Of a stretch of DNA of 58,671 bases, positions 1-58,671 are shown piece by piece. The DNA is taken from positions 1-58,671 of the forward strand of contig JAHILF010000083.1 of the NCBI GenBank assembly GCA_018897105.1. The letters are read 5' to 3'. A program made the translations under genes and the position numbers. Numbering within the stretch: the stretch's first letter is position 1; each line of letters begins with the position of its first letter. The DNA comes from Pseudomonadota bacterium. GTDB taxonomy: Bacteria; Desulfobacterota; Desulfobulbia; Desulfobulbales; SURF-16. A model generated the notes under the pieces. That model did not search any database. It worked only from the letters and a program-made list of their open reading frames with translations, and had not been told where the DNA came from.

Positions 1-251
1 CAGGCCATCTTTGGCCGTGCCTCAATCGCAAAATCCTCGCCGGAGCACTGCTACGCCTGCGGTTTTGCTCAATCGGCGCAACCAAATCTGACCCAAATCC
101 GGGCGCGATCCAGGTAAATTAACATTTTCCGAGTCCCTTATAAAAGTTTATCTGTGCCGTCATGCCGGCTGTTTCGAGCTGGCAGCCAGCGGAGGTCCTG
201 GATTCCGGCTGAAAATATGCCGGGAGGACGGACAGCTCCGCCTTACCACAT
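1..251. other. No gene recognised at left edge
   Basis: This is GC-rich sequence downstream of the minus-strand histidine kinase that ends at 252. I see no credible start, ribosome binding site or conserved protein motif on either strand. Open frames here are short and antisense to, or running into, the kinase. It may be the spacer before a gene outside the window. Confidence 0.5.
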
Positions 252-1382
252 TTACGCGGAGACCCGCGGCAGCGTGAAGCGGAAAACCGTCCCGTCCTGG
301 ACCGATGAGGTAAAATCAACCTTTCCTTTGAGGAAATCTTCCCCGAACAATTTCATGGAAAAAGTCCCTATGCCTCTGCCGTCACCCGGTTTGGTGCTGA
401 AATGCCTCTTGAAGATGCGCAGGTGGATATTTTCTGGGATGGGCTGGTCGTTCCAAACCGTAAAGGCGATGTTTTTCTCCCCTGTATTGATGCGGATTTT
501 TACCTCTCCAGCCGGACCGGTTGCCTCAAAGGCGTTGATCACCATATTGGTCAGTACCCTCAGCAGCAGCGAACAGTCGGTGGTGATGCAGACATCGGGA
601 ATTGCCAGGGGAAAAGTGAGGGTTTTTCCTTTGGCCGCCGGATGGTTGGCAAAGAAATTCCGCAGTTCCTGCACCACCTCAACGATTGGTATCTGATGGA
701 AAACCATCTGGTAGTTTTCCGTTTTGCTCTGGGAGAGGACGCGCTGGATGTCTATTTCATTTTTGAGTCGCAGCAGCAGTTGCTGCAGGGTTTTAACAAG
801 TTTATGGTCTGCGGCATCCGGGGGCAGCATTTCAGACGTTCCCATCAGCCCGCTCAGGATGTTGTTGATGTCATGGAAAAAGACCCTCTCCAGCGACGCC
901 CAAACCTGCTGGTTGGTGATATCGTGCATGAAGAGCAGGAGAAATCTGTGACCTTCGAAGTTGATGGGATAGGTGCGGACCTGGAAGCAGAGGTCAATCT
1001 CTTTGCCGTCTTTTATCACCGTGGCGACACATATCCGGTCCTGGGGTTTGTTTTTTTCGAGACAGGAAACAATGGCAATGGCCGCCCCGCATGTCATGCA
1101 GGATTTTGTCGTCCCGCATCCCCATGGCTCTTCATGGGCATGGACGCAGTGCAGAATTTCTCCCGGTCGAAGACCCAGCACCTCATTGGCATCCGGATAC
1201 CCCAGTATCTTCAGCATGGTGTCGTTGACGGCAAGCACCTGCCGCTGTTCGTCCAGCACGGCAATAAGACCGGAAAGGGATTTCATCAGACCGTCGATGA
1301 CAGGATTGCAGCTGATAAGTCTGATCTCTTCCTGCAATTTTTCCCTGGTGCACCGTTCTGCCGGGGCAAAATATGTCTTCAT
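252..1382 (-). CDS. PAS-domain sensor histidine kinase
   Basis: Predicted cytoplasmic two-component sensor kinase of 376 residues with no membrane segment. Residues 35-155 form a PAS fold with a cysteine-rich insert (HCVHAHEEP followed by GCG, then CMTCG), which could bind a metal cluster or sense redox. The phospho-acceptor region is VFFHDINN (His170), followed by an N-box (LTNMVINAFEA) and a G-box (GRGIGTFSM), so the ATPase domain looks intact. I chose the ATG at 1382 because an AAGGTG sits about eight bases upstream and the PAS domain begins shortly after. The frame stays open upstream to 1532, but that extension has no recognisable domain. No response regulator is adjacent, so its partner is unknown. 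The same kind of Cys-rich PAS appears in the kinase at 14466-16067. Confidence 0.85.
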   Translation of the reverse strand: MKTYFAPAERCTREKLQEEIRLISCNPVIDGLMKSLSGLIAVLDEQRQVLAVNDTMLKILGYPDANEVLGLRPGEILHCVHAHEEPWGCGTTKSCMTCGAAIAIVSCLEKNKPQDRICVATVIKDGKEIDLCFQVRTYPINFEGHRFLLLFMHDITNQQVWASLERVFFHDINNILSGLMGTSEMLPPDAADHKLVKTLQQLLLRLKNEIDIQRVLSQSKTENYQMVFHQIPIVEVVQELRNFFANHPAAKGKTLTFPLAIPDVCITTDCSLLLRVLTNMVINAFEATGPAGEVKIRINTGEKNIAFTVWNDQPIPENIHLRIFKRHFSTKPGDGRGIGTFSMKLFGEDFLKGKVDFTSSVQDGTVFRFTLPRVSA

Positions 1383-1598
1383 GCCAACACCTTGCTGTAT
1401 GTCTGCTGTGATGATGCTCTTGTCGCAGGCCGGTTGATGGGGAAAACGGGTGGTTGAGAGCCGGCACCGCGGGAAATCGCTATGGTACTGGCTGATCTTG
1501 ATATAATAGTAAGGTGTTGTTGCTTCCTGCAAGCCTATTTTTATCCCTATGGTCCCGGCAGTTCAGCATTATCGGCAAAAATGCTCCTGTCATCCGCC

Positions 1599-1648
1599 AA
1601 AAAAAAAGCGGGAGGAAACCTTGATAGATTTCCCCCCGCTTTTTTTTA
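1599..1648. terminator. Bidirectional Rho-independent terminator
   Basis: An A-run, GCGGG stem, GGAAA inner arm, short loop, TTTCC, CCCGC and then a T-run make a strong hairpin flanked by A and T tracts. It lies about 20 bases past the stop of the minus-strand sulfurtransferase at 1669, so it most likely ends the cytochrome-rhodanese operon. It is symmetrical enough to work in both directions. Confidence 0.85.
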
Positions 1649-1668
1649 CCTCTTATCAGGCTGGCGGA

Positions 1669-2616
1669 CTACATTGTTTTGTAACCCCAGCTGTTTGTCT
1701 CCATGGGCAGACCCTTCTCCGGCGCATATTCAAGGAGGGATCCGTCATAGATTTTGACGTTTTTGTAGCCGAGAATATCGTGCAGAACAAAATAACCCAT
1801 GGCCGCTGATTTGCCATGGTTGCTGAAGGTGATAATCTCAACATTTTTATCCGCCGGGATGCCGACACCCACTGCCATCTGCTTCAGTTCCTCGATATCC
1901 TTGAGATAGGAAGGAGCAAAATCAACGCCAGCATTGGTCATGTATTTATCCGGCCAGAGCCTTGCTCCGGGCAGGTGACCGAATCTTTTGATATGGCTGA
2001 CCTTCTCATGCCCGAAATGTTCTTCCGGAATCCTGGTATCAACAAAGACAACCTTAGAGGAGCCGATTTTGCTTTTCACCTCGGCAAGAGTAGCCACCTT
2101 GGCCGCTTTGAAAGCTGCTTTAAAATTGCCGGGGGTGGATATGGTCACCGCGGTGGTAATCGGATTTTCGGCCACATCCCAGGCGGCAAATCCGCCGTCC
2201 AGAATGGCTACTCTGTCATGGCCCATGGCATGCAGAGTCCAGAGCGCCCGGGCGCTCTTTTCAGTATCCTTTACCGTTACCCCTTCATCATAGACGACAA
2301 CCAATGAGTCATTGTTAACGCCGAAATCACGCAGCATTTGGGCCAGGACTTCCACGTCCGGCATCATGAAACCGACAAACTTGTCATTCATCGTCTGCCA
2401 GGGGCCGAAAGCCTTAATGGCACCGGGAATATGGCCATTTTCATAATGTGTAAAGGCGCCCACATCCAGCAGCACCAGATCTTTTTTCTGCAGATTTTTG
2501 GCGAGCCAGTCGACACTTACCACCGGTCCTTCGGCTGCCAGGCTGAGGCCCGGCAGAGCAAACATGCTCATGAGGGCGACCACAAGAAAAAAATGTAACT
2601 TCTTTATATTATTCAT
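1669..2616 (-). CDS. Exported tandem-rhodanese protein lacking the catalytic Cys
   Basis: Two-domain rhodanese-like protein (thiosulfate/3-mercaptopyruvate sulfurtransferase family, COG2897 type) of about 315 residues. An N-terminal signal peptide (charged NNIKK, then a hydrophobic stretch ending SLAAEG) indicates export. The active-site loop of the C-terminal domain reads TFSNHGKS: a serine (about residue 265) occupies the place where its neighbour at 2645-3598 has cysteine (VYCNSC). It therefore probably cannot form a persulfide and may bind sulfur species or be structural. The gene follows its paralogue by a few bases in the same operon. I chose the ATG at 2616 because a GGAG lies seven bases upstream; in-frame ATGs at 2619 and 2643 are also possible. 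Confidence 0.85.
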   Translation of the reverse strand: MNNIKKLHFFLVVALMSMFALPGLSLAAEGPVVSVDWLAKNLQKKDLVLLDVGAFTHYENGHIPGAIKAFGPWQTMNDKFVGFMMPDVEVLAQMLRDFGVNNDSLVVVYDEGVTVKDTEKSARALWTLHAMGHDRVAILDGGFAAWDVAENPITTAVTISTPGNFKAAFKAAKVATLAEVKSKIGSSKVVFVDTRIPEEHFGHEKVSHIKRFGHLPGARLWPDKYMTNAGVDFAPSYLKDIEELKQMAVGVGIPADKNVEIITFSNHGKSAAMGYFVLHDILGYKNVKIYDGSLLEYAPEKGLPMETNSWGYKTM

Positions 2617-2644
2617 CATTATTCTCCATATTCTAGCTGTCATT

Positions 2645-3598
2645 TCACTGGGTCACATGACCCCATGCAAATTTGACCAGTGGCAATTCTTCCATGGCGG
2701 CGTATTCGAGCATTGATCCGTCATAGACCTTGACATTTTTATAGCCGAGAATTTCATGGAGAACGAGATAACCCAGACCCGCAAACTGACAGGAATTGCA
2801 ATACACGATGAACTCCCTGTCTTTATCCATTGGCAGGCCGGCGCCCTTGATGATCTGTTCCAGTTGCTCACGGCTCTTGATGTAGGCAGGCGCGCGGTTG
2901 GCACCCGCATTGGTCAGATAGTCGGCAGGGAGACAGACGGAGTGGGGAATGTGGCCGAACCGTTTAACATCACCACGTTTTTCGACCCCAAAATGCTGCT
3001 CTGGGGAACGTGCATCCACAAAGACCATGTTTTTGTCATTGAGTTTGCTTTTTACATCATCAAAACTCGCGACCTTGCCCGCATCAAATTTTGCCGTGAA
3101 ATTGCCGGCAGCGGGGGTTGGTTTCACGTTGTCGATTTCTCTGCCTTCAAAGGTCCATTTGGTAAATCCCCCGTTCAGGTAAGAGACATGCTTGTGGCCC
3201 ATTGTTTTCAAAACCCACAGGGCGGTTCCCCCCTTGGTGGCGTCGCTTATCGAATTCCCATGGTCATAGATCACAACATGGCTGGACTCGTTCACGCCCA
3301 GGTCCTGCATCAGTTTTTCAAAAACCTCGGGAGGAGGCATCAGCTGACATGCCTTGACTTCGTTTTGTGGTTGCCAGCCGCTGTATTCCATATTGACGGA
3401 GCCGGGTATGTGGCCGACTCCATAGTTGCTTTCGGTTCTGACATCGATAATCACCAGATCCTTGGCCTGCAGATTTTTGGCAAGCCACTCGGTGGATACC
3501 AGTGGATCATTGGCGGCTGTTGCCATCGCCGGAAGGATGAATCCTCCCAGAGCAAGCAACAGCACGAAAATAGCTGATTGCAACAGGTTCTTTTTCAT
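2645..3598 (-). CDS. Exported sulfurtransferase (tandem rhodanese, catalytic Cys present)
   Basis: 317-residue two-domain rhodanese with a clear signal peptide (KKNLLQSAIF, hydrophobic core, AMATA cleavage region), so it acts in the periplasm or at the envelope. The C-terminal domain carries the catalytic-loop cysteine (Cys267 in VYCNSC). The N-terminal domain has IYDHGNS where the active loop would be and is presumably non-catalytic, as is usual in this family. It sits between the multihaem cytochrome and a Cys-less paralogue, all on the minus strand with tight spacing, suggesting one operon for extracytoplasmic sulfur or electron transfer. The true sulfur donor and acceptor cannot be read from sequence. 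Confidence 0.9.
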   Translation of the reverse strand: MKKNLLQSAIFVLLLALGGFILPAMATAANDPLVSTEWLAKNLQAKDLVIIDVRTESNYGVGHIPGSVNMEYSGWQPQNEVKACQLMPPPEVFEKLMQDLGVNESSHVVIYDHGNSISDATKGGTALWVLKTMGHKHVSYLNGGFTKWTFEGREIDNVKPTPAAGNFTAKFDAGKVASFDDVKSKLNDKNMVFVDARSPEQHFGVEKRGDVKRFGHIPHSVCLPADYLTNAGANRAPAYIKSREQLEQIIKGAGLPMDKDREFIVYCNSCQFAGLGYLVLHEILGYKNVKVYDGSMLEYAAMEELPLVKFAWGHVTQ

Positions 3599-3664
3599 GA
3601 ATATACTCCTTTATTACCTTAGTAAGCTCATTGGTTTTTTCTGCTCTGCCTCTGCCGTCAAGCA

Positions 3665-5014
3665 TTATTCCTTGAGTGCGGCAGGTATCCTGTCAACAAT
3701 GATTTTTTTGTTGGCGGCCGGATCTTCGGGTACGAGATCAGTCTGGGTCAGGAAGAGTTCCGGGTGGCCGTGGCAGGCGTTGCAGGATTGATTCTGCTTG
3801 GTTTTGCGTTGAATGCTGTGGACCGAAGCAGAGTTCCAGGTGGGCAGGGCGTCATAACTGGCTACAAGGTCTTCCGGGCCGGGCGCTCCTTTCAGCACTT
3901 TCTGGAAGTAGCGCAAAGAGGCCAGGGAATCCTTTTTCATCGGAGTATGACGGACAAGATTATATTTGTATGGATTTTGCGGAGAGATATCTATGTTTTT
4001 GCCGATCTTGAAGGTGACCAGCGGATCAGAGGGGAAAATAACCTTTATTTTGCCGGGTTCCTTGATATCCAGGGACACATGACAATTGCTGCAGTTAAAG
4101 TATTCATTGGCGTGGCATACCGCACAGGCAAGGGTCCCTTCGGGATGGGCATTGTGCATGGCAATTTTTGAGCTGCCGGACTTGGTGTCGGGATGGCATT
4201 GTTCGCATCGTGCCGTTTCCGTGGCATAATAACGATTGACCCCGGCGGGCTGGGTGTTATGCAGCTGATTTGCCGTATGGCAATCGGCACAGACCATCTG
4301 ACCCTTTTCGTAATGCACATCGGCGGTGGCGCCCAGAAGACCCATGTATTCTCCTGCAAAACGGGAACCGTGGCAACCGTAGCAGGTTTTCTCCATGGGA
4401 GGTGTTTTTTTGAAGCGATGGCGATCCAGCAATCCGCCCTTGGCTACTTCGGGCCAGGCCACATGACAGCCGCCGCAGGTTGCATGGCAGTCGGCGCAGT
4501 CAAGTTTCCATGCCTCGGGCAGCAAGGTGTCTCCCATTTTGTGTGGTGCGGTGATGGTGCCGACAATATCAAGAATGCCGTTCAATTTATAATGCATGGC
4601 ATCTTTGAAGGTAGCGGTGATCTCCTCATGGCATTCCTTGCAGACTCCACCACCGTCTTCCTCGGAAGGATCCTTGATAACTCCTTCATGGGCTTTTTCC
4701 ATATCATCGACATTGTTGCCGAAATGACAGGCAATACACCCTATTTCACCATGAACCGATTCAACAAAATCCTTGGCAACGCCAAAATTGTCGCGACCCC
4801 TCACCTGAGGGGCTGAGACGCCTCAACCGGCAATTGCGGCGCCGCCGCTGGCCGCGGCTGCCCCATAGCTGTCCATTTCCTCCAGGTCGGTATGGCAGTT
4901 GATGCAGGCGCTGCTCGAATTTTCCTCCTCGACTGCATCACTGATACCTGTCCCGAATGTGACTGCAATGCCCATCAGGGTTATTGCCGTCAATGCTAAT
5001 TTTTTCTTTCTCAT
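3665..5014 (-). CDS. 11-haem c-type cytochrome with in-frame UGA (possible selenoprotein)
   Basis: Exported multihaem cytochrome c. The N-terminal part (from ATG at 5014, preceded by GAGGAA and GGAGG) has a signal peptide and one CXXCH (CINCH). It then meets TGA at 4825-4823. The same frame stays open past the stop and continues with ten more CXXCH sites (CIACH, CKECH, CADCH, CGGCH, CYGCH, CADCH, CEQCH, CAVCH, CSNCH, CNACH). Read through, the product has 449 residues and 11 haems. Directly after the TGA there is a 6-7 bp hairpin with an AGGU loop (4797-4812), at a spacing like that of bacterial SECIS elements. I therefore annotate one gene with a recoded UGA. A nonsense mutation, a sequence error, or two genes (with a GTG start at 4804 for the second) are the alternatives. 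The downstream operon partners are two exported rhodaneses. A role in periplasmic or outer-surface electron transfer is inferred. Confidence 0.75.
4797..4825 (-). promoter_or_regulatory. SECIS-like hairpin after in-frame UGA
   Basis: On the minus strand the UGA (4825-4823) is followed by a 10-base spacer and then CCCCUC-AGGU-GAGGGG, with one more G-U pair at the base. The apical AGGU tetraloop and the 16-base distance from UGA to loop resemble the E. coli fdhF SECIS (apical AGGUCU, about 17 bases from UGA). The stem is short and was matched by eye only. Confidence 0.5.
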
Positions 5015-5749
5015 TTCCTCTGGTCCTCCTTTTAATTTTTCATTTGTGTCAACCATTTTCCCAATAGCTGACACCCGGATGATGAAGAGCTTGTCCTTGG
5101 CTAAAACAATTAATGTAATTATAGAAATTGCTGGGGATTCCATAAAAATGAAATATAATTTTCAGCGGAAAAAATATCTGTCAGCATGGGATATCTCTTT
5201 CCCTGTCGCTGTATTTCTCAATTGGGGAGAAGGATATCTCCCAGGTATGGAAGTATTTAATGAAGTTCTTATGAGTCCGGAAGGGGTGGTTTGCGGTGCA
5301 ATAAAGGTATCTTTCAAGTGGCGGGTTGAGAATGAAACGTACCAATTTTTATTCCCGTGATGGATAAGTTATCCAGGTATATGAACATCCGGACACAAGG
5401 GGCTGTGCCGGGGAAAAAATCTTCAAAGGAGTTGCACCCAAACCTGCGGATTATTGCGCAGGAAGGTTGTTATGATTTTATGTATCACAAAGTGGTCGTT
5501 TTGCAAAGACTAAATGAAAATATTCCTATTTATTATGTTGAGTAAATAATATCTGCAATGCCACTTCTCATGGGGGGAATCGTTGAAATGGCGTGCTTAT
5601 TTCCTAGCATATCTTTGGCGATTGTGCCGAATGCCTGGAAGGCAGAGGCGTCGTCTGTGACGACAAAAAAGCGGGGTTTAGATGGAGCGGATAAGCATTT
5701 TGGGACGAATTCCGATGAACTCGTATTTTATGCCCCTTGCGGCTGTTTT
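5015..5749. other. Intergenic region, no gene recognised
   Basis: About 730 bases between the divergently placed cytochrome start and the YitT gene end. The part next to the cytochrome is AT-rich and probably holds its promoter. Short open frames (for example 62 codons from 5357) have no ribosome binding site or recognisable motif, and I do not call them genes. Confidence 0.5.
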
Positions 5750-6628
5750 CTACCAGTGGGGCTGGTTGCCGATGCGGTAGTTCATCACCTCCAGGGTGTC
5801 GCTGATGACCACAAAGGCGTCTTCATCGATCTGCTGGATCAGCCGCTTGAGCTGGCCGATTTCCCGGAAGTTAACCACCGTGTAGAGGATCTGCTCTTTT
5901 TTGTGGGTGTAGCCGCCTTCTCCTTCGAGAATTGTCACCCCGCGCCTGATGTCCTTCAGTATCTCCTTTGCTATCTGTTCCCAGTGAGATGAGATGATGA
6001 AAACCGCCTTGCGCTGGCTGAGGCCGGTGACAACCAGGCTGACAATCTTGGAGCTGACAAAAAGCACGATCAGGGTATAGAGGACGGAATCCAGGGAGTA
6101 GAGGAGCATAACCATGAGCAGGAGGGTGATATTAACGCATAGCACGGTATTGCCGATGCTGATGGAAAATCTCTTAAGCAGCATGATCGACAGGATATCC
6201 ACGCCGCCCTGGGAGCCAGACGATTTCAAGGTTATGCCCGCGCCTGCCCCGACCAGCAGACCGGCAAGCAGGGCATCAAGCATTTTGTCCTCCAGGACGA
6301 TGGGAATATGGATATAGGCCATGGAAAGGGTCAGGCAGACGGCGCCGAGAATGCTGTAGAAAAAGAAGCGGCGGCCCACCGCCATCCAGGCCAGGGTGAA
6401 AAGCGGCAGATTGAGGGAAAAATAGATCCAACCCGCATTGACAGAAGGGATGAATTTGTGGATGAGCAGGGCCAGGCCAGTGATGCCGCCGGTGACGAAC
6501 TGGTGGGGAATCAGGATGCCGTTGATGGCAATCGCGCAGAGAATGCAGCCCACCGAGATGTAGAGGAGATCAAGAAAGAGTCGCTTTGGCGTGGTAAAAA
6601 GCGGTTGGGACCTTTTCTTCGGTTTCAT
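5750..6628 (-). CDS. YitT family integral membrane protein (DUF161/DUF2179)
   Basis: 292-residue inner-membrane protein. It has the YitT layout: five to six hydrophobic helices in the first two thirds (for example GCILCAIAINGILIP and AGLLVGAGAGITL, with the family-like GSQGGVDILS segment), then a soluble C-terminal DUF2179-like domain that starts near KAVFIISSHWEQIA and contains an acidic ILEGEGGYTHKKEQI stretch. The family's transport or regulatory role is not established. I chose ATG 6628, which has AGGA about eight bases upstream; an upstream extension to 6736 runs through a palindromic repeat and is unlikely to be coding. Confidence 0.88.
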   Translation of the reverse strand: MKPKKRSQPLFTTPKRLFLDLLYISVGCILCAIAINGILIPHQFVTGGITGLALLIHKFIPSVNAGWIYFSLNLPLFTLAWMAVGRRFFFYSILGAVCLTLSMAYIHIPIVLEDKMLDALLAGLLVGAGAGITLKSSGSQGGVDILSIMLLKRFSISIGNTVLCVNITLLLMVMLLYSLDSVLYTLIVLFVSSKIVSLVVTGLSQRKAVFIISSHWEQIAKEILKDIRRGVTILEGEGGYTHKKEQILYTVVNFREIGQLKRLIQQIDEDAFVVISDTLEVMNYRIGNQPHW

Positions 6629-6721
6629 GATGTGTCCTGCCTGGGCTGCTGGTTGAAAACGGGCATCATCTGCAAGTTCTGGAAGGCAGGAGCACAGTTT
6701 TGCCTTCAGCCTTATCTTGCG

Positions 6722-6776
6722 GTAGAAGCGGGCCATGCCCGCGATAAATTAGGTCGCGGGCATGGCTCGCTCCTAC
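6722..6776. repeat. REP-like palindrome
   Basis: Two 23-base arms (from GTAGAAGCGGGCCATGCC to its complement ending GGCTCGCTCCTAC) pair with two mismatches around a nine-base loop TAAATTAGG. It is a GC-rich extragenic palindrome between two minus-strand genes, typical in form of REP elements. Transcribed, it would fold into a very stable hairpin and may protect or terminate the TPR-methyltransferase message. Confidence 0.7.
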
Positions 6777-6842
6777 ATCTCCTCTCTGACTTACCTCCCA
6801 TAGTGGCAGAAGCGGCCTCGGAAGGCAAGGAGTCGGCACAGA

Positions 6843-8198
6843 TTATGAGGCGGTGGTGACCGGCCCGTTCTTTTTCAGGACAAAGAGGTTGCCGGCGATC
6901 CATTGCTGTTTTTCCTTGCGGATGCCATGGTCGCGACAGACTTCCAGGCTGAAATCATGCTGATCGGCAAGCCGTTTGATATAACCGGGGGACTGGGCAT
7001 AACGGCCGGAACCGCGCAGCCGGTAATCCTCCTCCTCCCCGGCCCGTTCGATGGAAAAGACGAAATAGGCGCCCGGGGCGGCAGAGCGACTGACGGCAGC
7101 GAAGATCCTTTCCAGTTTTCCCACATAGATAAAGACATCCGTGGCAATGAAGAGGTCGAATTGTTCCGGGCAATCCTGCAGGAAGGCGGTGATATCCTGG
7201 CGGATGAGCCGATCGTAGATATTTTTTTCTTTTGCCTTGGCCAGCATGTTGGCGGAGAGATCAATGCCAATGAGGCTATCAGCCAGATCCCGGAACGGCC
7301 GGCCGGACAATCCTGTCCCGCAGCCGAGGTCAATTGCCCTGGCAAAGCGGTGCCCGCTGCCAGCGGTTTCCCGCAGCACCGTGCCCATGGCTGCGGGGAC
7401 GGTATACTGCAGTTTGCCTTCCAGATGGGAATCAAAGTTTGCCGCATAGAGATCAAAGGTGTTTTCCACATACTGGGGGGGCGCGGTTTCCGTGGTTGCG
7501 CCGGAGAAGGCGGCAAGCATGTGCCGGGCTGCGGCATGGTCCGGGTCGAGGGCCAGGAGCTGTTGCAGGCACTCCGCCGCCTGGGTGTTTTTCTCCTCGC
7601 TGCCGTAGGCGCCGGCCAGGTTGTACAGGGTGTTGACGTCCGCCGGCTGCAGGGCCAGGGATTTTTTCAGGCAGTCGATGGCTGCCTCGTTTTTTCCCTG
7701 CTTACTGTAAATAACCCCCAGATTGTTAAGCGCCAGAGGATAGTGCGGTTCAAGCCGCAGGGCCTTTTGGACGGCTGCCTCCGCCTCGGCCAGCAGCCCC
7801 TGCAGACAGAGGACCTTGCCCAGGTTGTTCAGGGCCTTGGGGTTGGCGGGATGGAGTTCGAGAGCCCGGCGGAAGCAGGAGACGGCCTTGTCCAGCTCTC
7901 CCCAGGCCTCATTCACCGCCCCCAGATTGAGGTGCAGCGAGGGGTCATCCGGGTCGCGTTCCAGGGCCTGCCGGTAGCACTGCTCCGCCTCCTGGTAACG
8001 CTCCTGGTCCCTGTAGAGGAGGCCCAGATTCCCCAGCACATTGCCGTTGCCGGGCAAGGCCTGAAGGATAAGGAGATATTTTTCTTCAGCCTGCGCCAGT
8101 TGATTGCTCTGGTGCAGCTGAACCGCTTCCATGAACAGGGTCTGCAGGTCGGTGGCGCCTGAAGATACCCCTTCGCCGTTATGATCATTGTTTGTCAT
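6843..8198 (-). CDS. TPR-repeat protein fused to SAM-dependent methyltransferase
   Basis: 451 residues. About residues 20-225 are a run of six or so tetratricopeptide repeats (repeating patterns such as ALNNLGVIYSKQGKNEAAI and LHLNLGAVNEAWGELDKAV). After a linker, residues 240-440 form a class I methyltransferase with motif I DLGCGTGLSG, an acidic loop-2 residue in LIGIDLSANML and motif IV-like FDLFIATDVFIYV. TPRs presumably present a protein or peptide substrate to the methyltransferase; the substrate is unknown. ATG 8198 gives a short polar N-terminus before the first repeat. It stands alone, with the YitT gene downstream after a REP-like palindrome. Confidence 0.88.
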   Translation of the reverse strand: MTNNDHNGEGVSSGATDLQTLFMEAVQLHQSNQLAQAEEKYLLILQALPGNGNVLGNLGLLYRDQERYQEAEQCYRQALERDPDDPSLHLNLGAVNEAWGELDKAVSCFRRALELHPANPKALNNLGKVLCLQGLLAEAEAAVQKALRLEPHYPLALNNLGVIYSKQGKNEAAIDCLKKSLALQPADVNTLYNLAGAYGSEEKNTQAAECLQQLLALDPDHAAARHMLAAFSGATTETAPPQYVENTFDLYAANFDSHLEGKLQYTVPAAMGTVLRETAGSGHRFARAIDLGCGTGLSGRPFRDLADSLIGIDLSANMLAKAKEKNIYDRLIRQDITAFLQDCPEQFDLFIATDVFIYVGKLERIFAAVSRSAAPGAYFVFSIERAGEEEDYRLRGSGRYAQSPGYIKRLADQHDFSLEVCRDHGIRKEKQQWIAGNLFVLKKNGPVTTAS

Positions 8199-8864
8199 TG
8201 TTTTGCGCTATCACTGTGTTGGCAGGGCAGGGTGCAGCCTCCGCCCCTTTCCGTCTGACCATGGCATTGGGCGGCCATGGTCGGTGGTCCGGGAAAATAA
8301 CCCGGGATGTCTGTCGCTCATTTAAGAGTTTCTTTAATTTCTTTAACAAATTCTCGCAGTTATAAAAACTATTTCCATGGTCTTTTGGGCATTTTAATGG
8401 TAAATATATAGTTCGCTCGCATAAGTTTGACAAATTTTATTGTGATTACCACTGAAATTCAGCCAGTCTGCCAGTAGATGGTGTAATCATCGATAATGCA
8501 ATGTCGTTAACTTAAGGCCGGGAGACAGATTTAATTTTTCCTCCAGACTGAGGGGATTGAATTTTTTTCGCGGTTTTGGCGAAAATCATTCTGTCCCCGG
8601 CTTTGGCAAAGGAAAAATAAAATCAGTCCCCTTTGTAACTCATTCTTAAGTTAATGACATTGATTGATAATGCATAAAAATGCAACTTGACCAGAAGTCA
8701 TTGCCGCCCCTACGAAGGTAGGGATTGAAATATCATTGCATTTCCCGTCATTTTGTTACGGCTCCTTAAGCCGGACGCAGTGTTGTGATAGCGCATTTTT
8801 TTTAATTTGAGTGTTTCCCGGCAAAGTCCGGGGCAATGCTCTTTAAGCCATTGGTGGATTGCCC
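8199..8864. other. Intergenic region with repeats, divergent promoters expected
   Basis: A 665-base divergent gap between the TPR-methyltransferase and the acyl-CoA synthetase. It contains the large inverted repeat at 8491-8675 and a small hairpin CCCTAC-GAAG-GTAGGG at about 8707-8722. No convincing gene was found. Confidence 0.5.
8491..8675. repeat. MITE-like imperfect inverted repeat
   Basis: CAATGTCGTTAACTTAAG at 8499-8516 is matched by its complement CTTAAGTTAATGACATTG at 8645-8662 with one mismatch. Nested inside are imperfect arms around GACAGATTTAATTTTTCC and GGAAAAATAAAATCAGTC. The outer arm motif CTTAAGTTAATG recurs at about 26835 beside another gene. It looks like a small non-autonomous or REP-associated element. 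Confidence 0.6.
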
Positions 8865-10964
8865 ATGTTAGATTCCTTGCTCTCTCCGAAAAGTGTGGCG
8901 GTTATCGGTGCTTCCCGGACCCCGGGAAAGGTCGGCCACGATATCCTGGCAAATTTGATAAGTGGCGGTTTTGCAGGCCCGATTGTTCCGGTCAACCCCT
9001 CGGCTGACGAGGTGCTTGGTTTGCAATGCTACCCTACGCTGCAGCAGTATGGCAAAGAGGTGGAACTCAGTGTCATTGTCGTGCCCCGTAACCATGTGGA
9101 AAGCGCCGTGCGGGATTCGCTTGATGCAGGCTGCGGCGCTATCATCGTCATTTCCGCAGGCTTCAAGGAGACCGGTGAAGAGGGCGCGGCCCTGGAGAAA
9201 AAAATCGCCTCCCTGTGTAAGAGTCGCAACGTGCGCATGCTGGGTCCCAACTGCCTGGGTCTCATCAATACGGAAACCAAGCTCAATGCCTCCTTTGCCG
9301 GCCTCATGCCCGGCAGCGGCGGGGTGGCGGTGATTTCCCAGTCAGGTGCGCTCTGTACCGCCATTCTCGACCAGGCTGGGGCGCGGCGCATGGGACTCTC
9401 CAAGGTGATCAGCATCGGCAACAAGGCTGACCTGTCCGAGGTGGATCTGTTGCGCACCCTGGCCCACGACGAACAGACCAAGGTTATCGCCGGGTATCTC
9501 GAAGATATCAGCTCAGGCGATAATTTTGTCAAGGCGGCCGAGGAAGCCTCATCGTTTAAGCCGGTGGTCATCCTGAAATCAGGCACAACCGTTGCCGGTC
9601 TGCGGGCAGCTGCTTCCCATACCGGCGTGCTGGCAGGGGTGGATACGGCATACGGCGCCGCCTTTAAGCGGTCCGGCGTTATCCGGGCCGATACCTTCCA
9701 GGAGCTGTTTGATTTTGTCACCGCCTTTTCCATGCAGCCCCTGCCCAAGGGCAAGCGGGTACTGATTATCACCAATGCCGGCGGTCCCGGCACCATGGTG
9801 GCCGATGCCGTGGAAAAGGCGGGACTTGAGGTGACAAGCCTGAACCGCGCCATTGCCGCCACCCTGCGGGAAAAGCTGCCCAGCGCCGCCAGCACCGGCA
9901 ATCCCATCGATGTGCTGGGCGATGCCGACCCGGAGCGTTATGTGGCGGCGATTGAGGCGGCCTTAAATGATGATGAGGTTGACGCCATTATTGTCATCCT
10001 CACCCCCCAGGCAATGACCCGGCCGGCGGAAACGGCCCGGGCCATCGCCTCCAAGTTGAACCGCCAGAAGCCGGTGCTGGCCTCGTTCATGGGCGGCAAG
10101 GGCGTCATGCCCGGCCGGGCGGAGCTGGGCGAGGCGGGCCTGCCGGAATATGATTCGCCGGAGCGGGCCGTTGAGGCGCTCAAGGCCATGTATGAATATG
10201 CCTCCTGGAAACAGCGGCCTCCCCGGGTAGTGACCCGGTTTCCGGTGAACAGACGGCGGGCGGAGCGCATCATCACCCGCCATCAGCGTACCGGACGTCT
10301 CCATCTCGGCGAGGTGAAGGCCAAGAGTATTCTCGATGCCTACGGTTTCCGCATTCCGGAAGGCAAACTCGCCTCCAGTGCCGATGAGGCCATCGAGATC
10401 GCTAAAAGGGTGGGCTTTCCGGCTGCCATGAAGATTGTTTCCCCGGATATCGTACATAAGACCGACCTGGGAGGGGTGCAGCTTAACCTCGCTTCAGCCG
10501 GCAAGGTACGGGATGCCTATGATCTGATGATGCTCCGTATCAGGGAGAAGGCGCCGGATGCCCGGATTGAGGGCGTTTATGTGGAGAAGATGGTGGACAC
10601 CGGCCTGGAGGTCATCATCGGCATGAGCCGCGACCCCCAGTTCGGCCCCATGCTGATGTTCGGTCTGGGCGGTATCTTTGTCGAGGTCATGAAGGATGTC
10701 ACCTTTCATCTGGCACCCATTACCTCCGAAGAGGCGGTGCAGATGCTGCTTGCCACCCGCTCCTATGAAATCCTCAAGGGCAAGAGGGGGCAGAAGGGGG
10801 TTGATCTGGAGGCCATTGCCAACGGGCTGCAGCGAATCAGCCAGCTGACCACTGATTTCCCCGAGATTCAGGAACTTGATATCAATCCCTTTATTGTCGG
10901 AGAAATCGGTGGAGCGGCGGTGGTCGCCGATGCCCGCATGACCCTGCGACCTCTTTCGGCTTAG
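8865..10964 (+). CDS. NDP-forming acyl-CoA synthetase (acetate--CoA ligase, ADP-forming type)
   Basis: 699 residues. The N-terminal Rossmann CoA-binding domain (SVAVIGASRTPGKVGHDI) is followed by succinyl-CoA-ligase-like domains (GPNCLGLIN, VISQSGALCTAI, ITNAGGPGTMVADA) and a C-terminal ATP-grasp domain from about residue 475 (IVSPDIVHKTDLGGVQLNL, FGLGGIFVEVMKDV). This is the single-chain, acetyl-CoA synthetase (ADP-forming) or PatZ-like architecture, but without the GNAT domain found at the end of PatZ. It should interconvert an acyl-CoA and free acid with ATP formation or use. ATG 8865 has GGTGG about nine bases upstream; TTG 8859 is an alternative. It is followed by a CoA-transferase with a GNAT tail. 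Confidence 0.9.
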   Translation: MLDSLLSPKSVAVIGASRTPGKVGHDILANLISGGFAGPIVPVNPSADEVLGLQCYPTLQQYGKEVELSVIVVPRNHVESAVRDSLDAGCGAIIVISAGFKETGEEGAALEKKIASLCKSRNVRMLGPNCLGLINTETKLNASFAGLMPGSGGVAVISQSGALCTAILDQAGARRMGLSKVISIGNKADLSEVDLLRTLAHDEQTKVIAGYLEDISSGDNFVKAAEEASSFKPVVILKSGTTVAGLRAAASHTGVLAGVDTAYGAAFKRSGVIRADTFQELFDFVTAFSMQPLPKGKRVLIITNAGGPGTMVADAVEKAGLEVTSLNRAIAATLREKLPSAASTGNPIDVLGDADPERYVAAIEAALNDDEVDAIIVILTPQAMTRPAETARAIASKLNRQKPVLASFMGGKGVMPGRAELGEAGLPEYDSPERAVEALKAMYEYASWKQRPPRVVTRFPVNRRRAERIITRHQRTGRLHLGEVKAKSILDAYGFRIPEGKLASSADEAIEIAKRVGFPAAMKIVSPDIVHKTDLGGVQLNLASAGKVRDAYDLMMLRIREKAPDARIEGVYVEKMVDTGLEVIIGMSRDPQFGPMLMFGLGGIFVEVMKDVTFHLAPITSEEAVQMLLATRSYEILKGKRGQKGVDLEAIANGLQRISQLTTDFPEIQELDINPFIVGEIGGAAVVADARMTLRPLSA

Positions 10965-11028
10965 GATTGTTTGGCAGGCCCGCGAGTTTCTATTTTAGTC
11001 GCCCCATTGTTAAATTGAGGTTGAATGT

Positions 11029-12924
11029 ATGAAGCAGCCAGCAAAAGTAGAGTTTGACCAGCATTGGCAGGAAAAATATGAGGACATGATTTCCTCCCCC
11101 AGAAAGGCCCTCTCCCACGTCAAAAACGGGCATCGGGTTTTCATCGGCACCGGCTGCGGCGAGCCCCAGCTTCTGGTGGAGGCGTTGACAAAAAGGGCCG
11201 GAGAACTGGCGGATGTGGAGATCGTTCATCTGCTGACCAAGGGCGATGCCCCCTATGCCAGTCCCAAACTTGCCGACAGTTTTTCAGTGAACAGTTTTTT
11301 TATCGGGCAGAATGTGCGCGGCCTGATTCAGGAGGGACTGGGCAGCTACACCCCCATGCTGCTCTCCGATATTCCGCTGCTTTTCAAGGCCGGCCAGCTG
11401 CCCCTTGATGTGGTGCTGATTCAGGTGACTGAGCCGGATATCCTGGGCAAGGTGAGCCTGGGCATTTCAGTGGACATCGTCAAAAGCGCGGCGGAAAACG
11501 GCTCCCTGGTTATTGCCCAGGTGAACAAACAGATGCCCTGGACCTTCGGCGATTCCCTGTTTGATATCAATGACCTGGACATTCTGGTGCCGGCCGATAT
11601 CCCACTCATCGAGCGGGTGTCAAAGCCCATGCATGAGGTGTCGAAAAAGATCGCCAAGCATGTCGCCTCGCTGGTGGAAGACGGGTCAACCGTCCAGTTC
11701 GGTCTGGGCCGTGTGCCGGGCATCGGCCGTATTCCCGCCGCCTGCATGCACTACCTCACCGACAAGAAGGATATTGGCATCCATACGGAGATGATCACCG
11801 ATGCCACCATCGAACTCATCGAGTCCGGTGCGGTGACCGGGGCCAGAAAAACCATGGACCAGGGCAAGATCGTTACCAGTTTCTGCATGGGCACCAAGAA
11901 ACTGTATGATCTGATCAATCAGAACCCGCTCTTTTCATTCAAACCCACGGAATATGTCAATGACAGCTATATCATCAGCTGCCAGCGCAAGATGGTTTCC
12001 ATCAACATGGCCCTGGAAATTGACCTGACCGGCCAGGTCTGCGCCGATTCCGAGGGCGAAAAATTTTATTCCGGCATCGGCGGACAGGTTGATTTCAACC
12101 GGGGTGCGGCCCGTTCCAAGAACGGCAAGGCCATCATCGTTCTTCCCGCCACCGATGAGAAGGCCGGGAAATCCCGTATTGTCTGCCAGTTGAGCCGGGG
12201 GGCCGGGGTGGTCACCACCAGGGGGGAGGTGCACTATGTGGTCACCGAATTCGGCATCGCCTATCTGCACGGCAAGAATATCGAGGAGAGGACCCTGGCC
12301 CTGATCAGTATTGCCCATCCTGATTTCCGGGAGCAGCTGCTCAACGATGCCATTGAGGCCAGATATATCCGCCAGGAATTCGCCTCTTTCGGCGACAAGA
12401 TGGTGGTTGCCTCGGATGACATGAAAACTTCTCTGCTGCTTGACGATGGAACCTTTATCACATTCCGGCCAATCCATCCCACGGATGAGCAGAGCATCCG
12501 GGATCTTCTCTACGCCCTGTCCCAGGAGACCCTCTATTATCGTTTCATGAGTAATAGCAGCCGGTTCGGCCATACCCAGATCAAGAACTTTGTTTATATC
12601 GACCACCGCAAGGATGTGGCCATAGTCGCCACCCTGCCGGCCGCCCATGGTGAAGAGATGATCGCTGTGGGACGTTATTATCTTGATGAGCGGACCAACC
12701 GGGCCGAGGCGGCCTTTATCGTCCGCGATGAGTGGCAGAACCGGGGGATCGGCTCATCTCTTTTCCGCCATCTGATCACCATTGCCAAACGAAGCGGTAT
12801 TTCAGGCTTTACCGCGGAGGTGCTGGGGGAAAATAAGAAGATGCAGTCGATTTTCAATAAATCCGGCTACAAGGTACAGAGTCATCTTGAGGAAGGGGTG
12901 TTTAGTTTCAGGATTGATTTTTGA
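11029..12924 (+). CDS. Acetyl-CoA hydrolase/CoA-transferase fused to GNAT acetyltransferase
   Basis: 631 residues in two parts. Residues 1-460 are a Cat1/acetyl-CoA hydrolase type CoA-transferase (GIGGQVDFNRGA and the C-terminal signature EFGIAYLHGKNIEERTLAL followed by IAHPDFREQLL). Residues about 475-631 are a GNAT fold with the acetyl-CoA loop EWQNRGIGSSLF. The CoA-transferase moves CoA between acetate and another acyl group. The GNAT part may acetylate a protein, perhaps tuning this or the neighbouring acyl-CoA synthetase, as Pat enzymes do; that is inference. It lies 64 bases after the NDP-forming synthetase on the same strand, so the two are likely co-transcribed. Confidence 0.9.
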   Translation: MKQPAKVEFDQHWQEKYEDMISSPRKALSHVKNGHRVFIGTGCGEPQLLVEALTKRAGELADVEIVHLLTKGDAPYASPKLADSFSVNSFFIGQNVRGLIQEGLGSYTPMLLSDIPLLFKAGQLPLDVVLIQVTEPDILGKVSLGISVDIVKSAAENGSLVIAQVNKQMPWTFGDSLFDINDLDILVPADIPLIERVSKPMHEVSKKIAKHVASLVEDGSTVQFGLGRVPGIGRIPAACMHYLTDKKDIGIHTEMITDATIELIESGAVTGARKTMDQGKIVTSFCMGTKKLYDLINQNPLFSFKPTEYVNDSYIISCQRKMVSINMALEIDLTGQVCADSEGEKFYSGIGGQVDFNRGAARSKNGKAIIVLPATDEKAGKSRIVCQLSRGAGVVTTRGEVHYVVTEFGIAYLHGKNIEERTLALISIAHPDFREQLLNDAIEARYIRQEFASFGDKMVVASDDMKTSLLLDDGTFITFRPIHPTDEQSIRDLLYALSQETLYYRFMSNSSRFGHTQIKNFVYIDHRKDVAIVATLPAAHGEEMIAVGRYYLDERTNRAEAAFIVRDEWQNRGIGSSLFRHLITIAKRSGISGFTAEVLGENKKMQSIFNKSGYKVQSHLEEGVFSFRIDF

Positions 12925-12933
12925 TTAAAGAAA

Positions 12934-12984
12934 GGCAAAAGGTGGGGGCAAGGAGTCTTTCACTCTTGCCTTATGCCTTTTGCC
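12934..12984 (+). terminator. Hairpin terminator after CoA-transferase gene
   Basis: GGCAAAAGG and CCTTTTGCC form the outer stem, and GGCAAG/CTTGCC the inner stem, ten bases past the CoA-transferase stop. There is no long T-run after it, so it may be a processing or attenuation hairpin rather than a strong intrinsic terminator. Confidence 0.6.
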
Positions 12985-13030
12985 TTATGGCTCCACTTCT
13001 AACGGCCTGACCGGCCGGCAACCATCATGC

Positions 13031-13252
13031 TCAGGAAAAACCTCCCCTGGACACGCATCCGCCTAATGGCTTGCCGATGGGGGTGTTGCTGGTGGTGGCC
13101 AGGCGGTAGCTTGACGCTGAGATGGTTTTCAGCACATTCTTGCTGCCGCACTTGGGGCATTTGACCTCATCCAGCGCCGACTGCGAGCTTGATGTCAACA
13201 GGGCTTCAAAAGTTTTGTTGCACTCCTGGCAACGGAAATCATAAAGCGGCAT
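13031..13252 (-). CDS. FmdB-type zinc-ribbon protein
   Basis: 73 residues. The N-terminus MPLYDFRCQECNKTFE and the second pair CPKCGS give the two CXXC knuckles of the FmdB putative regulatory family zinc ribbon. The tail is glycine and serine rich (KPLGGCVSRGGFS). The size and start match the family. Its role is not established; some relatives have been linked to regulation of formamidase genes. It is monocistronic and convergent with the CoA-transferase. Confidence 0.88.
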   Translation of the reverse strand: MPLYDFRCQECNKTFEALLTSSSQSALDEVKCPKCGSKNVLKTISASSYRLATTSNTPIGKPLGGCVSRGGFS

Positions 13253-13485
13253 GTTTTTTCTCCTTCATTATTGTGAAATTCACTTTCCGTGTCATAATGG
13301 AAATCAGGTTATGGTGACGGTCTTGGTTAAATCAAGTACACTGCCGTCGATTTTGTCTCAGATTCTGCTCAGTTAAAAGCAAAGCAGAATTTTGCTGCCC
13401 GTAAGGTGTTTAAGTATTTTCTTAAATATATGACAGTATAAGGCAGTTGTCCAGAAGAATTCATCAGGATTTCAAGGAACCTTTC

Positions 13486-14199
13486 ATGAATCTCCAGGCC
13501 CACCTCAAGAATATGCTCGAAATGATGCAGGAAGAGTTCGTCGTCCTCTTTATCGGCGGATGCCTTGTTCAGTTGCTCATATCTCTTTCTCTTGGCATTC
13601 TGACCGGCCCGCTCATGGGCGGTTATCTGCTGGCCATGATCCACTGGCTGGAGACGGGAAAGCGGTGCGAGTTTAATGACATCTTTGTCGGCATGAAGCG
13701 CTTTGGCGAGCTATTTTCCGTGTTCTTCATGATGTTGCTTATTCTGGTGGGCTATTTTCTGGTCATAGCACCTGGTATTCTCATGACCGTCTGGTGGCTT
13801 TACGTCCTGCCGCTTATGGCCCATCGCGGACTGACTCTGGGGGCGGCTATGAAGGCCAGTAAAAACAAGGTGAGTGAAAAAGGATTTTTCATGCATCTGG
13901 TCTTTCTGCTGATCATTTCCATGGTGCCGGTGTTCATTATTTACGTTGCGTCGGTGATCCTGCCGCCGCTGGCCGTTCTGCAGTATTTTCTTTTTCCTCT
14001 GCAGTGCGCCTGTCTCGCTAGTCTCTACCTCGAACAGTTTACCGGCTTAGATCCGGAAAAAAGGGGCAGGGCGTCAACCGTTGCCCAGGATTTTTCTCCG
14101 CTTACTGCTGAACCGCCTCCTTGCCCGCCACCCGTGCCAGACCAGAACAGTCAGGGCCGCACCGGTTGTGTCGGCGGCGATGTCCAGCCAGCTTGGTGA
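13486..14199 (+). CDS. Integral membrane protein, unknown function
   Basis: About 237 residues starting at ATG 13486 with AAGGAA upstream. It has four to five hydrophobic segments (VVLFIGGCLVQLLISLSLGI, MMLLILVGYFLVIAPGILM, LVFLLIISMVPVFIIYV). The pattern with PGI in a helix hairpin and LMGGYLLAMIHW resembles DUF-type bacterial membrane proteins of the glycerophosphodiester phosphodiesterase membrane-domain or DUF975 kind, but I cannot name it securely. The last 40 residues are proline-rich, low complexity, and overlap the convergent VanZ gene by 126 bases; they are probably an acquired read-through tail rather than a domain. Confidence 0.7.
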   Translation: MNLQAHLKNMLEMMQEEFVVLFIGGCLVQLLISLSLGILTGPLMGGYLLAMIHWLETGKRCEFNDIFVGMKRFGELFSVFFMMLLILVGYFLVIAPGILMTVWWLYVLPLMAHRGLTLGAAMKASKNKVSEKGFFMHLVFLLIISMVPVFIIYVASVILPPLAVLQYFLFPLQCACLASLYLEQFTGLDPEKRGRASTVAQDFSPLTAEPPPCPPPVPDQNSQGRTGCVGGDVQPAW

Positions 14200-14469
14200 G
14201 CGGCCGGGAATGAAGGACTGGTGGAATTCATCCGTCATTCCGTAGAAGAAACAGAAAAAGATCACCAGAATTCCCGTTCGCAGAGTTTTTTTGTCCCTTG
14301 CGGCCGGATGGATGCTGTAGAGGCAGCTTGCGGCAAGGGTGCCGTAGGCAATGGCGTGCAATATCTTGTCCAGTCCGTTGATTGCCGAGGGCAGGTCCTT
14401 GCCCGGCGTGTTGGAAAGAAGGAATATGATGGCCATGACAATGGTCATGGGCAGAAGTCTGCTGATCAT
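14074..14469 (-). CDS. VanZ-like family membrane protein
   Basis: 131 residues with three to four hydrophobic helices and the VanZ-like hallmarks DKILHAIAYGTLA and FFYGMTDEFHQSFIPGRS followed by WLDIAADTTGAALT. The family is associated with teicoplanin resistance in VanZ itself, but most members have unknown function. The ATG overlaps the stop of the upstream histidine kinase by four bases (ATGA), so the two are translationally coupled. It overlaps the convergent membrane protein gene at its 3' end. A decayed duplicate lies at 16317-16660. Confidence 0.88.
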   Translation of the reverse strand: MISRLLPMTIVMAIIFLLSNTPGKDLPSAINGLDKILHAIAYGTLAASCLYSIHPAARDKKTLRTGILVIFFCFFYGMTDEFHQSFIPGRSPSWLDIAADTTGAALTVLVWHGWRARRRFSSKRRKILGNG

Positions 14470-16067
14470 GGTAAAAGGGTAAATTCTCCCAGCCTATTTT
14501 GCGATTTCCTCGGCTGTTTTTCCCCTTCGTGCCTGGTAGGGAAATAGACCTTGATGGTCGTTCCCTGACCAGGTTCGCTGCTGATGGTGATAAATCCCCG
14601 ATGCCCTCTGACAATGCCCATCACCGCTGACATCCCCAGGCCGCGGCCGGGAAATTTCGTGGTGAAAAAGGGATCGAAAAGTTTTGCTTTTGAGTCCTCA
14701 TCCATGCCGCAACCGGTGTCGCTTATGGCAAAGAAGGTGTAGAGACCGGGGGAGAGCTGCTCCGGCAGTGAGTTTCTGTCAAGAAAATCCCGATCACATT
14801 GGGCAGAGCCGGTGGCAATGGTGATGTCGCCGATCGTGTCGTCGATTGCCTCGGAGGCGTTAATGAGCAGATTGATCATGATCTGCCGCAGTTGGTTTTC
14901 ATCTGCTTGAATAGTCGGCACTTTCCCTTCGAAATGATAGCTGAGCCGAATTTTTTTCGAGACGGAAATCTGCAGCAGATGGTCCATGTCCCTGATCAGC
15001 TCATTGATGTCAACCCTTTCAGGATTGAACTGTCCCTTGCCCGCGTAAGCAAGCATCTGTTTGCACAGATCGGCGGCCCGGCGGGATGCCTTCATGATGG
15101 TCTGGATATTGGTGTGCGCCGATGAAGAGGCAGGCAACGCGATCAGGGCAAGGTCGGCATTGCCCATGATGGCCATGAGCAGATTGTTGAAGTCATGGGC
15201 AATACCCCCGGCCAGCACCCCGAGACTCTCGAGTTTCTGTACATGCTGTATCTGCAGGGCCAGCTTCTTTTTCTCTTCTTCGGCCTCTTTTTCCTTGGTC
15301 AGGTCGTCGTAAATGACAACAATCTCATCGGTATCAAGTTTGTAGACATAATATTGTTTCAAGCAGGAAGCGGGGTTGTCTGCAACGAAAGCGGCAGGGA
15401 GGTGCTGGGCAATCCCTGTTTCGCTGACGCGGTGCATGACGGTAAAAAGACCGGAAGGAGCCTTTGAGGGAAAGAGTTCCAGTACACTTCGGCCGATTAC
15501 CTCCTCCCTTTTGACCTTTTCATACCTTTGTGCTGCCTGATTGATATCAACCAGCACAAAATCATCTTCGCAATCGCCGGCCCTGCAGACGATAACCCCG
15601 CTTTTCATGTGGGAGAAAAGTTCCCGGTAACGTTTTTCCTGCTGAAGGAGTTTTTTCTCCGCCTCCTTGCGGGCGGTGATCTCCCTGACGATCTCAATGC
15701 CTGCATTGATATTGCCGGCCGTATCCTTCAGCGGGGAGGCGGTGATTTCAAAGTAGCGCAGGAAGTCGTCCATAACGACTTCCCGTTCAGAGGTGTGGAT
15801 TTTTCCGTCGATAAAAGAACGGACCAGCGGACAGCCGGGGCAGACATCGTCCCTTTGTTCGTAAGCCTGGTAACACAGCTTGCCGCAGTGTTTGCCAGTC
15901 ATGTTGATATGGGCCCGGTTCTGATAGAGAATGATGAAGTTTTTATCCTGGATGCTGATGCGGTCCCCGACTGCGGCAAGCAGCGCCTCGGCTTGCTCGA
16001 CGTCCGCATTGGCAGCCAGCAGGGCATTTGTCAGTTCAGAGTTTTCCGTATCCAGCGTGGCAGTCAT
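14466..16067 (-). CDS. Two-PAS sensor histidine kinase
   Basis: 533-residue soluble kinase. PAS1 (about 25-135) has a cysteine-rich segment CGKLCYQAYEQRDDVCPGC, found in sulfate-reducer PAS proteins and possibly redox-sensing. PAS2 spans about 145-260. The dimerisation/phospho-acceptor motif is LAGGIAHDFNNLL (His291), followed by N-box INLLINASEAI, G-boxes DTGCGM and GRGLGMSAV and a FFTTK F-box. No receiver domain follows, so the partner is elsewhere. It is coupled to a VanZ-like gene by a four-base overlap, which hints that the kinase responds to or controls envelope state. Confidence 0.9.
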   Translation of the reverse strand: MTATLDTENSELTNALLAANADVEQAEALLAAVGDRISIQDKNFIILYQNRAHINMTGKHCGKLCYQAYEQRDDVCPGCPLVRSFIDGKIHTSEREVVMDDFLRYFEITASPLKDTAGNINAGIEIVREITARKEAEKKLLQQEKRYRELFSHMKSGVIVCRAGDCEDDFVLVDINQAAQRYEKVKREEVIGRSVLELFPSKAPSGLFTVMHRVSETGIAQHLPAAFVADNPASCLKQYYVYKLDTDEIVVIYDDLTKEKEAEEEKKKLALQIQHVQKLESLGVLAGGIAHDFNNLLMAIMGNADLALIALPASSSAHTNIQTIMKASRRAADLCKQMLAYAGKGQFNPERVDINELIRDMDHLLQISVSKKIRLSYHFEGKVPTIQADENQLRQIMINLLINASEAIDDTIGDITIATGSAQCDRDFLDRNSLPEQLSPGLYTFFAISDTGCGMDEDSKAKLFDPFFTTKFPGRGLGMSAVMGIVRGHRGFITISSEPGQGTTIKVYFPTRHEGEKQPRKSQNRLGEFTLLP

Positions 16068-16316
16068 TCATCATCTCAAAGTTACCTGTTTCATGCCGCA
16101 AAGCACTCTCAATTGCTTTATGTCGGCTTAAATTAACTCCTTTTGCCGGTAATGGCTATGAAAACATTACTGCTGCTGGGGATTTGTGGGGGCTGGCTGC
16201 AATTATTGTATAACAGGGAAAACAGGGGTCATCAGTCCGGTTTTTTTCGCAGGAGGCCCAGCTGCCGGCCGACAACAACAATGGTTGCTCCCAGCAGATC
16301 AGCCATGACGTCCCTG

Positions 16317-16660
16317 CTGTCCGACTTCTCCTGACCGTCTGGTGGCCGGCGGCAATGTCCATCCAGCTTCGTGAGCGGCCAAGAATGAAGGATTGATGTA
16401 ACTCATCAGTCCATTCGGTAGAAGAAACAGAAAAAAATCACCAGAATTCCCGTTCGCAGAGTTCTTTTGTCCCTTGCGGCCGGAGGGAAGCCGCAGAGGC
16501 AGCTTACGGCAAGGGTACCGTAGGCGATGGCGTTCAATATCTTGTCAAACCCGTTGTTTGCCGAGGGCAGGTCCTTGCCCGGGGTGTTGGAAAGAAAGAA
16601 CATGATGCCCATGACAATGGTCATGGGCAGAAGTCTGCTGATCATGGTAAAAAGTAAATT
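16317..16660 (-). pseudogene. Decayed duplicate of the VanZ-like gene
   Basis: The first 78 codons (ATG at 16645) match the intact VanZ-like gene at 14074-14469 closely (MISRLLPMTIVMGIMFFLSN against MISRLLPMTIVMAIIFLLSN). A one-base insertion in the FFYRM-D region puts it out of frame. Similarity continues in another frame (HQSF, then SW-MDIAA) and fades toward 16317. The match starts upstream of the ATG too, so DNA including the translation start was duplicated. Confidence 0.85.
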
Positions 16661-16950
16661 CTTGATTTTTCAAGACACCATACAGCAAAAAAGCCCTTTT
16701 GGCTGATTCGTTATTGTGATCAGCAGAGCGCCAAAAAATCCAACCGTTTCTCATGGGTTTTCCGGTTTGTTTCAACCTCTATCCCCACAGGAACTGGCAA
16801 TAACCGATAGGTCAGGCTGCGTCAATCCAAATTAAAAAGAAATTTATGGTAATCAGATTTGAATTTAGAGGAAAAATATTGTATCTAACCAGCTTGCATT
16901 GATTATCGTTTTTTTTGTGTGTCCAATCAAAAACCTGACCAGACCCTGTT
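16661..16950. other. Spacer before the biosynthetic cluster
   Basis: About 290 bases, AT-rich toward 16860-16950, separating the VanZ pseudogene from the first plus-strand acyl carrier protein gene. It should contain that unit's promoter, but I cannot point to a convincing -35/-10 pair. No gene is seen. Confidence 0.4.
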
Positions 16951-17208
16951 ATGAAGAGAGATGTATTACAAGAGAAAATCCTGACCATCTTGGTGGATGA
17001 TTTTGAATTTGTCCAGCCGGGGCTTGATGACAACCTCCGGGACGATCATGGTTTTGACAGTATCGATGCCATAGAACTCCTGGGTAAAATAGAGGGCATC
17101 CTCGGCTTAGCCCTCACCCGGGAGGAAAAGGAAAAGGCCATGGAGATCAGGACCATCAACGATATTCTTGATTATATCGAATTAATAGAATCATCTCGCA
17201 CTACATAA
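16951..17208 (+). CDS. Acyl carrier protein
   Basis: 85 residues of predicted four-helix ACP with the phosphopantetheine attachment motif GFDSIDAIELL (Ser37). It opens the plus-strand unit ACP, ketosynthase, PlsC, two radical SAM proteins. It is one of four ACP genes in the cluster, and their sequences around the serine differ (GFDSID, GTDSLD, GIDSMD, GIDSID), suggesting each serves a different partner. The product carries acyl intermediates as thioesters in the cytoplasm. Which enzymes it serves is inferred only from position. Confidence 0.92.
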   Translation: MKRDVLQEKILTILVDDFEFVQPGLDDNLRDDHGFDSIDAIELLGKIEGILGLALTREEKEKAMEIRTINDILDYIELIESSRTT

Positions 17209-17225
17209 GCCGCATCAGAAAGCCA

Positions 17226-18476
17226 ATGAAACGACGTGTTGTCATTACAGCCTGTTCCGCCATCACTCCCATCGGATGGCATAAAAACGACATCGTTGAC
17301 AGCCTCAGACAGGGGAGATCCGGCGTCAAGCCCCTGCGGGATGATGGACTGCTGAACAGGCATATTCATTCCCGGGTCTTTGGTACGGTGGATTATCCCA
17401 TAGATTACGGGTTCAAACGGCAGTACCGCAAGACCATGGGGCCGGTGGCCTATTATGCCTGCCAGGTAGCAAAGGATGTCCTGGAGCAATCGGGACTCGA
17501 TCAGCAGTTTATTACTTCCGGCCGTCTGGGAGTGGCTTTCGGTTCAACCCATGGCAGCCCCACGGTCCAGCGCGATATCTACCGGACATTTTTCCAGGAC
17601 CTGGACGCAAAATTTTCCTCCATCGGCGCGGTGGATTATCTCAGATCAATGGTGCATACCACCGCGGTGAACATCACCAGGATGTTCGGTATTACCGGCC
17701 GGGTCATTGCCTCGTCCACCGCCTGTACGACCAGCAGTCAATCCATTGGTTTCGGTTATGAAATGATCAGGTACGGCATGCAGGATGCCATGATCTGCGG
17801 GGGCGCCGATGAGTACGACACCACAACCGTGGCGGTTTTCGACAACCTGCTGGCCTGCTCCACCGCCTATAATGACACACCGCAGCGTACCCCCCGTCCT
17901 TTTGACAGTGGCCGCGACGGCCTGGTGGTGGGAGAGGGCGGCGGGGCCGTACTCCTTGAGGAGTATGAATCGGCGAAAAGACGCGGGGCCAGGATTCTGG
18001 GCGAGATCCTCGGGTTTGGTTGTAACAATAACGGCGGCGATCTTATTCTGCCCAACCTGGAAGGCATCTCCACCACCCTGCGCCTGGCTCTGCAGGACGC
18101 GGGAATCTCTGCGGGGGAGGTGGATTTTGTCAGCGCCCATGCCACGGGCACCAAAATGGGAGATGTGATTGAGGCTCAGGCCATCGATGCGGTGTACGGT
18201 GACCACCTTCCCTTTGTCACCGGCCTGAAGAGTTATATGGGCCATACCATGGGAACCTGCGGCGTGATTGAGATGATTTTAACCATCTACATGATGGAGC
18301 AGGGTTTTATTGCTCCCACCCTGAATCTTGAACATGTGGATGAGCGCTGCAGCATGCTGCGGCATGTTCGGGAAGTGACTCAGGCTGACATCCGCATCGG
18401 CGCGATTCAGAACTTTGCCTTTGGCGGGGTCAATACCTGTCTGATCTTCAAGGCCGGCAAAGAGGTGGACGAATAG
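17226..18476 (+). CDS. Beta-ketoacyl-ACP synthase II (FabF-type)
   Basis: 416-residue condensing enzyme with the full Cys-His-His triad: Cys167 in SSTACTTSS, His305 in HATGTKMGD, Lys335/His340 in KSYMGHTMG. It should extend an ACP-bound acyl chain with malonyl-ACP by decarboxylative condensation. It starts 17 bases after the ACP gene. Within the cluster it is one of four FabF-type domains, each different in sequence, so a special chain or position is likely. It groups with a PlsC acyltransferase and two radical SAM genes downstream. Confidence 0.93.
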   Translation: MKRRVVITACSAITPIGWHKNDIVDSLRQGRSGVKPLRDDGLLNRHIHSRVFGTVDYPIDYGFKRQYRKTMGPVAYYACQVAKDVLEQSGLDQQFITSGRLGVAFGSTHGSPTVQRDIYRTFFQDLDAKFSSIGAVDYLRSMVHTTAVNITRMFGITGRVIASSTACTTSSQSIGFGYEMIRYGMQDAMICGGADEYDTTTVAVFDNLLACSTAYNDTPQRTPRPFDSGRDGLVVGEGGGAVLLEEYESAKRRGARILGEILGFGCNNNGGDLILPNLEGISTTLRLALQDAGISAGEVDFVSAHATGTKMGDVIEAQAIDAVYGDHLPFVTGLKSYMGHTMGTCGVIEMILTIYMMEQGFIAPTLNLEHVDERCSMLRHVREVTQADIRIGAIQNFAFGGVNTCLIFKAGKEVDE

Positions 18477-18519
18477 TTGATTGCTTCGTATTTCCCCTTG
18501 GGTAAAAGTGCTGGTGACG

Positions 18520-18592
18520 AATTATCGTGGCGATAAATCAGGGACATATCATATTCTGTACGGCTGTCGAGAGGTTTTTCGCCAGACTCAAT
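18520..18592. repeat. Intergenic repeat A, copy 1
   Basis: About 70 bases between the ketosynthase and PlsC genes resemble 21936-22009. Shared blocks include TCGTG-CGATAAA, CAGG, ATCAT, CTGTA-GGCTG and a TTTTC run near the end. Copy 1 contains the small dyad TATCG-TGG-CGATA. Function unknown; a cluster-specific regulatory element or a remnant of a short mobile repeat are both possible. Confidence 0.5.
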
Positions 18593-18606
18593 AGTTCTTT
18601 TCCGAC

Positions 18607-19359
18607 ATGAGGAATGGTCTGTTAAGCGATTTTGTTGTAACCATTATCTGCTGGGTTTGGTTCACACTGGGTTTTATTTTGTTCTTTTCATGGCGTTATG
18701 TTGCCGCAGTCTTGTTCGCGCACGAGACGGAGAGCAGCATTCAGCGACTGAACAGCCGTTTTTATCAGGTTTTATTTCGCATAATCAGAGTTACTGCACC
18801 TAATCACACATGGGAGATTGATGAACAGGTGGCGGCAATCCGGTCTGCGGTAATCGTTTGCAACCATCTCTCCTATCTGGATCCATTGCTGCTGATTGCA
18901 CTTTTGGAACGTCATCGCACCATTGTGAAAACGCGTTTTTTTACGATGCCGATCTTTGGCTGGGTATTAAAAAAAGCGGGCTACCTGCCTGCATCAGGGA
19001 AAGGGCAATTCGCCGGCATGATGATCGATCAGTTGGAGTCAATGAAGAGTTTCCTGCAGCGTGGCGGCAATCTCTTTATTTTCCCGGAAGGAACCAGAAG
19101 CCGGGATGGGAAAATCGGCAATCTGAACCGGGGCGCCCTGAAAATTGCCCGGCTGTGCAATGCCCCTGTTTATGTGCTGCAGCTTGCCAATACGGATAAA
19201 CTCTTTACGCCGGGTAAATTTCTTTTTAATACCAGGATAACCAATACAATCAGTCTGAAGATAATCGATTGTATCCAGCCGACCCACCCCGACAATATGC
19301 CGTCTACCGCCATACTTGAACAGAGGGTACTCAAGGCATACCGAAAGCAACAGAAATGA
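18607..19359 (+). CDS. 1-acyl-glycerol-3-phosphate-type acyltransferase (PlsC family)
   Basis: 250 residues. An N-terminal membrane segment (about 10-35) is followed by the acyltransferase motifs NHLSYLD (catalytic His87 and Asp92) and FPEGTRSRDG, the standard NHX4D and EGTR blocks. It should transfer an acyl group, probably from an ACP in this setting, to a lysophospholipid-like acceptor at the inner membrane. It overlaps the following radical SAM gene by four bases. Its place in the cluster suggests that it puts the finished chain into a glycerolipid, which is inference. Confidence 0.9.
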   Translation: MRNGLLSDFVVTIICWVWFTLGFILFFSWRYVAAVLFAHETESSIQRLNSRFYQVLFRIIRVTAPNHTWEIDEQVAAIRSAVIVCNHLSYLDPLLLIALLERHRTIVKTRFFTMPIFGWVLKKAGYLPASGKGQFAGMMIDQLESMKSFLQRGGNLFIFPEGTRSRDGKIGNLNRGALKIARLCNAPVYVLQLANTDKLFTPGKFLFNTRITNTISLKIIDCIQPTHPDNMPSTAILEQRVLKAYRKQQK

Positions 19360-20846
19360 AGGTCATTCTAATATCCATGCCCGATGTGGTACCGATCATC
19401 ATCCATGAAACCGCGGTTCACATGCCCAATCACGGCATAGCATCGGTTGGCGGTAATATTGATGAAGACCATGATGTCTATCTGATCGATCTGATCCGCA
19501 AGCGCCGCTCCATTAAAAAATATCTGGCCAAGGTCATCAAACAAATCAAGCCTGACCTGATAGGCCTGTCGGCCATGGCATGGCAGTATGATACCTGTAT
19601 CAAGATTGCCCACCTGATCAAGGAACTCCGCCCCGAGGTCAAGATCGTTATCGGCGGCTACCACGCCACCCTGATGTATGAGGAAATAGCCAATTCCGCG
19701 GAAGCGAAGTGGATTGACTTCATGATACGCGGAGAAGGCGAGGAGGCGTGCCGGCGATTGGTGAATGCCCTGGACAACCGTGATGATCTGGCTGCGATTG
19801 CATCGCTTTCCTTCAAAAAAGACGGCGTTTTTATCCACAACCCCCGGGGTGAAAATCTTGACCTGAGTAAACTCAAACTGCCTATCCGGGATAAGCGCAG
19901 ACTCACCTGGGGCTACCATCTCATCTACTCCAAGATCGAACTGGTCGAGACCTCCAGGGGGTGCACCCGGTCCTGTAACTTCTGTTCAATGAAGCACATG
20001 TATGGCCGCACCTTCAGAACCTACCCTATCAGCCGCGTCCTGGCAGATATTGATGATATTTATTACAAGCGCAAGACCAGATGGATATTTATTACGGATG
20101 ATAATATGGTGCTGAACCCTGGCAGGGTGATGGAACTCTGCGATGCGATCATTGCCAGGAACTATAAGGGGCTTAATCTTGTGGTTCAGGCTGATTGCAT
20201 ATCCATGGCCACCCAGGAGAAGATGGTTGCCAGGATGGCAGCGGCGGGATTCCGCTCCGTTTTTCTCGGCATTGAAAATGGCTCAGTTAAGAATATGAGC
20301 AGTGCCGGAAAAGGTGACATTGTCGCCTATGCAAAAAAGGCCATTGATAACTGCCATAAATACGGCATGATGGTGATCGGCGGCCTGATCTTCGGGTTTG
20401 CGGATGACGATGAAGCATCGATCAGAGAAAATTACGAATTTTTCAAACATATCGGCGCAGATGCCTCTTACTGCCAGATCCTGACCCCATACCCCAGGAC
20501 CGCCATGCGTGAGCAGCTTATTGAACAGGGGCTGGTGACCAATGAAACCGATTATAAAAAGTACAGCGGTCTGTGGGCCAACGTGCGAACAAAGCATCTT
20601 GACTCGGAACAGCTCCAGTATCAGTTCTGGTACCAGCGCCAGGTTGTGCTCGGCTGGTGGAACCCGCCGGAGCCGGCAAGACGCCAGGGCAGGATGTGGA
20701 CCTCTATCTGGCGCTTTCTCTTCAAGCCTTTTCTGAAGATACGCTATCAGAGGATTATGGATAAATATGGCTGGGAAGGCCGCTATCGGCTGGAAGTTGC
20801 CCGCTGGGAACGAATGAATCGCTTTCAGGACCTCGAGCAGTACTAA
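19356..20846 (+). CDS. B12-binding-domain radical SAM protein
   Basis: 496 residues. Residues 1-140 look like a cobalamin-binding Rossmann domain (LIGLSAMAWQYDT, VIGGYHATLMYEE), but no DXHXXG base-off motif is seen. The radical SAM cluster motif is RGCTRSCNFCSM (Cys203, Cys207, Cys210), followed by a TIM-barrel with FITDDNMVLNP and FLGIENGS. The C-terminal 80 residues are rich in Trp and Arg. Family members perform methylations, ring closures or other radical C-C chemistry on unreactive carbons. Here a lipid or ACP-bound acyl chain is a plausible substrate. It is translationally coupled to PlsC upstream and four bases from the next radical SAM gene. Confidence 0.9.
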   Translation: MKVILISMPDVVPIIIHETAVHMPNHGIASVGGNIDEDHDVYLIDLIRKRRSIKKYLAKVIKQIKPDLIGLSAMAWQYDTCIKIAHLIKELRPEVKIVIGGYHATLMYEEIANSAEAKWIDFMIRGEGEEACRRLVNALDNRDDLAAIASLSFKKDGVFIHNPRGENLDLSKLKLPIRDKRRLTWGYHLIYSKIELVETSRGCTRSCNFCSMKHMYGRTFRTYPISRVLADIDDIYYKRKTRWIFITDDNMVLNPGRVMELCDAIIARNYKGLNLVVQADCISMATQEKMVARMAAAGFRSVFLGIENGSVKNMSSAGKGDIVAYAKKAIDNCHKYGMMVIGGLIFGFADDDEASIRENYEFFKHIGADASYCQILTPYPRTAMREQLIEQGLVTNETDYKKYSGLWANVRTKHLDSEQLQYQFWYQRQVVLGWWNPPEPARRQGRMWTSIWRFLFKPFLKIRYQRIMDKYGWEGRYRLEVARWERMNRFQDLEQY

Positions 20847-20850
20847 AAAT

Positions 20851-21909
20851 ATGCAGATATATAATTTTGAATTTACCGAAGAGGAAATCCGCGAGGCCGC
20901 GGTTGCGGACAGGCTCCTTTCCATGGAGATCGAGTTCAGCCGCGTTTGCAACTTCCATTGCTCCTACTGCTATGTGCCTGATCAGAAGGAATTTAAGCAT
21001 GAACTTTCCAGGGCGGAAATCAAAGATGTCATTCTGCAGGCCAAGGAGCTGGGGGCACGCAAGATTATCATCCTGGGCGGAGAACCAAGCATCTATCCAC
21101 ATCTGGTTGAAATGCTTTCCTTCATCGCCAATGAGGGTCTTGAGATTGAAATGTTCACCAACGGCTCCGGAGTCGATAAAAAGCTTGCCGCCATCCTGGC
21201 GGAAAAGAAGGCGCGGGTTGTCTTGAAATTGAATTCCAGAAACGAGGCGATCCAGGACCAGCTGGCCGGCAAAAAAGGGGCATTTGTGACCATCAACCGG
21301 GCCTTGGGCGCCCTGCAGGAGGCGGGTTATCCTTCCGGTGATCTGTTTCTGGCCATGAGTACGGTGATATGCAGGCAAAACATCAAAGAGTTGCCGGCTA
21401 TGTGGCAGTGGCTGCGGGAAGAAAAAATAGAACCCTATTTTGAAATCATCACCCCCCAGGCCAATGCCAGCAAGAATAGCTGGCTTATGGTCGATTCCGG
21501 CGAGTTGCAGAGGTTGTTCGTGCAGCTTTCGGAGATCGACAAGGAGCGGTTCGGCAGTCACTGGGAGCCCCAGCCACCGCTGGTCGGGCATAAGTGTATG
21601 CGCCACCAGGTCTCCTGCGTGGTCACCGCCACCGGCGATGTCATGCCCTGTGTCGGGGTTACCATTGTGCTGGACAATATCCGCAACAACAAACTCGCCC
21701 ACATTCTGCAGCACAGCGAGGTGGTCACCAACCTGAAAAATTACAGGGAGACGATCAAAGGGGAATGCCACAGCTGTGAAAAAGCCGACGAGTGTTACGG
21801 CTGCCGCGGGGCCGCCTACCAGCTCACCGGCGATTATCTGGCCTCGGACCCCACCTGCTGGCGCAACGCTTCAGGTGCTCTCGCCTGCGCGGAAAATACC
21901 AAATCATGA
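20851..21909 (+). CDS. Radical SAM protein with SPASM-like C-terminus
   Basis: 352 residues. The SAM-cluster motif is SRVCNFHCSYCYV (Cys33, Cys37, Cys40), with the GGEPSIYP motif after strand 2. The C-terminal region has many cysteines (HKCMRHQVSC, MPCVG, CHSC, ECYGCRG, TCW), matching the SPASM/Twitch pattern for extra Fe-S clusters. Such enzymes modify peptides, sugars or small molecules; no peptide substrate is encoded nearby, so the acyl chain or headgroup is a candidate. It is the last gene of the first plus-strand unit. Confidence 0.9.
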   Translation: MQIYNFEFTEEEIREAAVADRLLSMEIEFSRVCNFHCSYCYVPDQKEFKHELSRAEIKDVILQAKELGARKIIILGGEPSIYPHLVEMLSFIANEGLEIEMFTNGSGVDKKLAAILAEKKARVVLKLNSRNEAIQDQLAGKKGAFVTINRALGALQEAGYPSGDLFLAMSTVICRQNIKELPAMWQWLREEKIEPYFEIITPQANASKNSWLMVDSGELQRLFVQLSEIDKERFGSHWEPQPPLVGHKCMRHQVSCVVTATGDVMPCVGVTIVLDNIRNNKLAHILQHSEVVTNLKNYRETIKGECHSCEKADECYGCRGAAYQLTGDYLASDPTCWRNASGALACAENTKS

Positions 21910-21935
21910 TGGCTTCCTGAAAGGCGTTGCCACAT

Positions 21936-22009
21936 AAATTTCGTGACGATAAAGCAGGAAGTTATCATGCCCTGTAGGGCTGGCGGGTGTTTTCCCTCGA
22001 GACAGTCAA
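21936..22009. repeat. Intergenic repeat A, copy 2
   Basis: Counterpart of 18520-18592, placed in the convergent gap between the SPASM radical SAM gene and the minus-strand ACP. By eye about two thirds of positions agree. Both copies lie inside the first cluster segment. Confidence 0.5.
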
Positions 22010-22036
22010 ACCATAAGTGACTGTATACAGTCCGGC

Positions 22037-22294
22037 TCAGCTGTTGTCCCTGATATAGGCGGCAAGGGTTGCCAGGGACTGTAACACGACCCTGCTCGTA
22101 TTCTCCGAGTCCATTCTGACTCCGTATTCCTTCTGAACAGTTACGGCGATCTCCAGGGCATCCAGGGAATCGGTTCCCAGGGGGGATTCCGGGCCGATCA
22201 AAGGGTCATCAGGACCAATCTTATCCAGGTCCACATCGTCAAGGTTGCAGGTGGTGCATATCAGTTCGAGAAGCTCTTGCTGTAAAGGATCCAT
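22037..22294 (-). CDS. Acyl carrier protein
   Basis: 85 residues with attachment motif GTDSLDALEI (Ser43) in an ACP helix II context. The spacing before it (DDPLIGPESPLG) is like that of the ACPs used by aryl-polyene-type and specialised type II systems. It is the last gene of the minus-strand unit PagL-like, small HTH-like, BtrH-like, ABC ATPase, ABC permease, ACP. An ACP beside a BtrH-like acyltransferase suggests it presents the acyl group which that enzyme moves. Confidence 0.92.
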   Translation of the reverse strand: MDPLQQELLELICTTCNLDDVDLDKIGPDDPLIGPESPLGTDSLDALEIAVTVQKEYGVRMDSENTSRVVLQSLATLAAYIRDNS

Positions 22295-22343
22295 TGTCTC
22301 TATATAAAGTCTGTTTAAATGCTGGTCAATGATTGGTGAACGG

Positions 22344-23642
22344 TCAGAAGCGGGAATGTCGTGTCCCCGCCAGTTTCCAGGCGAAAAGTGCAGTCAGTGC
22401 AAAAAACAGCAGCAACCTGCCAAGGTCATCGAGGATGGCGGGCAGGGAATTTCCCCGCAATAACAGGTCCTGAAAGGCTGACAGTCCCCAGTTGAGCGGC
22501 GAGATGATGCTGAGGCGCTGCATGGCATGTGGCATGGCATACACCGGCACCATGATGCCACCGATGGCCGCAGCGGTCACCACCGAGGTGGCACCCACGG
22601 TTGATGCCTGTTCGTATGAGTTGCAGGCCATGCCCAGGAAGATGCCATAGCTGCAAGCCGCAAGGCTTGCAAGCAGCACGGTCAGCAGCACCGCGGGCAG
22701 TTGCGCGGAAATGGTAAAGGCGGGGAGCCCGATGCAGGGAAACAAATAGGCACCGATAAGGGCAATGAGCAGAAACTGGCAGAGACAAACGCCCATATAG
22801 GCCGTTGCCTTGCCGCCAAAGAGCACCAGCGGGGAGACCGGCAGGGCACGCAGGCGGGTCCAGATGCCTGAGTTTCGCTCCTGGATGATTGCCCCGGCAA
22901 TGGGTATGGCGGTAAAAAACATGCCAAACAATGCCCAGGCCGGTACATTCTGCTGGACCGGATTATAGGGGGCGCCGCCGGCCGCCTGCCGGGGGCCGTG
23001 AATTTCTTTCAGGGACAGAAGGGGCTGTTCGAGAAGCTCAGGGAGATTGAGGCCAGGCAGTGGCATGAATTCTTGCGGCACAGGCAAACCGCTCATCGCT
23101 TCCTTGAGTCTCCTGTCCAGGATCGTAAGTTTGGCCTGCATGGCAATGGTGGTTAATGCCATTTGCAGCTGCGCATTAATACCGGAACGTAATCCCGCCA
23201 TGATCAGGGGATCAAAAAAGACTTGCACGAAAGTCGGGCCCGCGGTCTGTCCCGTCATCTCCTCCTTGTTCTGCCGGAAAAGGCGGGCCGTCTCCTGCTT
23301 GAAATGGGCAGATGCGTCCCTGGGTAAGATAATTCCGATCTGGTAATCACCTGCCTTTACAGCGGCCCGGATATCTGCCTCATTCTTCTTCCCATCCCAT
23401 TGCTCAATCAGGAGATTGCCTTTTTCCAGCTGTTTTTCCAATGATTGGCCAAGATCCCCCTGATCCAGATCGAGCAAGACCACTCGAGTTTTCTTCTGTC
23501 CGGTGAGTTCCATGACATTTTCCTGCACCAGGGTAATCACCACCACCAGGATGGCGGGCATCAGGAACAGGACGAGCAGACCGGCCCGGTCGCGCAACAG
23601 CAGCAGCAGTTCTTTGGTGGTTGCCGCCATTATTTTCAGCAT
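22344..23642 (-). CDS. ABC-2 type transporter permease
   Basis: 432 residues. One N-terminal helix (RAGLLVLFLMPAILVVVITL), a large extracytoplasmic domain of about 190 residues, then five helices with the ABC-2 hallmark ERNSGIWTRLRALPVSP and the PLNWGLSAFQDLLLRG segment near the end. This is the YhgE/DrrB/CcmB-like exporter fold. With the ATPase gene 40 bases upstream it forms one transporter. Given its ACP and acyltransferase neighbours it is expected to export a lipid-like product across the inner membrane. Confidence 0.92.
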   Translation of the reverse strand: MLKIMAATTKELLLLLRDRAGLLVLFLMPAILVVVITLVQENVMELTGQKKTRVVLLDLDQGDLGQSLEKQLEKGNLLIEQWDGKKNEADIRAAVKAGDYQIGIILPRDASAHFKQETARLFRQNKEEMTGQTAGPTFVQVFFDPLIMAGLRSGINAQLQMALTTIAMQAKLTILDRRLKEAMSGLPVPQEFMPLPGLNLPELLEQPLLSLKEIHGPRQAAGGAPYNPVQQNVPAWALFGMFFTAIPIAGAIIQERNSGIWTRLRALPVSPLVLFGGKATAYMGVCLCQFLLIALIGAYLFPCIGLPAFTISAQLPAVLLTVLLASLAACSYGIFLGMACNSYEQASTVGATSVVTAAAIGGIMVPVYAMPHAMQRLSIISPLNWGLSAFQDLLLRGNSLPAILDDLGRLLLFFALTALFAWKLAGTRHSRF

Positions 23643-23682
23643 AACAGGGAGACCTGGGGAAAAGATAATTCAGTACTGGCCA

Positions 23683-24462
23683 TCAGACGTCGCGAAGCTC
23701 CTTGCCGGTCAGATGCAGGAACAGCTCTTCCAGGGTGGACATCCCGCTGTTGCGCAGCAATGCCACGGGGGACCCTTGGGCCACCGGCCGACCGTTATCC
23801 ATGATGCAGAGCCGGCCGCACAGCTCCTGGGCCTCTTCCATGTAATGGGTGGTGTAGAGAATGGTGGTTCCCCGCCGGTTGAGATCCCGCAGCTGCTCAT
23901 GGATCAGGTGTCTGGATTGGGCATCGATGCCGACGCACGGTTCATCGAGGACCAGTACCTGCGGATCATTCAAGAGGCCCGCCGCCAGATTCAGACGTCG
24001 CTTCATGCCAAAGGAAAAAGTGGCAACAGGACGTGCGGCATTTTCGGTAAGACTGACAAATTCAAGATTCCGCTGGATCTTCTCGGTCAGTCTCTTTCCT
24101 TTGATCCCATACAGTTTTCCGAAAAAGGTAAGGTTTTCCCGGGCAGTGAGTTTATCATACAGCCCGATATCCTGGGGGACCAGCCCGAGAATCTGTTTGA
24201 TTTGGTGATGCTTTTCCCGATAACCCATGCCCATGAGCCGGACCGTGCCGCTATCAGGCGGCATCAGGCCGGTGAGAATTGCGATGGCCGTAGTTTTTCC
24301 GGCCCCATTCGGTCCCAGCAGGCCAAAAAATTCCCCCTGCCGCACCTCAAGACTGAAATCATCCAGGGCCGGACGGAGGGTATTTTTGTACCGTTTGCAT
24401 ACTGCGACAGCGGAAAGGGCAGGGCATTGCTCCTGGGCCGGCAGGCGGGAATTGCCGGACAT
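23683..24462 (-). CDS. ABC transporter ATP-binding protein
   Basis: About 259 residues. Walker A GPNGAGKTT, Q-loop LVPQDIGLY, a signature region TFSFGMKRRLN in place of LSGGQ, Walker B VLVLDEP and H-loop TTHYMEEA. The degenerate signature is common in drug/lipid exporter ATPases. The start at ATG 24462 lies in the ATGATG that overlaps the stop of the BtrH-like gene, with GGGAG just upstream, so they are coupled. It pairs with the permease at 22344-23642. Confidence 0.93.
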   Translation of the reverse strand: MSGNSRLPAQEQCPALSAVAVCKRYKNTLRPALDDFSLEVRQGEFFGLLGPNGAGKTTAIAILTGLMPPDSGTVRLMGMGYREKHHQIKQILGLVPQDIGLYDKLTARENLTFFGKLYGIKGKRLTEKIQRNLEFVSLTENAARPVATFSFGMKRRLNLAAGLLNDPQVLVLDEPCVGIDAQSRHLIHEQLRDLNRRGTTILYTTHYMEEAQELCGRLCIMDNGRPVAQGSPVALLRNSGMSTLEELFLHLTGKELRDV

Positions 24463-25469
24463 CATGATCTCCCTTTGACCCATTGCTGCAGCTCGGTGAA
24501 AACCTTTTTTTCCAGGTCGGCGCACCTGTCGATGCACCCGGCCATGGCGCTATAGGTATCATCCGGCCTGGCTCGTCCCTTGCAGACGCGGGCGGCCATG
24601 GCGGCGAATTCCCGCCAGGTATCCCCTGCCGTGGTCAGCGATGCAGAGCAATCACGCAGCAGACTTTCCTGCATGATCTCGGCGCTTTCCTGGAGAAAGG
24701 CGGCGTACATGAAACGGAATCCACCCCCGCCGGTGCCGATTTCCTCCTGCATGCGGACAACGTGTCCCAGATGCAGGTCGGCGCTCTCCCTGCCTAACCG
24801 TTGCGGCCATTTGCCAAGCCGTTTGGCCAGAAACCGTATACCCCTGACGCCGATGAGCGGAAAGGGACTGCCCAGCATCATCCGGCAGACGGTTTGAATG
24901 CCACGGAGAATAAGCGGACCACGTTCCAGCCTGGCGGGCAATTGGTCAAAATAATACATTTTCCCTTTGGGAGCCAGGGCGCCGGAGGCAAATCGGGCCC
25001 GGGCCAAGTCCTCGGCAGGGCACCTGACCGGCTGGGGAAATACCGGGTCGCTGATCAGATACTCATTCCCCACCTTCCCGTACACCACCAGATTGTGGGC
25101 ATTGAAGTGAAAACGCAGGGCCTTGGGAAAGTAGGGCAGCCAGAAAACACCGGTCTGCAGTCCCACCGGCATGGAGGAGGCGAGCGCCCTGTCCAGTTCA
25201 GCCATTGCCTCATCCTGGCGGCGGAACTTCTTCTGATGCATGCGTACTCCGGGAATTGAAGCGATTTGGCGCAGAATATGTCCGGGGGCGGCCCGGTAAG
25301 TGACCAGGGGCATCCCGTTGATCCTGATAAAGGGCAGATAGCCGAAAAAAAGACCTCCACCGATGCCGAACGCCATGGCTTCGGAGATATTGATCCCCTG
25401 ATAACTCAGCAGGTTGGCGGCCACCCCGCTTTCGCAGTGGGCGGATTGATGGTGAGGAAAGTTCGGCAA
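24462..25469 (-). CDS. BtrH N-terminal domain protein (cysteine acyltransferase-like)
   Basis: 335 residues. The N-terminal half matches the BtrH/C39-like fold: HCESGVAANLLSYQG gives a nucleophile Cys12, with HNLVVYG and YLISDPVF supplying the likely His and Asp, and the family's GIGGGLFFGY segment. BtrH in butirosin biosynthesis transfers an ACP-bound side chain to an aminoglycoside. By analogy this protein could move an acyl chain from the neighbouring ACP to an amine or hydroxyl acceptor. The C-terminal half is helical (DUF4872-like). It overlaps the ABC ATPase gene at its stop. Confidence 0.82.
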   Translation of the reverse strand: MPNFPHHQSAHCESGVAANLLSYQGINISEAMAFGIGGGLFFGYLPFIRINGMPLVTYRAAPGHILRQIASIPGVRMHQKKFRRQDEAMAELDRALASSMPVGLQTGVFWLPYFPKALRFHFNAHNLVVYGKVGNEYLISDPVFPQPVRCPAEDLARARFASGALAPKGKMYYFDQLPARLERGPLILRGIQTVCRMMLGSPFPLIGVRGIRFLAKRLGKWPQRLGRESADLHLGHVVRMQEEIGTGGGGFRFMYAAFLQESAEIMQESLLRDCSASLTTAGDTWREFAAMAARVCKGRARPDDTYSAMAGCIDRCADLEKKVFTELQQWVKGRS

Positions 25470-25484
25470 AAGGCTGTACCCAGG

Positions 25485-25910
25485 CTATTGGTGATTGTAG
25501 ATGGGAGGCCGAAGCCTGCCCGTGCGCAGGTCATCCAGGGAAATTCGGAACAATTCGGCATAAATCCGCAGAGTATTGGCGGACAGCCGGTTAAAAATAA
25601 AAGGAACAAGGTGCAGTCGGACTTTCCAGCGGGATTGACCGACGTACTGGGCCAGGAGAGCGGGGTCCATCTGGTTAGCGGTCATGTAATAGTGCAGGCA
25701 GCTCACCTGCCCGGCAAGGACTTTTTGCCTGGACAGGTCGATTTTCTTTTCAATTTCCTGCCAGGCCTGCTGGTTAACGACATTCACCGGCTGCCAGACA
25801 GATTCCGGTATCAGTTCATATTCTCCCCTCCTGTTTACCGAATAACTGACGATCTTCTGGCCATCGGTAATATCATCCTCTGCAGGGTGGTCGGGTGTTG
25901 TCGTGTTCAA
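25485..25910 (-). CDS. Small protein with HTH-like C-terminus
   Basis: 141 residues. I do not recognise a named family. The N-terminal 60 residues are polar. The C-terminal part (CLHYYMTANQMDPALLAQYV, then SRWKVRLHLVP, ANTLRIYAELFRISLDDL) has the helix pattern of a lambda-repressor-type helix-turn-helix. It lies 15 bases before the BtrH-like gene. It may be a local regulator or a small partner of the transferase. The track record of such proteins next to BtrH-like genes is not known to me. Confidence 0.65.
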   Translation of the reverse strand: MNTTTPDHPAEDDITDGQKIVSYSVNRRGEYELIPESVWQPVNVVNQQAWQEIEKKIDLSRQKVLAGQVSCLHYYMTANQMDPALLAQYVGQSRWKVRLHLVPFIFNRLSANTLRIYAELFRISLDDLRTGRLRPPIYNHQ

Positions 25911-26015
25911 TTTGACGGTTTCGCTAATGTTCTGTTTTCACCACAGGTCGCACGGAGAGCACAGAAAAATATTTTTTATTGCGTTCGTTAACTCCGCGGG
26001 CTTCGTAGTTGGTTG

Positions 26016-26645
26016 TTAAAAGGTGATACCGATCAGCACCTTGCAGGAGTTGAGAGGTTCGTTGGGTTCCTCAGTGCCTGCATTGGAGATATGATGGTAA
26101 CGGATTTCAAATAATAGATTATGGTTATCTGCTCGCTTATATTCCAGCCCGATACCGAATTGATAATTTCCATTCAACTCCGCTCCCATGCCGGGGATGT
26201 CGGCGAAGCTGTACACCGGTCCGCCTCCTCCAAACAGGTAAGGCCGCATCTCTTTACTCGCTGTAAAGGTATAACAGGCCAGAAAATTCATGCCAACCAT
26301 GGCTGAAGTATCCGGACTGATTACCAAATGAACGGGAAGCTCCAGCAGGATGGAATGAAACCCGCGGTACCAGCCGGAACCGAGGTCGGCAAAGATGACA
26401 TGGTTGTAACGCGGGGCCAGGTCGATGGTTTCAACCCGCTGGGTGGTCTGCCCCCAGCCGGGGAAACTCTGGCCATAGCCGCCCAGGAAGCCCCAGTTGT
26501 CTTTTGAGGTATCGAAGACCGCTGCCTCGGCGGAATCGGCCCGGAAAACCATAAACACAATAAGGAGAAGCAACAGGTAAAAGCCGGAGGCAACCCTTGT
26601 GCCTAGATTATTGTAGCATGCTGATTGCACGTGATTCACATTCAT
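26016..26645 (-). CDS. PagL-like lipid A deacylase / acyloxyacyl hydrolase family
   Basis: About 209 residues with a signal peptide (FYLLLLLIVFMVFRADSAEA) and alternating beta-strands ending in phenylalanine (VLIGITF), typical of an outer-membrane beta-barrel. The segment YHHISNAGTEEPNEPLNS matches the PagL catalytic region (His, Ser and an acidic residue in HxSNAG...N). PagL removes a 3-O-acyl chain from lipid A at the outer membrane. Here it may make room for, or trim, the cluster's own lipid; this is inference. I chose ATG 26645, which gives a standard signal peptide. Confidence 0.82.
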   Translation of the reverse strand: MNVNHVQSACYNNLGTRVASGFYLLLLLIVFMVFRADSAEAAVFDTSKDNWGFLGGYGQSFPGWGQTTQRVETIDLAPRYNHVIFADLGSGWYRGFHSILLELPVHLVISPDTSAMVGMNFLACYTFTASKEMRPYLFGGGGPVYSFADIPGMGAELNGNYQFGIGLEYKRADNHNLLFEIRYHHISNAGTEEPNEPLNSCKVLIGITF

Positions 26646-27164
26646 CACTCTTTGTACTCTTGCTGGTGCAGCCCTCACTGAGCAGTTTAACGAAAGGCCG
26701 AATTAGCTGGAAAGAATACTTATACAGCAATGGGATGCAGATGTGCAAGTGACTTTCCGGTAAAGCCGGAAAAGAGAACCTGCTCCTCCTTTCTCCAGGC
26801 TGAAGAAAAAAAATTAGTACCCTCTGAGACTTTCTTAAGTTAATGGTATTAATTGGCAGCTCAAAAATTGTGAAGGCACAGTAAGGAAAATCGCATATTG
26901 CCGCAGTTCAGCTTTTTGCCAACGCCCTTTTGGAAATAATAAAGTTGACAATCTCATCAAGATTCCTTAAAAAACAGCCTTTATAGGCAAAAGTCGGAAG
27001 AGATTCGTTCATTTTGTTACAGCGAGATGAGGTGGATTTTTCCTTGGTCTTGCTTGTCATCTTTCCTGAGAAACAACGCCCTGATAGATAGATGCAACTT
27101 TGCCAAGGTGGGATGGGAGTGGGAGAGTGCTAAGGCTGCTGGAATAGGCAACAGAAAATTTACT
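26646..27164. other. Divergent intergenic region
   Basis: About 520 bases between the PagL-like gene and the methyltransferase. It contains CTTAAGTTAATG at about 26835 and CATTTTGTTAC at about 27010. Both motifs also occur, in the same order, beside the repeat at 8491-8760, so fragments of one repeat family are probably present. The frame upstream of 27165 is open but looks non-coding. Confidence 0.45.
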
Positions 27165-27836
27165 ATGAAGCGAATTCCGGAACCCGAGCTAATGAATGAC
27201 CCGAAGCATGTCGCCACTTATGCAGGGCATTATCTGGACAATGCCTATTGGCTATTCGTACAATGCTTTCAGAGGTATTTCCCCGGCTTGGTGCCAAGGG
27301 ATGCAATTCTTGATCTGGGCTGCGGTCCGGCTGCCATCCCTCTGCTGCTGGCCAGACATTTCCCTCATTGTGAGATACACGGCGTAGACGGCGCCCCCAA
27401 TATGCTGGCATACGGAAAGAAAGCCGTGCAACGCGAAGGTCTGGAGCAGCGCGTTCGCCTTTTTCATGGCATACTGCCTGAGAATTTTCACCTGGGACGC
27501 GAGCGTTACGAGGTCGTTGTTTCCAATTACCTTTTGCACCACCTTGCTGATCCCCTGGTTTTGTGGAATGGCATCCATAAGTATTGTCTGCCTCATGCGG
27601 CGGTTCTGATTATTGATCTTCTACGACCGGCAAGCAAAGAATCAGCCGAATTTTTAGTAGAAAAATACATTCCGGACGCACCTCCCTTGCTACGCCAGGA
27701 CATGCTGCTCTCACTCCATGCCGCATATACCCTGGATGAGATAACCGCTCAATTAGAGGAAGCAAATTTGGCTGAAAATCTCACCTTAACCAAGTCGTCG
27801 CCTTTCCAATTTTCTGCCTACGGATATCTGAACTGA
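27165..27836 (+). CDS. Class I SAM-dependent methyltransferase
   Basis: About 223 residues. Motif I ILDLGCGPAAIPLLLARHFP, an acidic residue in IHGVDGAPNML, and motif IV-like YEVVVSNYLLHHLADPL define a Rossmann methyltransferase. ATG 27165 is preferred because homology-like sequence begins there (EPELMNDPKHVATYAG). The ribosome binding site is weak and an upstream start at 27027 cannot be excluded. Its substrate is unknown. It precedes the U32/radical SAM/KAS III unit by 97 bases and may be its first gene. Confidence 0.85.
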   Translation: MKRIPEPELMNDPKHVATYAGHYLDNAYWLFVQCFQRYFPGLVPRDAILDLGCGPAAIPLLLARHFPHCEIHGVDGAPNMLAYGKKAVQREGLEQRVRLFHGILPENFHLGRERYEVVVSNYLLHHLADPLVLWNGIHKYCLPHAAVLIIDLLRPASKESAEFLVEKYIPDAPPLLRQDMLLSLHAAYTLDEITAQLEEANLAENLTLTKSSPFQFSAYGYLN

Positions 27837-27933
27837 AACAGAGAAGGTTGCGTGGCAAATGTTAGCCAATGGACCGCACCCGTATCTTTATGAGGTTGAA
27901 AACAATTACTACCAACCTTCCTAAAAAAAGTAA

Positions 27934-29133
27934 ATGAAACTGAGCGTTGCTGCAAATTGGGACATTGAGTTGCTGGAAGGCCTTGCAGAGATCCCGGAGG
28001 CAACTTCGATCTATGCCAAGTTGCCCTTTGATGTAGTGGGAGGAGGCAGGGCCGGCATGGTCGTACCCTTGGTGGACTGGGACTCTGCTGTAGCTTACAT
28101 TCGTGCAGCGCATGAACGTGATCTGTCATTCTGCTACCTCATTAATGCTCCCTGCCTCGGCAACCTTGAGCAAACACGGGAAGGCAAGAAACAAATACTC
28201 GAGTTTATCGGGCAGTTGGTTGATATAGGCGTCGACAGCGTATCAATAGCTAATCTGGCCGTAATATCACTGGTGCGCCATCATTTCCCACACCTGGCAA
28301 TTCGCGGCAGCGTACTCAGCTGGCCCACTAATCTTTCACGACTGAAGTACCAGGAATCTCTCGGTGTTGATCCGCTGATCATCCCCTACAGTGAGTTCAA
28401 TCGTGATTTTAAAATGCTGGCCAAAATCCGTTCCGGACTCTCCTGCGGCATGCAACTGTTTGTCAACGTCTCATGCATCTATAACTGTTCCTACCTTGCG
28501 GAACATGCATGCAGCGTGGGACATGCCTCGCAGTCGGCACAAAACACCCGGCAGGTCGGTTTTTTTCTCGATTTCTACCTTTGGCAATGTACGCGTCGGC
28601 GTTTACTTCATCCGGAACTTTTTCTGATGAGCCGCTGGATTCGTCCGGAAGATCTCCATGTGTATGAAGCCATGGGCTTTGATGAATTTAAGATCATAGA
28701 TCGTTCACGATCCACGTCATGGCTTTTGCGCGCCGTCAAGGCATACGCTGACCAACGGTATGACGGAAATCTGCTGGACATCCTCTCCTTGGAGATGCTC
28801 GGTGATCCGGTCGGCTTCCATAGTGATATAGACGATCAGGTGCGTGAACGTATGCGGTATTACGGCAAAGAGGAGCGGCAGCTTATGCTCCGCATGCTGA
28901 AACTGCGGCGTCGGCTTTTGACCATGGAGATCTCTATCGATAATGCCGAATTAACGGATTTCCTGAGTGGTTTTCAGAAAATTCGCTGTGCGGAAATGTA
29001 CTGCGGGGATTGCCGCTACTGCCACCGATATGCCGAACGTGCCGTCCGCTATGACCGTACTGAAGCTGAGAAGCTTGCAAAAGATATAAATGATTTATTG
29101 GAAGATTGCCTGACCGTTGGCCCTTTTGCTTAG
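27934..29133 (+). CDS. U32 family protein (UbiU/UbiV-like)
   Basis: 399 residues. The TIM-barrel start MKLSVAANWDIELL and repeated GVDSVSIANLAVISL / IRGSVLSWPTN segments fit the peptidase U32 family. UbiU/UbiV of this family bind a 4Fe-4S cluster and take part in O2-independent hydroxylation; others (RlhA, TrhP) hydroxylate RNA. Candidate cluster ligands are in VSCIYNCSYLAEHAC and WQC. The C-terminus adds CAEMYCGDCRYCHRY, a second cysteine set not usual in short U32 members. With the radical SAM and KAS III genes downstream, an anaerobic oxygenation or desaturation of an acyl intermediate is plausible. Confidence 0.82.
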   Translation: MKLSVAANWDIELLEGLAEIPEATSIYAKLPFDVVGGGRAGMVVPLVDWDSAVAYIRAAHERDLSFCYLINAPCLGNLEQTREGKKQILEFIGQLVDIGVDSVSIANLAVISLVRHHFPHLAIRGSVLSWPTNLSRLKYQESLGVDPLIIPYSEFNRDFKMLAKIRSGLSCGMQLFVNVSCIYNCSYLAEHACSVGHASQSAQNTRQVGFFLDFYLWQCTRRRLLHPELFLMSRWIRPEDLHVYEAMGFDEFKIIDRSRSTSWLLRAVKAYADQRYDGNLLDILSLEMLGDPVGFHSDIDDQVRERMRYYGKEERQLMLRMLKLRRRLLTMEISIDNAELTDFLSGFQKIRCAEMYCGDCRYCHRYAERAVRYDRTEAEKLAKDINDLLEDCLTVGPFA

Positions 29134-29193
29134 GTTGGTTAATTGTGTCAACAAGTATAAGCGGCCGGGTTGTGGCTCCTTGAAACAAAATTA

Positions 29194-30495
29194 ATGAATA
29201 TCCTTCTTATCAACCCCCCGAATTGCGGGCGGAGTATCCCGGAAGAACGTTACGGGATCACCTCACTGAAGCAGATTTTTCGCGGCGAACCCCTTGCCCT
29301 GGAAGAACTGGCCGGCAATCTGCTTGAACACCATGTCCGTATCCTGGACCTGAAAGCGGAGCCGGATGGCCTGCATCAGGCGCTGCTCGACATGCAACCG
29401 GAGGTGGTAGGACTCACCGGGGTGACCTGTGAGGCCAATACCATGCTGCAGCTGGCGGGCACCATCAAGGAGAACTGCCGGGCAACGGTTGTAGTGGGCG
29501 GTATTCATGCCAGCAATGATCCAGCGTTTTTCAATCATGCCGCAGTTGATTATATTGTGGTTGGCCTTGGGAAAAAAATCTTTGCTGATCTTGTCACCGC
29601 CCTTGAGCGTGATAATGGTAAAGATCCCTCCCTGTCAGGCGTCATCCGGACAAACCCCGGTGGACAACTCAACCATGGGCCGCGGGTGCGTAACAGTGTT
29701 GATGATCTGGTCATGGAACGTCCTCCCGCTTATGGGCTGGTAAACCGCTACCGTTCACACTATGTTCTTGAAAAACTTGGCATCAGCATGGGTTTTGTGG
29801 CCTCTGCCTATGGTTGCCCGTACAGCTGCTCATTTTGTTCCATCAAGGGGCAGACAGGGGGCAGCTACCTGGCAAAATCCATTGACGAGGTCATCAGGGA
29901 TATCGGCCTGCTGGGTGAGGTTCCGGTTATCAGGCTGGTGGACGCCAATACCTTCGGCGATGTCAAACGGGCAGCAGCACTGGGCCGCGCCCTGCTGGAA
30001 TCGGGATTGAAAAAGCAGTACCTGGCCGATATCCGCTCCGATACAGTTGTCCGCCACCCGGAAATGCTGCGGGAATGGAAAAAGGCGGGGCTGCGGGCGT
30101 TGATTATCGGCTTTGAAGAGATTGACGATGCCAGTCTGGCGGCCATGAACAAGGCCAACAAGGCAGGCGTGAATACGGAGGCGATTGCCATTCTCAATGA
30201 TATCGGCATCACCATTGTCGGTGATTTTATCATCTCGCCGGAGTATGATGAAGACGACTTTGACCGTTTGCGCAGCTATTTCGGTGCACATCGAATCGAT
30301 TTGCCGATGATCACCGTCATGACCCCGCTGCCGGGCACCTCGCTGTACACCAGCCATCAGCCCAGGATTATTAACCATAACCTTGATTATTACACATTAA
30401 CCAATGCAGTCACCCCAACCAAGCTCGACGAAAAACGATTTTATACGCTCTATGCCAGGCTTCTTGCCGACAGTCATCAAAATGTACGGTTGTAG
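29194..30495 (+). CDS. B12-binding-domain radical SAM protein
   Basis: 433 residues. Residues 1-140 are cobalamin-binding-like (NILLINPPNCGRS, VVGLTGVTCEANTM, VVVGGIHASNDPAF). The SAM cluster motif is YGCPYSCSFCSI (Cys208, Cys212, Cys215). The barrel contains RLVDANTFGD and a FEEIDDASLAAMNKANK segment typical of the B12-radical SAM (Elp3/MiaB/NifB-like core) group. ATG 29194 is the start matching the family's N-terminus. It sits four bases from the KAS III gene, so it may act on that enzyme's product or starter. Confidence 0.9.
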   Translation: MNILLINPPNCGRSIPEERYGITSLKQIFRGEPLALEELAGNLLEHHVRILDLKAEPDGLHQALLDMQPEVVGLTGVTCEANTMLQLAGTIKENCRATVVVGGIHASNDPAFFNHAAVDYIVVGLGKKIFADLVTALERDNGKDPSLSGVIRTNPGGQLNHGPRVRNSVDDLVMERPPAYGLVNRYRSHYVLEKLGISMGFVASAYGCPYSCSFCSIKGQTGGSYLAKSIDEVIRDIGLLGEVPVIRLVDANTFGDVKRAAALGRALLESGLKKQYLADIRSDTVVRHPEMLREWKKAGLRALIIGFEEIDDASLAAMNKANKAGVNTEAIAILNDIGITIVGDFIISPEYDEDDFDRLRSYFGAHRIDLPMITVMTPLPGTSLYTSHQPRIINHNLDYYTLTNAVTPTKLDEKRFYTLYARLLADSHQNVRL

Positions 30496-30498
30496 GCA

Positions 30499-31653
30499 AT
30501 GAGGGCCTTTATCACCGCTGTTTCGGCGTTTCTGCCGGGTAAACCCGTGGAAAATGAGGAACTGGAAACCTACCTTGGCAAGGTGAACAAGATTTCGGCC
30601 AGGACCAGGCAGATTATTCTGGCCAACAACGGCATCAAGACCAGACACTATGCCGTTGATCCGCAAACAGGCGCCACCACGCATACCAATGCGCAATTGA
30701 CGGCAGAGGCGGTACGCCTGCTGATCGGCGGGGCTCATCACCCTGGTGCAGCCATCGAATGTCTGTGCTGCGGCACCTCCTCTCCCGATCAGCTCATGCC
30801 TGGCCATGGGGTCATGGTGCACGGTGAACTGGGGTTTGGCCCCTGCGAGGTTGTCACCACCGCCGGCATCTGTCTTTCCGGCATAACGGCAATGAAATAC
30901 GCAGCCATGTCCGTGGCGGCGGGTCTGGCCGGCCGGGCGGTGGCAACCGGGTCCGAGTTGGCTTCAAGCTTTATGAAAACATCATTTTTTCAGACCATGC
31001 AGCAAGGAGCCGATCAAGCCGAAAATTCCTCCCGTCAGCCGGCCTTTTCGTTTGAGGCGGAATTTCTGCGCTGGATGCTTTCCGACGGGGCCGGGGCGGT
31101 GTTGCTGGAAAGAGAACCCCCGGCAGACAGGCCCTCCCTGCGGATCGACTGGATAGAGCTGATGTCCCATGCCCATCGGCTGGAGGCCTGCATGTATGCC
31201 GGCGCGGTGAAACAAAAAGACGGGAGCCTCAAGGGCTGGCGGGAATGTGCCATGGAAGGGATTGCCCCGGCAAACGGGGTCTTTACCGTCAAACAGGATG
31301 CCAGGCTGCTCAACCGGGAGGTGATCCGCACCCTGGTCGGGCAAAGCCTGCCAATGGTCGCGGCAAAACATGGGCTGACAGCCGGTGATGTCGACTGGTT
31401 CCTGCCGCACTATTCCTCCGGCTACTTCAGAGAGCCGCTGTTGCTGCAGCTGCGGGAAATCGGCTTTTCCATCCCCGAGGAGCGCTGGTTTACCAACCTG
31501 GCCACCCGGGGAAATACGGGCTCGGCCTCCTTCTACATCATGCTGGAAGAGCTGTTTTCTTCCGGCCGGCTGCAAAAGGGGGAGCGAATACTGGGGGTTA
31601 TACCTGAAAGCGGCCGGTTTTCCGTTGGCTGGGTATTATTGACGGTTGTTTAA
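30499..31653 (+). CDS. Beta-ketoacyl-ACP synthase III-like
   Basis: 384 residues, thiolase-fold condensing enzyme with the KAS III triad: Cys125 in TTAGICLSG, His304 in FLPHYSSGYF, Asn339 in RGNTGSAS. FabH enzymes start chains by condensing an acyl-CoA (or acyl-ACP) with malonyl-ACP. It is longer than housekeeping FabH (about 320) and has an N-terminal insertion, so it probably uses an unusual starter. It follows the radical SAM gene by three bases. Confidence 0.9.
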   Translation: MRAFITAVSAFLPGKPVENEELETYLGKVNKISARTRQIILANNGIKTRHYAVDPQTGATTHTNAQLTAEAVRLLIGGAHHPGAAIECLCCGTSSPDQLMPGHGVMVHGELGFGPCEVVTTAGICLSGITAMKYAAMSVAAGLAGRAVATGSELASSFMKTSFFQTMQQGADQAENSSRQPAFSFEAEFLRWMLSDGAGAVLLEREPPADRPSLRIDWIELMSHAHRLEACMYAGAVKQKDGSLKGWRECAMEGIAPANGVFTVKQDARLLNREVIRTLVGQSLPMVAAKHGLTAGDVDWFLPHYSSGYFREPLLLQLREIGFSIPEERWFTNLATRGNTGSASFYIMLEELFSSGRLQKGERILGVIPESGRFSVGWVLLTVV

Positions 31654-31687
31654 TGTGATTTGGAATCATAACAGAGAGGAGACAGTA

Positions 31688-32296
31688 ATGAGGGTATGTC
31701 GAGTAATCGTGGTATTGATCCTGAGCATGGTACTCTGTTCCTGTGCCGGAAAGCAGCAGCAGGCATCGTCACCTGAGCAGCAGGAGTATGCGGGAGTCAG
31801 CCGTATCGAAGGGGTTTCCATTGAAACCGTACGGAACGAACCGAAGGTCGCCTCCGGTTATGAGAATATCATTTTGAATCCGATTCAGATGAGTTCCCAG
31901 TTCACCACGGATTATCCCGATACAGCAAGCCAATTTCTGGGCAGCATCATCTCGCATCTGAAGGACAAAAAGATGTATAAACATGTTGCCGAGAACGATG
32001 CGAACGGCCTGCACTACAACGGTAAAACCCTGATTGCCGATATCAGGGTTATCGATATGCGAATTGTCAGCAGCGGGGCCAGAATCTGGGCAGGGGCCAT
32101 GGCCGGGGCGTCTTATATGGATGTTTATCTCAAGCTGACTGATGCCGCGAGCAAAAAAGTCATCCTGGAGAAGGTTCTCGCTACCCACAACAACGCCTTT
32201 GCTTCCACCTGGGCATTAGGCTCTGAAAACGCTCTGCCCGTGGATATGGGGAAAATTGTCGGTGAGTATCTGTGTACGGTGGTGCCTACCACTTAA
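31688..32296 (+). CDS. Predicted lipoprotein (DUF4410/DUF3313-like)
   Basis: 202 residues from ATG 31688 with AGGAG upstream. The N-terminal signal (VIVVLILSMVLCSCAG) contains a lipobox-like LCSC, so it is probably an envelope lipoprotein. The body has IADIRVIDMRIVSSGARIWA, then GAMAGASYMDVYLKLTDA, resembling DUF4410-type proteins in which a glycine-rich stretch precedes a strand-rich domain. Function unknown. It is the last gene of the U32 to KAS III unit and overlaps the convergent deacetylase gene by four bases. Confidence 0.75.
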   Translation: MRVCRVIVVLILSMVLCSCAGKQQQASSPEQQEYAGVSRIEGVSIETVRNEPKVASGYENIILNPIQMSSQFTTDYPDTASQFLGSIISHLKDKKMYKHVAENDANGLHYNGKTLIADIRVIDMRIVSSGARIWAGAMAGASYMDVYLKLTDAASKKVILEKVLATHNNAFASTWALGSENALPVDMGKIVGEYLCTVVPTT

Positions 32297-33114
32297 CGGA
32301 TCTCTATCTTCCGGCTCTTCTCATCCACCGGGCGCTGAATAATTTCTGCCAGCGGCACGACCCGATTTTGTTCGCTCAAGGCCGAAAAAAGGCGGTCTAG
32401 TTCCCGTTGCCAGTATCCTGCTTGCTCCTTCTGCAACGGGGGAAGGTCATGAAGCATGATAATATCGCCTGGTTTGAGACGGCGGAGTATTTTTCCTGCC
32501 AGATCGCGGACGTTGCGGTTGCCGCGATCAAAGGCCCGACAGCTGTAATTGACGGCTATGAGATTTTCACTGGCCAGGGCCTTGCCAAGGCGAGGTCCGG
32601 TAACTCCCACCGGAGGACGGAAGACAAACGGTGTTACCCCCGATTTTTTCAATATTTCCTGGGTCTGGCGGATATCTTCCCTCAGCACCTTTGCTGATCG
32701 CAGCATGAGGTAATAGTCGTGCCTCCAGGAATGGTTGCCGATGCTGTGGCCCCCCGCCAGAATGGCCGTAATCAACTCCGGATGCTGTGCCGCCTTTTCG
32801 CCCACCAGGAAAAAGGTGGCGGGCAGATGGTGGCGGCTCAGCAGATCAAGCAGGACCAGCGTGGATGAGGGCGAGGGACCGTCGTCAAAGGTGAGAGCTA
32901 TGCCGGTTGTTTGTGGCCGGCCATGGCTGATGATGGGCAGGTAAAAAGCGAATCCGGGAAAAAAGGGGGCGCTGCAGCAGATCAGCAGAAAAAAAGACAG
33001 GGGAATGGCAGCCAGGATCGGCTGGAACCAGCCAAGCAGAACAGCAAGCAGCAGGGCGGTACTGCCGGTTATCTCAGCCGGAGAAACGAATATTTTCAAG
33101 TGCTTGTTCCGCAT
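32293..33114 (-). CDS. Polysaccharide deacetylase (NodB-homology)
   Basis: 273 residues. One or two N-terminal hydrophobic helices anchor it in the membrane. The NodB domain has TFDDGPS (catalytic Asp and metal Asp), GNHSWRHD (metal His pair), RPPVG and LHD motifs. It should remove an N-acetyl or O-acetyl group from a sugar at the periplasmic face. It directly follows the MMPL-methyltransferase gene (three-base gap), so it probably edits the sugar headgroup or prepares an attachment point for the exported product. Confidence 0.9.
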   Translation of the reverse strand: MRNKHLKIFVSPAEITGSTALLLAVLLGWFQPILAAIPLSFFLLICCSAPFFPGFAFYLPIISHGRPQTTGIALTFDDGPSPSSTLVLLDLLSRHHLPATFFLVGEKAAQHPELITAILAGGHSIGNHSWRHDYYLMLRSAKVLREDIRQTQEILKKSGVTPFVFRPPVGVTGPRLGKALASENLIAVNYSCRAFDRGNRNVRDLAGKILRRLKPGDIIMLHDLPPLQKEQAGYWQRELDRLFSALSEQNRVVPLAEIIQRPVDEKSRKIEIR

Positions 33115-33117
33115 CAG

Positions 33118-36100
33118 CTATCTTTTGTCAGCCCGCCCGACTATCCATGCCAACTCCGGATTGGTAGCAGAAATCTCATTGATGGTGAGCACAAAACCAG
33201 CTTTTTTCAGGAGTTCGGACAGCCTCTCAGCGGACCGGTACCAGGCTTGCTGGCCTGCTGCTTTTATTCTGACATTCTCCAGCCACCAGGATAATGACCG
33301 TCTGCCGGCCGGGCGGAGGGTAAATCTCGTCACCAGAATTCCCCCGGGAGCAAGCATCTGGAAACTCTTAGCAAAAAGAGCGGCTGCCGTCTCGTCATCC
33401 ACATAATGAAGCATATCCAGCAGTAAAACCATGTCCGCCGGACCATCCGGCAGCGGCGGCAGGTCCGGTGCCCAGCCCCGGGTGACGGTGCCCCGCCTGC
33501 CCAGGGCAAGGCGGGCAATTCTGACCCGCTCCAGATCAGGCTCGATGGCAGTTACAAGCGCGTCCTGGTAGTATTCCAGGCACCAGCAGGCGGGAATGCC
33601 GTAGCCGCAACCGATGTCCACAATGGTTTTCACCTCTTTTCTTGCGGCCAGCATTCTCGGCAGATCAGCAAACATGGGATCAAAGCGCAGTTTGCCGCGG
33701 GCGAACATCCTGGGGTAGGCCTCAACCGTCCGGTAACGGCGGCGGACCCGGCGGGCGATATCCCGGGGCTCGCTTTCGCCCTTTCTATCATTTTCAGCAA
33801 AGTAGAAATTCAGCAGTGGGGGCAGTAAAAGGAAGGTGCCGAGCAGGGAGTAGGCAATCCCGAGAGAGGATGTGATGCCGATGCTCCGCAGCAGGCTGTG
33901 GTCGGCAAAGCCGAGGACGCCGAAGCCGATCAGGGTGGAGGTGCCGGATAAAAAGACCGAACTGCGCGCACGGACATACGAGGGATGGGCAATATCACGG
34001 TAGCGCTGGTGGGCGCGCACGCAGAAAATGGCATAATCGATGCCCATGCCGAGGATGACGATGGATAACATGAGGGAGGGGATATCCAGTGGATGATGGA
34101 TGAGTCGCATGGTCCCCAGGGTGCAGACATAGGAGAAGAGGGCGGGCAGCAGGGTAAGAAGGGTCACCGGCAGACTCAGCGAGACCAGAAAGATCAGCAG
34201 GGCCACGCTGACCGCAATGATCACCAGCATGGTGGTAAAGGTTGAAAAGAGGATGCCGGCCAGCCGCTTGGTGAAAAAGGTGGCATCAAATATCCTGTTC
34301 TCGCCGCCGTAGCGGGCCAGAAAGCGCGCACTATCGTAATTTTTTCCCGGCACCACCGTGATGAACTGAATCAGTCCTGCTGCAGGGCTGTTTTTTGAAA
34401 TGCCCAGCAGATTGTAATACTCGTCGAGAATTTGCAGGGGCTGCGCCGTCAATCCCGGATCAAAAAGTGAGTAAAAGGGGACAAAGGCGTCAGGGGTGAA
34501 ACCGGCTGCGCCTCCCGCGGTGTTGAGCGCCTTTTCCACCTGCGCCACCCGCTCTCTGTTCCAGAAGCTGCGCCAGGCCGCCAGATTGCTTGCCGCCCTT
34601 TCCCTGCCGGGGAAGATCATTGACGGAACAAAGGCTGCGCTCAGGTTTTCTTTCTGCATATCCTCTTCAATGCGGCTCAAGGTGAGATCATTGGCCTGCT
34701 GGATTGCGGCAATGCTGTCAGCCGTGTTCATCAGAAAGATGCGATCGCCTATTTTGCCCCAGACGTCGGTAAACAGGGCGTCGGCTGCCTCGGTTTCCCG
34801 GCTGACCGTGTTCATGCTGTCCAGGCTGATATGAAACTGCGGCTTGGCGAAAAATAACAGGGTAAGGGCCAGCATGACTGCGGAAACGGCGCCGGGTTTG
34901 CCGGAGCTGTACAGGATATTGACCAGTTTCTGCAGGGGCAGGTCGCGGTGACGGCCCGCCGGCATGGCCGGAAGTATCTTCGGGAAAATCGTGTGGACAA
35001 AGAGAAAGGAAAACAGGAGACCCATGGCCGTGAATACGCCCAATTGGGTAAAGATCGGAAACCCGCTGCAGCTCAGAATCAAAAAGGCGACAACCGTGGT
35101 CACCACCGCCATGATGCCGACCGCCTTCACCTCATGGGATGCCTCTTCACCCTTTGTTTCCTGCGGGCTGTCAAGAAACAGCAGATAGGCGATGCCGTAA
35201 TCCACGCTGATTGAGATGATGGCCCCGCCAAAGCCGAGCACCATGATCGAGATGGCAGGAAAGAACAGCGAAAAGACCAGCAGCGCCACGGCTGTGCCGG
35301 CGATGGCCGGCACCAGGGAAAGTAGACCGATCAGGGGCCTGGAAAAGGCGAGGAGCAGCAGCAGGGCAATACCCGCGGTGGCCAGCAGCAGGGCAATTCC
35401 CACATCATGGCGGATGATGCGCTCATTGTCAAGCGCCGCACGGTAAGCACCCACAGGGGTAAGGGTCACCTTCACACCCTTTGCTTCATACTGCTCGGCG
35501 AGTTCCTGCGCTGCCTTGGCAAACAGCGCGGAGATGCTTTGGGCTGAAGCCGTGTCGGTACCAGCGGCACGTGGCCTGGCCGTGACCAGAAGGTGGCGGC
35601 CGTCGGCTGAGAGCAGGCTGCCCCGGTAAAACCTGGAATTCAGGGAGGGGGCCATCAAGGCCATTTTCGCCAGGATCGCATCTTTCAGACCCAGGGGATC
35701 GATGCTGATGAAGTCGGCCTGACCCACTCCCTCCAGGCCCCCCAGATCCTCACGGAGCTTACGGATCCGTTCATTGATCCGTTCACTGTCAAGGAGCGGG
35801 GCAATCTCCCGGAGTTCTTCAGCGGAGAACAGCAGCGGCAGGTTGCGGGCCACATGAAAGGCCAGCTGCGGAATAAGAGCACTCATGGAACCGGTACCGA
35901 CCTGGGCAAAGAGTCTGCTGTCTTTCATCTTCTGTTCAAGCAGGGTGCCGCACTCCACCAGGATATCCGGATCATCCCGGTCAATCTTGATGTCCACCGC
36001 CACCTGGTCATGCAGGGGATGATGCTCGAAAATTTCCAGGCCGTCGGCGATGATTTTTTCGTTGTTGGGCAGCGAACGCACCACGTCCGTGTCGATAGCA

Positions 36101-36174
36101 AGGCGGCTGAGGCCCAGGGCGGCACAACCGGCGATCAGGATGCCGACGAGGATCAGCAGACGGTAGTTGAGCAT
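33118..36174 (-). CDS. MMPL/RND-type exporter fused to a C-terminal methyltransferase
   Basis: 1018 residues. About 1-785 are an RND/MMPL exporter with two repeats, each with one helix, a large periplasmic loop and five or six helices (GIALLLATAGIALLLLLAFS, GFGGAIISISVDYGIAYLLF; second half GMGIDYAIFCVRAHQRYRD, SSVFLSGTSTLIGFGVLGFAD). This matches the predicted exporters (COG4258) of aryl polyene clusters. From about 790 the chain continues into a class I methyltransferase (motif I VDIGCGYGIPA, then AIEPDLERVRIA and LLLDMLHYVDD). Normally these are separate. The fusion suggests methylation of the cargo or its head on the cytoplasmic side as it enters the exporter. Confidence 0.9.
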   Translation of the reverse strand: MLNYRLLILVGILIAGCAALGLSRLAIDTDVVRSLPNNEKIIADGLEIFEHHPLHDQVAVDIKIDRDDPDILVECGTLLEQKMKDSRLFAQVGTGSMSALIPQLAFHVARNLPLLFSAEELREIAPLLDSERINERIRKLREDLGGLEGVGQADFISIDPLGLKDAILAKMALMAPSLNSRFYRGSLLSADGRHLLVTARPRAAGTDTASAQSISALFAKAAQELAEQYEAKGVKVTLTPVGAYRAALDNERIIRHDVGIALLLATAGIALLLLLAFSRPLIGLLSLVPAIAGTAVALLVFSLFFPAISIMVLGFGGAIISISVDYGIAYLLFLDSPQETKGEEASHEVKAVGIMAVVTTVVAFLILSCSGFPIFTQLGVFTAMGLLFSFLFVHTIFPKILPAMPAGRHRDLPLQKLVNILYSSGKPGAVSAVMLALTLLFFAKPQFHISLDSMNTVSRETEAADALFTDVWGKIGDRIFLMNTADSIAAIQQANDLTLSRIEEDMQKENLSAAFVPSMIFPGRERAASNLAAWRSFWNRERVAQVEKALNTAGGAAGFTPDAFVPFYSLFDPGLTAQPLQILDEYYNLLGISKNSPAAGLIQFITVVPGKNYDSARFLARYGGENRIFDATFFTKRLAGILFSTFTTMLVIIAVSVALLIFLVSLSLPVTLLTLLPALFSYVCTLGTMRLIHHPLDIPSLMLSIVILGMGIDYAIFCVRAHQRYRDIAHPSYVRARSSVFLSGTSTLIGFGVLGFADHSLLRSIGITSSLGIAYSLLGTFLLLPPLLNFYFAENDRKGESEPRDIARRVRRRYRTVEAYPRMFARGKLRFDPMFADLPRMLAARKEVKTIVDIGCGYGIPACWCLEYYQDALVTAIEPDLERVRIARLALGRRGTVTRGWAPDLPPLPDGPADMVLLLDMLHYVDDETAAALFAKSFQMLAPGGILVTRFTLRPAGRRSLSWWLENVRIKAAGQQAWYRSAERLSELLKKAGFVLTINEISATNPELAWIVGRADKR

Positions 36175-36178
36175 CGTG

Positions 36179-36937
36179 TCATTCCCATAACTTGCATGTT
36201 AAGACACCGAGCGCGACAAGGGTGGTCAGATGCACGGCCAGAAAAAGCGTCTTGTGGTTCTGGTACCATTCGTTTACTCGCTGGATGAACGGCAGTCCGC
36301 CGAAAAAATTGCGCAGCAGTTCGATGATCACGGTCTGATTATCGCTGCCGCAAAGCCCTTGAAAGGCAACCATGGGATAGATGGCAAAAAAATCGGCATG
36401 TTGTCTGCGCAACAGCTCGTCAAACGGGATGCCATTCCACTGCTGCCGGATGAGCCTGCCCGCAAAGGAGACGTTGACAGCGTAGGCATGGGCCAGGCAG
36501 CGATAGCGAATTTTCACCAGCGATTTTGTTGCGGTTTTACGGCTCCCTTCGGTGATGCATCCCAGGAAAAAGCCGTCCCATTTGTCGATTTTCGCAAGCC
36601 GGCCCAAGGTTGCCTGCAGGGCGCTGGGATCAAAGTTGCGGAAAAAGACATCGTCTTCAAAGATCAGGATATGCCGGCCGCCGGCCGCCAACCCCTTTTG
36701 CAGACACAGCATATGAGATTCGAAAATTCCTTTTTCATTATTTTCCGGGTGCTTGGCAACAATGACAAATTCCAGCCGCGCCAGCAGGCCCACAGCGGCA
36801 AACTGTCGTTTGGCCTGCTCTCGTCGGTCGCTGCGCTCAGCAAGGGAAATACAGTACACCTTGTCAAAAAATCCCCAGGACTCTGAGCCGTTCGTGTCGC
36901 TGCTGTTATCTTGTGGCGGTTTTGTGTTGATGCGCAT
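36179..36937 (-). CDS. Glycosyltransferase family 25 (LPS-type)
   Basis: 252 residues from ATG 36937. KVYCISLAERSDRREQAKR near the start, FESHMLCLQKGL, and ILIFEDDVFF (DxD-like acidic metal site) fit GT25 enzymes that add hexoses to LPS or glycoproteins. A hydrophobic C-terminal helix (LFLAVHLTTLVALGVLTC) suggests membrane association. The gene heads the unit GT25, MMPL-methyltransferase, deacetylase. A sugar on the lipid product is implied. Confidence 0.87.
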   Translation of the reverse strand: MRINTKPPQDNSSDTNGSESWGFFDKVYCISLAERSDRREQAKRQFAAVGLLARLEFVIVAKHPENNEKGIFESHMLCLQKGLAAGGRHILIFEDDVFFRNFDPSALQATLGRLAKIDKWDGFFLGCITEGSRKTATKSLVKIRYRCLAHAYAVNVSFAGRLIRQQWNGIPFDELLRRQHADFFAIYPMVAFQGLCGSDNQTVIIELLRNFFGGLPFIQRVNEWYQNHKTLFLAVHLTTLVALGVLTCKLWE

Positions 36938-37113
36938 GGTTCGTGTAGTATACTGTGCAAATGAGTGTGGGGCGCCAGCTGACCAGTATAGCTGGGCCAG
37001 ATTGGCCACCTGCTTCAACCCACGAAAGCCCGGCGCAGGCATGGCTATTGCCGAGCCGGGGCCGACTTTCATATAAACATCTTTTGCAGATTTTTTGTTT
37101 TAAAATAAACCAG

Positions 37114-37470
37114 GTGATCAGGAAGAGTATCTTAAAAATTGCTGAAATCGGCTTTGTTCGTTCCACTATTGAGGAGCAGGCTGATTTATCCGCATTCAGG
37201 GAAAAGCCCACCCCCATTGTCCTGGCCGGTGTCTTTGCCATCGGGCTGAGCTATATCATCGGCTGGCCTGCGGTTGCCGTCCTCGGTTTCCTGGCGGTGA
37301 GGCTTGATGAGCCCTGGCTTGCCGTGGTGGGCTGTCCCCTGGTCTACGGGCTGTCGCATCTGGTCTTTCTGCTCGGCATGTATCTGTCCGGCGCGGTCTA
37401 TTCCCTGATCTTTTTGCGCTGGCTCACCCGGGTCTCCATGGTGAAACTGCTGGCCTGGGTGAACCGGTAG
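37114..37470 (+). CDS. Small membrane protein, unknown
   Basis: About 118 residues with three hydrophobic segments (VLAGVFAIGLSYIIGWPAVA, VLGFLAVRL, GLSHLVFLLGMYLSGAVY). It diverges from the GT25 gene. No ATG fits; GTG 37114 is the most sensible start but has a poor ribosome binding site, so the N-terminus is uncertain. The frame is open further upstream to 36955 through sequence that also encodes the start region of the opposite gene. I do not recognise the family. Confidence 0.6.
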   Translation: MIRKSILKIAEIGFVRSTIEEQADLSAFREKPTPIVLAGVFAIGLSYIIGWPAVAVLGFLAVRLDEPWLAVVGCPLVYGLSHLVFLLGMYLSGAVYSLIFLRWLTRVSMVKLLAWVNR

Positions 37471-37580
37471 AAAAATATAGCCGGACGTCCTGTCATTTTT
37501 CACTGGGTATCCGGGGCAGCATTACCCATTGGATTTGCCAGTGAATCTTGGGCTCCTCCGTGGTCAGTCTGTCTCCTGTT

Positions 37581-38429
37581 TCATTGCTCATTTCTGATCC
37601 TTATCCAGGTCGGCGGTTTAATCCTGCCGCCGCTCACGTCCCGCATCCGTAGCCCGGTAACGGTCTCAAAAACCCCACCCTTGTCGTCAAAAATATTCAG
37701 ATCAAAGACCAGCTCGTCCGGGGCTCGGGATATCAATTGCACCTTGGTGAAATAGCTGCAGCCAGCCTGGGTGGGCTGTGTAATCAGCCGTCTGGCAAAT
37801 CCCACGGGAAAGGGTACGAAGTCCGCATGCCGCTGGCCAAGCACACAGGCGGCATGGAAGGCGCCGTCCAGGGGGAAGGGAGAGCCGATCATTTCCCGTC
37901 CAGGCTCCGCAGCAGGCAGGGCGGGGGCCTGCAGTTTCCCCCAGGCCTGCTCCCCGCTGAGGTAGAGTGATTCCTGCAGGCTATGATAGGCAGGGCCGAA
38001 GGGCACCAGTTCCCTGTACACCTTTTCCACACTGATTCCTGTCCCGGGAGCGGCAGGGTGCCGGGCAGGTTCCCGGCCTAGGGGACAGCTGCCGAACCGG
38101 GCCGGGGGAAAGACTATCTCGCCATGCTCCTTCAGCCTTGTCCCCGCCTTGAACCGCACCCGGCTGAGCAGTTTGGCGCAGACGGCGCCATTACCATTCA
38201 CCCCGTGTTCAATCAGGGCTGCCACCCTGGTACTTCCAGCTGGAATCTCCAGAAATTTGGCAAAGCGGACATGTTCCATGACCCGGGTATCGATTTCAGG
38301 ATGGCAGCGGTGAATTTCCGCTGCCAGAAGAGCCATGCTTTCTACCGCAGGCAACACGGCCATGCCATTAAAACGATGGTCAAAAAACCAGGGCCGGACC
38401 GCTATATCAACCGGGGTGCAGAGGGTCAT
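37581..38429 (-). CDS. PKS-type dehydratase (double hotdog)
   Basis: 282 residues resembling PKS_DH. The N-terminal hotdog has FFDHRFNGMAVLPAVE with catalytic His18 in an HxxxGxxxxP motif. The C-terminal hotdog has FPLDGAFHAA with the paired Asp188 in a DxxxH context. This is the dehydratase arrangement of modular polyketide and PUFA synthases, as a stand-alone protein. It should remove water from a beta-hydroxyacyl chain and may control double-bond geometry. It is coupled to the thioesterase gene by a four-base overlap. Confidence 0.87.
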   Translation of the reverse strand: MTLCTPVDIAVRPWFFDHRFNGMAVLPAVESMALLAAEIHRCHPEIDTRVMEHVRFAKFLEIPAGSTRVAALIEHGVNGNGAVCAKLLSRVRFKAGTRLKEHGEIVFPPARFGSCPLGREPARHPAAPGTGISVEKVYRELVPFGPAYHSLQESLYLSGEQAWGKLQAPALPAAEPGREMIGSPFPLDGAFHAACVLGQRHADFVPFPVGFARRLITQPTQAGCSYFTKVQLISRAPDELVFDLNIFDDKGGVFETVTGLRMRDVSGGRIKPPTWIRIRNEQ

Positions 38430-38908
38430 GAGGAGGGGAATTCCTGCCAGAGCCGAATGGTCTTGGTATCTATCTCAACCGGAATACCCTTGCCGTTGAC
38501 CGCGCAATGTTTGGTGAAACCGGTGCAGGCGATCTCACCGTTATCGGCCCTGGTAATCAGGTAATCAAACTGCAGTTTGACCAGTTCCAGTGTGGCCGGC
38601 CGGGTATGGATGTACATCAGATCGTCATAAAAGAGCGGCGAGTAATAGTTGAGCCCTGTTTGGATAATGGGATAGATGTACCCGCTTTCCTCTATTTTTT
38701 TATAGGGATAGCAGAGTTCCCGCATCACTGAGGCCCTGCCGAATTCAAAATATTTCAGATAGTTGGCATGGTAGACAACCTGGGAACGATCGGTGTCCGC
38801 ATAAAGGGTGCGTAACTCGCAGCGATGCCAGACCCTGCCGCTGTTCTTATCTCTGACAAAAGAGGGCTTATCCAGGAATTCGGGGATAAAAGGTTTTGGT
38901 CGCATCAT
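38426..38908 (-). CDS. YbgC/4HBT-type acyl thioesterase
   Basis: 160-residue hotdog thioesterase. The motif YADTDRSQVVYHANYLKYFE gives the catalytic Asp40 region of the 4-hydroxybenzoyl-CoA thioesterase family, with Ser in place of the common Gly after the Asp. It likely hydrolyses an acyl-ACP or acyl-CoA, either to release or to proofread chains. It overlaps the ketosynthase before it and the dehydratase after it, so translation of all three is linked. Confidence 0.9.
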   Translation of the reverse strand: MMRPKPFIPEFLDKPSFVRDKNSGRVWHRCELRTLYADTDRSQVVYHANYLKYFEFGRASVMRELCYPYKKIEESGYIYPIIQTGLNYYSPLFYDDLMYIHTRPATLELVKLQFDYLITRADNGEIACTGFTKHCAVNGKGIPVEIDTKTIRLWQEFPSS

Positions 38909-40170
38909 ATTCCTCGAAAAACTATGCAGCAGTTGGTGCCGCCAAAACCGAAGGAATTGGAGAGCACAAATTCATGTGGGTGTTGGCGAACTTGGTTGGG
39001 GACCACGTCCAGATCGCCGAATTCCGGGTCCGGCAGATGGTTGACCGTGGGCAGGACGATTCCTCTGTGCATGGCCTCGATGGCAAGTGCCGCCTCAATG
39101 GCGGCGGAGGCGCCGAGGCTGTGGCCGATTTGGGACTTGTTGGCTGACACGGGAATTGCGGGCAGGTGGCGGCCGAAAATCGCCCGCAGACAATCGACCT
39201 CGGCCCTGTCACCGGCCGGCGTCGAGGTGCCGTGGGCATTGATCGCACCGATATCAGGGGAAGCAATCTCCGCATCGTCGATGGCCTCCCGCATGGCCCT
39301 GGTAATGGTCTCGGGATTGGGCCGGGTAAAGTGATGGGCATCGGAATTCCAGCCAATGCCGGCAACCTCGGCCTTTGCCCGGAGCCCCCAGGAACGTGCG
39401 GCCTCTTCGGCTGCCAGCACGACCACCCCGGCCCCTTCCGACAGCACAAACCCCTTGCGGTCAATGCTGAAGGGACGGGATGCCTGGCTGGGATCGGCAG
39501 CGGCACGATCCTTGGGACCGACCTTGATGGTGGCCAGCATGTTGGCAAATCCCTGGATAATTTCCGGGATCAGACAGGTCTCCACCCCCCCGGCCAGGAC
39601 AAAATCACAATCACCGTCCCTGATCATTCTGGCTCCGATGGCAATGGCATGGTTGCCCGAGGCGCAGGCGCCTTGGGGTGAAAAGATGGGGCCGGTGAAG
39701 CCCAGGAGCATGCCGGCCTTGCCGGCTGGAAGATTGGCGCACATATTGGGCAGCAGGTAAGGGCTGACCTTCAGGGGGCCCTTGTTGACATAGTTATCCA
39801 TGGCAATGCGATAGGCATCGGTGCCATTGAGCGCCGAGCCGATCAGGCAGGCGGTTTTGGGGCCGGTCTCCCGGTTGATCGTCAGTCCGGCATGGGCAAG
39901 GGCCTGCCGGCATACCTCCATGGTGAGAAAGATATAGCCGGCATCCCAGAGAGAGGCCTCTTTGCGGGTCACAAAGTCCAGGCCGGCAGGATCCCAGTCC
40001 GGGATTTCGCCTACCACGTTGCTGCGGGTGGCGACCTCGCACCTGGTTATCCTGCGAAAGCCGGCCCGGCCGGCCACGGCGGCCTCCCAGGTGGCCGCAA
40101 AGGTATTGCCCAGGGCCGTTGCCGCCCCATAACCCACGACAAGGACTTTTCTGTTTAACGGTGCTTTCAT
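38905..40170 (-). CDS. Beta-ketoacyl-ACP synthase II (FabF-type)
   Basis: 421 residues with intact triad: Cys169 in SPQGACASG, His313 in NAHGTSTPAGD, Lys345/His350 in KSQIGHSLG. Alone among the cluster's FabF-type domains, its cysteine is preceded by PQGA rather than a Ser/Thr-rich turn, which may reflect acyl-pocket differences. It follows another ketosynthase gene by 11 bases. The tandem pair could act as separate condensing enzymes or as a heterodimer. Confidence 0.93.
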   Translation of the reverse strand: MKAPLNRKVLVVGYGAATALGNTFAATWEAAVAGRAGFRRITRCEVATRSNVVGEIPDWDPAGLDFVTRKEASLWDAGYIFLTMEVCRQALAHAGLTINRETGPKTACLIGSALNGTDAYRIAMDNYVNKGPLKVSPYLLPNMCANLPAGKAGMLLGFTGPIFSPQGACASGNHAIAIGARMIRDGDCDFVLAGGVETCLIPEIIQGFANMLATIKVGPKDRAAADPSQASRPFSIDRKGFVLSEGAGVVVLAAEEAARSWGLRAKAEVAGIGWNSDAHHFTRPNPETITRAMREAIDDAEIASPDIGAINAHGTSTPAGDRAEVDCLRAIFGRHLPAIPVSANKSQIGHSLGASAAIEAALAIEAMHRGIVLPTVNHLPDPEFGDLDVVPNQVRQHPHEFVLSNSFGFGGTNCCIVFRGI

Positions 40171-40181
40171 AACTGTATGCT

Positions 40182-41432
40182 TCAGCCGGTTTTCCTGAAC
40201 ACCGCGCAGCTGTTGCAGCCGCCGAAACCAAAGGCGTTTTTCAGAACAAACTCCTGGGGGAGTCGCCGTTTGCCTTCAGCCACGCAATCGATCTCGATTT
40301 CCGGGTCAGGGGTGTAATTGATGGTGGGCGGCACTATGTCCTCCTGCATTCCCTGCAGGGCAAAAATCGTTTCCAGCACGCTGGAGGCGCCCATGGCGTG
40401 ACCGATCAGCGACTTGTTGGCGCAGACCGGAGGCAGCCCGGCGGGGAAGACGGCCCGCAGGGCATCATATTCCACCTTGTCGCCCACCCTGGTTGCGGCG
40501 GCATGGGCGTTAACGGCATCAATATCAGTCGGTTCGAGGGCGGCATCAGCCAGGGCATCCAGCATACACTGTTTGACGGTATCAAAATAGGGGGCGACAA
40601 AATGATGCGCATCAGCGGTCATGCCCCAGCCGGCCAGCTCGCAGGTATGGCGAAGTCCATGGGCATCGGCAAATTCCCTGGTGGCCAGAATCACGGCGCC
40701 CGCCCCCTCGGAGATAACAAAGCCGCGTCGGTCAGCCGAAAATGGCCGACTGGCCGTTTGCGGAAGATCGTTTTCCCTGCCCTCCCTGGGAATATACACG
40801 CCGTTCATGGTATAAAAACCGGCCACAATCGGTTCCACCAGGGGAAAGTCCACCGCCCCGCAGATGGCCACGTCCGCCCTGTTCTGCGCGAGAAACATGG
40901 CGCCGATCAGCATCGAGGTCAGACCGGTGGCGCAGGCGGAGATGGTGGCGGTGATCGGTCCCCTGGCCCCGGTCTGGATGGCGATTTTGCCGCCGATCAT
41001 GTTGATGCAGGAGTTCGGATTGGCATAAGGGTGGGGCAGCCGGTTCTCGGCCTGCAATCTCCTGTCGGCCGCCAGCACCGCATCCAGGCCCCCGATGGCT
41101 GAGCTGTAGGTCACCGCCACCCGGGGCGAGATGTCAGGGGTTATCTCCAGCCGGCTGCGCGCCAGCGCCCTGGCCACAGAGAGCATGGAATACCTGTAGA
41201 CCGGCGAACTCCACGCCGCCAGGTGACGGGCGGAAAGAAAGGAATACCCTGTATCGACGATGGCAGGAACCTGACCGGCAATCCGGACCGGAAAATCATG
41301 GGTAAGGGGAAAACGGTCGAGTGGCCCGATGCCGCTTTTACCGGCAAGTGCCTGTTGCCACTGGCTCTCGAGATCATAGCCCAGCGAGGAGATGGCATCA
41401 TAACCGATGATGACCGCGTCTTTCAAACTCAT
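40182..41432 (-). CDS. Beta-ketoacyl-ACP synthase II (FabF-type)
   Basis: 416 residues with the triad Cys167 (TISACATG), His310 (NAHAAATRVGD) and Lys340/His345 (KSLIGHAMG). The usual HGTGT becomes HAAAT, a change near the catalytic His but with the His kept. It should be an active condensing enzyme. It sits between the tandem radical SAM pair and the second ketosynthase in the long minus-strand unit from 43781 to 37581. Confidence 0.92.
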   Translation of the reverse strand: MSLKDAVIIGYDAISSLGYDLESQWQQALAGKSGIGPLDRFPLTHDFPVRIAGQVPAIVDTGYSFLSARHLAAWSSPVYRYSMLSVARALARSRLEITPDISPRVAVTYSSAIGGLDAVLAADRRLQAENRLPHPYANPNSCINMIGGKIAIQTGARGPITATISACATGLTSMLIGAMFLAQNRADVAICGAVDFPLVEPIVAGFYTMNGVYIPREGRENDLPQTASRPFSADRRGFVISEGAGAVILATREFADAHGLRHTCELAGWGMTADAHHFVAPYFDTVKQCMLDALADAALEPTDIDAVNAHAAATRVGDKVEYDALRAVFPAGLPPVCANKSLIGHAMGASSVLETIFALQGMQEDIVPPTINYTPDPEIEIDCVAEGKRRLPQEFVLKNAFGFGGCNSCAVFRKTG

Positions 41433-41455
41433 CCGCAGTTACTCGGCCGTCCGCT

Positions 41456-42454
41456 TTACCACGGGATGAACTGATAGAGTTTGGCAAACATTTCGTAAAC
41501 CTCTATCCAGTTCTGCAGATCCTCGGCGGTCTTGATGTGGGAACGCTTGTTGACCATGACCCAGCTCATGTGGGCCGCGCCATCCTTACAGGTGGAGCAG
41601 TCCCGGGTTTCCGAGGTACAGCAGCGGTGCATGGTGTGCAGATCCGAGGCCCAGCGGATAAAGTTGGTTAGCCGTTTGGGGCGGGGGGTTCTCTTGTCCA
41701 GAGGGGCGGTGACCGAGGGGCATTCCATCCAGCCGAACCGCCGGCCCAGCATTTCACCGGTGGTGATGATCTTGTGGTAATATTTTGAGGAAATCACCGT
41801 GCGCGGGTACCTGTCCAGCATGCTGTCCATTTCCGCCCGTACGTCGACAAGTTCCTCGGGTTTCCAGGAAAAGCCATCCACTCCCTCGTCATTGGACAGC
41901 AGCTGCATATGGACCTTCAGCCCGACATCAGTGATTTTTTCGATGATTTTTTCGATCTTGCCAAGCTGCTTGGGGGTTATGGTGTACAGATAATAGGCGT
42001 GCGCATCCCCCTCGTAGTTGGCGCTGGAGATCTGGAAGGTGTCTTTGCCACGCAGGATTTTTTCATCCGCGGCATCACCCCACAGAGAGATGCCGACCAT
42101 CATGTCGGGAAACCGGTCCCTGGGTACCTTGATCAGTCCGTTGGTGGCACAGAAGGTGGGAAGTCGTTTGTAAAAGGCCTCGATCCTGTCCAGGCAGAGC
42201 GTGGGTTCACCGCCGATGAGAATGGCCAGGTTCACCCCGCGGGCCATCTCCTTTTCGACAAAGGCATGCCACAGGCTTACGTCCTTTTCCTCCGATGCCG
42301 CTTTATGTTCCCCCGAGGAAAAGAAAAAGCAGCCCTTGCAGCGCAGGTTGCAGTGGTCGGTGACATCATATATGGAACTGCGGATGTTGAGTCTGGATAT
42401 TTCCTTGTAGCGCTTATACCAGTGGTCATCAAGCAGGGAACTGACGGTTATCAT
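41456..42454 (-). CDS. Radical SAM protein, paralogue B
   Basis: 332 residues. SAM cluster in VTDHCNLRCKGCFFF (Cys35, Cys39, Cys42), followed by LIGGEPTL. It is a clear paralogue of the gene at 42467-43567: same length of barrel, NGLIKVPRDRF against NGLKPIPREID, GISLWGD against HISVWGN. The C-terminal region carries HRCCTSETRDCSTC, a CC-x6-C-x2-C pattern that probably binds an auxiliary cluster. It is the second gene of the pair and is followed by two ketosynthases. Confidence 0.9.
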   Translation of the reverse strand: MITVSSLLDDHWYKRYKEISRLNIRSSIYDVTDHCNLRCKGCFFFSSGEHKAASEEKDVSLWHAFVEKEMARGVNLAILIGGEPTLCLDRIEAFYKRLPTFCATNGLIKVPRDRFPDMMVGISLWGDAADEKILRGKDTFQISSANYEGDAHAYYLYTITPKQLGKIEKIIEKITDVGLKVHMQLLSNDEGVDGFSWKPEELVDVRAEMDSMLDRYPRTVISSKYYHKIITTGEMLGRRFGWMECPSVTAPLDKRTPRPKRLTNFIRWASDLHTMHRCCTSETRDCSTCKDGAAHMSWVMVNKRSHIKTAEDLQNWIEVYEMFAKLYQFIPW

Positions 42455-42466
42455 AATCTTAAGAGG

Positions 42467-43567
42467 TTAAGAATTGTTTGGAGGCGGGACAACCGGCACC
42501 TCACAGAGATTGGGGCCCTTTTCATATCCTCTGACCCAGACGGCCAGATAGGTGTCAACATAGTCCAGCCAGGCCGAGAAAGTTACCGGATCAGTGGCGT
42601 GACGGTACATCCTGGCCGTGACAATGGCGCTGCCCGCAGCATAATGGCGGCAATCGCTGCAGTCGGTATCCGGTACGCAGCAGGCCGCATCGCGATTCCA
42701 TTGCAGGTCAGTGCGGTATTGGCGGAAGGACCTGCCAAGACCGATGGCCGTCGAAGGGTTCATGCGGGGATAGGAACAGGAGAAAAGCTCATGCAGCCCC
42801 TGCTGCCGGGTGTGGGCGACAATATTATAGGGGGAAAAGAGCACTGTTTCCGGAAATTCGGCCAGCAGTTCGGTCATGACCTGTTTTGTTCTGTCAAGGC
42901 TTTCCGGCGTATGCCGGAGAGGACCCTGATAGCCGACCGGGGCTGAAAACATGTTGAAGGTGATCTGCAGGCCGCCTGCTGCCAGTTTTTCCGTTACTTC
43001 CCGCGCCTCATCGATGTTGTCCGGGTTGAATGTGTACACAAAAACAGCCCGGGGATCACCCTGATAGTTTGTCACCTGTCTGGTCAGCATGTCCGGGGCC
43101 TTTCTGATGGCCAGACTGGTCCGGTCATTGCCCCAGACCGAGATATGGATGCGGTAGTCGATCTCCCGGGGGATTGGTTTCAGGCCGTTGGTGGCAATGG
43201 CGCCAAGGGGAATCGCCCGGTAACAGACCTCGCACAGCTGCGGCACCAGGGACGGTTCGGCCCCGGCAAGCACGACAAAGGTGATGCCCCGTTTCTTTTC
43301 TGCTTCCAGGAGCTGCCGCCAGTCGTCCCTGTCGTTGTTTTCCGTGGCAAACTGTTTTTCACCGGTAAAATAATAACACCCTTCACAGCGGATATTGCAC
43401 CGGTTGGTCATATCATAGGTGGATTCACGGAGAAAGAAGTAGCGCCGCACCTTTTCCCATTTATCCCGGATGAGGGGGTGGGCAGTGATCTCGGAGAATT
43501 TATATTCCTGGGACGGGGCGTTCACTTTATTCGCCGCTGGTAAGCTTGTTGTCGATGTACTCTGCAA
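42467..43567 (-). CDS. Radical SAM protein, paralogue A
   Basis: 366 residues from ATG 43567, which overlaps the upstream ACP gene by about 40 bases; GTG 43525, immediately after the ACP stop, is an alternative start. The SAM motif is MTNRCNIRCEGCYYF (Cys57, Cys61, Cys64). The C-terminal DAACCVPDTDCSDC mirrors the CC-x6-C-x2-C of its paralogue. Tandem duplication followed by divergence suggests two successive or paired radical steps on the acyl chain held by the ACP just upstream. Confidence 0.88.
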   Translation of the reverse strand: MQSTSTTSLPAANKVNAPSQEYKFSEITAHPLIRDKWEKVRRYFFLRESTYDMTNRCNIRCEGCYYFTGEKQFATENNDRDDWRQLLEAEKKRGITFVVLAGAEPSLVPQLCEVCYRAIPLGAIATNGLKPIPREIDYRIHISVWGNDRTSLAIRKAPDMLTRQVTNYQGDPRAVFVYTFNPDNIDEAREVTEKLAAGGLQITFNMFSAPVGYQGPLRHTPESLDRTKQVMTELLAEFPETVLFSPYNIVAHTRQQGLHELFSCSYPRMNPSTAIGLGRSFRQYRTDLQWNRDAACCVPDTDCSDCRHYAAGSAIVTARMYRHATDPVTFSAWLDYVDTYLAVWVRGYEKGPNLCEVPVVPPPNNS

Positions 43568-43781
43568 TGATGCGCACGGTGGTCAACTTGGGGTAATCAT
43601 CTTCGTCGATGCGGATGCCGTACTCATCGCGGAGAACCAAGGCAATGGTGGCCAGATCCATGGAATCAATGCCCACCTCGTCCACCAGGTCCAGGTCTGC
43701 GTCAAAGGTCTGGGGGGTGACATCTTCAAGCTTGAGTTCGTTGATGATGATTTCAGCTACGCGGGTGGTGGTTTTATTCAT
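43527..43781 (-). CDS. Acyl carrier protein
   Basis: 84 residues. Attachment motif VGIDSMDLATI (Ser40) with an acidic helix II and a strongly acidic surface. It is the first gene of the unit ACP, two radical SAM proteins, two ketosynthases, thioesterase, PKS-type dehydratase. The downstream radical SAM frame overlaps its end, so they are probably translated together. Confidence 0.93.
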   Translation of the reverse strand: MNKTTTRVAEIIINELKLEDVTPQTFDADLDLVDEVGIDSMDLATIALVLRDEYGIRIDEDDYPKLTTVRIIAEYIDNKLTSGE

Positions 43782-43939
43782 GTCGTTGTTCTTAAATTCG
43801 ATACTTCATATCTTTTGAAGATTGGTCAATAACTACGGGCGCGCCGCAAAGTTCGCGGGGTTTGTAGAAATAACATTAATATAATTTATAAAAATTTGTC
43901 TATGATCGTTGTGATTGATACGGGCTTGTTATGAATTCG

Positions 43940-44287
43940 TCATATTTTGGGGGTAAAAAATATCATGCCGGAACAGATATCCTTGTCATTGCTTGAAATA
44001 CGGAATGCATACTGATCCTCCATCATGCCGCGTGCTGCATGAATCTCAAGCGGGTCGCCGGGCCTGACAATTTTTTTGAACTTGATCCGGCTCAATCCAG
44101 TCATATGCAGGACTTCTTTTTCCCTCGAAAAAGCTATAAGATCTGCAACCATCTTGAGCTGGGCAATACCCGGCAGGATCGGGTTATTCGGGAAATGGCC
44201 GGAAAACCAAGGAGAGTTGCTATCGGTTGTCACCCTGGCGACCATCTCATCTTTTCCCGTAGTTATTTCAATTAGTGAATACCACAT
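43940..44287 (-). CDS. ApeI-like hotdog dehydratase
   Basis: About 115 residues. The motif FSGHFPNNPILPGIAQLKM (His31) is that of FabZ/ApeI hotdog proteins. The Glu that FabZ uses, normally within PGVLxxEA, is not there (GIAQLKM), as in ApeI-type dehydratases that pair with ApeP. It probably works with the ApeP-like protein at 47201. It lies just after the KS-CLF gene on the same strand. ATG 44287 is chosen; ATG 44299 is possible and neither has a strong ribosome binding site. Confidence 0.82.
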   Translation of the reverse strand: MWYSLIEITTGKDEMVARVTTDSNSPWFSGHFPNNPILPGIAQLKMVADLIAFSREKEVLHMTGLSRIKFKKIVRPGDPLEIHAARGMMEDQYAFRISSNDKDICSGMIFFTPKI

Positions 44288-44372
44288 GATGCATACCACA
44301 AGTAGTCGTTTGCGTCCACCTAAATTGAGCTGCTGAAATGAGGTAAGGTGGTGGACGAGATCAGCAGAATAG

Positions 44373-46544
44373 TCATGGACGGGAAAATACCATGGCAGAG
44401 AGAGAACACCCCAGGCCGAGCACCAGAATGCTACCTGTATTACCAGTTAATGTAATATCCTCTCCAGCTACAAGTTTACCGGGCACCTTACCCTTGATCA
44501 GATAGGAAACAGCCATTACCGCGGCCACAGCCGAAGCGGATGCAAACTCTCCGGTAAATTCCCGATAGCGGACAACCGGTACTTCCAGACCGGATTTTTT
44601 TAAAAAGCCGGCCAGTTGCCGTTCGCCTTCTTCCCTCGCTGCAGCGGGGATACCGGCTAGCAGGAGCGCATATCTGTCTTTCAAGGTCGGCGCCCCACCC
44701 AGACTTTCCAAAAGCAAATCGATGCACCCCTCTGTTGTCCTGCTCTGATAAAAAGGAAGATGGGCAAGGCATGCAGCACCCTCTCTTTTTCTGCTCAGGA
44801 AAAAGGCGCCGCCGCCGTCGGCCAGAGCTGCGTGCGGGGCAATAGAGGGATCGAAAAGAGGGGCCAGAACATGGTGCCCCTCATCCGCACCAAGAACAAG
44901 GGCTTTTCCCCCCGTATCCGCCAGCAGAAGATCTGCAGCCAACAGCGCTTGTTCAAAGGAAAAATCACCGCCGCTGGAGGTAATATTGGCACCGGTCGCC
45001 CCGAACATGATGGCCACTTGGCCGGCTGGCCCGTTATGAACCGAGCCGACAAAGTCGGTGGGGCTGGCAAACTGATCGCCGGAATCGGCAAGAGCGGTCA
45101 GGAAATCATAGGTTTCCGAGAGAGCGCCCCAGCCGGTGCCCATAAAAACGGAGGCCGGCTTGTCATCCAGCCCGGAGTTCGCCACGGCTCCAGCAGCAAG
45201 TGACAGGGTCATCCGGGAAAGTCGCTTCAGGCGACGGATCAGGCGTGGCGGCAGATTTCTGGCAATCGTCTCAAGGTCTGCCAGCCCGGACACAGGGGCA
45301 CCCTGGGCGAGCAAGGCCATTGTGGCTGCGGTGTCCCCGGCCCCGGTAAAGCAGGAGCAGCCGTGAATGGCCAGTCCTGTCAGGAATTGGCTCGGGGAGG
45401 CCGCTGGGGAAAAGCTGTCCGGTCTGGTGATCGCTAGAGAGCCGTTGTTGCCGCCAAAACCGAATGAATTGCTGAGGACCGCGGTGATGCGCTGGCTGAT
45501 CGGACCTGCCAGGGGCAGCAGACCAAGGATGGGATCCGGATGTCGGCAGCCGGTGTTGGCCGGCAGGATGTCCGCGGAGACGGCGATGGTTGACACCACT
45601 GCTTCAATGGCCCCTGAGGCGGCCAGGCTATGGCCCGTTGCTCCTTTGATGGAGGAGAGCGGAGGAGGAGCCGCAAAAAGTGTGTTGACGGCTTTTGCTT
45701 CGGCCAGATCGTTTTCCGGTGTTCCGGTGCCGTGAAGATTGATGTAGTCGATATCGGCAGGGTTAAGGCCGGCATCGGCAAGCGCTGCCTGCATTGCCAT
45801 GAGCGCACCGCGGCCTTCAGGATGGGGTGCGGCCGGATGATAGGCGTCGCAGGAAAGCCCGGCGCCAAGGAGCTCGGCCAGGGGCCGGGCCGGTTTTTGG
45901 GTGGTGAGCAGCAGCATGGCTGCGCCTTCGGCAACTGCCATGCCATGACGATCCCGGTCAAGCGGCCGGCAGCCCTGTTGGTCCACCAGCTGCAGGGAAT
46001 GGAAACCGAAATAGGTCAAACGGCAGAGGCAGTCCACCCCGCCGACCAGCACCGTTGCCGCCTTGCCGCAGAGCAGCATTTGGCGTGCCAGGGCAATGGC
46101 AACGGCACCGGAGGAACAGGCGGTGGAGACAACGAGGGCCGGGCCCTTGCAGCCGAACTCACCGGCGATATACTCGGCAACACTGGCTAAGCCGTGATAG
46201 CGGTACGACTCCTTGTCGGTCACCTTCTCCCTGAGCAGTTGTTCGGTGGTCAGGATGCCGCCGGTGGTGGTGCCGAGGATGATCGCATCTGGCGGGCGGT
46301 CACATACCGACATGGCCTGCATGGCGGCAATATAGGCCAATTGATGCGTTCTCGGCAGAGGTGACGGCTCGTTAAGTCCGTCAACCTGCCCCACCGGTAA
46401 GGGCTTGCCGTGCCCGACGGTAAACAGATCCAATGGCCTTATTGCCGAACGGTTGGCGCGAAGCGCCTCTTGCGTTGCAGCGGGCCCGCTGCCAAGCGGA
46501 CTGATAATTCCGACGCCGGCAATATACACCCGTTTGCGGCTCAA
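44373..46544 (-). CDS. Fused ketosynthase and chain-length factor
   Basis: 723 residues. The first 375 are a complete FabF-type ketosynthase: Cys143 in STACSSGA, His271 in NLHGTGTPEND, Lys300/His305 in KGATGHSLA, closing with NSFGFGGNNG. The remaining 340 are a second, degenerate thiolase fold (FVGSVHNGPAGQVAI, then ITSSGGDFSFEQALL) in which the cysteine is gone, as in the chain-length-factor/Ketoacyl-synt_2 proteins. In aryl polyene synthases KS and CLF are separate subunits of a heterodimer; here they are one chain. It sets the length of an iterative polyene or fatty chain. It is coupled to an ACP gene upstream by a four-base overlap. Confidence 0.9.
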   Translation of the reverse strand: MSRKRVYIAGVGIISPLGSGPAATQEALRANRSAIRPLDLFTVGHGKPLPVGQVDGLNEPSPLPRTHQLAYIAAMQAMSVCDRPPDAIILGTTTGGILTTEQLLREKVTDKESYRYHGLASVAEYIAGEFGCKGPALVVSTACSSGAVAIALARQMLLCGKAATVLVGGVDCLCRLTYFGFHSLQLVDQQGCRPLDRDRHGMAVAEGAAMLLLTTQKPARPLAELLGAGLSCDAYHPAAPHPEGRGALMAMQAALADAGLNPADIDYINLHGTGTPENDLAEAKAVNTLFAAPPPLSSIKGATGHSLAASGAIEAVVSTIAVSADILPANTGCRHPDPILGLLPLAGPISQRITAVLSNSFGFGGNNGSLAITRPDSFSPAASPSQFLTGLAIHGCSCFTGAGDTAATMALLAQGAPVSGLADLETIARNLPPRLIRRLKRLSRMTLSLAAGAVANSGLDDKPASVFMGTGWGALSETYDFLTALADSGDQFASPTDFVGSVHNGPAGQVAIMFGATGANITSSGGDFSFEQALLAADLLLADTGGKALVLGADEGHHVLAPLFDPSIAPHAALADGGGAFFLSRKREGAACLAHLPFYQSRTTEGCIDLLLESLGGAPTLKDRYALLLAGIPAAAREEGERQLAGFLKKSGLEVPVVRYREFTGEFASASAVAAVMAVSYLIKGKVPGKLVAGEDITLTGNTGSILVLGLGCSLSAMVFSRP

Positions 46545-46807
46545 GATGCTGAACCGGATTTTCCTTTCTCGATGTATCCGGCAAGGGACGTGAGGGAGTA
46601 AAATACTTTTTCCCCCACTTCCTGGCTGTTGATGATGACTCCATAGTCTTTTTCGACCATAACAACCATTTCCAAAACATCGATGGAATCGATGCCGAGC
46701 GGTCCCCCGACCAGTTGGGCATTTTCATCAAAATTTTCAGGACTTACGTCTTGAAGATTCAAAATGTCAATAATCTTGACCTTGAGTTCTTCTATAAGTG
46801 TACTCAT
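46541..46807 (-). CDS. Acyl carrier protein
   Basis: 88 residues with attachment motif LGIDSIDVLEMV (Ser41). It immediately precedes the KS-CLF gene and overlaps it, so it is the likely carrier for the iterative KS-CLF cycle. It heads the minus-strand unit and faces the divergent ApeP-like gene across a 390-base regulatory gap. Confidence 0.93.
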   Translation of the reverse strand: MSTLIEELKVKIIDILNLQDVSPENFDENAQLVGGPLGIDSIDVLEMVVMVEKDYGVIINSQEVGEKVFYSLTSLAGYIEKGKSGSAS

Positions 46808-46917
46808 AGTTTGCTTTAGTGTTGAACCTGAAATGAGGTTGGATTATTGCAAAAGACACGAATGGTAAATTGTGTCGGGTCCCGAATCTTGACGGCTTTG
46901 TAAAAAAGTGAGAAATA

Positions 46918-46991
46918 ACCACTGAGTGCACGAAGAGAGATATACTAAAGAAAAAGTGTTTTTTTGTGGTCTCCGTATGTGCCGTAGTGGG
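46918..46991. repeat. CCAC-type dispersed palindrome
   Basis: Arms CCACTGAGTGCACGAAGAGA and TCTCCGTATGTGCCGTAGTGG pair imperfectly. The same family appears at 47668-47720 and, as a half copy, at about 25939-25965 (CACCACAG, then GAGAGCACAG). Confidence 0.55.
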
Positions 46992-47028
46992 AAAAAGACT
47001 TATTACAAAATTGGTCAATATCCATATA

Positions 47029-47071
47029 ATTAATGCGAATATAACGTAATTCGAATATTATGCGAATTAAT
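47029..47071. promoter_or_regulatory. Three TAATnCGAAT repeats, possible operator
   Basis: TAATGCGAAT at 47031, TAATTCGAAT at 47047 and TTATGCGAAT at 47058 lie in a 43-base AT-rich block that begins and ends with ATTAAT and has partial dyad symmetry. This looks like a regulator binding array upstream of both divergent units. Confidence 0.45.
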
Positions 47072-47200
47072 TTTTTTCGCTATTTGGTAAGCTCACAGCG
47101 GGTAGGCCGCAGAGTGGAGTGACAGTAAGGGAGCATTGGATATTTGCTGAAAAGCAAGGAGCCGTACTTTGGGCAGCTCCATAAAGCCATCTTTATTATT

Positions 47201-47641
47201 ATGGGCACAATGACACTATCCGATCTTATTTTGGAAGACCTGCTCCCCCATCGCGACGGTATGTTGTTGGTCCGAGAGGTTCTTGAAGTTGACAGCCGGA
47301 TGGCCCGCGCACTCTTTCTGGTCGATAAATCTTGGCCCATGGCCGACGATCAGGGAGTACACCCCTTAATAATGGTGGAACTGGCCGCACAGACCGCCGG
47401 TGTCTGCAACGGCTGGGAGAGGATACGGACCAAGGGACTGGATTCGAATAAGATGGGCTGGCTGGTGGCAATAAAAAAGGCGGAATTCTTCATCGATTTC
47501 CTGCCCTTCGGCGCCTCTGTCACCGGCACGGCGGAAAATACCTATAGTTTTGAAAACCTGAGGGAAGTGTCCTGTGAACTCCGCCTGAATGATCAGGTAA
47601 TCGGCAAGGTCATATTGCAGGTTTTTCAAGTCGACCAATAA
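47201..47641 (+). CDS. ApeP-like hotdog dehydratase
   Basis: About 146 residues. LEDLLPHRDGMLLVREVLEV (His17) and PLIMVELAAQTAGVC fit the ApeP family of dehydratases, which pair with ApeI in aryl polyene synthesis. The Glu of VELAAQ is the likely acid partner to the His that the ApeI-like protein lacks. It heads the plus-strand unit that continues with FabG, LolA-like and the later genes. ATG 47201 is chosen; ATG 47210 has GGG about seven bases upstream and is also reasonable. Confidence 0.85.
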   Translation: MGTMTLSDLILEDLLPHRDGMLLVREVLEVDSRMARALFLVDKSWPMADDQGVHPLIMVELAAQTAGVCNGWERIRTKGLDSNKMGWLVAIKKAEFFIDFLPFGASVTGTAENTYSFENLREVSCELRLNDQVIGKVILQVFQVDQ

Positions 47642-47667
47642 TGACGTACTCGGTAAAACTAAAAATT

Positions 47668-47720
47668 AACCACAGAGTGCAAAAAAGTATTACTCGGTGA
47701 TTTTCGTGTGCTCTGTGGTG
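47668..47720. repeat. CCACAGAG palindrome between ApeP and FabG genes
   Basis: ACCACAGAGTGCA and TGTGCTCTGTGGT flank an AT-rich loop. This dispersed hairpin type is found in many environmental bacteria. It sits inside the transcription unit and could attenuate or stabilise the message. Confidence 0.6.
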
Positions 47721-47751
47721 GAATAAACAAATAAGAAACAATTCAACATTC

Positions 47752-48489
47752 ATGACAGCGGAAAACGAACGTAAAACAGCCATAATCACCGGCGGGAGCA
47801 GGGGGATCGGCCGGGCCATCTGCGTGGAACTGGCCAGGTCCGGTTGCTATACCGTCATCAATTACCTGCGGGACAAACAGAGCGCGGAGCAGACCCTGGC
47901 CATGGTGGAAAACGAGGGAGGGCGGGGCGAAATTTACCTGTTTGATGTCAGAGACGGGCAGGCTACGGCAGATGCCGTGGCCGATATTGGCAACAGACTG
48001 GGGAGCATCGACGTCCTGGTCAATAATGCCGGCATTATCGCCGATGGTCTTTTCATGATGATGCCGCCGGAAAACTGGCAGTCGGTCATTGAAACCAGTT
48101 TGCACGGCTTTTACCATATGACCAGGCCGGTGCTGGAATGGATGGTGCGCAGGCGCAGCGGGGCCATTGTCTCCATTTCCTCTGCCAGCTCGCTCATGGC
48201 CAATCGGGGACAGGCCAATTATTCGGCAGCCAAGGCAGGCTTGAATGCTGCCAGCAGGTCCGTTGCCGCCGAGGTCGCCCGCCTGGGTATCCGGGTCAAC
48301 GTGGTGGCGCCGGGCCTGATCGATACCGACATGATCCAGAACGCCCCCAAGGAGCACATCAAGGCCATGATTCCCATGGCCCGTATCGGCCGACCCGATG
48401 AGGTGGCCAAGGTGGTGGCCTTTCTCTGTTCGGATGCCGCCTCCTATGTTACCGGCCAGGTGATATCGGTCAACGGCGGGATGTTCTAG
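47752..48489 (+). CDS. fabG: 3-oxoacyl-ACP reductase (FabG-like SDR)
   Basis: 245-residue short-chain dehydrogenase. Cofactor loop [13 protein letters not shown], catalytic Ser in SISSASS, and YSAAKAG supply the Ser-Tyr-Lys set. The substitution pattern and gene context match the ketoreductases of aryl polyene clusters. It reduces beta-ketoacyl-ACP to beta-hydroxyacyl-ACP, supplying substrate to the ApeI/ApeP-like pair. The next gene starts with GTG inside its stop codon. Confidence 0.93.
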
Positions 48490-49079
48490 TGAAACATCTG
48501 CTCCTTATCGTGCTGACCCTGCTGGTGCCCATCCGGGCCCTGGCCGGAGAGCCGACCCAGCAGATCCCGGTCCGGCTGCACTCCGTGCAGGCCGATTTCG
48601 TGCAGGAAAAGCATCTGAAGATCCTGGCCCGCCCCATCATCTCCACCGGCACCTTCATCTTCCAGGCTCCCCAGTCGTTGCGCTGGGAATACCAATCGCC
48701 CATTGCCTCCGTTCTGCTCATGCATGACGGCAAGTTGAAAAAATATATGGAACATGACGGCAAATTCCAGGAAGAGAGAGGGATGGGGCTTGATTCCATG
48801 CAGGTGGTGCTGGCTGAGATCTCCAATTGGCTGGACGGTCGTTTTACCGACAACGAAATGTTTACGGTGTCGTTTCCGGATAAACAGACCATCCTGCTGA
48901 CCCCGAAGGAACAGGGCTTTGCCGCCCTGATCAGCAGAATCCGGCTCAAACTGGCGGATCAGCAGGGCCTGCTGGACGAGGTGACGATTTTTGAGGGTCC
49001 AGATTCCTATACCAGGCTCACCTTCACTAACAGTATTCTCAATCGAGAGATCCCTGTTTCCCGGTTCAACGTAAGATGA
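48489..49079 (+). CDS. LolA-like outer membrane lipoprotein carrier
   Basis: 196 residues with a signal peptide (KHLLLIVLTLLVPIRALA) and the LolA-like segments VQADFVQEKHLKILARP and SLRWEYQSP. LolA-like proteins in aryl polyene clusters shuttle lipid-like cargo across the periplasm. The GTG start overlaps the fabG stop (TAGTG) and the end overlaps the following lipoprotein gene by four bases. Confidence 0.88.
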   Translation: MKHLLLIVLTLLVPIRALAGEPTQQIPVRLHSVQADFVQEKHLKILARPIISTGTFIFQAPQSLRWEYQSPIASVLLMHDGKLKKYMEHDGKFQEERGMGLDSMQVVLAEISNWLDGRFTDNEMFTVSFPDKQTILLTPKEQGFAALISRIRLKLADQQGLLDEVTIFEGPDSYTRLTFTNSILNREIPVSRFNVR

Positions 49080-49750
49080 AACCATCTGCTTTGCCCCTGC
49101 TTCTCCTGCTGCTGTGTCTTGCCGCCTGTACCACCCAAAGCCGGATGTCCCTCCCGGAACTGACTGTAATACAAGATGAAACAAGCCGTGGGGACTGTAC
49201 GGTGATTTTTCCCCAAGGGCGCTGGCAGTTTACCCATGCCATTGATTTTTCCCTGGCGGACGGCTCCGGCACCATTGTAATCGGGGTCACCAGCCTGGAC
49301 GGCGATGAGCTTGCCTGCGTCCTCATGACAATCGAAGGCTTCACCCTTTTCGAGGCGATTTACCGGGAGGGCGAGGTCCTTGAAGTCCGGCGGGCGGCGG
49401 CTCCATTTGACAAGCCAGCCTTTGCCGAGGGATTAATGCATGATGTGCTGATGATCTTTCAGACGCCCGCTGCTGAAAAGGTGCGCTACGGCCACCTGGC
49501 CGACAATACGCCGGTGTGCCGCTTCACCGGAGATGACGGCTGGATAACGGATATCATGCTCACCGCGGATGGGTGCTGGCAGATCAATGCCTTCACGCCG
49601 GAACTGACCAAGGACCGTTCCCTGGTCGGCCGGTCATGCCGCAGCATGGACGACACCCCGATCCCGGCATATCTTGAACTGCAGAATCTCGGCCGGGCGG
49701 GCTACACCCTGAAGATGCGCCTGATAAGTGCAGAAAACCTGAATAGATAA
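49076..49750 (+). CDS. DUF3261-like lipoprotein
   Basis: 224 residues. Lipoprotein signal with lipobox LAAC in the first 20 residues. The body (CTVIFPQGRWQFTHAIDF, TSLDGDELACVLMTIEGFTL) resembles the DUF3261 lipoproteins that accompany LolA and MMPL genes in aryl polyene clusters. It probably acts at the outer membrane as acceptor of the exported material, in the way LolB works with LolA. That role is inferred. Confidence 0.8.
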   Translation: MKPSALPLLLLLLCLAACTTQSRMSLPELTVIQDETSRGDCTVIFPQGRWQFTHAIDFSLADGSGTIVIGVTSLDGDELACVLMTIEGFTLFEAIYREGEVLEVRRAAAPFDKPAFAEGLMHDVLMIFQTPAAEKVRYGHLADNTPVCRFTGDDGWITDIMLTADGCWQINAFTPELTKDRSLVGRSCRSMDDTPIPAYLELQNLGRAGYTLKMRLISAENLNR

Positions 49751-49758
49751 TCGTTTCA

Positions 49759-51024
49759 ATGAAATTTAAACTGATCTATCCCAAATGGGCCAAACTGGAC
49801 AGGCAGACCGAGTTCCATCTGCCGCCCCACGGACCGGTGGTCTTTGCCGCCGCATTGCCCGACTATGTTACTGTCGACTTTGTTGATGAGAACCTGGAAC
49901 CAATTGATTTTGAAGAGGAGATTGATTTTGTCGGTATCTCCATGATGTTGACCGTGCAGGTCAACCGGGGCTGGGAGATTGCCGACATCTACCGGAAAAA
50001 AGGAATCAAGGTGATTTTTGGCGGTATTGCCACCATGCTGCACGCACGGGAAACCATGGAGCATGCGGATGCCGTCTTTCTTGGCGAGGCCGAAAGCCGC
50101 ATGGAGCAGGTCTTTGACGATTTTCAGCAGAACAGGCTGCAGCCATGTTACGATTTCCTCGACCAGAGACCTGATATCGCCCTGGTGGGGCCGGCGCGGC
50201 GGGATATCCTCAACCGCAGACTTTATAACTACAAGGGCGTGCAGATGGTTGATCTCGTGCACGCCTCGCGGGGCTGTCGCTTCAATTGCTACCCGTGTGC
50301 GGTATCCTATCTGGGCGGGCGGGTGTTTCGGCCGCGGCCCATTGACAAGGCGGTTGCCGAAATCGCCGGCATCGACAATAACAGACTCTTTATCGTTGAC
50401 AACTCCCTGGCCCAGGATACCAGGTGGGAGATGGATCTGTTCCGGGAAATGATCCCGCTGAAAAAGAAATGGTGCTCCCATCCCATTGAAGACAAACCGG
50501 AGGTCCTTGACCTGGCTGCCCAGGCCGGTGCCTGGTATGTCTATCAGGCGGTCTTCGATACCTCGGATTACATCAAGGAGCGGATCAGACGCTACCACGA
50601 TCATGGCATCGGGGTAGAGGGAACGATTCTGCTGGGACTTGACACCCATACCGAGGATTTTATCAAACGGCTGATCGATTTTCTCCTGGAGATCGAGCTT
50701 GACCTGGCGGAATTCACGGTGCTGACTCCCTTCCCCCACACCAGGGCCTATGCCGAGCTGAGTCAGCAGAACCGCATTCTCTCCCATGACTGGAATGACT
50801 ACTCAGCGGACAAGGTGGTGTTTCAACCCAAACACATGAGCCCGGAAAGACTGCAGGAACTGCTTGCCTATGCCTGGGACACCTTTTATCAGGATGAACC
50901 CCAGAAGATCAAGATGGTGAAGCTGTTTCAACAGGTGGTGCAGAAGGAGATGGCTGATAATACCTTTAAACCGCGGGACAGAAATCTAGCCGGCCGTTCC
51001 TTCGGCCAGCCGGTGCACAGGTAG
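49759..51024 (+). CDS. B12-type radical SAM protein
   Basis: 421 residues. A shortened cobalamin-like N-domain (EIDFVGISMMLTVQ, IKVIFGGIATMLHA) has no DXHXXG motif. The SAM cluster motif is SRGCRFNCYPC (Cys173, Cys177, Cys180), with Pro at the position after the second Cys pair where aromatic residues are common. VFDTSDYIKERI and LLGLDTHTEDF follow. It is the third B12-domain radical SAM protein of the cluster and sits between the export lipoprotein and the AMP ligase, so it likely acts on a precursor rather than the exported product. Confidence 0.88.
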   Translation: MKFKLIYPKWAKLDRQTEFHLPPHGPVVFAAALPDYVTVDFVDENLEPIDFEEEIDFVGISMMLTVQVNRGWEIADIYRKKGIKVIFGGIATMLHARETMEHADAVFLGEAESRMEQVFDDFQQNRLQPCYDFLDQRPDIALVGPARRDILNRRLYNYKGVQMVDLVHASRGCRFNCYPCAVSYLGGRVFRPRPIDKAVAEIAGIDNNRLFIVDNSLAQDTRWEMDLFREMIPLKKKWCSHPIEDKPEVLDLAAQAGAWYVYQAVFDTSDYIKERIRRYHDHGIGVEGTILLGLDTHTEDFIKRLIDFLLEIELDLAEFTVLTPFPHTRAYAELSQQNRILSHDWNDYSADKVVFQPKHMSPERLQELLAYAWDTFYQDEPQKIKMVKLFQQVVQKEMADNTFKPRDRNLAGRSFGQPVHR

Positions 51025-51036
51025 TATGGAGGAAGC

Positions 51037-52395
51037 GTGTTGATGGATATTGACGGCAGTATAAAAAATCTCTTACAGGGCCCGAAGTTTCCGGACCGGG
51101 AGTTTGTCCGTTCCGGGGCCACCTTTGGCGACGTCTATGCAATGGCAGCCGGGTTGCGTGCTGCATGCAACCTGCCGGAGTATCAAGGGGCAGCTGTCTG
51201 TCTTGCCTCCGATAACAAGGCCGTTATGGCTGCCGCCCTGCTGGCCGCCCTGGTCGGCGGCCCCTCGCTGCTCCTGCCCTACTCCTTTTCCGCCCCGGCC
51301 CTGGCCCGGCTGCAACAGCTGTCCGGTTTTACCACGGCCATTGCCGACGTTGCCAGGGAATTTCCCCAAGGCACCGCTGTCATCCGTCCCGAACCGGGAA
51401 ACCCGGCGGAACTGGCGACGGCCACCCCGGTCTTGCCCGGCACGGAACTGCTTAAAATTTTCACCGGCGGCACCACCGGCGCGCCCCAGGTCTGGGCCAA
51501 AACCAGGGAGAATATCTTCGGGGAGGGCTTTAACCTCTTCCAGCACTTCCAGGTAACGGAAAAGGACTGCATTGTGGCCACGGTGCCGCCTTATCATATC
51601 TATGGTCTGCTTTTTTCCGTTCTTCTGCCCCTGCTCTCTTCGGCCACGGTCATTGCGGACACCCCCTCCTTTCCGGGTGAGATAGTCGGCGCCGTGCTGG
51701 AGCACGGGGCCACCGTTCTTGCCAGCATACCCGCCCATTACCGGACATTGCACGGCAGAAACCTGGAGAATTCGTCCCTCCGGCTGGCCTTTTCCTCGGC
51801 CGGCATGCTGGACGCAGAGGACAACGAAGCATTTTGTCGCCAGAATAAGCTGGGGATCGTGGAGGTATACGGATCCACTGAAACCGGCGGCATTGCCACC
51901 AGAAACAGGTTCCTGGGCGAAACACATTTTACTCCCTTTCCCATTGTTTCCTGGAAGATCAGGGATGATCGCATCTGCGTGCAGTCACCCTTTCTCTCAC
52001 CTGATCTTACCCGGGAGGATGATGGCTTTTTTACCAGCGGCGACCGGGTAGAGGCCGGCGGCATAAACGGTTTTAGCTTGCTGGGACGGATCGACGGGGT
52101 GACCAAGGTGGGGGGGAAACGGGTTGATCTTGAAGAGGTACGTACAATCATCAAGAAAGAACCCGGCGTCAGGGACTGCGTGGTCATGGCCCTGCCCGCC
52201 TCGGGTGGGCGCCAATACCGGCTTGCGGCCCTGATTCAGGGAACCTCGGTGGATGTCGATGTGATGAGAAACAGGCTGGCCGATTCCCTGGAATCATACG
52301 CTCTGCCGCGTCTGATCAGAACCGTCCAGCGGATTCCACTCAAGGAGAACGGTAAATATGACCGGGAGGCAATCATCCGTTTATTTGAATCATGA
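51037..52395 (+). CDS. Acyl-activating AMP ligase
   Basis: 452 residues of the ANL superfamily: P-loop-like FTGGTTGAPQ, YGSTETGG, and the hinge/C-terminal segment GRIDGVTKVGGKRVDLEEV with the terminal Lys in LKENGKYDR. The domain is short, as in the ApeH-type ligases that load an acyl or aryl starter onto an ACP. Starts GTG 51037 and ATG 51043 both fall after GGAGG. With no aromatic starter gene in view, the substrate could be a fatty or other acid. Confidence 0.88.
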   Translation: MLMDIDGSIKNLLQGPKFPDREFVRSGATFGDVYAMAAGLRAACNLPEYQGAAVCLASDNKAVMAAALLAALVGGPSLLLPYSFSAPALARLQQLSGFTTAIADVAREFPQGTAVIRPEPGNPAELATATPVLPGTELLKIFTGGTTGAPQVWAKTRENIFGEGFNLFQHFQVTEKDCIVATVPPYHIYGLLFSVLLPLLSSATVIADTPSFPGEIVGAVLEHGATVLASIPAHYRTLHGRNLENSSLRLAFSSAGMLDAEDNEAFCRQNKLGIVEVYGSTETGGIATRNRFLGETHFTPFPIVSWKIRDDRICVQSPFLSPDLTREDDGFFTSGDRVEAGGINGFSLLGRIDGVTKVGGKRVDLEEVRTIIKKEPGVRDCVVMALPASGGRQYRLAALIQGTSVDVDVMRNRLADSLESYALPRLIRTVQRIPLKENGKYDREAIIRLFES

Positions 52396-54101
52396 GTAGC
52401 ATGCGTAAGGCATTTGCCGCTGGTTACCATAATCTTTCAGCCTGGGCGGATCTCCTGGACCGGATCAATGTGTTTCCCGTGGCGGACGGCGATACCGGCG
52501 CCAATCTGCGCATCAGCCTGGCCCCGTTGCGGGACTCGGCAACAGTGGCGGCACGGACCAGGGAGCTGCTGGCCCGGTGCGCCATCGGCAACTCCGGCAA
52601 TATCGCTGCCGCTTTTTTCCAGGAGTTTTGCCGTGCCCAAGGGTTTGGCGATCTGGCCGGGCAGGCGGCACAGGGGCGGGATAATGCCTGGCAGGCCCTG
52701 GCCGCACCCCGGGCCGGCACCATGCTTGATGTCTTTGACGCCATGGTGCCGGCCCTGGCCGGCAAAACCGATGCGGTACAGCTGTATCCCATGGTCTGCC
52801 GGGAGTTGTCTGCCGTGGTGCGGGCTACCTCCGGGATGCTGCCGGACCTCAGACAGGCAGGGGTGGTGGATGCCGGGGCGCTTGGCATGTATGTCTTCTT
52901 TGAGGGGTTTTTCAGGCAGCTTGCCGGGCAGAGCAAGCCACCTGCCTCTATCCTTGAGTTGTTCGCCGGTAAACTGACGATCAACGCCGCTTTTCAGGCT
53001 ATATCCACGGGCAGTTACTGCGTGAACGTAGTCATTGATACCGGGACCAGGCAGGCAGGCGCTGATAAGGGCCTGGCAGCACTCGGTGAAAGCGTGGTGG
53101 TGCTCCCGGCCGAGACAGGGTTCAAGGTACATGTCCATACCGGGGACCGGCAGCAGTTGCGCGCCCGGCTTGCCGCGTTGGGGGAAATTGTCCACTGGTC
53201 CGACGAGGCCATCGAGGCAGGAGATGTTGCTGGATTTGCCGATCCGGCAGGAAAACAGGTTGTGCACATCATGACTGATGCCGCAGGATCGCTGACCAGG
53301 GAGATGGCAAGGCATCACTGCATCACCCTGCTTGACAGCTATATCCTGGCCGGCGACGACAGCAGACCGGAAAGCCTGTGCTCCCCGGCGGATATCTATG
53401 CCCTGATGCGCGCGGGCAGCAAGGTAAGTACGGCCCAGGCCTCCCTTTTTGAGCGGCACCAGTACTATCAGAGCGTGTGTCAGCGGTTCGGCCGCACCCT
53501 GTACCTCTGCGTCGGTTCCGTGTTCACGGGGAACTATGATGCTGCCAGGCGCTGGAAAGAAGATAATGACCCCCACGACCTGCTGCAGGTCATGGATACC
53601 GGGGCCGCCTCCGGTCGGCTGGGCCTCATCGCCCTGCTCGCCGCCCGCTTCTCCGAACATGCCGCCAATGCGGATGATGTTGCGGCATTTGCCGGCAGAA
53701 TCATGGATGACTGCCGGGAGTATGTCTTTATCGACGAACTGCACTACCTGGTAAGCGGGGGAAGGGTTTCCAGGACTGGAGGTTTTCTGGCTGATCTGCT
53801 CCACATGAAACCTGTGATCAGTCCGACCAGGGAGGGGGTGCGCAAGGCAGGCGTGGTCCACAGCCGCAAGGGGCAGCTCTCTTTTGCCCTGGAGAGGCTG
53901 CAGGATAAGTTTGCCGCCTCTGCCGCTCCGGTGATCCTGCTCCAGTACTCCGATAATGAGGCGTGGGTGGCTGAAACGGTCCAGCCCCGGGTGCGTGAGT
54001 TGCTGCCGGGCGCCGAGATCCTGCTTACGCCCCTGTCGCTGACCTCCGGGGTGCACATGGGCCCCGGAACCTGGTCCCTGGCCTGGGCAGGCGGCAAGTG
54101 A
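52392..54101 (+). CDS. FakA-FakB-like fusion (DhaL domain plus DegV domain)
   Basis: 569 residues joining two normally separate proteins. Residues 1-180 are a DhaL/DAK2 ATP-binding domain (NVFPVADGDTGANLRISL, with the metal-binding Asp pair, then GNSGNIAAAFFQEF and the VVDAGALGMYVFFEG motif). A FakA-like middle domain follows (VVVLPAETGFKVHVHTGD). About 285-569 are a DegV/FakB fatty-acid-binding domain (VVHIMTDAAGSL, RVSRTGGFLADLLHMKP and a SGVHMGPGTWSLAWA C-terminus). FakA phosphorylates the fatty acid held by FakB. Fused, this would make an acyl-phosphate from a free fatty acid, offering a starter or a recycling route for the cluster. Confidence 0.88.
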   Translation: MSSMRKAFAAGYHNLSAWADLLDRINVFPVADGDTGANLRISLAPLRDSATVAARTRELLARCAIGNSGNIAAAFFQEFCRAQGFGDLAGQAAQGRDNAWQALAAPRAGTMLDVFDAMVPALAGKTDAVQLYPMVCRELSAVVRATSGMLPDLRQAGVVDAGALGMYVFFEGFFRQLAGQSKPPASILELFAGKLTINAAFQAISTGSYCVNVVIDTGTRQAGADKGLAALGESVVVLPAETGFKVHVHTGDRQQLRARLAALGEIVHWSDEAIEAGDVAGFADPAGKQVVHIMTDAAGSLTREMARHHCITLLDSYILAGDDSRPESLCSPADIYALMRAGSKVSTAQASLFERHQYYQSVCQRFGRTLYLCVGSVFTGNYDAARRWKEDNDPHDLLQVMDTGAASGRLGLIALLAARFSEHAANADDVAAFAGRIMDDCREYVFIDELHYLVSGGRVSRTGGFLADLLHMKPVISPTREGVRKAGVVHSRKGQLSFALERLQDKFAASAAPVILLQYSDNEAWVAETVQPRVRELLPGAEILLTPLSLTSGVHMGPGTWSLAWAGGK

Positions 54102-54102
54102 G

Positions 54103-54804
54103 ATGATGGCCGCAGTCATCATACCGGTCTATAACCATGGCGGGCGGATTGGCGAGGTGATCCGGCAGGCGCGGTCGCTTGATCTGCCTATTATCGTGGT
54201 TGACGACGGCTCAACCGATACCACCTCTGCTATTCTCAGCAACTTAACAGAAATCTCCGTTATTCGTCACCCGGTCAACCAAGGCAAGGGGGCGGCCCTG
54301 CTCAGCGGTTTTGCCGCGGCGCTGGCGCAGAATTGTAACTGGGCGATCACCATTGACGGAGACGGCCAGCACAATCCTGAGGATGCCCGGCTTCTGCTGC
54401 AGGCGGCGGCGCAAGCCGGACGCACCCTTGTCGTCGGCCGACGGGAGGGAATGGCGGGGAAAAACGTGCCCTGGACCAGCAGGTTCGGCCGCGGGTTTTC
54501 CAACTTTTGGGTATGGGTTTCCGGCGGGCCGTTCATCAAGGATTCCCAGTCGGGTTTCCGACTCTATCCCCTACCGGAATCCCTGTACCTGAATGTTAAG
54601 GCCAGGCGCTACCAGTTCGAGGTGGAGATACTGGTCAGGGCCAGGCGGAGAGGAATTGCTATCATCGAGGCGCCGGTACAGGTTGTGTATCAGGACCGGG
54701 GAGAACGGGTCAGCCATTTTCGGCCATGGGTGGATTTCTGGCGAAACTCATCCACCTTCTGCCGGCTTATTTTTCTGCGTATTTTCGGGATATTCCTGAG
54801 ATGA
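54103..54804 (+). CDS. Glycosyltransferase family 2
   Basis: 233 residues of the GT2/DPM1-like fold: VIIPVYNHGGRIGEVIRQ, VVDDGSTDT, ITIDGDGQHNPEDARLL (metal-binding DxD-like acidic run), and SGFRLYPLP. The C-terminal helix (FCRLIFLRIFGIFL) may contact the membrane. In aryl polyene clusters a GT2 is usually fused or adjacent to a lipid acyltransferase, as here (overlap of four bases with the next gene). It should add a sugar to a lipid carrier or to the product's head. Confidence 0.9.
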   Translation: MMAAVIIPVYNHGGRIGEVIRQARSLDLPIIVVDDGSTDTTSAILSNLTEISVIRHPVNQGKGAALLSGFAAALAQNCNWAITIDGDGQHNPEDARLLLQAAAQAGRTLVVGRREGMAGKNVPWTSRFGRGFSNFWVWVSGGPFIKDSQSGFRLYPLPESLYLNVKARRYQFEVEILVRARRRGIAIIEAPVQVVYQDRGERVSHFRPWVDFWRNSSTFCRLIFLRIFGIFLR

Positions 54805-55670
54805 GGTTTTCCTGGTACAACCTGCTTATCAGGTTGACAAGGCTGTGCGGCCCCTGGTTGCTGGCCCTCGTCTCCAGGGGCATAGCGGCGGGTTATTTTC
54901 TTTTTTCCGGTAAGGTCCGGGAAAGCCGTCGTTTTTATGCGGCGCTCTTTCCTGCGCGGGGAAGGCTCTACCACCTGTGGTGCACCTTCAGGCAGTATCA
55001 GAATTTCACCACCATTCATCTTGACCGCTACCTGGCGAGCGCAACCGATGCCACGACATTCACCTCCCAGGGCTGGGAAAAACTGGAATCCGTCATCGGC
55101 CGGCAGGGGGGTATTCTTCTCATGTCCCACCTGGGCAACTGGGAAACAGCGGCCCGCCTGCTCCGGCAGCTGAAGAAGGACCTGAAGCTCCTTCTGTACA
55201 TGGGCGTGAAAGAGAAAGAGGGGGTGGAGCGCTTACAGAAAGAGGATTTGCGACGTACCGGGATCACCATCATCGGCGTCGATCAGGGGGGCAGTTCGCC
55301 CTTTGCCGCCGTGGAGGGCATACGGTTTTTACAGGCAGGAGGGGTGGTATCCATGACCGGAGATATCCTCTGGCGCAATGATCAACGCAAGGTCCGCGTC
55401 ACCTTCCTGGGGCATGATGCCTATCTTCCGGAAGCTCCCTATGTTTTTGCCATGATCTCCGGCGCCCCGCTTTTTGTCTTTTTTGTCTTCCGTACCGGTA
55501 AAAACAGCTATCACTTTACCCTGTCGGATCCCATTGAAATCAGACCAGAATCCCGCCGGCACCGGGAGTTGGCCATTGGCAGAGCTGCCCAGCAGTATGC
55601 GGACCAGCTGGAAAAAATGCTGCGCGAGCATCCCTTCGAGTGGTACCATTTTGATAATTTTCTCCGGTGA
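54801..55670 (+). CDS. LpxL/HtrB-like lipid acyltransferase
   Basis: 289 residues from ATG 54801, overlapping the GT2 stop. The acyltransferase motif is MSHLGNWETA (catalytic His110, Glu115, HX4E), with an N-terminal amphipathic/hydrophobic helix for membrane contact and a GDILWRND region later. LpxL-type enzymes use acyl-ACP as donor, so this is a plausible final transfer of the polyene or modified chain to a glycolipid acceptor. It is the last gene of the cluster. Confidence 0.9.
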   Translation: MRFSWYNLLIRLTRLCGPWLLALVSRGIAAGYFLFSGKVRESRRFYAALFPARGRLYHLWCTFRQYQNFTTIHLDRYLASATDATTFTSQGWEKLESVIGRQGGILLMSHLGNWETAARLLRQLKKDLKLLLYMGVKEKEGVERLQKEDLRRTGITIIGVDQGGSSPFAAVEGIRFLQAGGVVSMTGDILWRNDQRKVRVTFLGHDAYLPEAPYVFAMISGAPLFVFFVFRTGKNSYHFTLSDPIEIRPESRRHRELAIGRAAQQYADQLEKMLREHPFEWYHFDNFLR

Positions 55671-55865
55671 ATCATTGGCGATGAGAAAAGTGCCTTAATT
55701 CAACTTCAACGATCACAATATGCGGCAGGCACAGCGAATGCCTGTCCTCCCCCCCCCCATTGGACAAAACAAGGTGATTCCTGACTCCTACGAAGGACGA
55801 ACAGTAGACACCTTTTGCCGAGGTCAATTTGACTTTTTTAGATATTCGATGTGGCAATCTCAAGG
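55671..55865. other. Spacer between lipid cluster and cassette array
   Basis: About 195 bases with a run of ten C residues near 55750. No gene or clear terminator. The base composition changes here from GC-rich cluster to AT-rich cassettes. Confidence 0.5.
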
Positions 55866-55925
55866 GCTGAACGCCCGCGTAAAGCGCGCGAGGTGCGAGC
55901 GTCGCCTTTGACGCGTTTGTTATGT
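55866..55925 (-). mobile_element. attC-like recombination site, Fic cassette
   Basis: Read on the minus strand it starts ACATAAC (R''), has arms CGCGTCAAAG and CTTTACGCG that pair with one extrahelical base, and ends GTTCAGC (R'). Both ends differ from RYYYAAC/GTTRRRY by one base. The site begins 18 bases past the Fic gene's stop, as expected for a cassette. Confidence 0.65.
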
Positions 55926-55943
55926 GACGGCTGCGGTTGATGA

Positions 55944-56666
55944 CTAAGCATGCTTCTTAATCTGCTCAAGAATCAATTTCCTTAGCTCAGATTCATCACC
56001 TTTGATACCTAGCTCGATACTACGGTGATACTGTTTTATCTCTGGATCAAAACTTATTATCTGGGAAAATAGGTAGGATAGCTGTTCTTCTATAAGGCTT
56101 CTTCCAATTCGGCCATTACCATCTAAAAAAGGATGTATCATTTCGAAGTAAAGGTGAAACCGAGAAACAAATTCAACCTTATCCTTGATTCCGTAATTTT
56201 TAACTTTTGAAACCTTTTTGTTCCAATCTTTGATTATGTCTGACAGCGTTAAATGAACTTCCTCTGATGGCATAAGGTTGGTAATGCTTTCTTTCTTTGA
56301 AACCAGTGTCGTGCCACCCTCACCGTCATTCATTTTATAGCATTTGATAAAAACATCATTCGTCCTTAGCTCTCCCGCCTTTCCCATAGTTCCTTGAAGC
56401 AATGCGCGATGGTTATCTATAAGGGATTCAATTGAAAGATGTCCATTTTTATCCAAAAATGGACAAACTCTTACTTGCTTATTGAGTGAGGAAAAACGAT
56501 GGTCAAAGGAAGGGCTAATTACTTGAATTTTTCTATCTAAAATAAACTTTTTAATTAGTGACCACAGCCAAAGGTGGACATTCGATAGCCACGCCAAAAA
56601 AATGGGAACAACTATAGCTGCTATCGTTATCCAATTATCAGTAGTCAACTTTGAGATTACTTCCAT
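55944..56666 (-). CDS. Fic-domain protein with N-terminal membrane helix
   Basis: 240 residues. The Fic motif HPFLDGNGRIGR (His178) is complete, so AMPylation or a related nucleotide transfer is expected. An N-terminal helix (WITIAAIVVPIFLAWLSNV, about residues 11-31) would tether it to the inner membrane. No clear inhibitory-helix motif or separate antitoxin gene is seen, so regulation is unclear. It is AT-rich compared with the lipid cluster, lies between two attC-like sites, and starts about eight bases after the R' box of the upstream site, all in line with a mobile cassette. Confidence 0.87.
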   Translation of the reverse strand: MEVISKLTTDNWITIAAIVVPIFLAWLSNVHLWLWSLIKKFILDRKIQVISPSFDHRFSSLNKQVRVCPFLDKNGHLSIESLIDNHRALLQGTMGKAGELRTNDVFIKCYKMNDGEGGTTLVSKKESITNLMPSEEVHLTLSDIIKDWNKKVSKVKNYGIKDKVEFVSRFHLYFEMIHPFLDGNGRIGRSLIEEQLSYLFSQIISFDPEIKQYHRSIELGIKGDESELRKLILEQIKKHA

Positions 56667-56674
56667 ATTTAGTC

Positions 56675-56732
56675 ACATATCGTTTGAATTCAGCGGCCGC
56701 CGGAAGCGATCCGCTGGGATGAGGGGTTAGGC
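56675..56732 (-). mobile_element. attC-like recombination site, CBASS cassette
   Basis: Minus-strand reading: R'' GCCTAAC (exact RYYYAAC), arms CAGCGG and CCGCTG, and R' GATATGT (one base from GTTRRRY). It is 58 bases long and separates the effector gene end (56822) from the Fic start (56666). Confidence 0.72.
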
Positions 56733-56821
56733 CGCGACACGCGGGCATTAGATAGACTTCTGCGAGCATTGGCTGATCAGTTTGCCCAAACGGAGAAAAG
56801 GGTTCGATCTTCAAGCGGGAG

Positions 56822-57586
56822 CTACATCTTAAGAGTTGTCTTAATCTCTTCCCATTCGACAGAAAGCGACGGATTTAACTTGTCGAATATTTTTGAGGAC
56901 AGCGTAATAGCGGCAGTCGCCTTAGAACTCTCGTACATTGACACTGCGTCCAAAGCGTGGGCATTGAACTGGGCCACTGCCGGTCGAGTCTGAAACAGCT
57001 TGAAAACGTCGTCGAACGTCATCTCCGAGCGAATTCGAAGCCACTCTAGGCGGAGCCACTTTGAAATAATCTGTTCACTGAAAACTGCCTGCGATGCGGC
57101 TACGATCCAACCAAGGTCTGGGCGTCGATAGTGCAGGAGAGCCAACCAAACAAGAATATAGACGGCTGCCTTTACACGCTCATGTCGAGCCATTCGAAGT
57201 GTGATTTCTTTAGTGAATAGGCTGTTCTCCAGCACTTGTGCAGCCATGCGCTTGACCGGGTCTTTGAAGTCATTGTTATAGTAGCCATCAGTTTGCTGGT
57301 GGATGAGGCTTACATTACATGCGCTGCTAAAGAAGTCCTGCCTTCGTTTGTCCTCTGCTCGAGGTGTGAGGTACAGTCGCAGGACAATTCCTACTGTAAA
57401 CAGTACCACTACCGACAGACTGAACAATAGAAGAACTATATCGTAGATATCTGCATACTTCTTCTGGTCTATCATAAGTGTGCCAAATGAGAGAAGCGCG
57501 CCAGCAAGGAATAATCCGTCCGAGACCTTCTCGGCGGTCTGAACAGCTGCATAGTACTTTTGGCGAATCGGGTCAGAGCGGGACAT
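56822..57586 (-). CDS. 4-TM SLATT-like effector of a CBASS system
   Basis: 254 residues. Four hydrophobic segments: VSDGLFLAGALLSFGTLMI, IVLLLFSLSVVVLFTVGIVL, a weaker pair around VKAAVYILVWLALL and GWIVAASQAVF. The N-terminal pattern RQKYYAAVQTAEKVSDGLF and the C-terminal soluble tail match the S-4TM (SMODS and SLOG-associated) effector type. When bound by a cyclic nucleotide such proteins are thought to damage the inner membrane and abort infection. It begins six bases after the CD-NTase stop, so the two form an operon. Confidence 0.8.
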   Translation of the reverse strand: MSRSDPIRQKYYAAVQTAEKVSDGLFLAGALLSFGTLMIDQKKYADIYDIVLLLFSLSVVVLFTVGIVLRLYLTPRAEDKRRQDFFSSACNVSLIHQQTDGYYNNDFKDPVKRMAAQVLENSLFTKEITLRMARHERVKAAVYILVWLALLHYRRPDLGWIVAASQAVFSEQIISKWLRLEWLRIRSEMTFDDVFKLFQTRPAVAQFNAHALDAVSMYESSKATAAITLSSKIFDKLNPSLSVEWEEIKTTLKM

Positions 57587-57591
57587 TGTGG

Positions 57592-58455
57592 TTATCCGTA
57601 AGCGGGAAACTTGCTGCCAAAAATCTGCTTCCAGATCTCGATCGCACTCTTATGGTCATTATTGGTGTCATAAGTCTTGTGCCACGCAGATCTGCTCTTC
57701 TCGATTGCCGTATCGAATCGCTTCAGAACTTCCTGTCTGTCTGACCAAGTCAAATAGTCATCGGCAAACCCTGTGTCGTACCACAGGCTTCCTGTGAGAA
57801 GAGGCCTAGCCTTATCAAAAAACTGAAATACATTCCAGGCAGTATCGTCAAGATTTCCTTCAAAGACTCTCAGCGCAAGTGCTTCGATGTGATAGCTTTG
57901 AAGATAATCGCTGTGAATTCGATTCCAATGCTTAATCATCTTGATAATGCGCCGAAAATTGAATCCACACTCTGACGACTTGGCCTCAATGGTTTTTGCA
58001 TGCGTTTTTGGCTTGGACACAATCCAGGTATCGTTGTTTGAGTTTGGTACATTGTAATGCAGCACATTTCCCGCATCGTCAGTTGTGCGACTTACCGGAA
58101 CTATGTCTACATTCGGCCATGTCTTATAGTATAGCGTGACAGCCTGTCCGTTCTTACGAGCGCCCGTTCGCCACTCGGCCAATGCGTCACGAACGTTTTG
58201 CAAAACTTGCGTTGGAGTCTTGTCTTTGATGTGCCTGCTGTAGTGGAGAACGACTATCACATCAAGGTCGGCGTGTTCCTTTAGCGCGGTGTACTTCGGA
58301 ATTGAACCGCTGCTGAATGACTCGAGGATAGTGAAGGTCTTGCTCAGCTTGCTGACGATGTCATCGCGGCGAGTGTTGGCAGTCTCCCTGTGGTCACCGC
58401 TCAGGTTAATCTCGTCGTAGAACGATGAGAACGATGCTTCGACTGTATATGGCAT
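57592..58455 (-). CDS. CD-NTase (SMODS nucleotidyltransferase)
   Basis: 287 residues. The nucleotidyltransferase motif GSIPKYTALKEHADLDVIVV gives Gly50-Ser51 and the metal ligands Asp63 and Asp65; the third Asp is in WPNVDIVPV (Asp117). A helical C-terminal part (FNFRRIIKMIKHWNRI, SYHIEALALRVFEG) completes the CD-NTase/2'-5'-OAS-like fold. It should make a cyclic di- or oligonucleotide on phage infection and signal the 4-TM effector downstream. No E1/E2 (Cap2/Cap3) genes are present, so this is a minimal type I-like CBASS. ATG 58455 is used. Confidence 0.87.
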   Translation of the reverse strand: MPYTVEASFSSFYDEINLSGDHRETANTRRDDIVSKLSKTFTILESFSSGSIPKYTALKEHADLDVIVVLHYSRHIKDKTPTQVLQNVRDALAEWRTGARKNGQAVTLYYKTWPNVDIVPVSRTTDDAGNVLHYNVPNSNNDTWIVSKPKTHAKTIEAKSSECGFNFRRIIKMIKHWNRIHSDYLQSYHIEALALRVFEGNLDDTAWNVFQFFDKARPLLTGSLWYDTGFADDYLTWSDRQEVLKRFDTAIEKSRSAWHKTYDTNNDHKSAIEIWKQIFGSKFPAYG

Positions 58456-58532
58456 TTTCGCCCTTTTCTTTTGGGTAAGAGAACAACTGTTCCATCCGTC
58501 GGCATGCGTGCAGTAGCGTCTCTCCTCGGCCT

Positions 58533-58668
58533 AATCGCGGTGCTGACCGGCGCCGTGTGCCGCGCAAGCAAGCGTAGCTTGATTGTGTGGTACGCGGTGT
58601 CCGGTCAAGTACCTTGTTCTGGCGCAAAGCGCCGGGACAAGGTACTTGACGAAGTCAGCACCGCGATT
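58533..58668. repeat. Large nested palindrome, possible long attC
   Basis: AATCGCGGTGCTGAC at 58533-58547 pairs perfectly with GTCAGCACCGCGATT at 58654-58668. Inside is a 22-bp stem (58604-58625 with 58629-58650, two G-U pairs) with a three-base AAA loop, and a small CAAGC-GTA-GCTTG hairpin near 58570. It has the size and folding of long integron attC sites. Read on the minus strand, its inner end reads GATTAGGC, close to an R' box. It lies upstream of the CBASS genes. Confidence 0.6.
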
Positions 58669-58671
58669 CTC

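Follow-up and report, generated by a model that had tools for sequence, protein, structure and literature searches.

The cluster under study occupies positions 16951-55670 (~39 kb) of the window, by which we mean the whole analyzed stretch of 58,671 nt. Thirty-eight genes were placed in the cluster (coding fraction 0.95, overlaps counted twice), of which 36 were taken in by a Pfam scan and the remaining two were scanned with NCBIfam (Table 1). This gene density and the profile searches bear out the preliminary description of a contiguous 39-kb lipid/polyene gene set. The same searches confirm four ACPs, three FabF-type KSs and a fused KS-CLF (723 aa), together with the proposed APE-like dehydratases, FabG, AMP ligase, thioesterase, LolA-like, MMPL, LpxL-like, PKS-type dehydratase, BtrH-like and ABC exporter genes, and Pfam adds a PlsC-like acyltransferase to these. 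All six proteins described as radical SAM enzymes carry CX3CX2C. Three of them pass the Pfam Radical_SAM cut-off, with those at 41456, 42467 and 49759 falling below it, and a B12-binding domain scores above its cut-off in three of the six. Some labels need amending, as the supposed KAS III belongs instead to the StlD/DarB family, the DUF3261-like gene gained no Pfam confirmation at E 0.001, and the U32 assignment stands as a match to just 65 family residues.

Table 1. Genes of the cluster in window coordinates. Paired values are bit score/cut-off.
Feature	Position	Strand	Basis
ACP1	16951..17208	+	PP-binding (Pfam)
KS1, FabF-type ketosynthase, Cys-His-His retained; putative role	17226..18476	+	profiles, sequence
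PlsC-type acyltransferase; putative ApeD-like role	18607..19359	+	PF01553
rSAM1, B12-binding + radical SAM, BchE/HpnJ-like below cut-offs	19356..20846	+	profiles, CX3CX2C
rSAM2, radical SAM/SPASM	20851..21909	+	profiles, CX3CX2C
ACP2, DAR block	22037..22294	-	Pfam; synteny in relatives
ABC-2 permease, DAR block	22344..23642	-	Pfam
ABC ATPase, DAR block	23683..24537	-	NCBIfam
DarH (NCBIfam name), BtrH-related acyltransferase	24462..25469	-	NF053550 471/300
DarG-family protein (NCBIfam name)	25485..25910	-	NF053536 111/70
PagL-like outer-membrane protein	26016..26678	-	PF09411
MT1, SAM methyltransferase	27027..27836	+	Pfam; 1/24 relatives' neighborhoods (G005)
Partly U32-like protein	27934..29133	+	PF01136, 65 residues; 1/24 relatives' neighborhoods (G005)
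rSAM3, B12-binding + radical SAM, HpnR-like; darA's slot beside darB	29170..30495	+	profiles, synteny
DarB/StlD ketosynthase, triad C125-H304-N339	30499..31653	+	NF005293 546/450; PDB 5gk0
DUF4410 protein, putative lipoprotein	31646..32296	+	Pfam
Polysaccharide deacetylase family	32293..33114	-	Pfam
MMPL exporter (ApeM-like), fused C-terminal methyltransferase domain	33118..36174	-	Pfam
Weak GT25-like protein, 297 aa	36179..37072	-	Pfam
PKS-type dehydratase	37581..38429	-	PF14765
4HBT thioesterase (ApeK-like)	38426..38908	-	Pfam, NCBIfam
KS2	38905..40170	-	profiles, sequence
KS3, active-site Cys retained	40182..41432	-	profiles, sequence
rSAM4	41456..42454	-	CX3CX2C; Pfam 23.0/29.5; 14/58 genomes
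rSAM5	42467..43567	-	CX3CX2C; Pfam 27.5 bits, below cut-off
ACP3	43527..43781	-	Pfam
ApeI/FabZ-like dehydratase	43940..44299	-	FabA-like 33.8/23; ApeI-like 27.1/28.5
Fused KS-CLF, ApeO-ApeC equivalent	44373..46544	-	profiles, sequence
ACP4	46541..46807	-	Pfam
ApeP-like dehydratase	47144..47641	+	PF22817 22.2/27 (below)
FabG/FlxB-like ketoreductase (ApeQ-like)	47752..48489	+	FabG 291/273; FlxB 286/340
LolA-like, best match LolA2_flexi	48489..49079	+	91.7/125
Putative lipoprotein, ApeN position	49076..49750	+	position, lipobox-like start; no Pfam match
rSAM6, B12-binding + radical SAM	49759..51024	+	B12-binding 39.5/32.1; Radical_SAM 21/29.5; CX3CX2C; 31/58 genomes
AMP ligase; putative ApeH-like role	51037..52395	+	Pfam, NCBIfam
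DAK2-DegV fusion, fatty-acid-kinase-like (FakA + FakB)	52392..54101	+	profiles
GT2 glycosyltransferase, first half of ApeJ-like pair	54103..54804	+	Pfam
LpxL-like acyltransferase, second half of ApeJ-like pair	54726..55670	+	Pfam

An APE core is present, comprising the KS-CLF, two dehydratases, a ketoreductase, ACPs and an AMP ligase. Read by eye, the sequences show Cys-His-His in all three FabF-type KSs (KS1, KS2 and KS3) as well as in the KS portion of the fused protein, and the CLF portion is without the Cys. The ApeI-like and ApeP-like models of the dehydratases each score below the Pfam cut-off, and the FabA-like model of the first dehydratase exceeds its own. Among the transport genes, the MMPL protein passes its cut-off and the LolA-like protein does not. 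By predicted function, the window holds counterparts of ApeC, D, E/F, H, I, J, K, L, M, O, P, Q and R of the Escherichia coli CFT073 ape cluster, as given in the available text on that system (PMC8253772). It differs from this cluster in that the ApeJ counterpart is split in two, KS and CLF are fused, the MMPL protein carries a fused methyltransferase, DUF3261/ApeN is unconfirmed and ApeG is not recognized. Furthermore, the window adds a dialkylresorcinol (DAR) block, the DAK2-DegV kinase-like gene and the six radical SAM genes.

The absence of an ammonia-lyase or chorismate-lyase starter gene was also correctly noted, since neither PF00221 nor the UbiC-type family PF04345 is matched in the host genome at E 0.001, in a search for these two starter families. 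The aryl nature of the polyene is therefore unproven. According to the portion of the E. coli report consulted, the APE cluster of that organism also contains no starter gene and is believed to be supplied by UbiC (PMC8253772), and thus a missing starter gene is not in itself unlike an APE cluster. As a separate observation, the polyene module also exists without DarB, because the 14 genomes with rSAM4 comprise 11 that are DarB positive and three that are DarB negative (G006, G031 and G057).

Overlooked in the preliminary description was a set of predicted dialkylresorcinol genes encoding DarB, DarH, DarG, an ACP and an ABC exporter. In flexirubin and arcuflavin, aryl polyenes are known to be paired with such a set. 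The DarB protein scores above the cut-off of the StlD/DarB family model, gives 446 bits with the stricter DarB model NF053539 (below its cut-off of 550), and matches PDB StlD (5gk0) over nearly its full length with 401 bits. Its catalytic Cys-His-Asn triad is kept without exception by all 103 radical-type and all 13 DarA-type rows of an alignment that includes duplicate contigs and one Streptomyces plasmid and from which five short or broken rows were dropped. In this alignment, no residue diagnostic of the partner (rSAM3 or a DarA-like protein) rises above the set threshold. The DAR companions are all present, DarH and DarG with scores above NCBIfam cut-offs, and the gene order of the block is ACP, permease, ATPase, BtrH-like, small protein. 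In the available text on Azoarcus sp. BH72, the dar operon has a similar order plus two small genes between permease and ATPase, and the BtrH-like gene bears the name darE (PMC3949708).

The arcuflavin genes of Azoarcus, as far as that text describes them, share with the window DarB, a BtrH-like protein, an ACP, the ABC permease and ATPase, small dar proteins and a KS, along with polyene genes accompanied by LolA, a glycosyltransferase, an acyltransferase and an exporter (PMC3949708). The window differs in carrying rSAM3 in DarA's place, five further radical SAM genes and no recognized chorismatase among the scanned genes (PF04345 being the chorismate-lyase family covered), and it forms one contiguous cluster, whereas unlinked loci are described for Azoarcus. 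Similarly, the flexirubin clusters of Chitinophaga pinensis and Flavobacterium johnsoniae have in common with it, in the sections of the source at hand, Dar genes, a KS/KR/DH polyene set, a putative polysaccharide deacetylase, LolA, a glycosyltransferase and an exporter (PMC3992019). FlxB- and LolA2_flexi-like proteins are also shared, both below cut-offs in the window, which unlike these clusters has no PF00221 ammonia-lyase, no DarA-like match and added radical SAM enzymes. The cluster would work like the flexirubin and arcuflavin types, which combine a polyene with a dialkylresorcinol, yet it lacks one of their defining features, namely DarA beside DarB.

This difference recurs among relatives. 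Full-length or near-full-length DarB occurs in 27 of 58 genomes, in a count that set aside 22 genomes with DarB matches of at most 43 bits only. Of these 27 genomes, 23 carry rSAM3 and four carry a DarA-like gene, in each case adjoining DarB by coordinates, and none carries both. Neither gene was found in the 31 genomes without DarB (E 1e-50 and 1e-20). In a draw of 297 genomes from the phylum, DarB occurs in 21, with rSAM3 (at least 52% identity) in 12 and a DarA-like gene in eight, again always adjoining DarB and never together; in the 21st genome (G102), the end of a contig carries a fragment that is DarA-like. rSAM3 lies directly upstream of DarB at 79 of 80 named loci and a DarA-like gene at none. 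The host genome, where rSAM3 fills the slot, gave no DarA-like match at E 1e-25 or 1e-20 with a DarA query identified by position only. The DarA-like protein is recognized by its position and a weak flavodoxin match, and NCBIfam and PDB returned no DarA match for it. The alternation, like the gene content and the membership of DarB, DarH and DarG in their families, is a direct result of this work.

Of the 43 genomes of this phylum that have DarB, 13 carry a DarA-like gene. This weakens the account that DarA is absent for want of oxygen, and oxygen alone is insufficient to explain the swap. In the DarB tree, the radical type forms one side of a single, weakly supported branch (54), and the alternation is therefore essentially one evolutionary event. 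Two genomes (G025 and G042) combine a DarA-type DAR block with KS and radical SAM genes 70-87% identical to those of the window, and the two kinds of DAR block thus look interchangeable. Identity is lower for other genes of these neighborhoods (KS-CLF 49% in G025, PlsC 51-52%). DarB may also stand alone, because three plasmid relatives outside the phylum (37-41% identity) have no annotated DarA or radical SAM neighbor in gene tables that are incomplete. Three Streptomyces plasmid records contain a DarA-like relative (31-32%), labeled hypothetical, whose coordinates adjoin a DarB relative. In the open-access collection searched, dialkylresorcinol and radical SAM appear together only in papers that, by titles and the starts of abstracts, concern cyanobacterial enzymes, flexirubin and radical SAM never appear together among the matches listed, and no item combines at least three of StlC, StlD, isopropylstilbene and aromatase; we do not claim absence from print.

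By its domains, rSAM3 is predicted to be a cobalamin-type radical SAM protein, with 50.2 bits for B12 binding (PF02310, cut-off 32.1), 45.3 bits for radical SAM (PF04055, cut-off 29.5) and all three radical SAM cysteines conserved without exception across 38 aligned rows. Its closest NCBIfam family along most of its length is HpnR, the hopanoid C-3 methylase, but the score is 170.6 bits against a cut-off of 650, and the rSAM3 gene is tied to darB. The predicted structural model (mean pLDDT 90) is nearest to AprD4 (Z 34.8), titled a radical SAM 1,2-diol dehydratase, followed by the methylases MgmA and TsrM (Z ~29). AprD4 is cobalamin independent and is not a methylase. rSAM3 most likely has the putative role of modifying the DarB ring through C-methylation or aromatization. 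We lean slightly toward C-methylation and regard dehydrogenative aromatization as the less likely step.

Probably, the cluster produces an outer-membrane polyene lipid akin to flexirubin and arcuflavin in a lineage whose named relatives we take to be anaerobes, with rSAM3 modifying the product of DarB. All chemical steps of this pathway are ones that we infer. The polyene module (AMP ligase, ACPs, fused KS-CLF, ApeI/ApeP-like dehydratases and FabG), assisted by KS2, KS3 and rSAM4, rSAM5 and rSAM6, would assemble an ACP-bound unsaturated acyl chain. DarB would condense two fatty-acid intermediates to a 1,3-cyclohexanedione ring, and rSAM3 would then alter this ring or its alkyl chains. DarA aromatizes the ring in known pathways, and with a radical SAM gene in the place of this ring-finishing gene, the ring may be finished by other chemistry than usual. 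DarH with ACP2 would link polyene to ring, and LolA, MMPL, the ABC exporter, GT2 and the acyltransferases would transport and anchor the product.

Perhaps rSAM3 is simply an oxygen-independent aromatase that replaces DarA and strips hydrogen from the cyclohexanedione made by DarB, the end product being an ordinary dialkylresorcinol ester. The strict alternation in DarA's slot and the proximity of the AprD4 structure speak for this idea, as does the Pseudomonas darA mutant, which in the available text yields no HPR, DarA being needed for the resorcinol (PMC6403133). However, the best sequence family of rSAM3 is a methylase and the profile of the AprD4 family reaches no more than 17.8 bits, and we hold this explanation to be somewhat unlikely. 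We would also put forward, tentatively, that a radical SAM enzyme displaced DarA across a whole anaerobic lineage of flexirubin-like pathways, yielding either the first radical dialkylresorcinol aromatase or a new class of C-methylated, non-aromatic cyclohexanedione pigments, with the polyene starter coming from none of the tested aryl-starter enzymes. It is rather improbable that two adjacent, independent pathways are present, one for an APE-like lipid (rSAM4, rSAM5 and rSAM6) and one for a DAR-type compound (rSAM3), with no hybrid molecule. The three DarB-negative genomes with rSAM4 fit such a division, and in G050 the modules lie ~80 kb apart on one contig, but most rSAM4-positive genomes carry DarB, genes of the two modules interleave in the window as well as in G005 and G025, and a DarH-family acyltransferase and the ABC exporter lie within a few kilobases of DarB.

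The preliminary description of an envelope-directed polyene/lipid hybrid is supported, as is its emphasis on the radical SAM genes, which recur in the same neighborhoods among relatives. The likeness to ladderane clusters is not supported. In a ladderane-like cluster, radical chemistry would close a polyene into concatenated cyclobutanes, a route that has been proposed for anammox bacteria. In favor of this reading, the window shares features that the available text describes for the Kuenenia and Desulfotalea clusters, namely FASII-like genes including KSs, radical SAM genes, an AMP ligase, a membrane protein and a polysaccharide deacetylase (PMC2649909). Published antiSMASH "ladderane" calls, in the part of the source consulted, also include Desulfobacterota MAGs (PMC9902471). 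Nevertheless, the three B12 radical SAM proteins score 98, 47 and 42 bits with TIGR04072 (rSAM_ladder_B12, cut-off 360), the best score genome-wide is 159, no phytoene-desaturase-like family was recognized among the 38 cluster genes (36 by Pfam, two by NCBIfam), and DAR genes are present instead. We reject the ladderane reading on these scores and this missing gene, and consider it extremely improbable. A PUFA synthase reading was likewise rejected, because TIGR02813 falls far below its cut-off for the KSs.

The polyene-resorcinol pigments known so far come from DarA/DarB pathways. In the available text, flexirubins serve as Bacteroidetes markers (PMC3992019). If the proposed pathway is correct, a lineage of anaerobes in which a cobalamin-type radical SAM gene occupies the darA slot would bring a new enzyme to lipid biosynthesis, and in our view it would offer an alternative for some software "ladderane" calls in such genomes. 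Pigments would also be expected in sulfate and metal reducers that can be cultured, and a direct test is feasible because several DSM culture-collection strains possess the rSAM3-darB gene pair.

The StlD/DarB, DarH and DarG families all exceed curated cut-offs, and for this reason the predicted class of the cluster is settled as flexirubin/arcuflavin, a plan in which a polyene is combined with a dialkylresorcinol (PMC3992019). The window comes from a draft genome of 4.95 Mb, where it is part of contig C43, and 38 genes in seven strand runs were placed in 16951-55670 (coding fraction 0.95, overlaps counted twice). The gene inventory of the preliminary description was upheld by Pfam scans, which took in 36 of these genes, and by NCBIfam scans, with some entries corrected.

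Selected features of the cluster
Feature	Position	Measure
DarH acyltransferase	24462-25469	471 bits (cut-off 300)
DarG family	25485-25910	111 bits (cut-off 70)
StlD/DarB ketosynthase	30499-31653	546 bits (cut-off 450); stricter DarB model 446 (cut-off 550)
MMPL exporter with C-terminal methyltransferase domain	33118-36174	1018 aa
DAK2-DegV fusion	52392-54101	

The DarB protein matches solved StlD across almost its full length (401 bits) and keeps the Cys-His-Asn triad. In the cluster an ACP, ABC permease, ABC ATPase, BtrH-like protein and small protein are grouped in much the way described for the dar operon of Azoarcus, which has two extra small genes between permease and ATPase (PMC3949708). 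The BtrH-like protein is named darE in the Azoarcus table of that source and DarH in NCBIfam. The remaining genes are an aryl polyene set comprising a fused KS-CLF, ACPs, ApeI- and ApeP-like dehydratases, FabG, AMP ligase, thioesterase, a LolA-like protein, MMPL and an ApeJ-like pair (GT2 plus LpxL-like), comparable with the ape genes in Table 1 of PMC8253772. The FabG-like ketoreductase scores 291 bits against FabG (cut-off 273) and 286 against flexirubin FlxB (cut-off 340). Of the families of polyene starter enzymes, PF00221 and PF04345 were sought in the genome, and neither gave a match. The DAK2-DegV fusion suggests a fatty-acid-kinase-like step, which would possibly imply a non-aryl starter. 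ORFs matching the MMPL-methyltransferase fusion in two relatives (G014 and G025) are 1019 aa each. Directly after the cluster (55944-58455) lie genes for a Fic/DOC protein, an unknown protein and a SMODS nucleotidyltransferase, perhaps CBASS-like defense genes.

In two characterized polyene-resorcinol systems, those of Azoarcus (azo0292/0293; PMC3949708) and C. pinensis (Cpin_6850/6851; PMC3992019), darA directly adjoins darB, and resorcinol is reported absent in a Pseudomonas darA mutant (PMC6403133). In the window, it is the gene for the radical SAM protein rSAM3 that adjoins darB. We made three whole-genome searches of 58 relatives, window genome included, for DarB, for rSAM3 (E 1e-50) and for a DarA candidate that resembles flavodoxins (E 1e-20). 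The candidate owes its name to its position, a weak flavodoxin match and its presence next to DarB (also on Streptomyces plasmids), and no family model confirmed its identity as DarA. Some DarB match occurs in 49 of the 58 at E 0.001; with 22 relatives set aside as having other ketosynthases (matches of at most 43 bits), DarB is present in 27. A copy adjoins DarB by coordinates in all 23 relatives with rSAM3 and all four with the DarA candidate. None of the 58 carries both, and none of the 31 DarB-negative relatives carries either. Blemishes are a split DarB (G048), an incomplete rSAM3 (G017) and a second rSAM3 at a contig end (G009).

In a phylum-wide draw of 297 genomes, at most the best six candidates per genome were scored for DarB and at most the best five for rSAM3. 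The draw yielded 21 genomes with DarB (E 1e-50), 12 with rSAM3 at no less than 52% identity and eight with the DarA candidate (E 1e-25). Each rSAM3 and DarA candidate counted here adjoins DarB, and again none of the 297 genomes has both. In G102, the 21st DarB genome, a partial DarA-like match lies where a contig ends, and 22 further rSAM3-like matches (at most 37% identity) all fall in DarB-less genomes. Together the two draws, with five genomes in common, hold 43 DarB genomes, 30 with rSAM3 and 13 DarA-like. Named genomes scanned with an rSAM3 alignment gave 154 confirmed loci, and the best 80 of these were examined. In 79 of them rSAM3 lies immediately upstream of a co-directional DarB, the contig of the remaining one (L087) ends at the DarB-neighbor position, and a DarA match is found in none. 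These are loci rather than genomes (L082 and L084 belong to one MAG), and they are not independent of the genome draws because some contigs, judged by equal length, are identical (e.g., locus L079 and genome G005). Record titles place most hosts of the best 80 in Desulfobulbaceae/Desulfocapsaceae, Desulfuromonadales, Geobacter, Syntrophus or unplaced Deltaproteobacteria, and two Holophagaceae MAGs and two from Verrucomicrobia are also present; these host groups are anaerobes. Loci L095, L094 and L131 belong to the culture-collection strains Desulfogranum mediterraneum DSM 13871, Desulfofustis glycolicus DSM 9705 and Desulfuromusa kysingii DSM 7343. One Syntrophus MAG locus (L123) has a duplicated arrangement, with two rSAM3-DarB pairs within 21 kb. 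Another pair, on a 4.3-kb contig of a Neptunomonas MAG (L111), groups with a Desulfopila-labeled record and is possibly misbinned.

DarB and rSAM3 are associated in Fisher tests (p = 2e-12 for the relatives and 4e-16 for the phylum), which take no account of descent. A quick-method tree of 101 DarB proteins requires one change for the rSAM3 type (support 54), which thus looks like a single replacement that was afterwards retained and spread; the DarA-type rows fall outside this type and require three changes. Module exchange argues for equivalence of the two types, because the relatives G025 and G042 pair a DarA-type DAR block (DarB 51% identical) with KS1, rSAM1 and rSAM2 genes 70-87% identical to those of the window, as are KS2, KS3, rSAM4 and rSAM5 in G025 and rSAM6 in G042; their remaining common genes are less similar. 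The DarB triad is invariant in all 116 rows kept after five short or broken ones were dropped; 103 of these are radical-type and 13 DarA-type, and they include duplicate contigs as well as one plasmid of Streptomyces. No column among them separates the types at the set threshold. On this basis, DarB chemistry looks the same in both, and the difference would therefore lie in the following step. Against this count three plasmids of Bacteroidota and Pseudoalteromonas, outside the phylum (L159, L160 and L161), whose DarB relatives have no annotated DarA or radical SAM neighbor. Beside the DAR block of the DarA-type cluster of G042 (L038:11425-13477) lie an oxidoreductase that appears phytoene-desaturase-like by eye (L038:11425-12918) and a small membrane methyltransferase-like protein, the latter below cut-off.

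All six radical SAM proteins of the preliminary description do carry CX3CX2C. B12-binding domains occur in rSAM1, rSAM3 and rSAM6 and a SPASM domain in rSAM2; rSAM4 and rSAM5 form a pair, and these two and rSAM6, being below the Pfam radical SAM cut-off, were assigned by motif and partial matches. Orthologues of rSAM4 (at least 82% identity) occur in 14 of the 58 relatives, 11 DarB-positive and three DarB-negative (G006, G031 and G057), and rSAM6 matches in 31. Thirteen genomes, window included, have rSAM4 with a close rSAM6 copy (at least 79%), within about 16 kb on one contig in nine and on different draft contigs in four; G025 has rSAM4 and no rSAM6 match at E 1e-60. Where neighborhoods were read, rSAM5 accompanies rSAM4. 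Because of this co-occurrence, DarB-negative genomes included, rSAM4, rSAM5 and rSAM6 are predicted to belong to a polyene module that can occur without the resorcinol part. In several relatives rSAM1 and rSAM2 are grouped with ACP1, KS1 and PlsC. Among 24 neighborhoods, some cut by contig ends, rSAM1 is found in five and rSAM2 in 15 (at least 45% identity), and MT1 and the U32-like gene are matched in only one; G005 lacks rSAM1 at this place. Elsewhere, contig C53 of genome G000 holds 15 radical SAM matches at about 12-66 kb (L163-L165) among ORFs that by eye are glycosyltransferase-, sugar-nucleotide-enzyme- and methyltransferase-like. This may be a large locus for surface polysaccharide in which B12-type radical SAM enzymes are abundant.

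The earlier suggestion of a ladderane-class likeness was not supported. According to Rattray 2009 (PMC2649909), that reading rests on radical SAM, phytoene-desaturase-like and divergent FabF genes in Kuenenia and Desulfotalea. Radical SAM genes are common to both, but those of the cluster all score below the TIGR04072 cut-off, and phytoene-desaturase-like genes were not recognized in it. We infer that some of the antiSMASH "ladderane" calls reported for Desulfobacterota and Verrucomicrobiota of the Cariaco Basin (PMC9902471) may be clusters of the present kind.

The best families for rSAM3 are HpnR (171 bits) and BchE (106), both far below cut-off, and a PDB profile search matched TokK, TsrM, AprD4, MgmA (9ccb) and OxsB, all weakly. 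For its AlphaFold model (mean pLDDT 90.3), the nearest structure is that of AprD4 (Z 34.8, rmsd 2.7, 400 residues), followed by MgmA, TsrM, OxsB and CysS (Z 28-30); such a common predicted fold leaves the reaction unfixed. The strongest rival explanation is that rSAM3 would carry out a radical aromatization of the ring. Because methylation predominates among cobalamin-dependent radical SAM enzymes, notable exceptions aside (PMC13142503), we favor C-methylation by rSAM3 of the DarB-made ring or its chains. If this methylation made a quaternary carbon, it would also account for DarA becoming useless.
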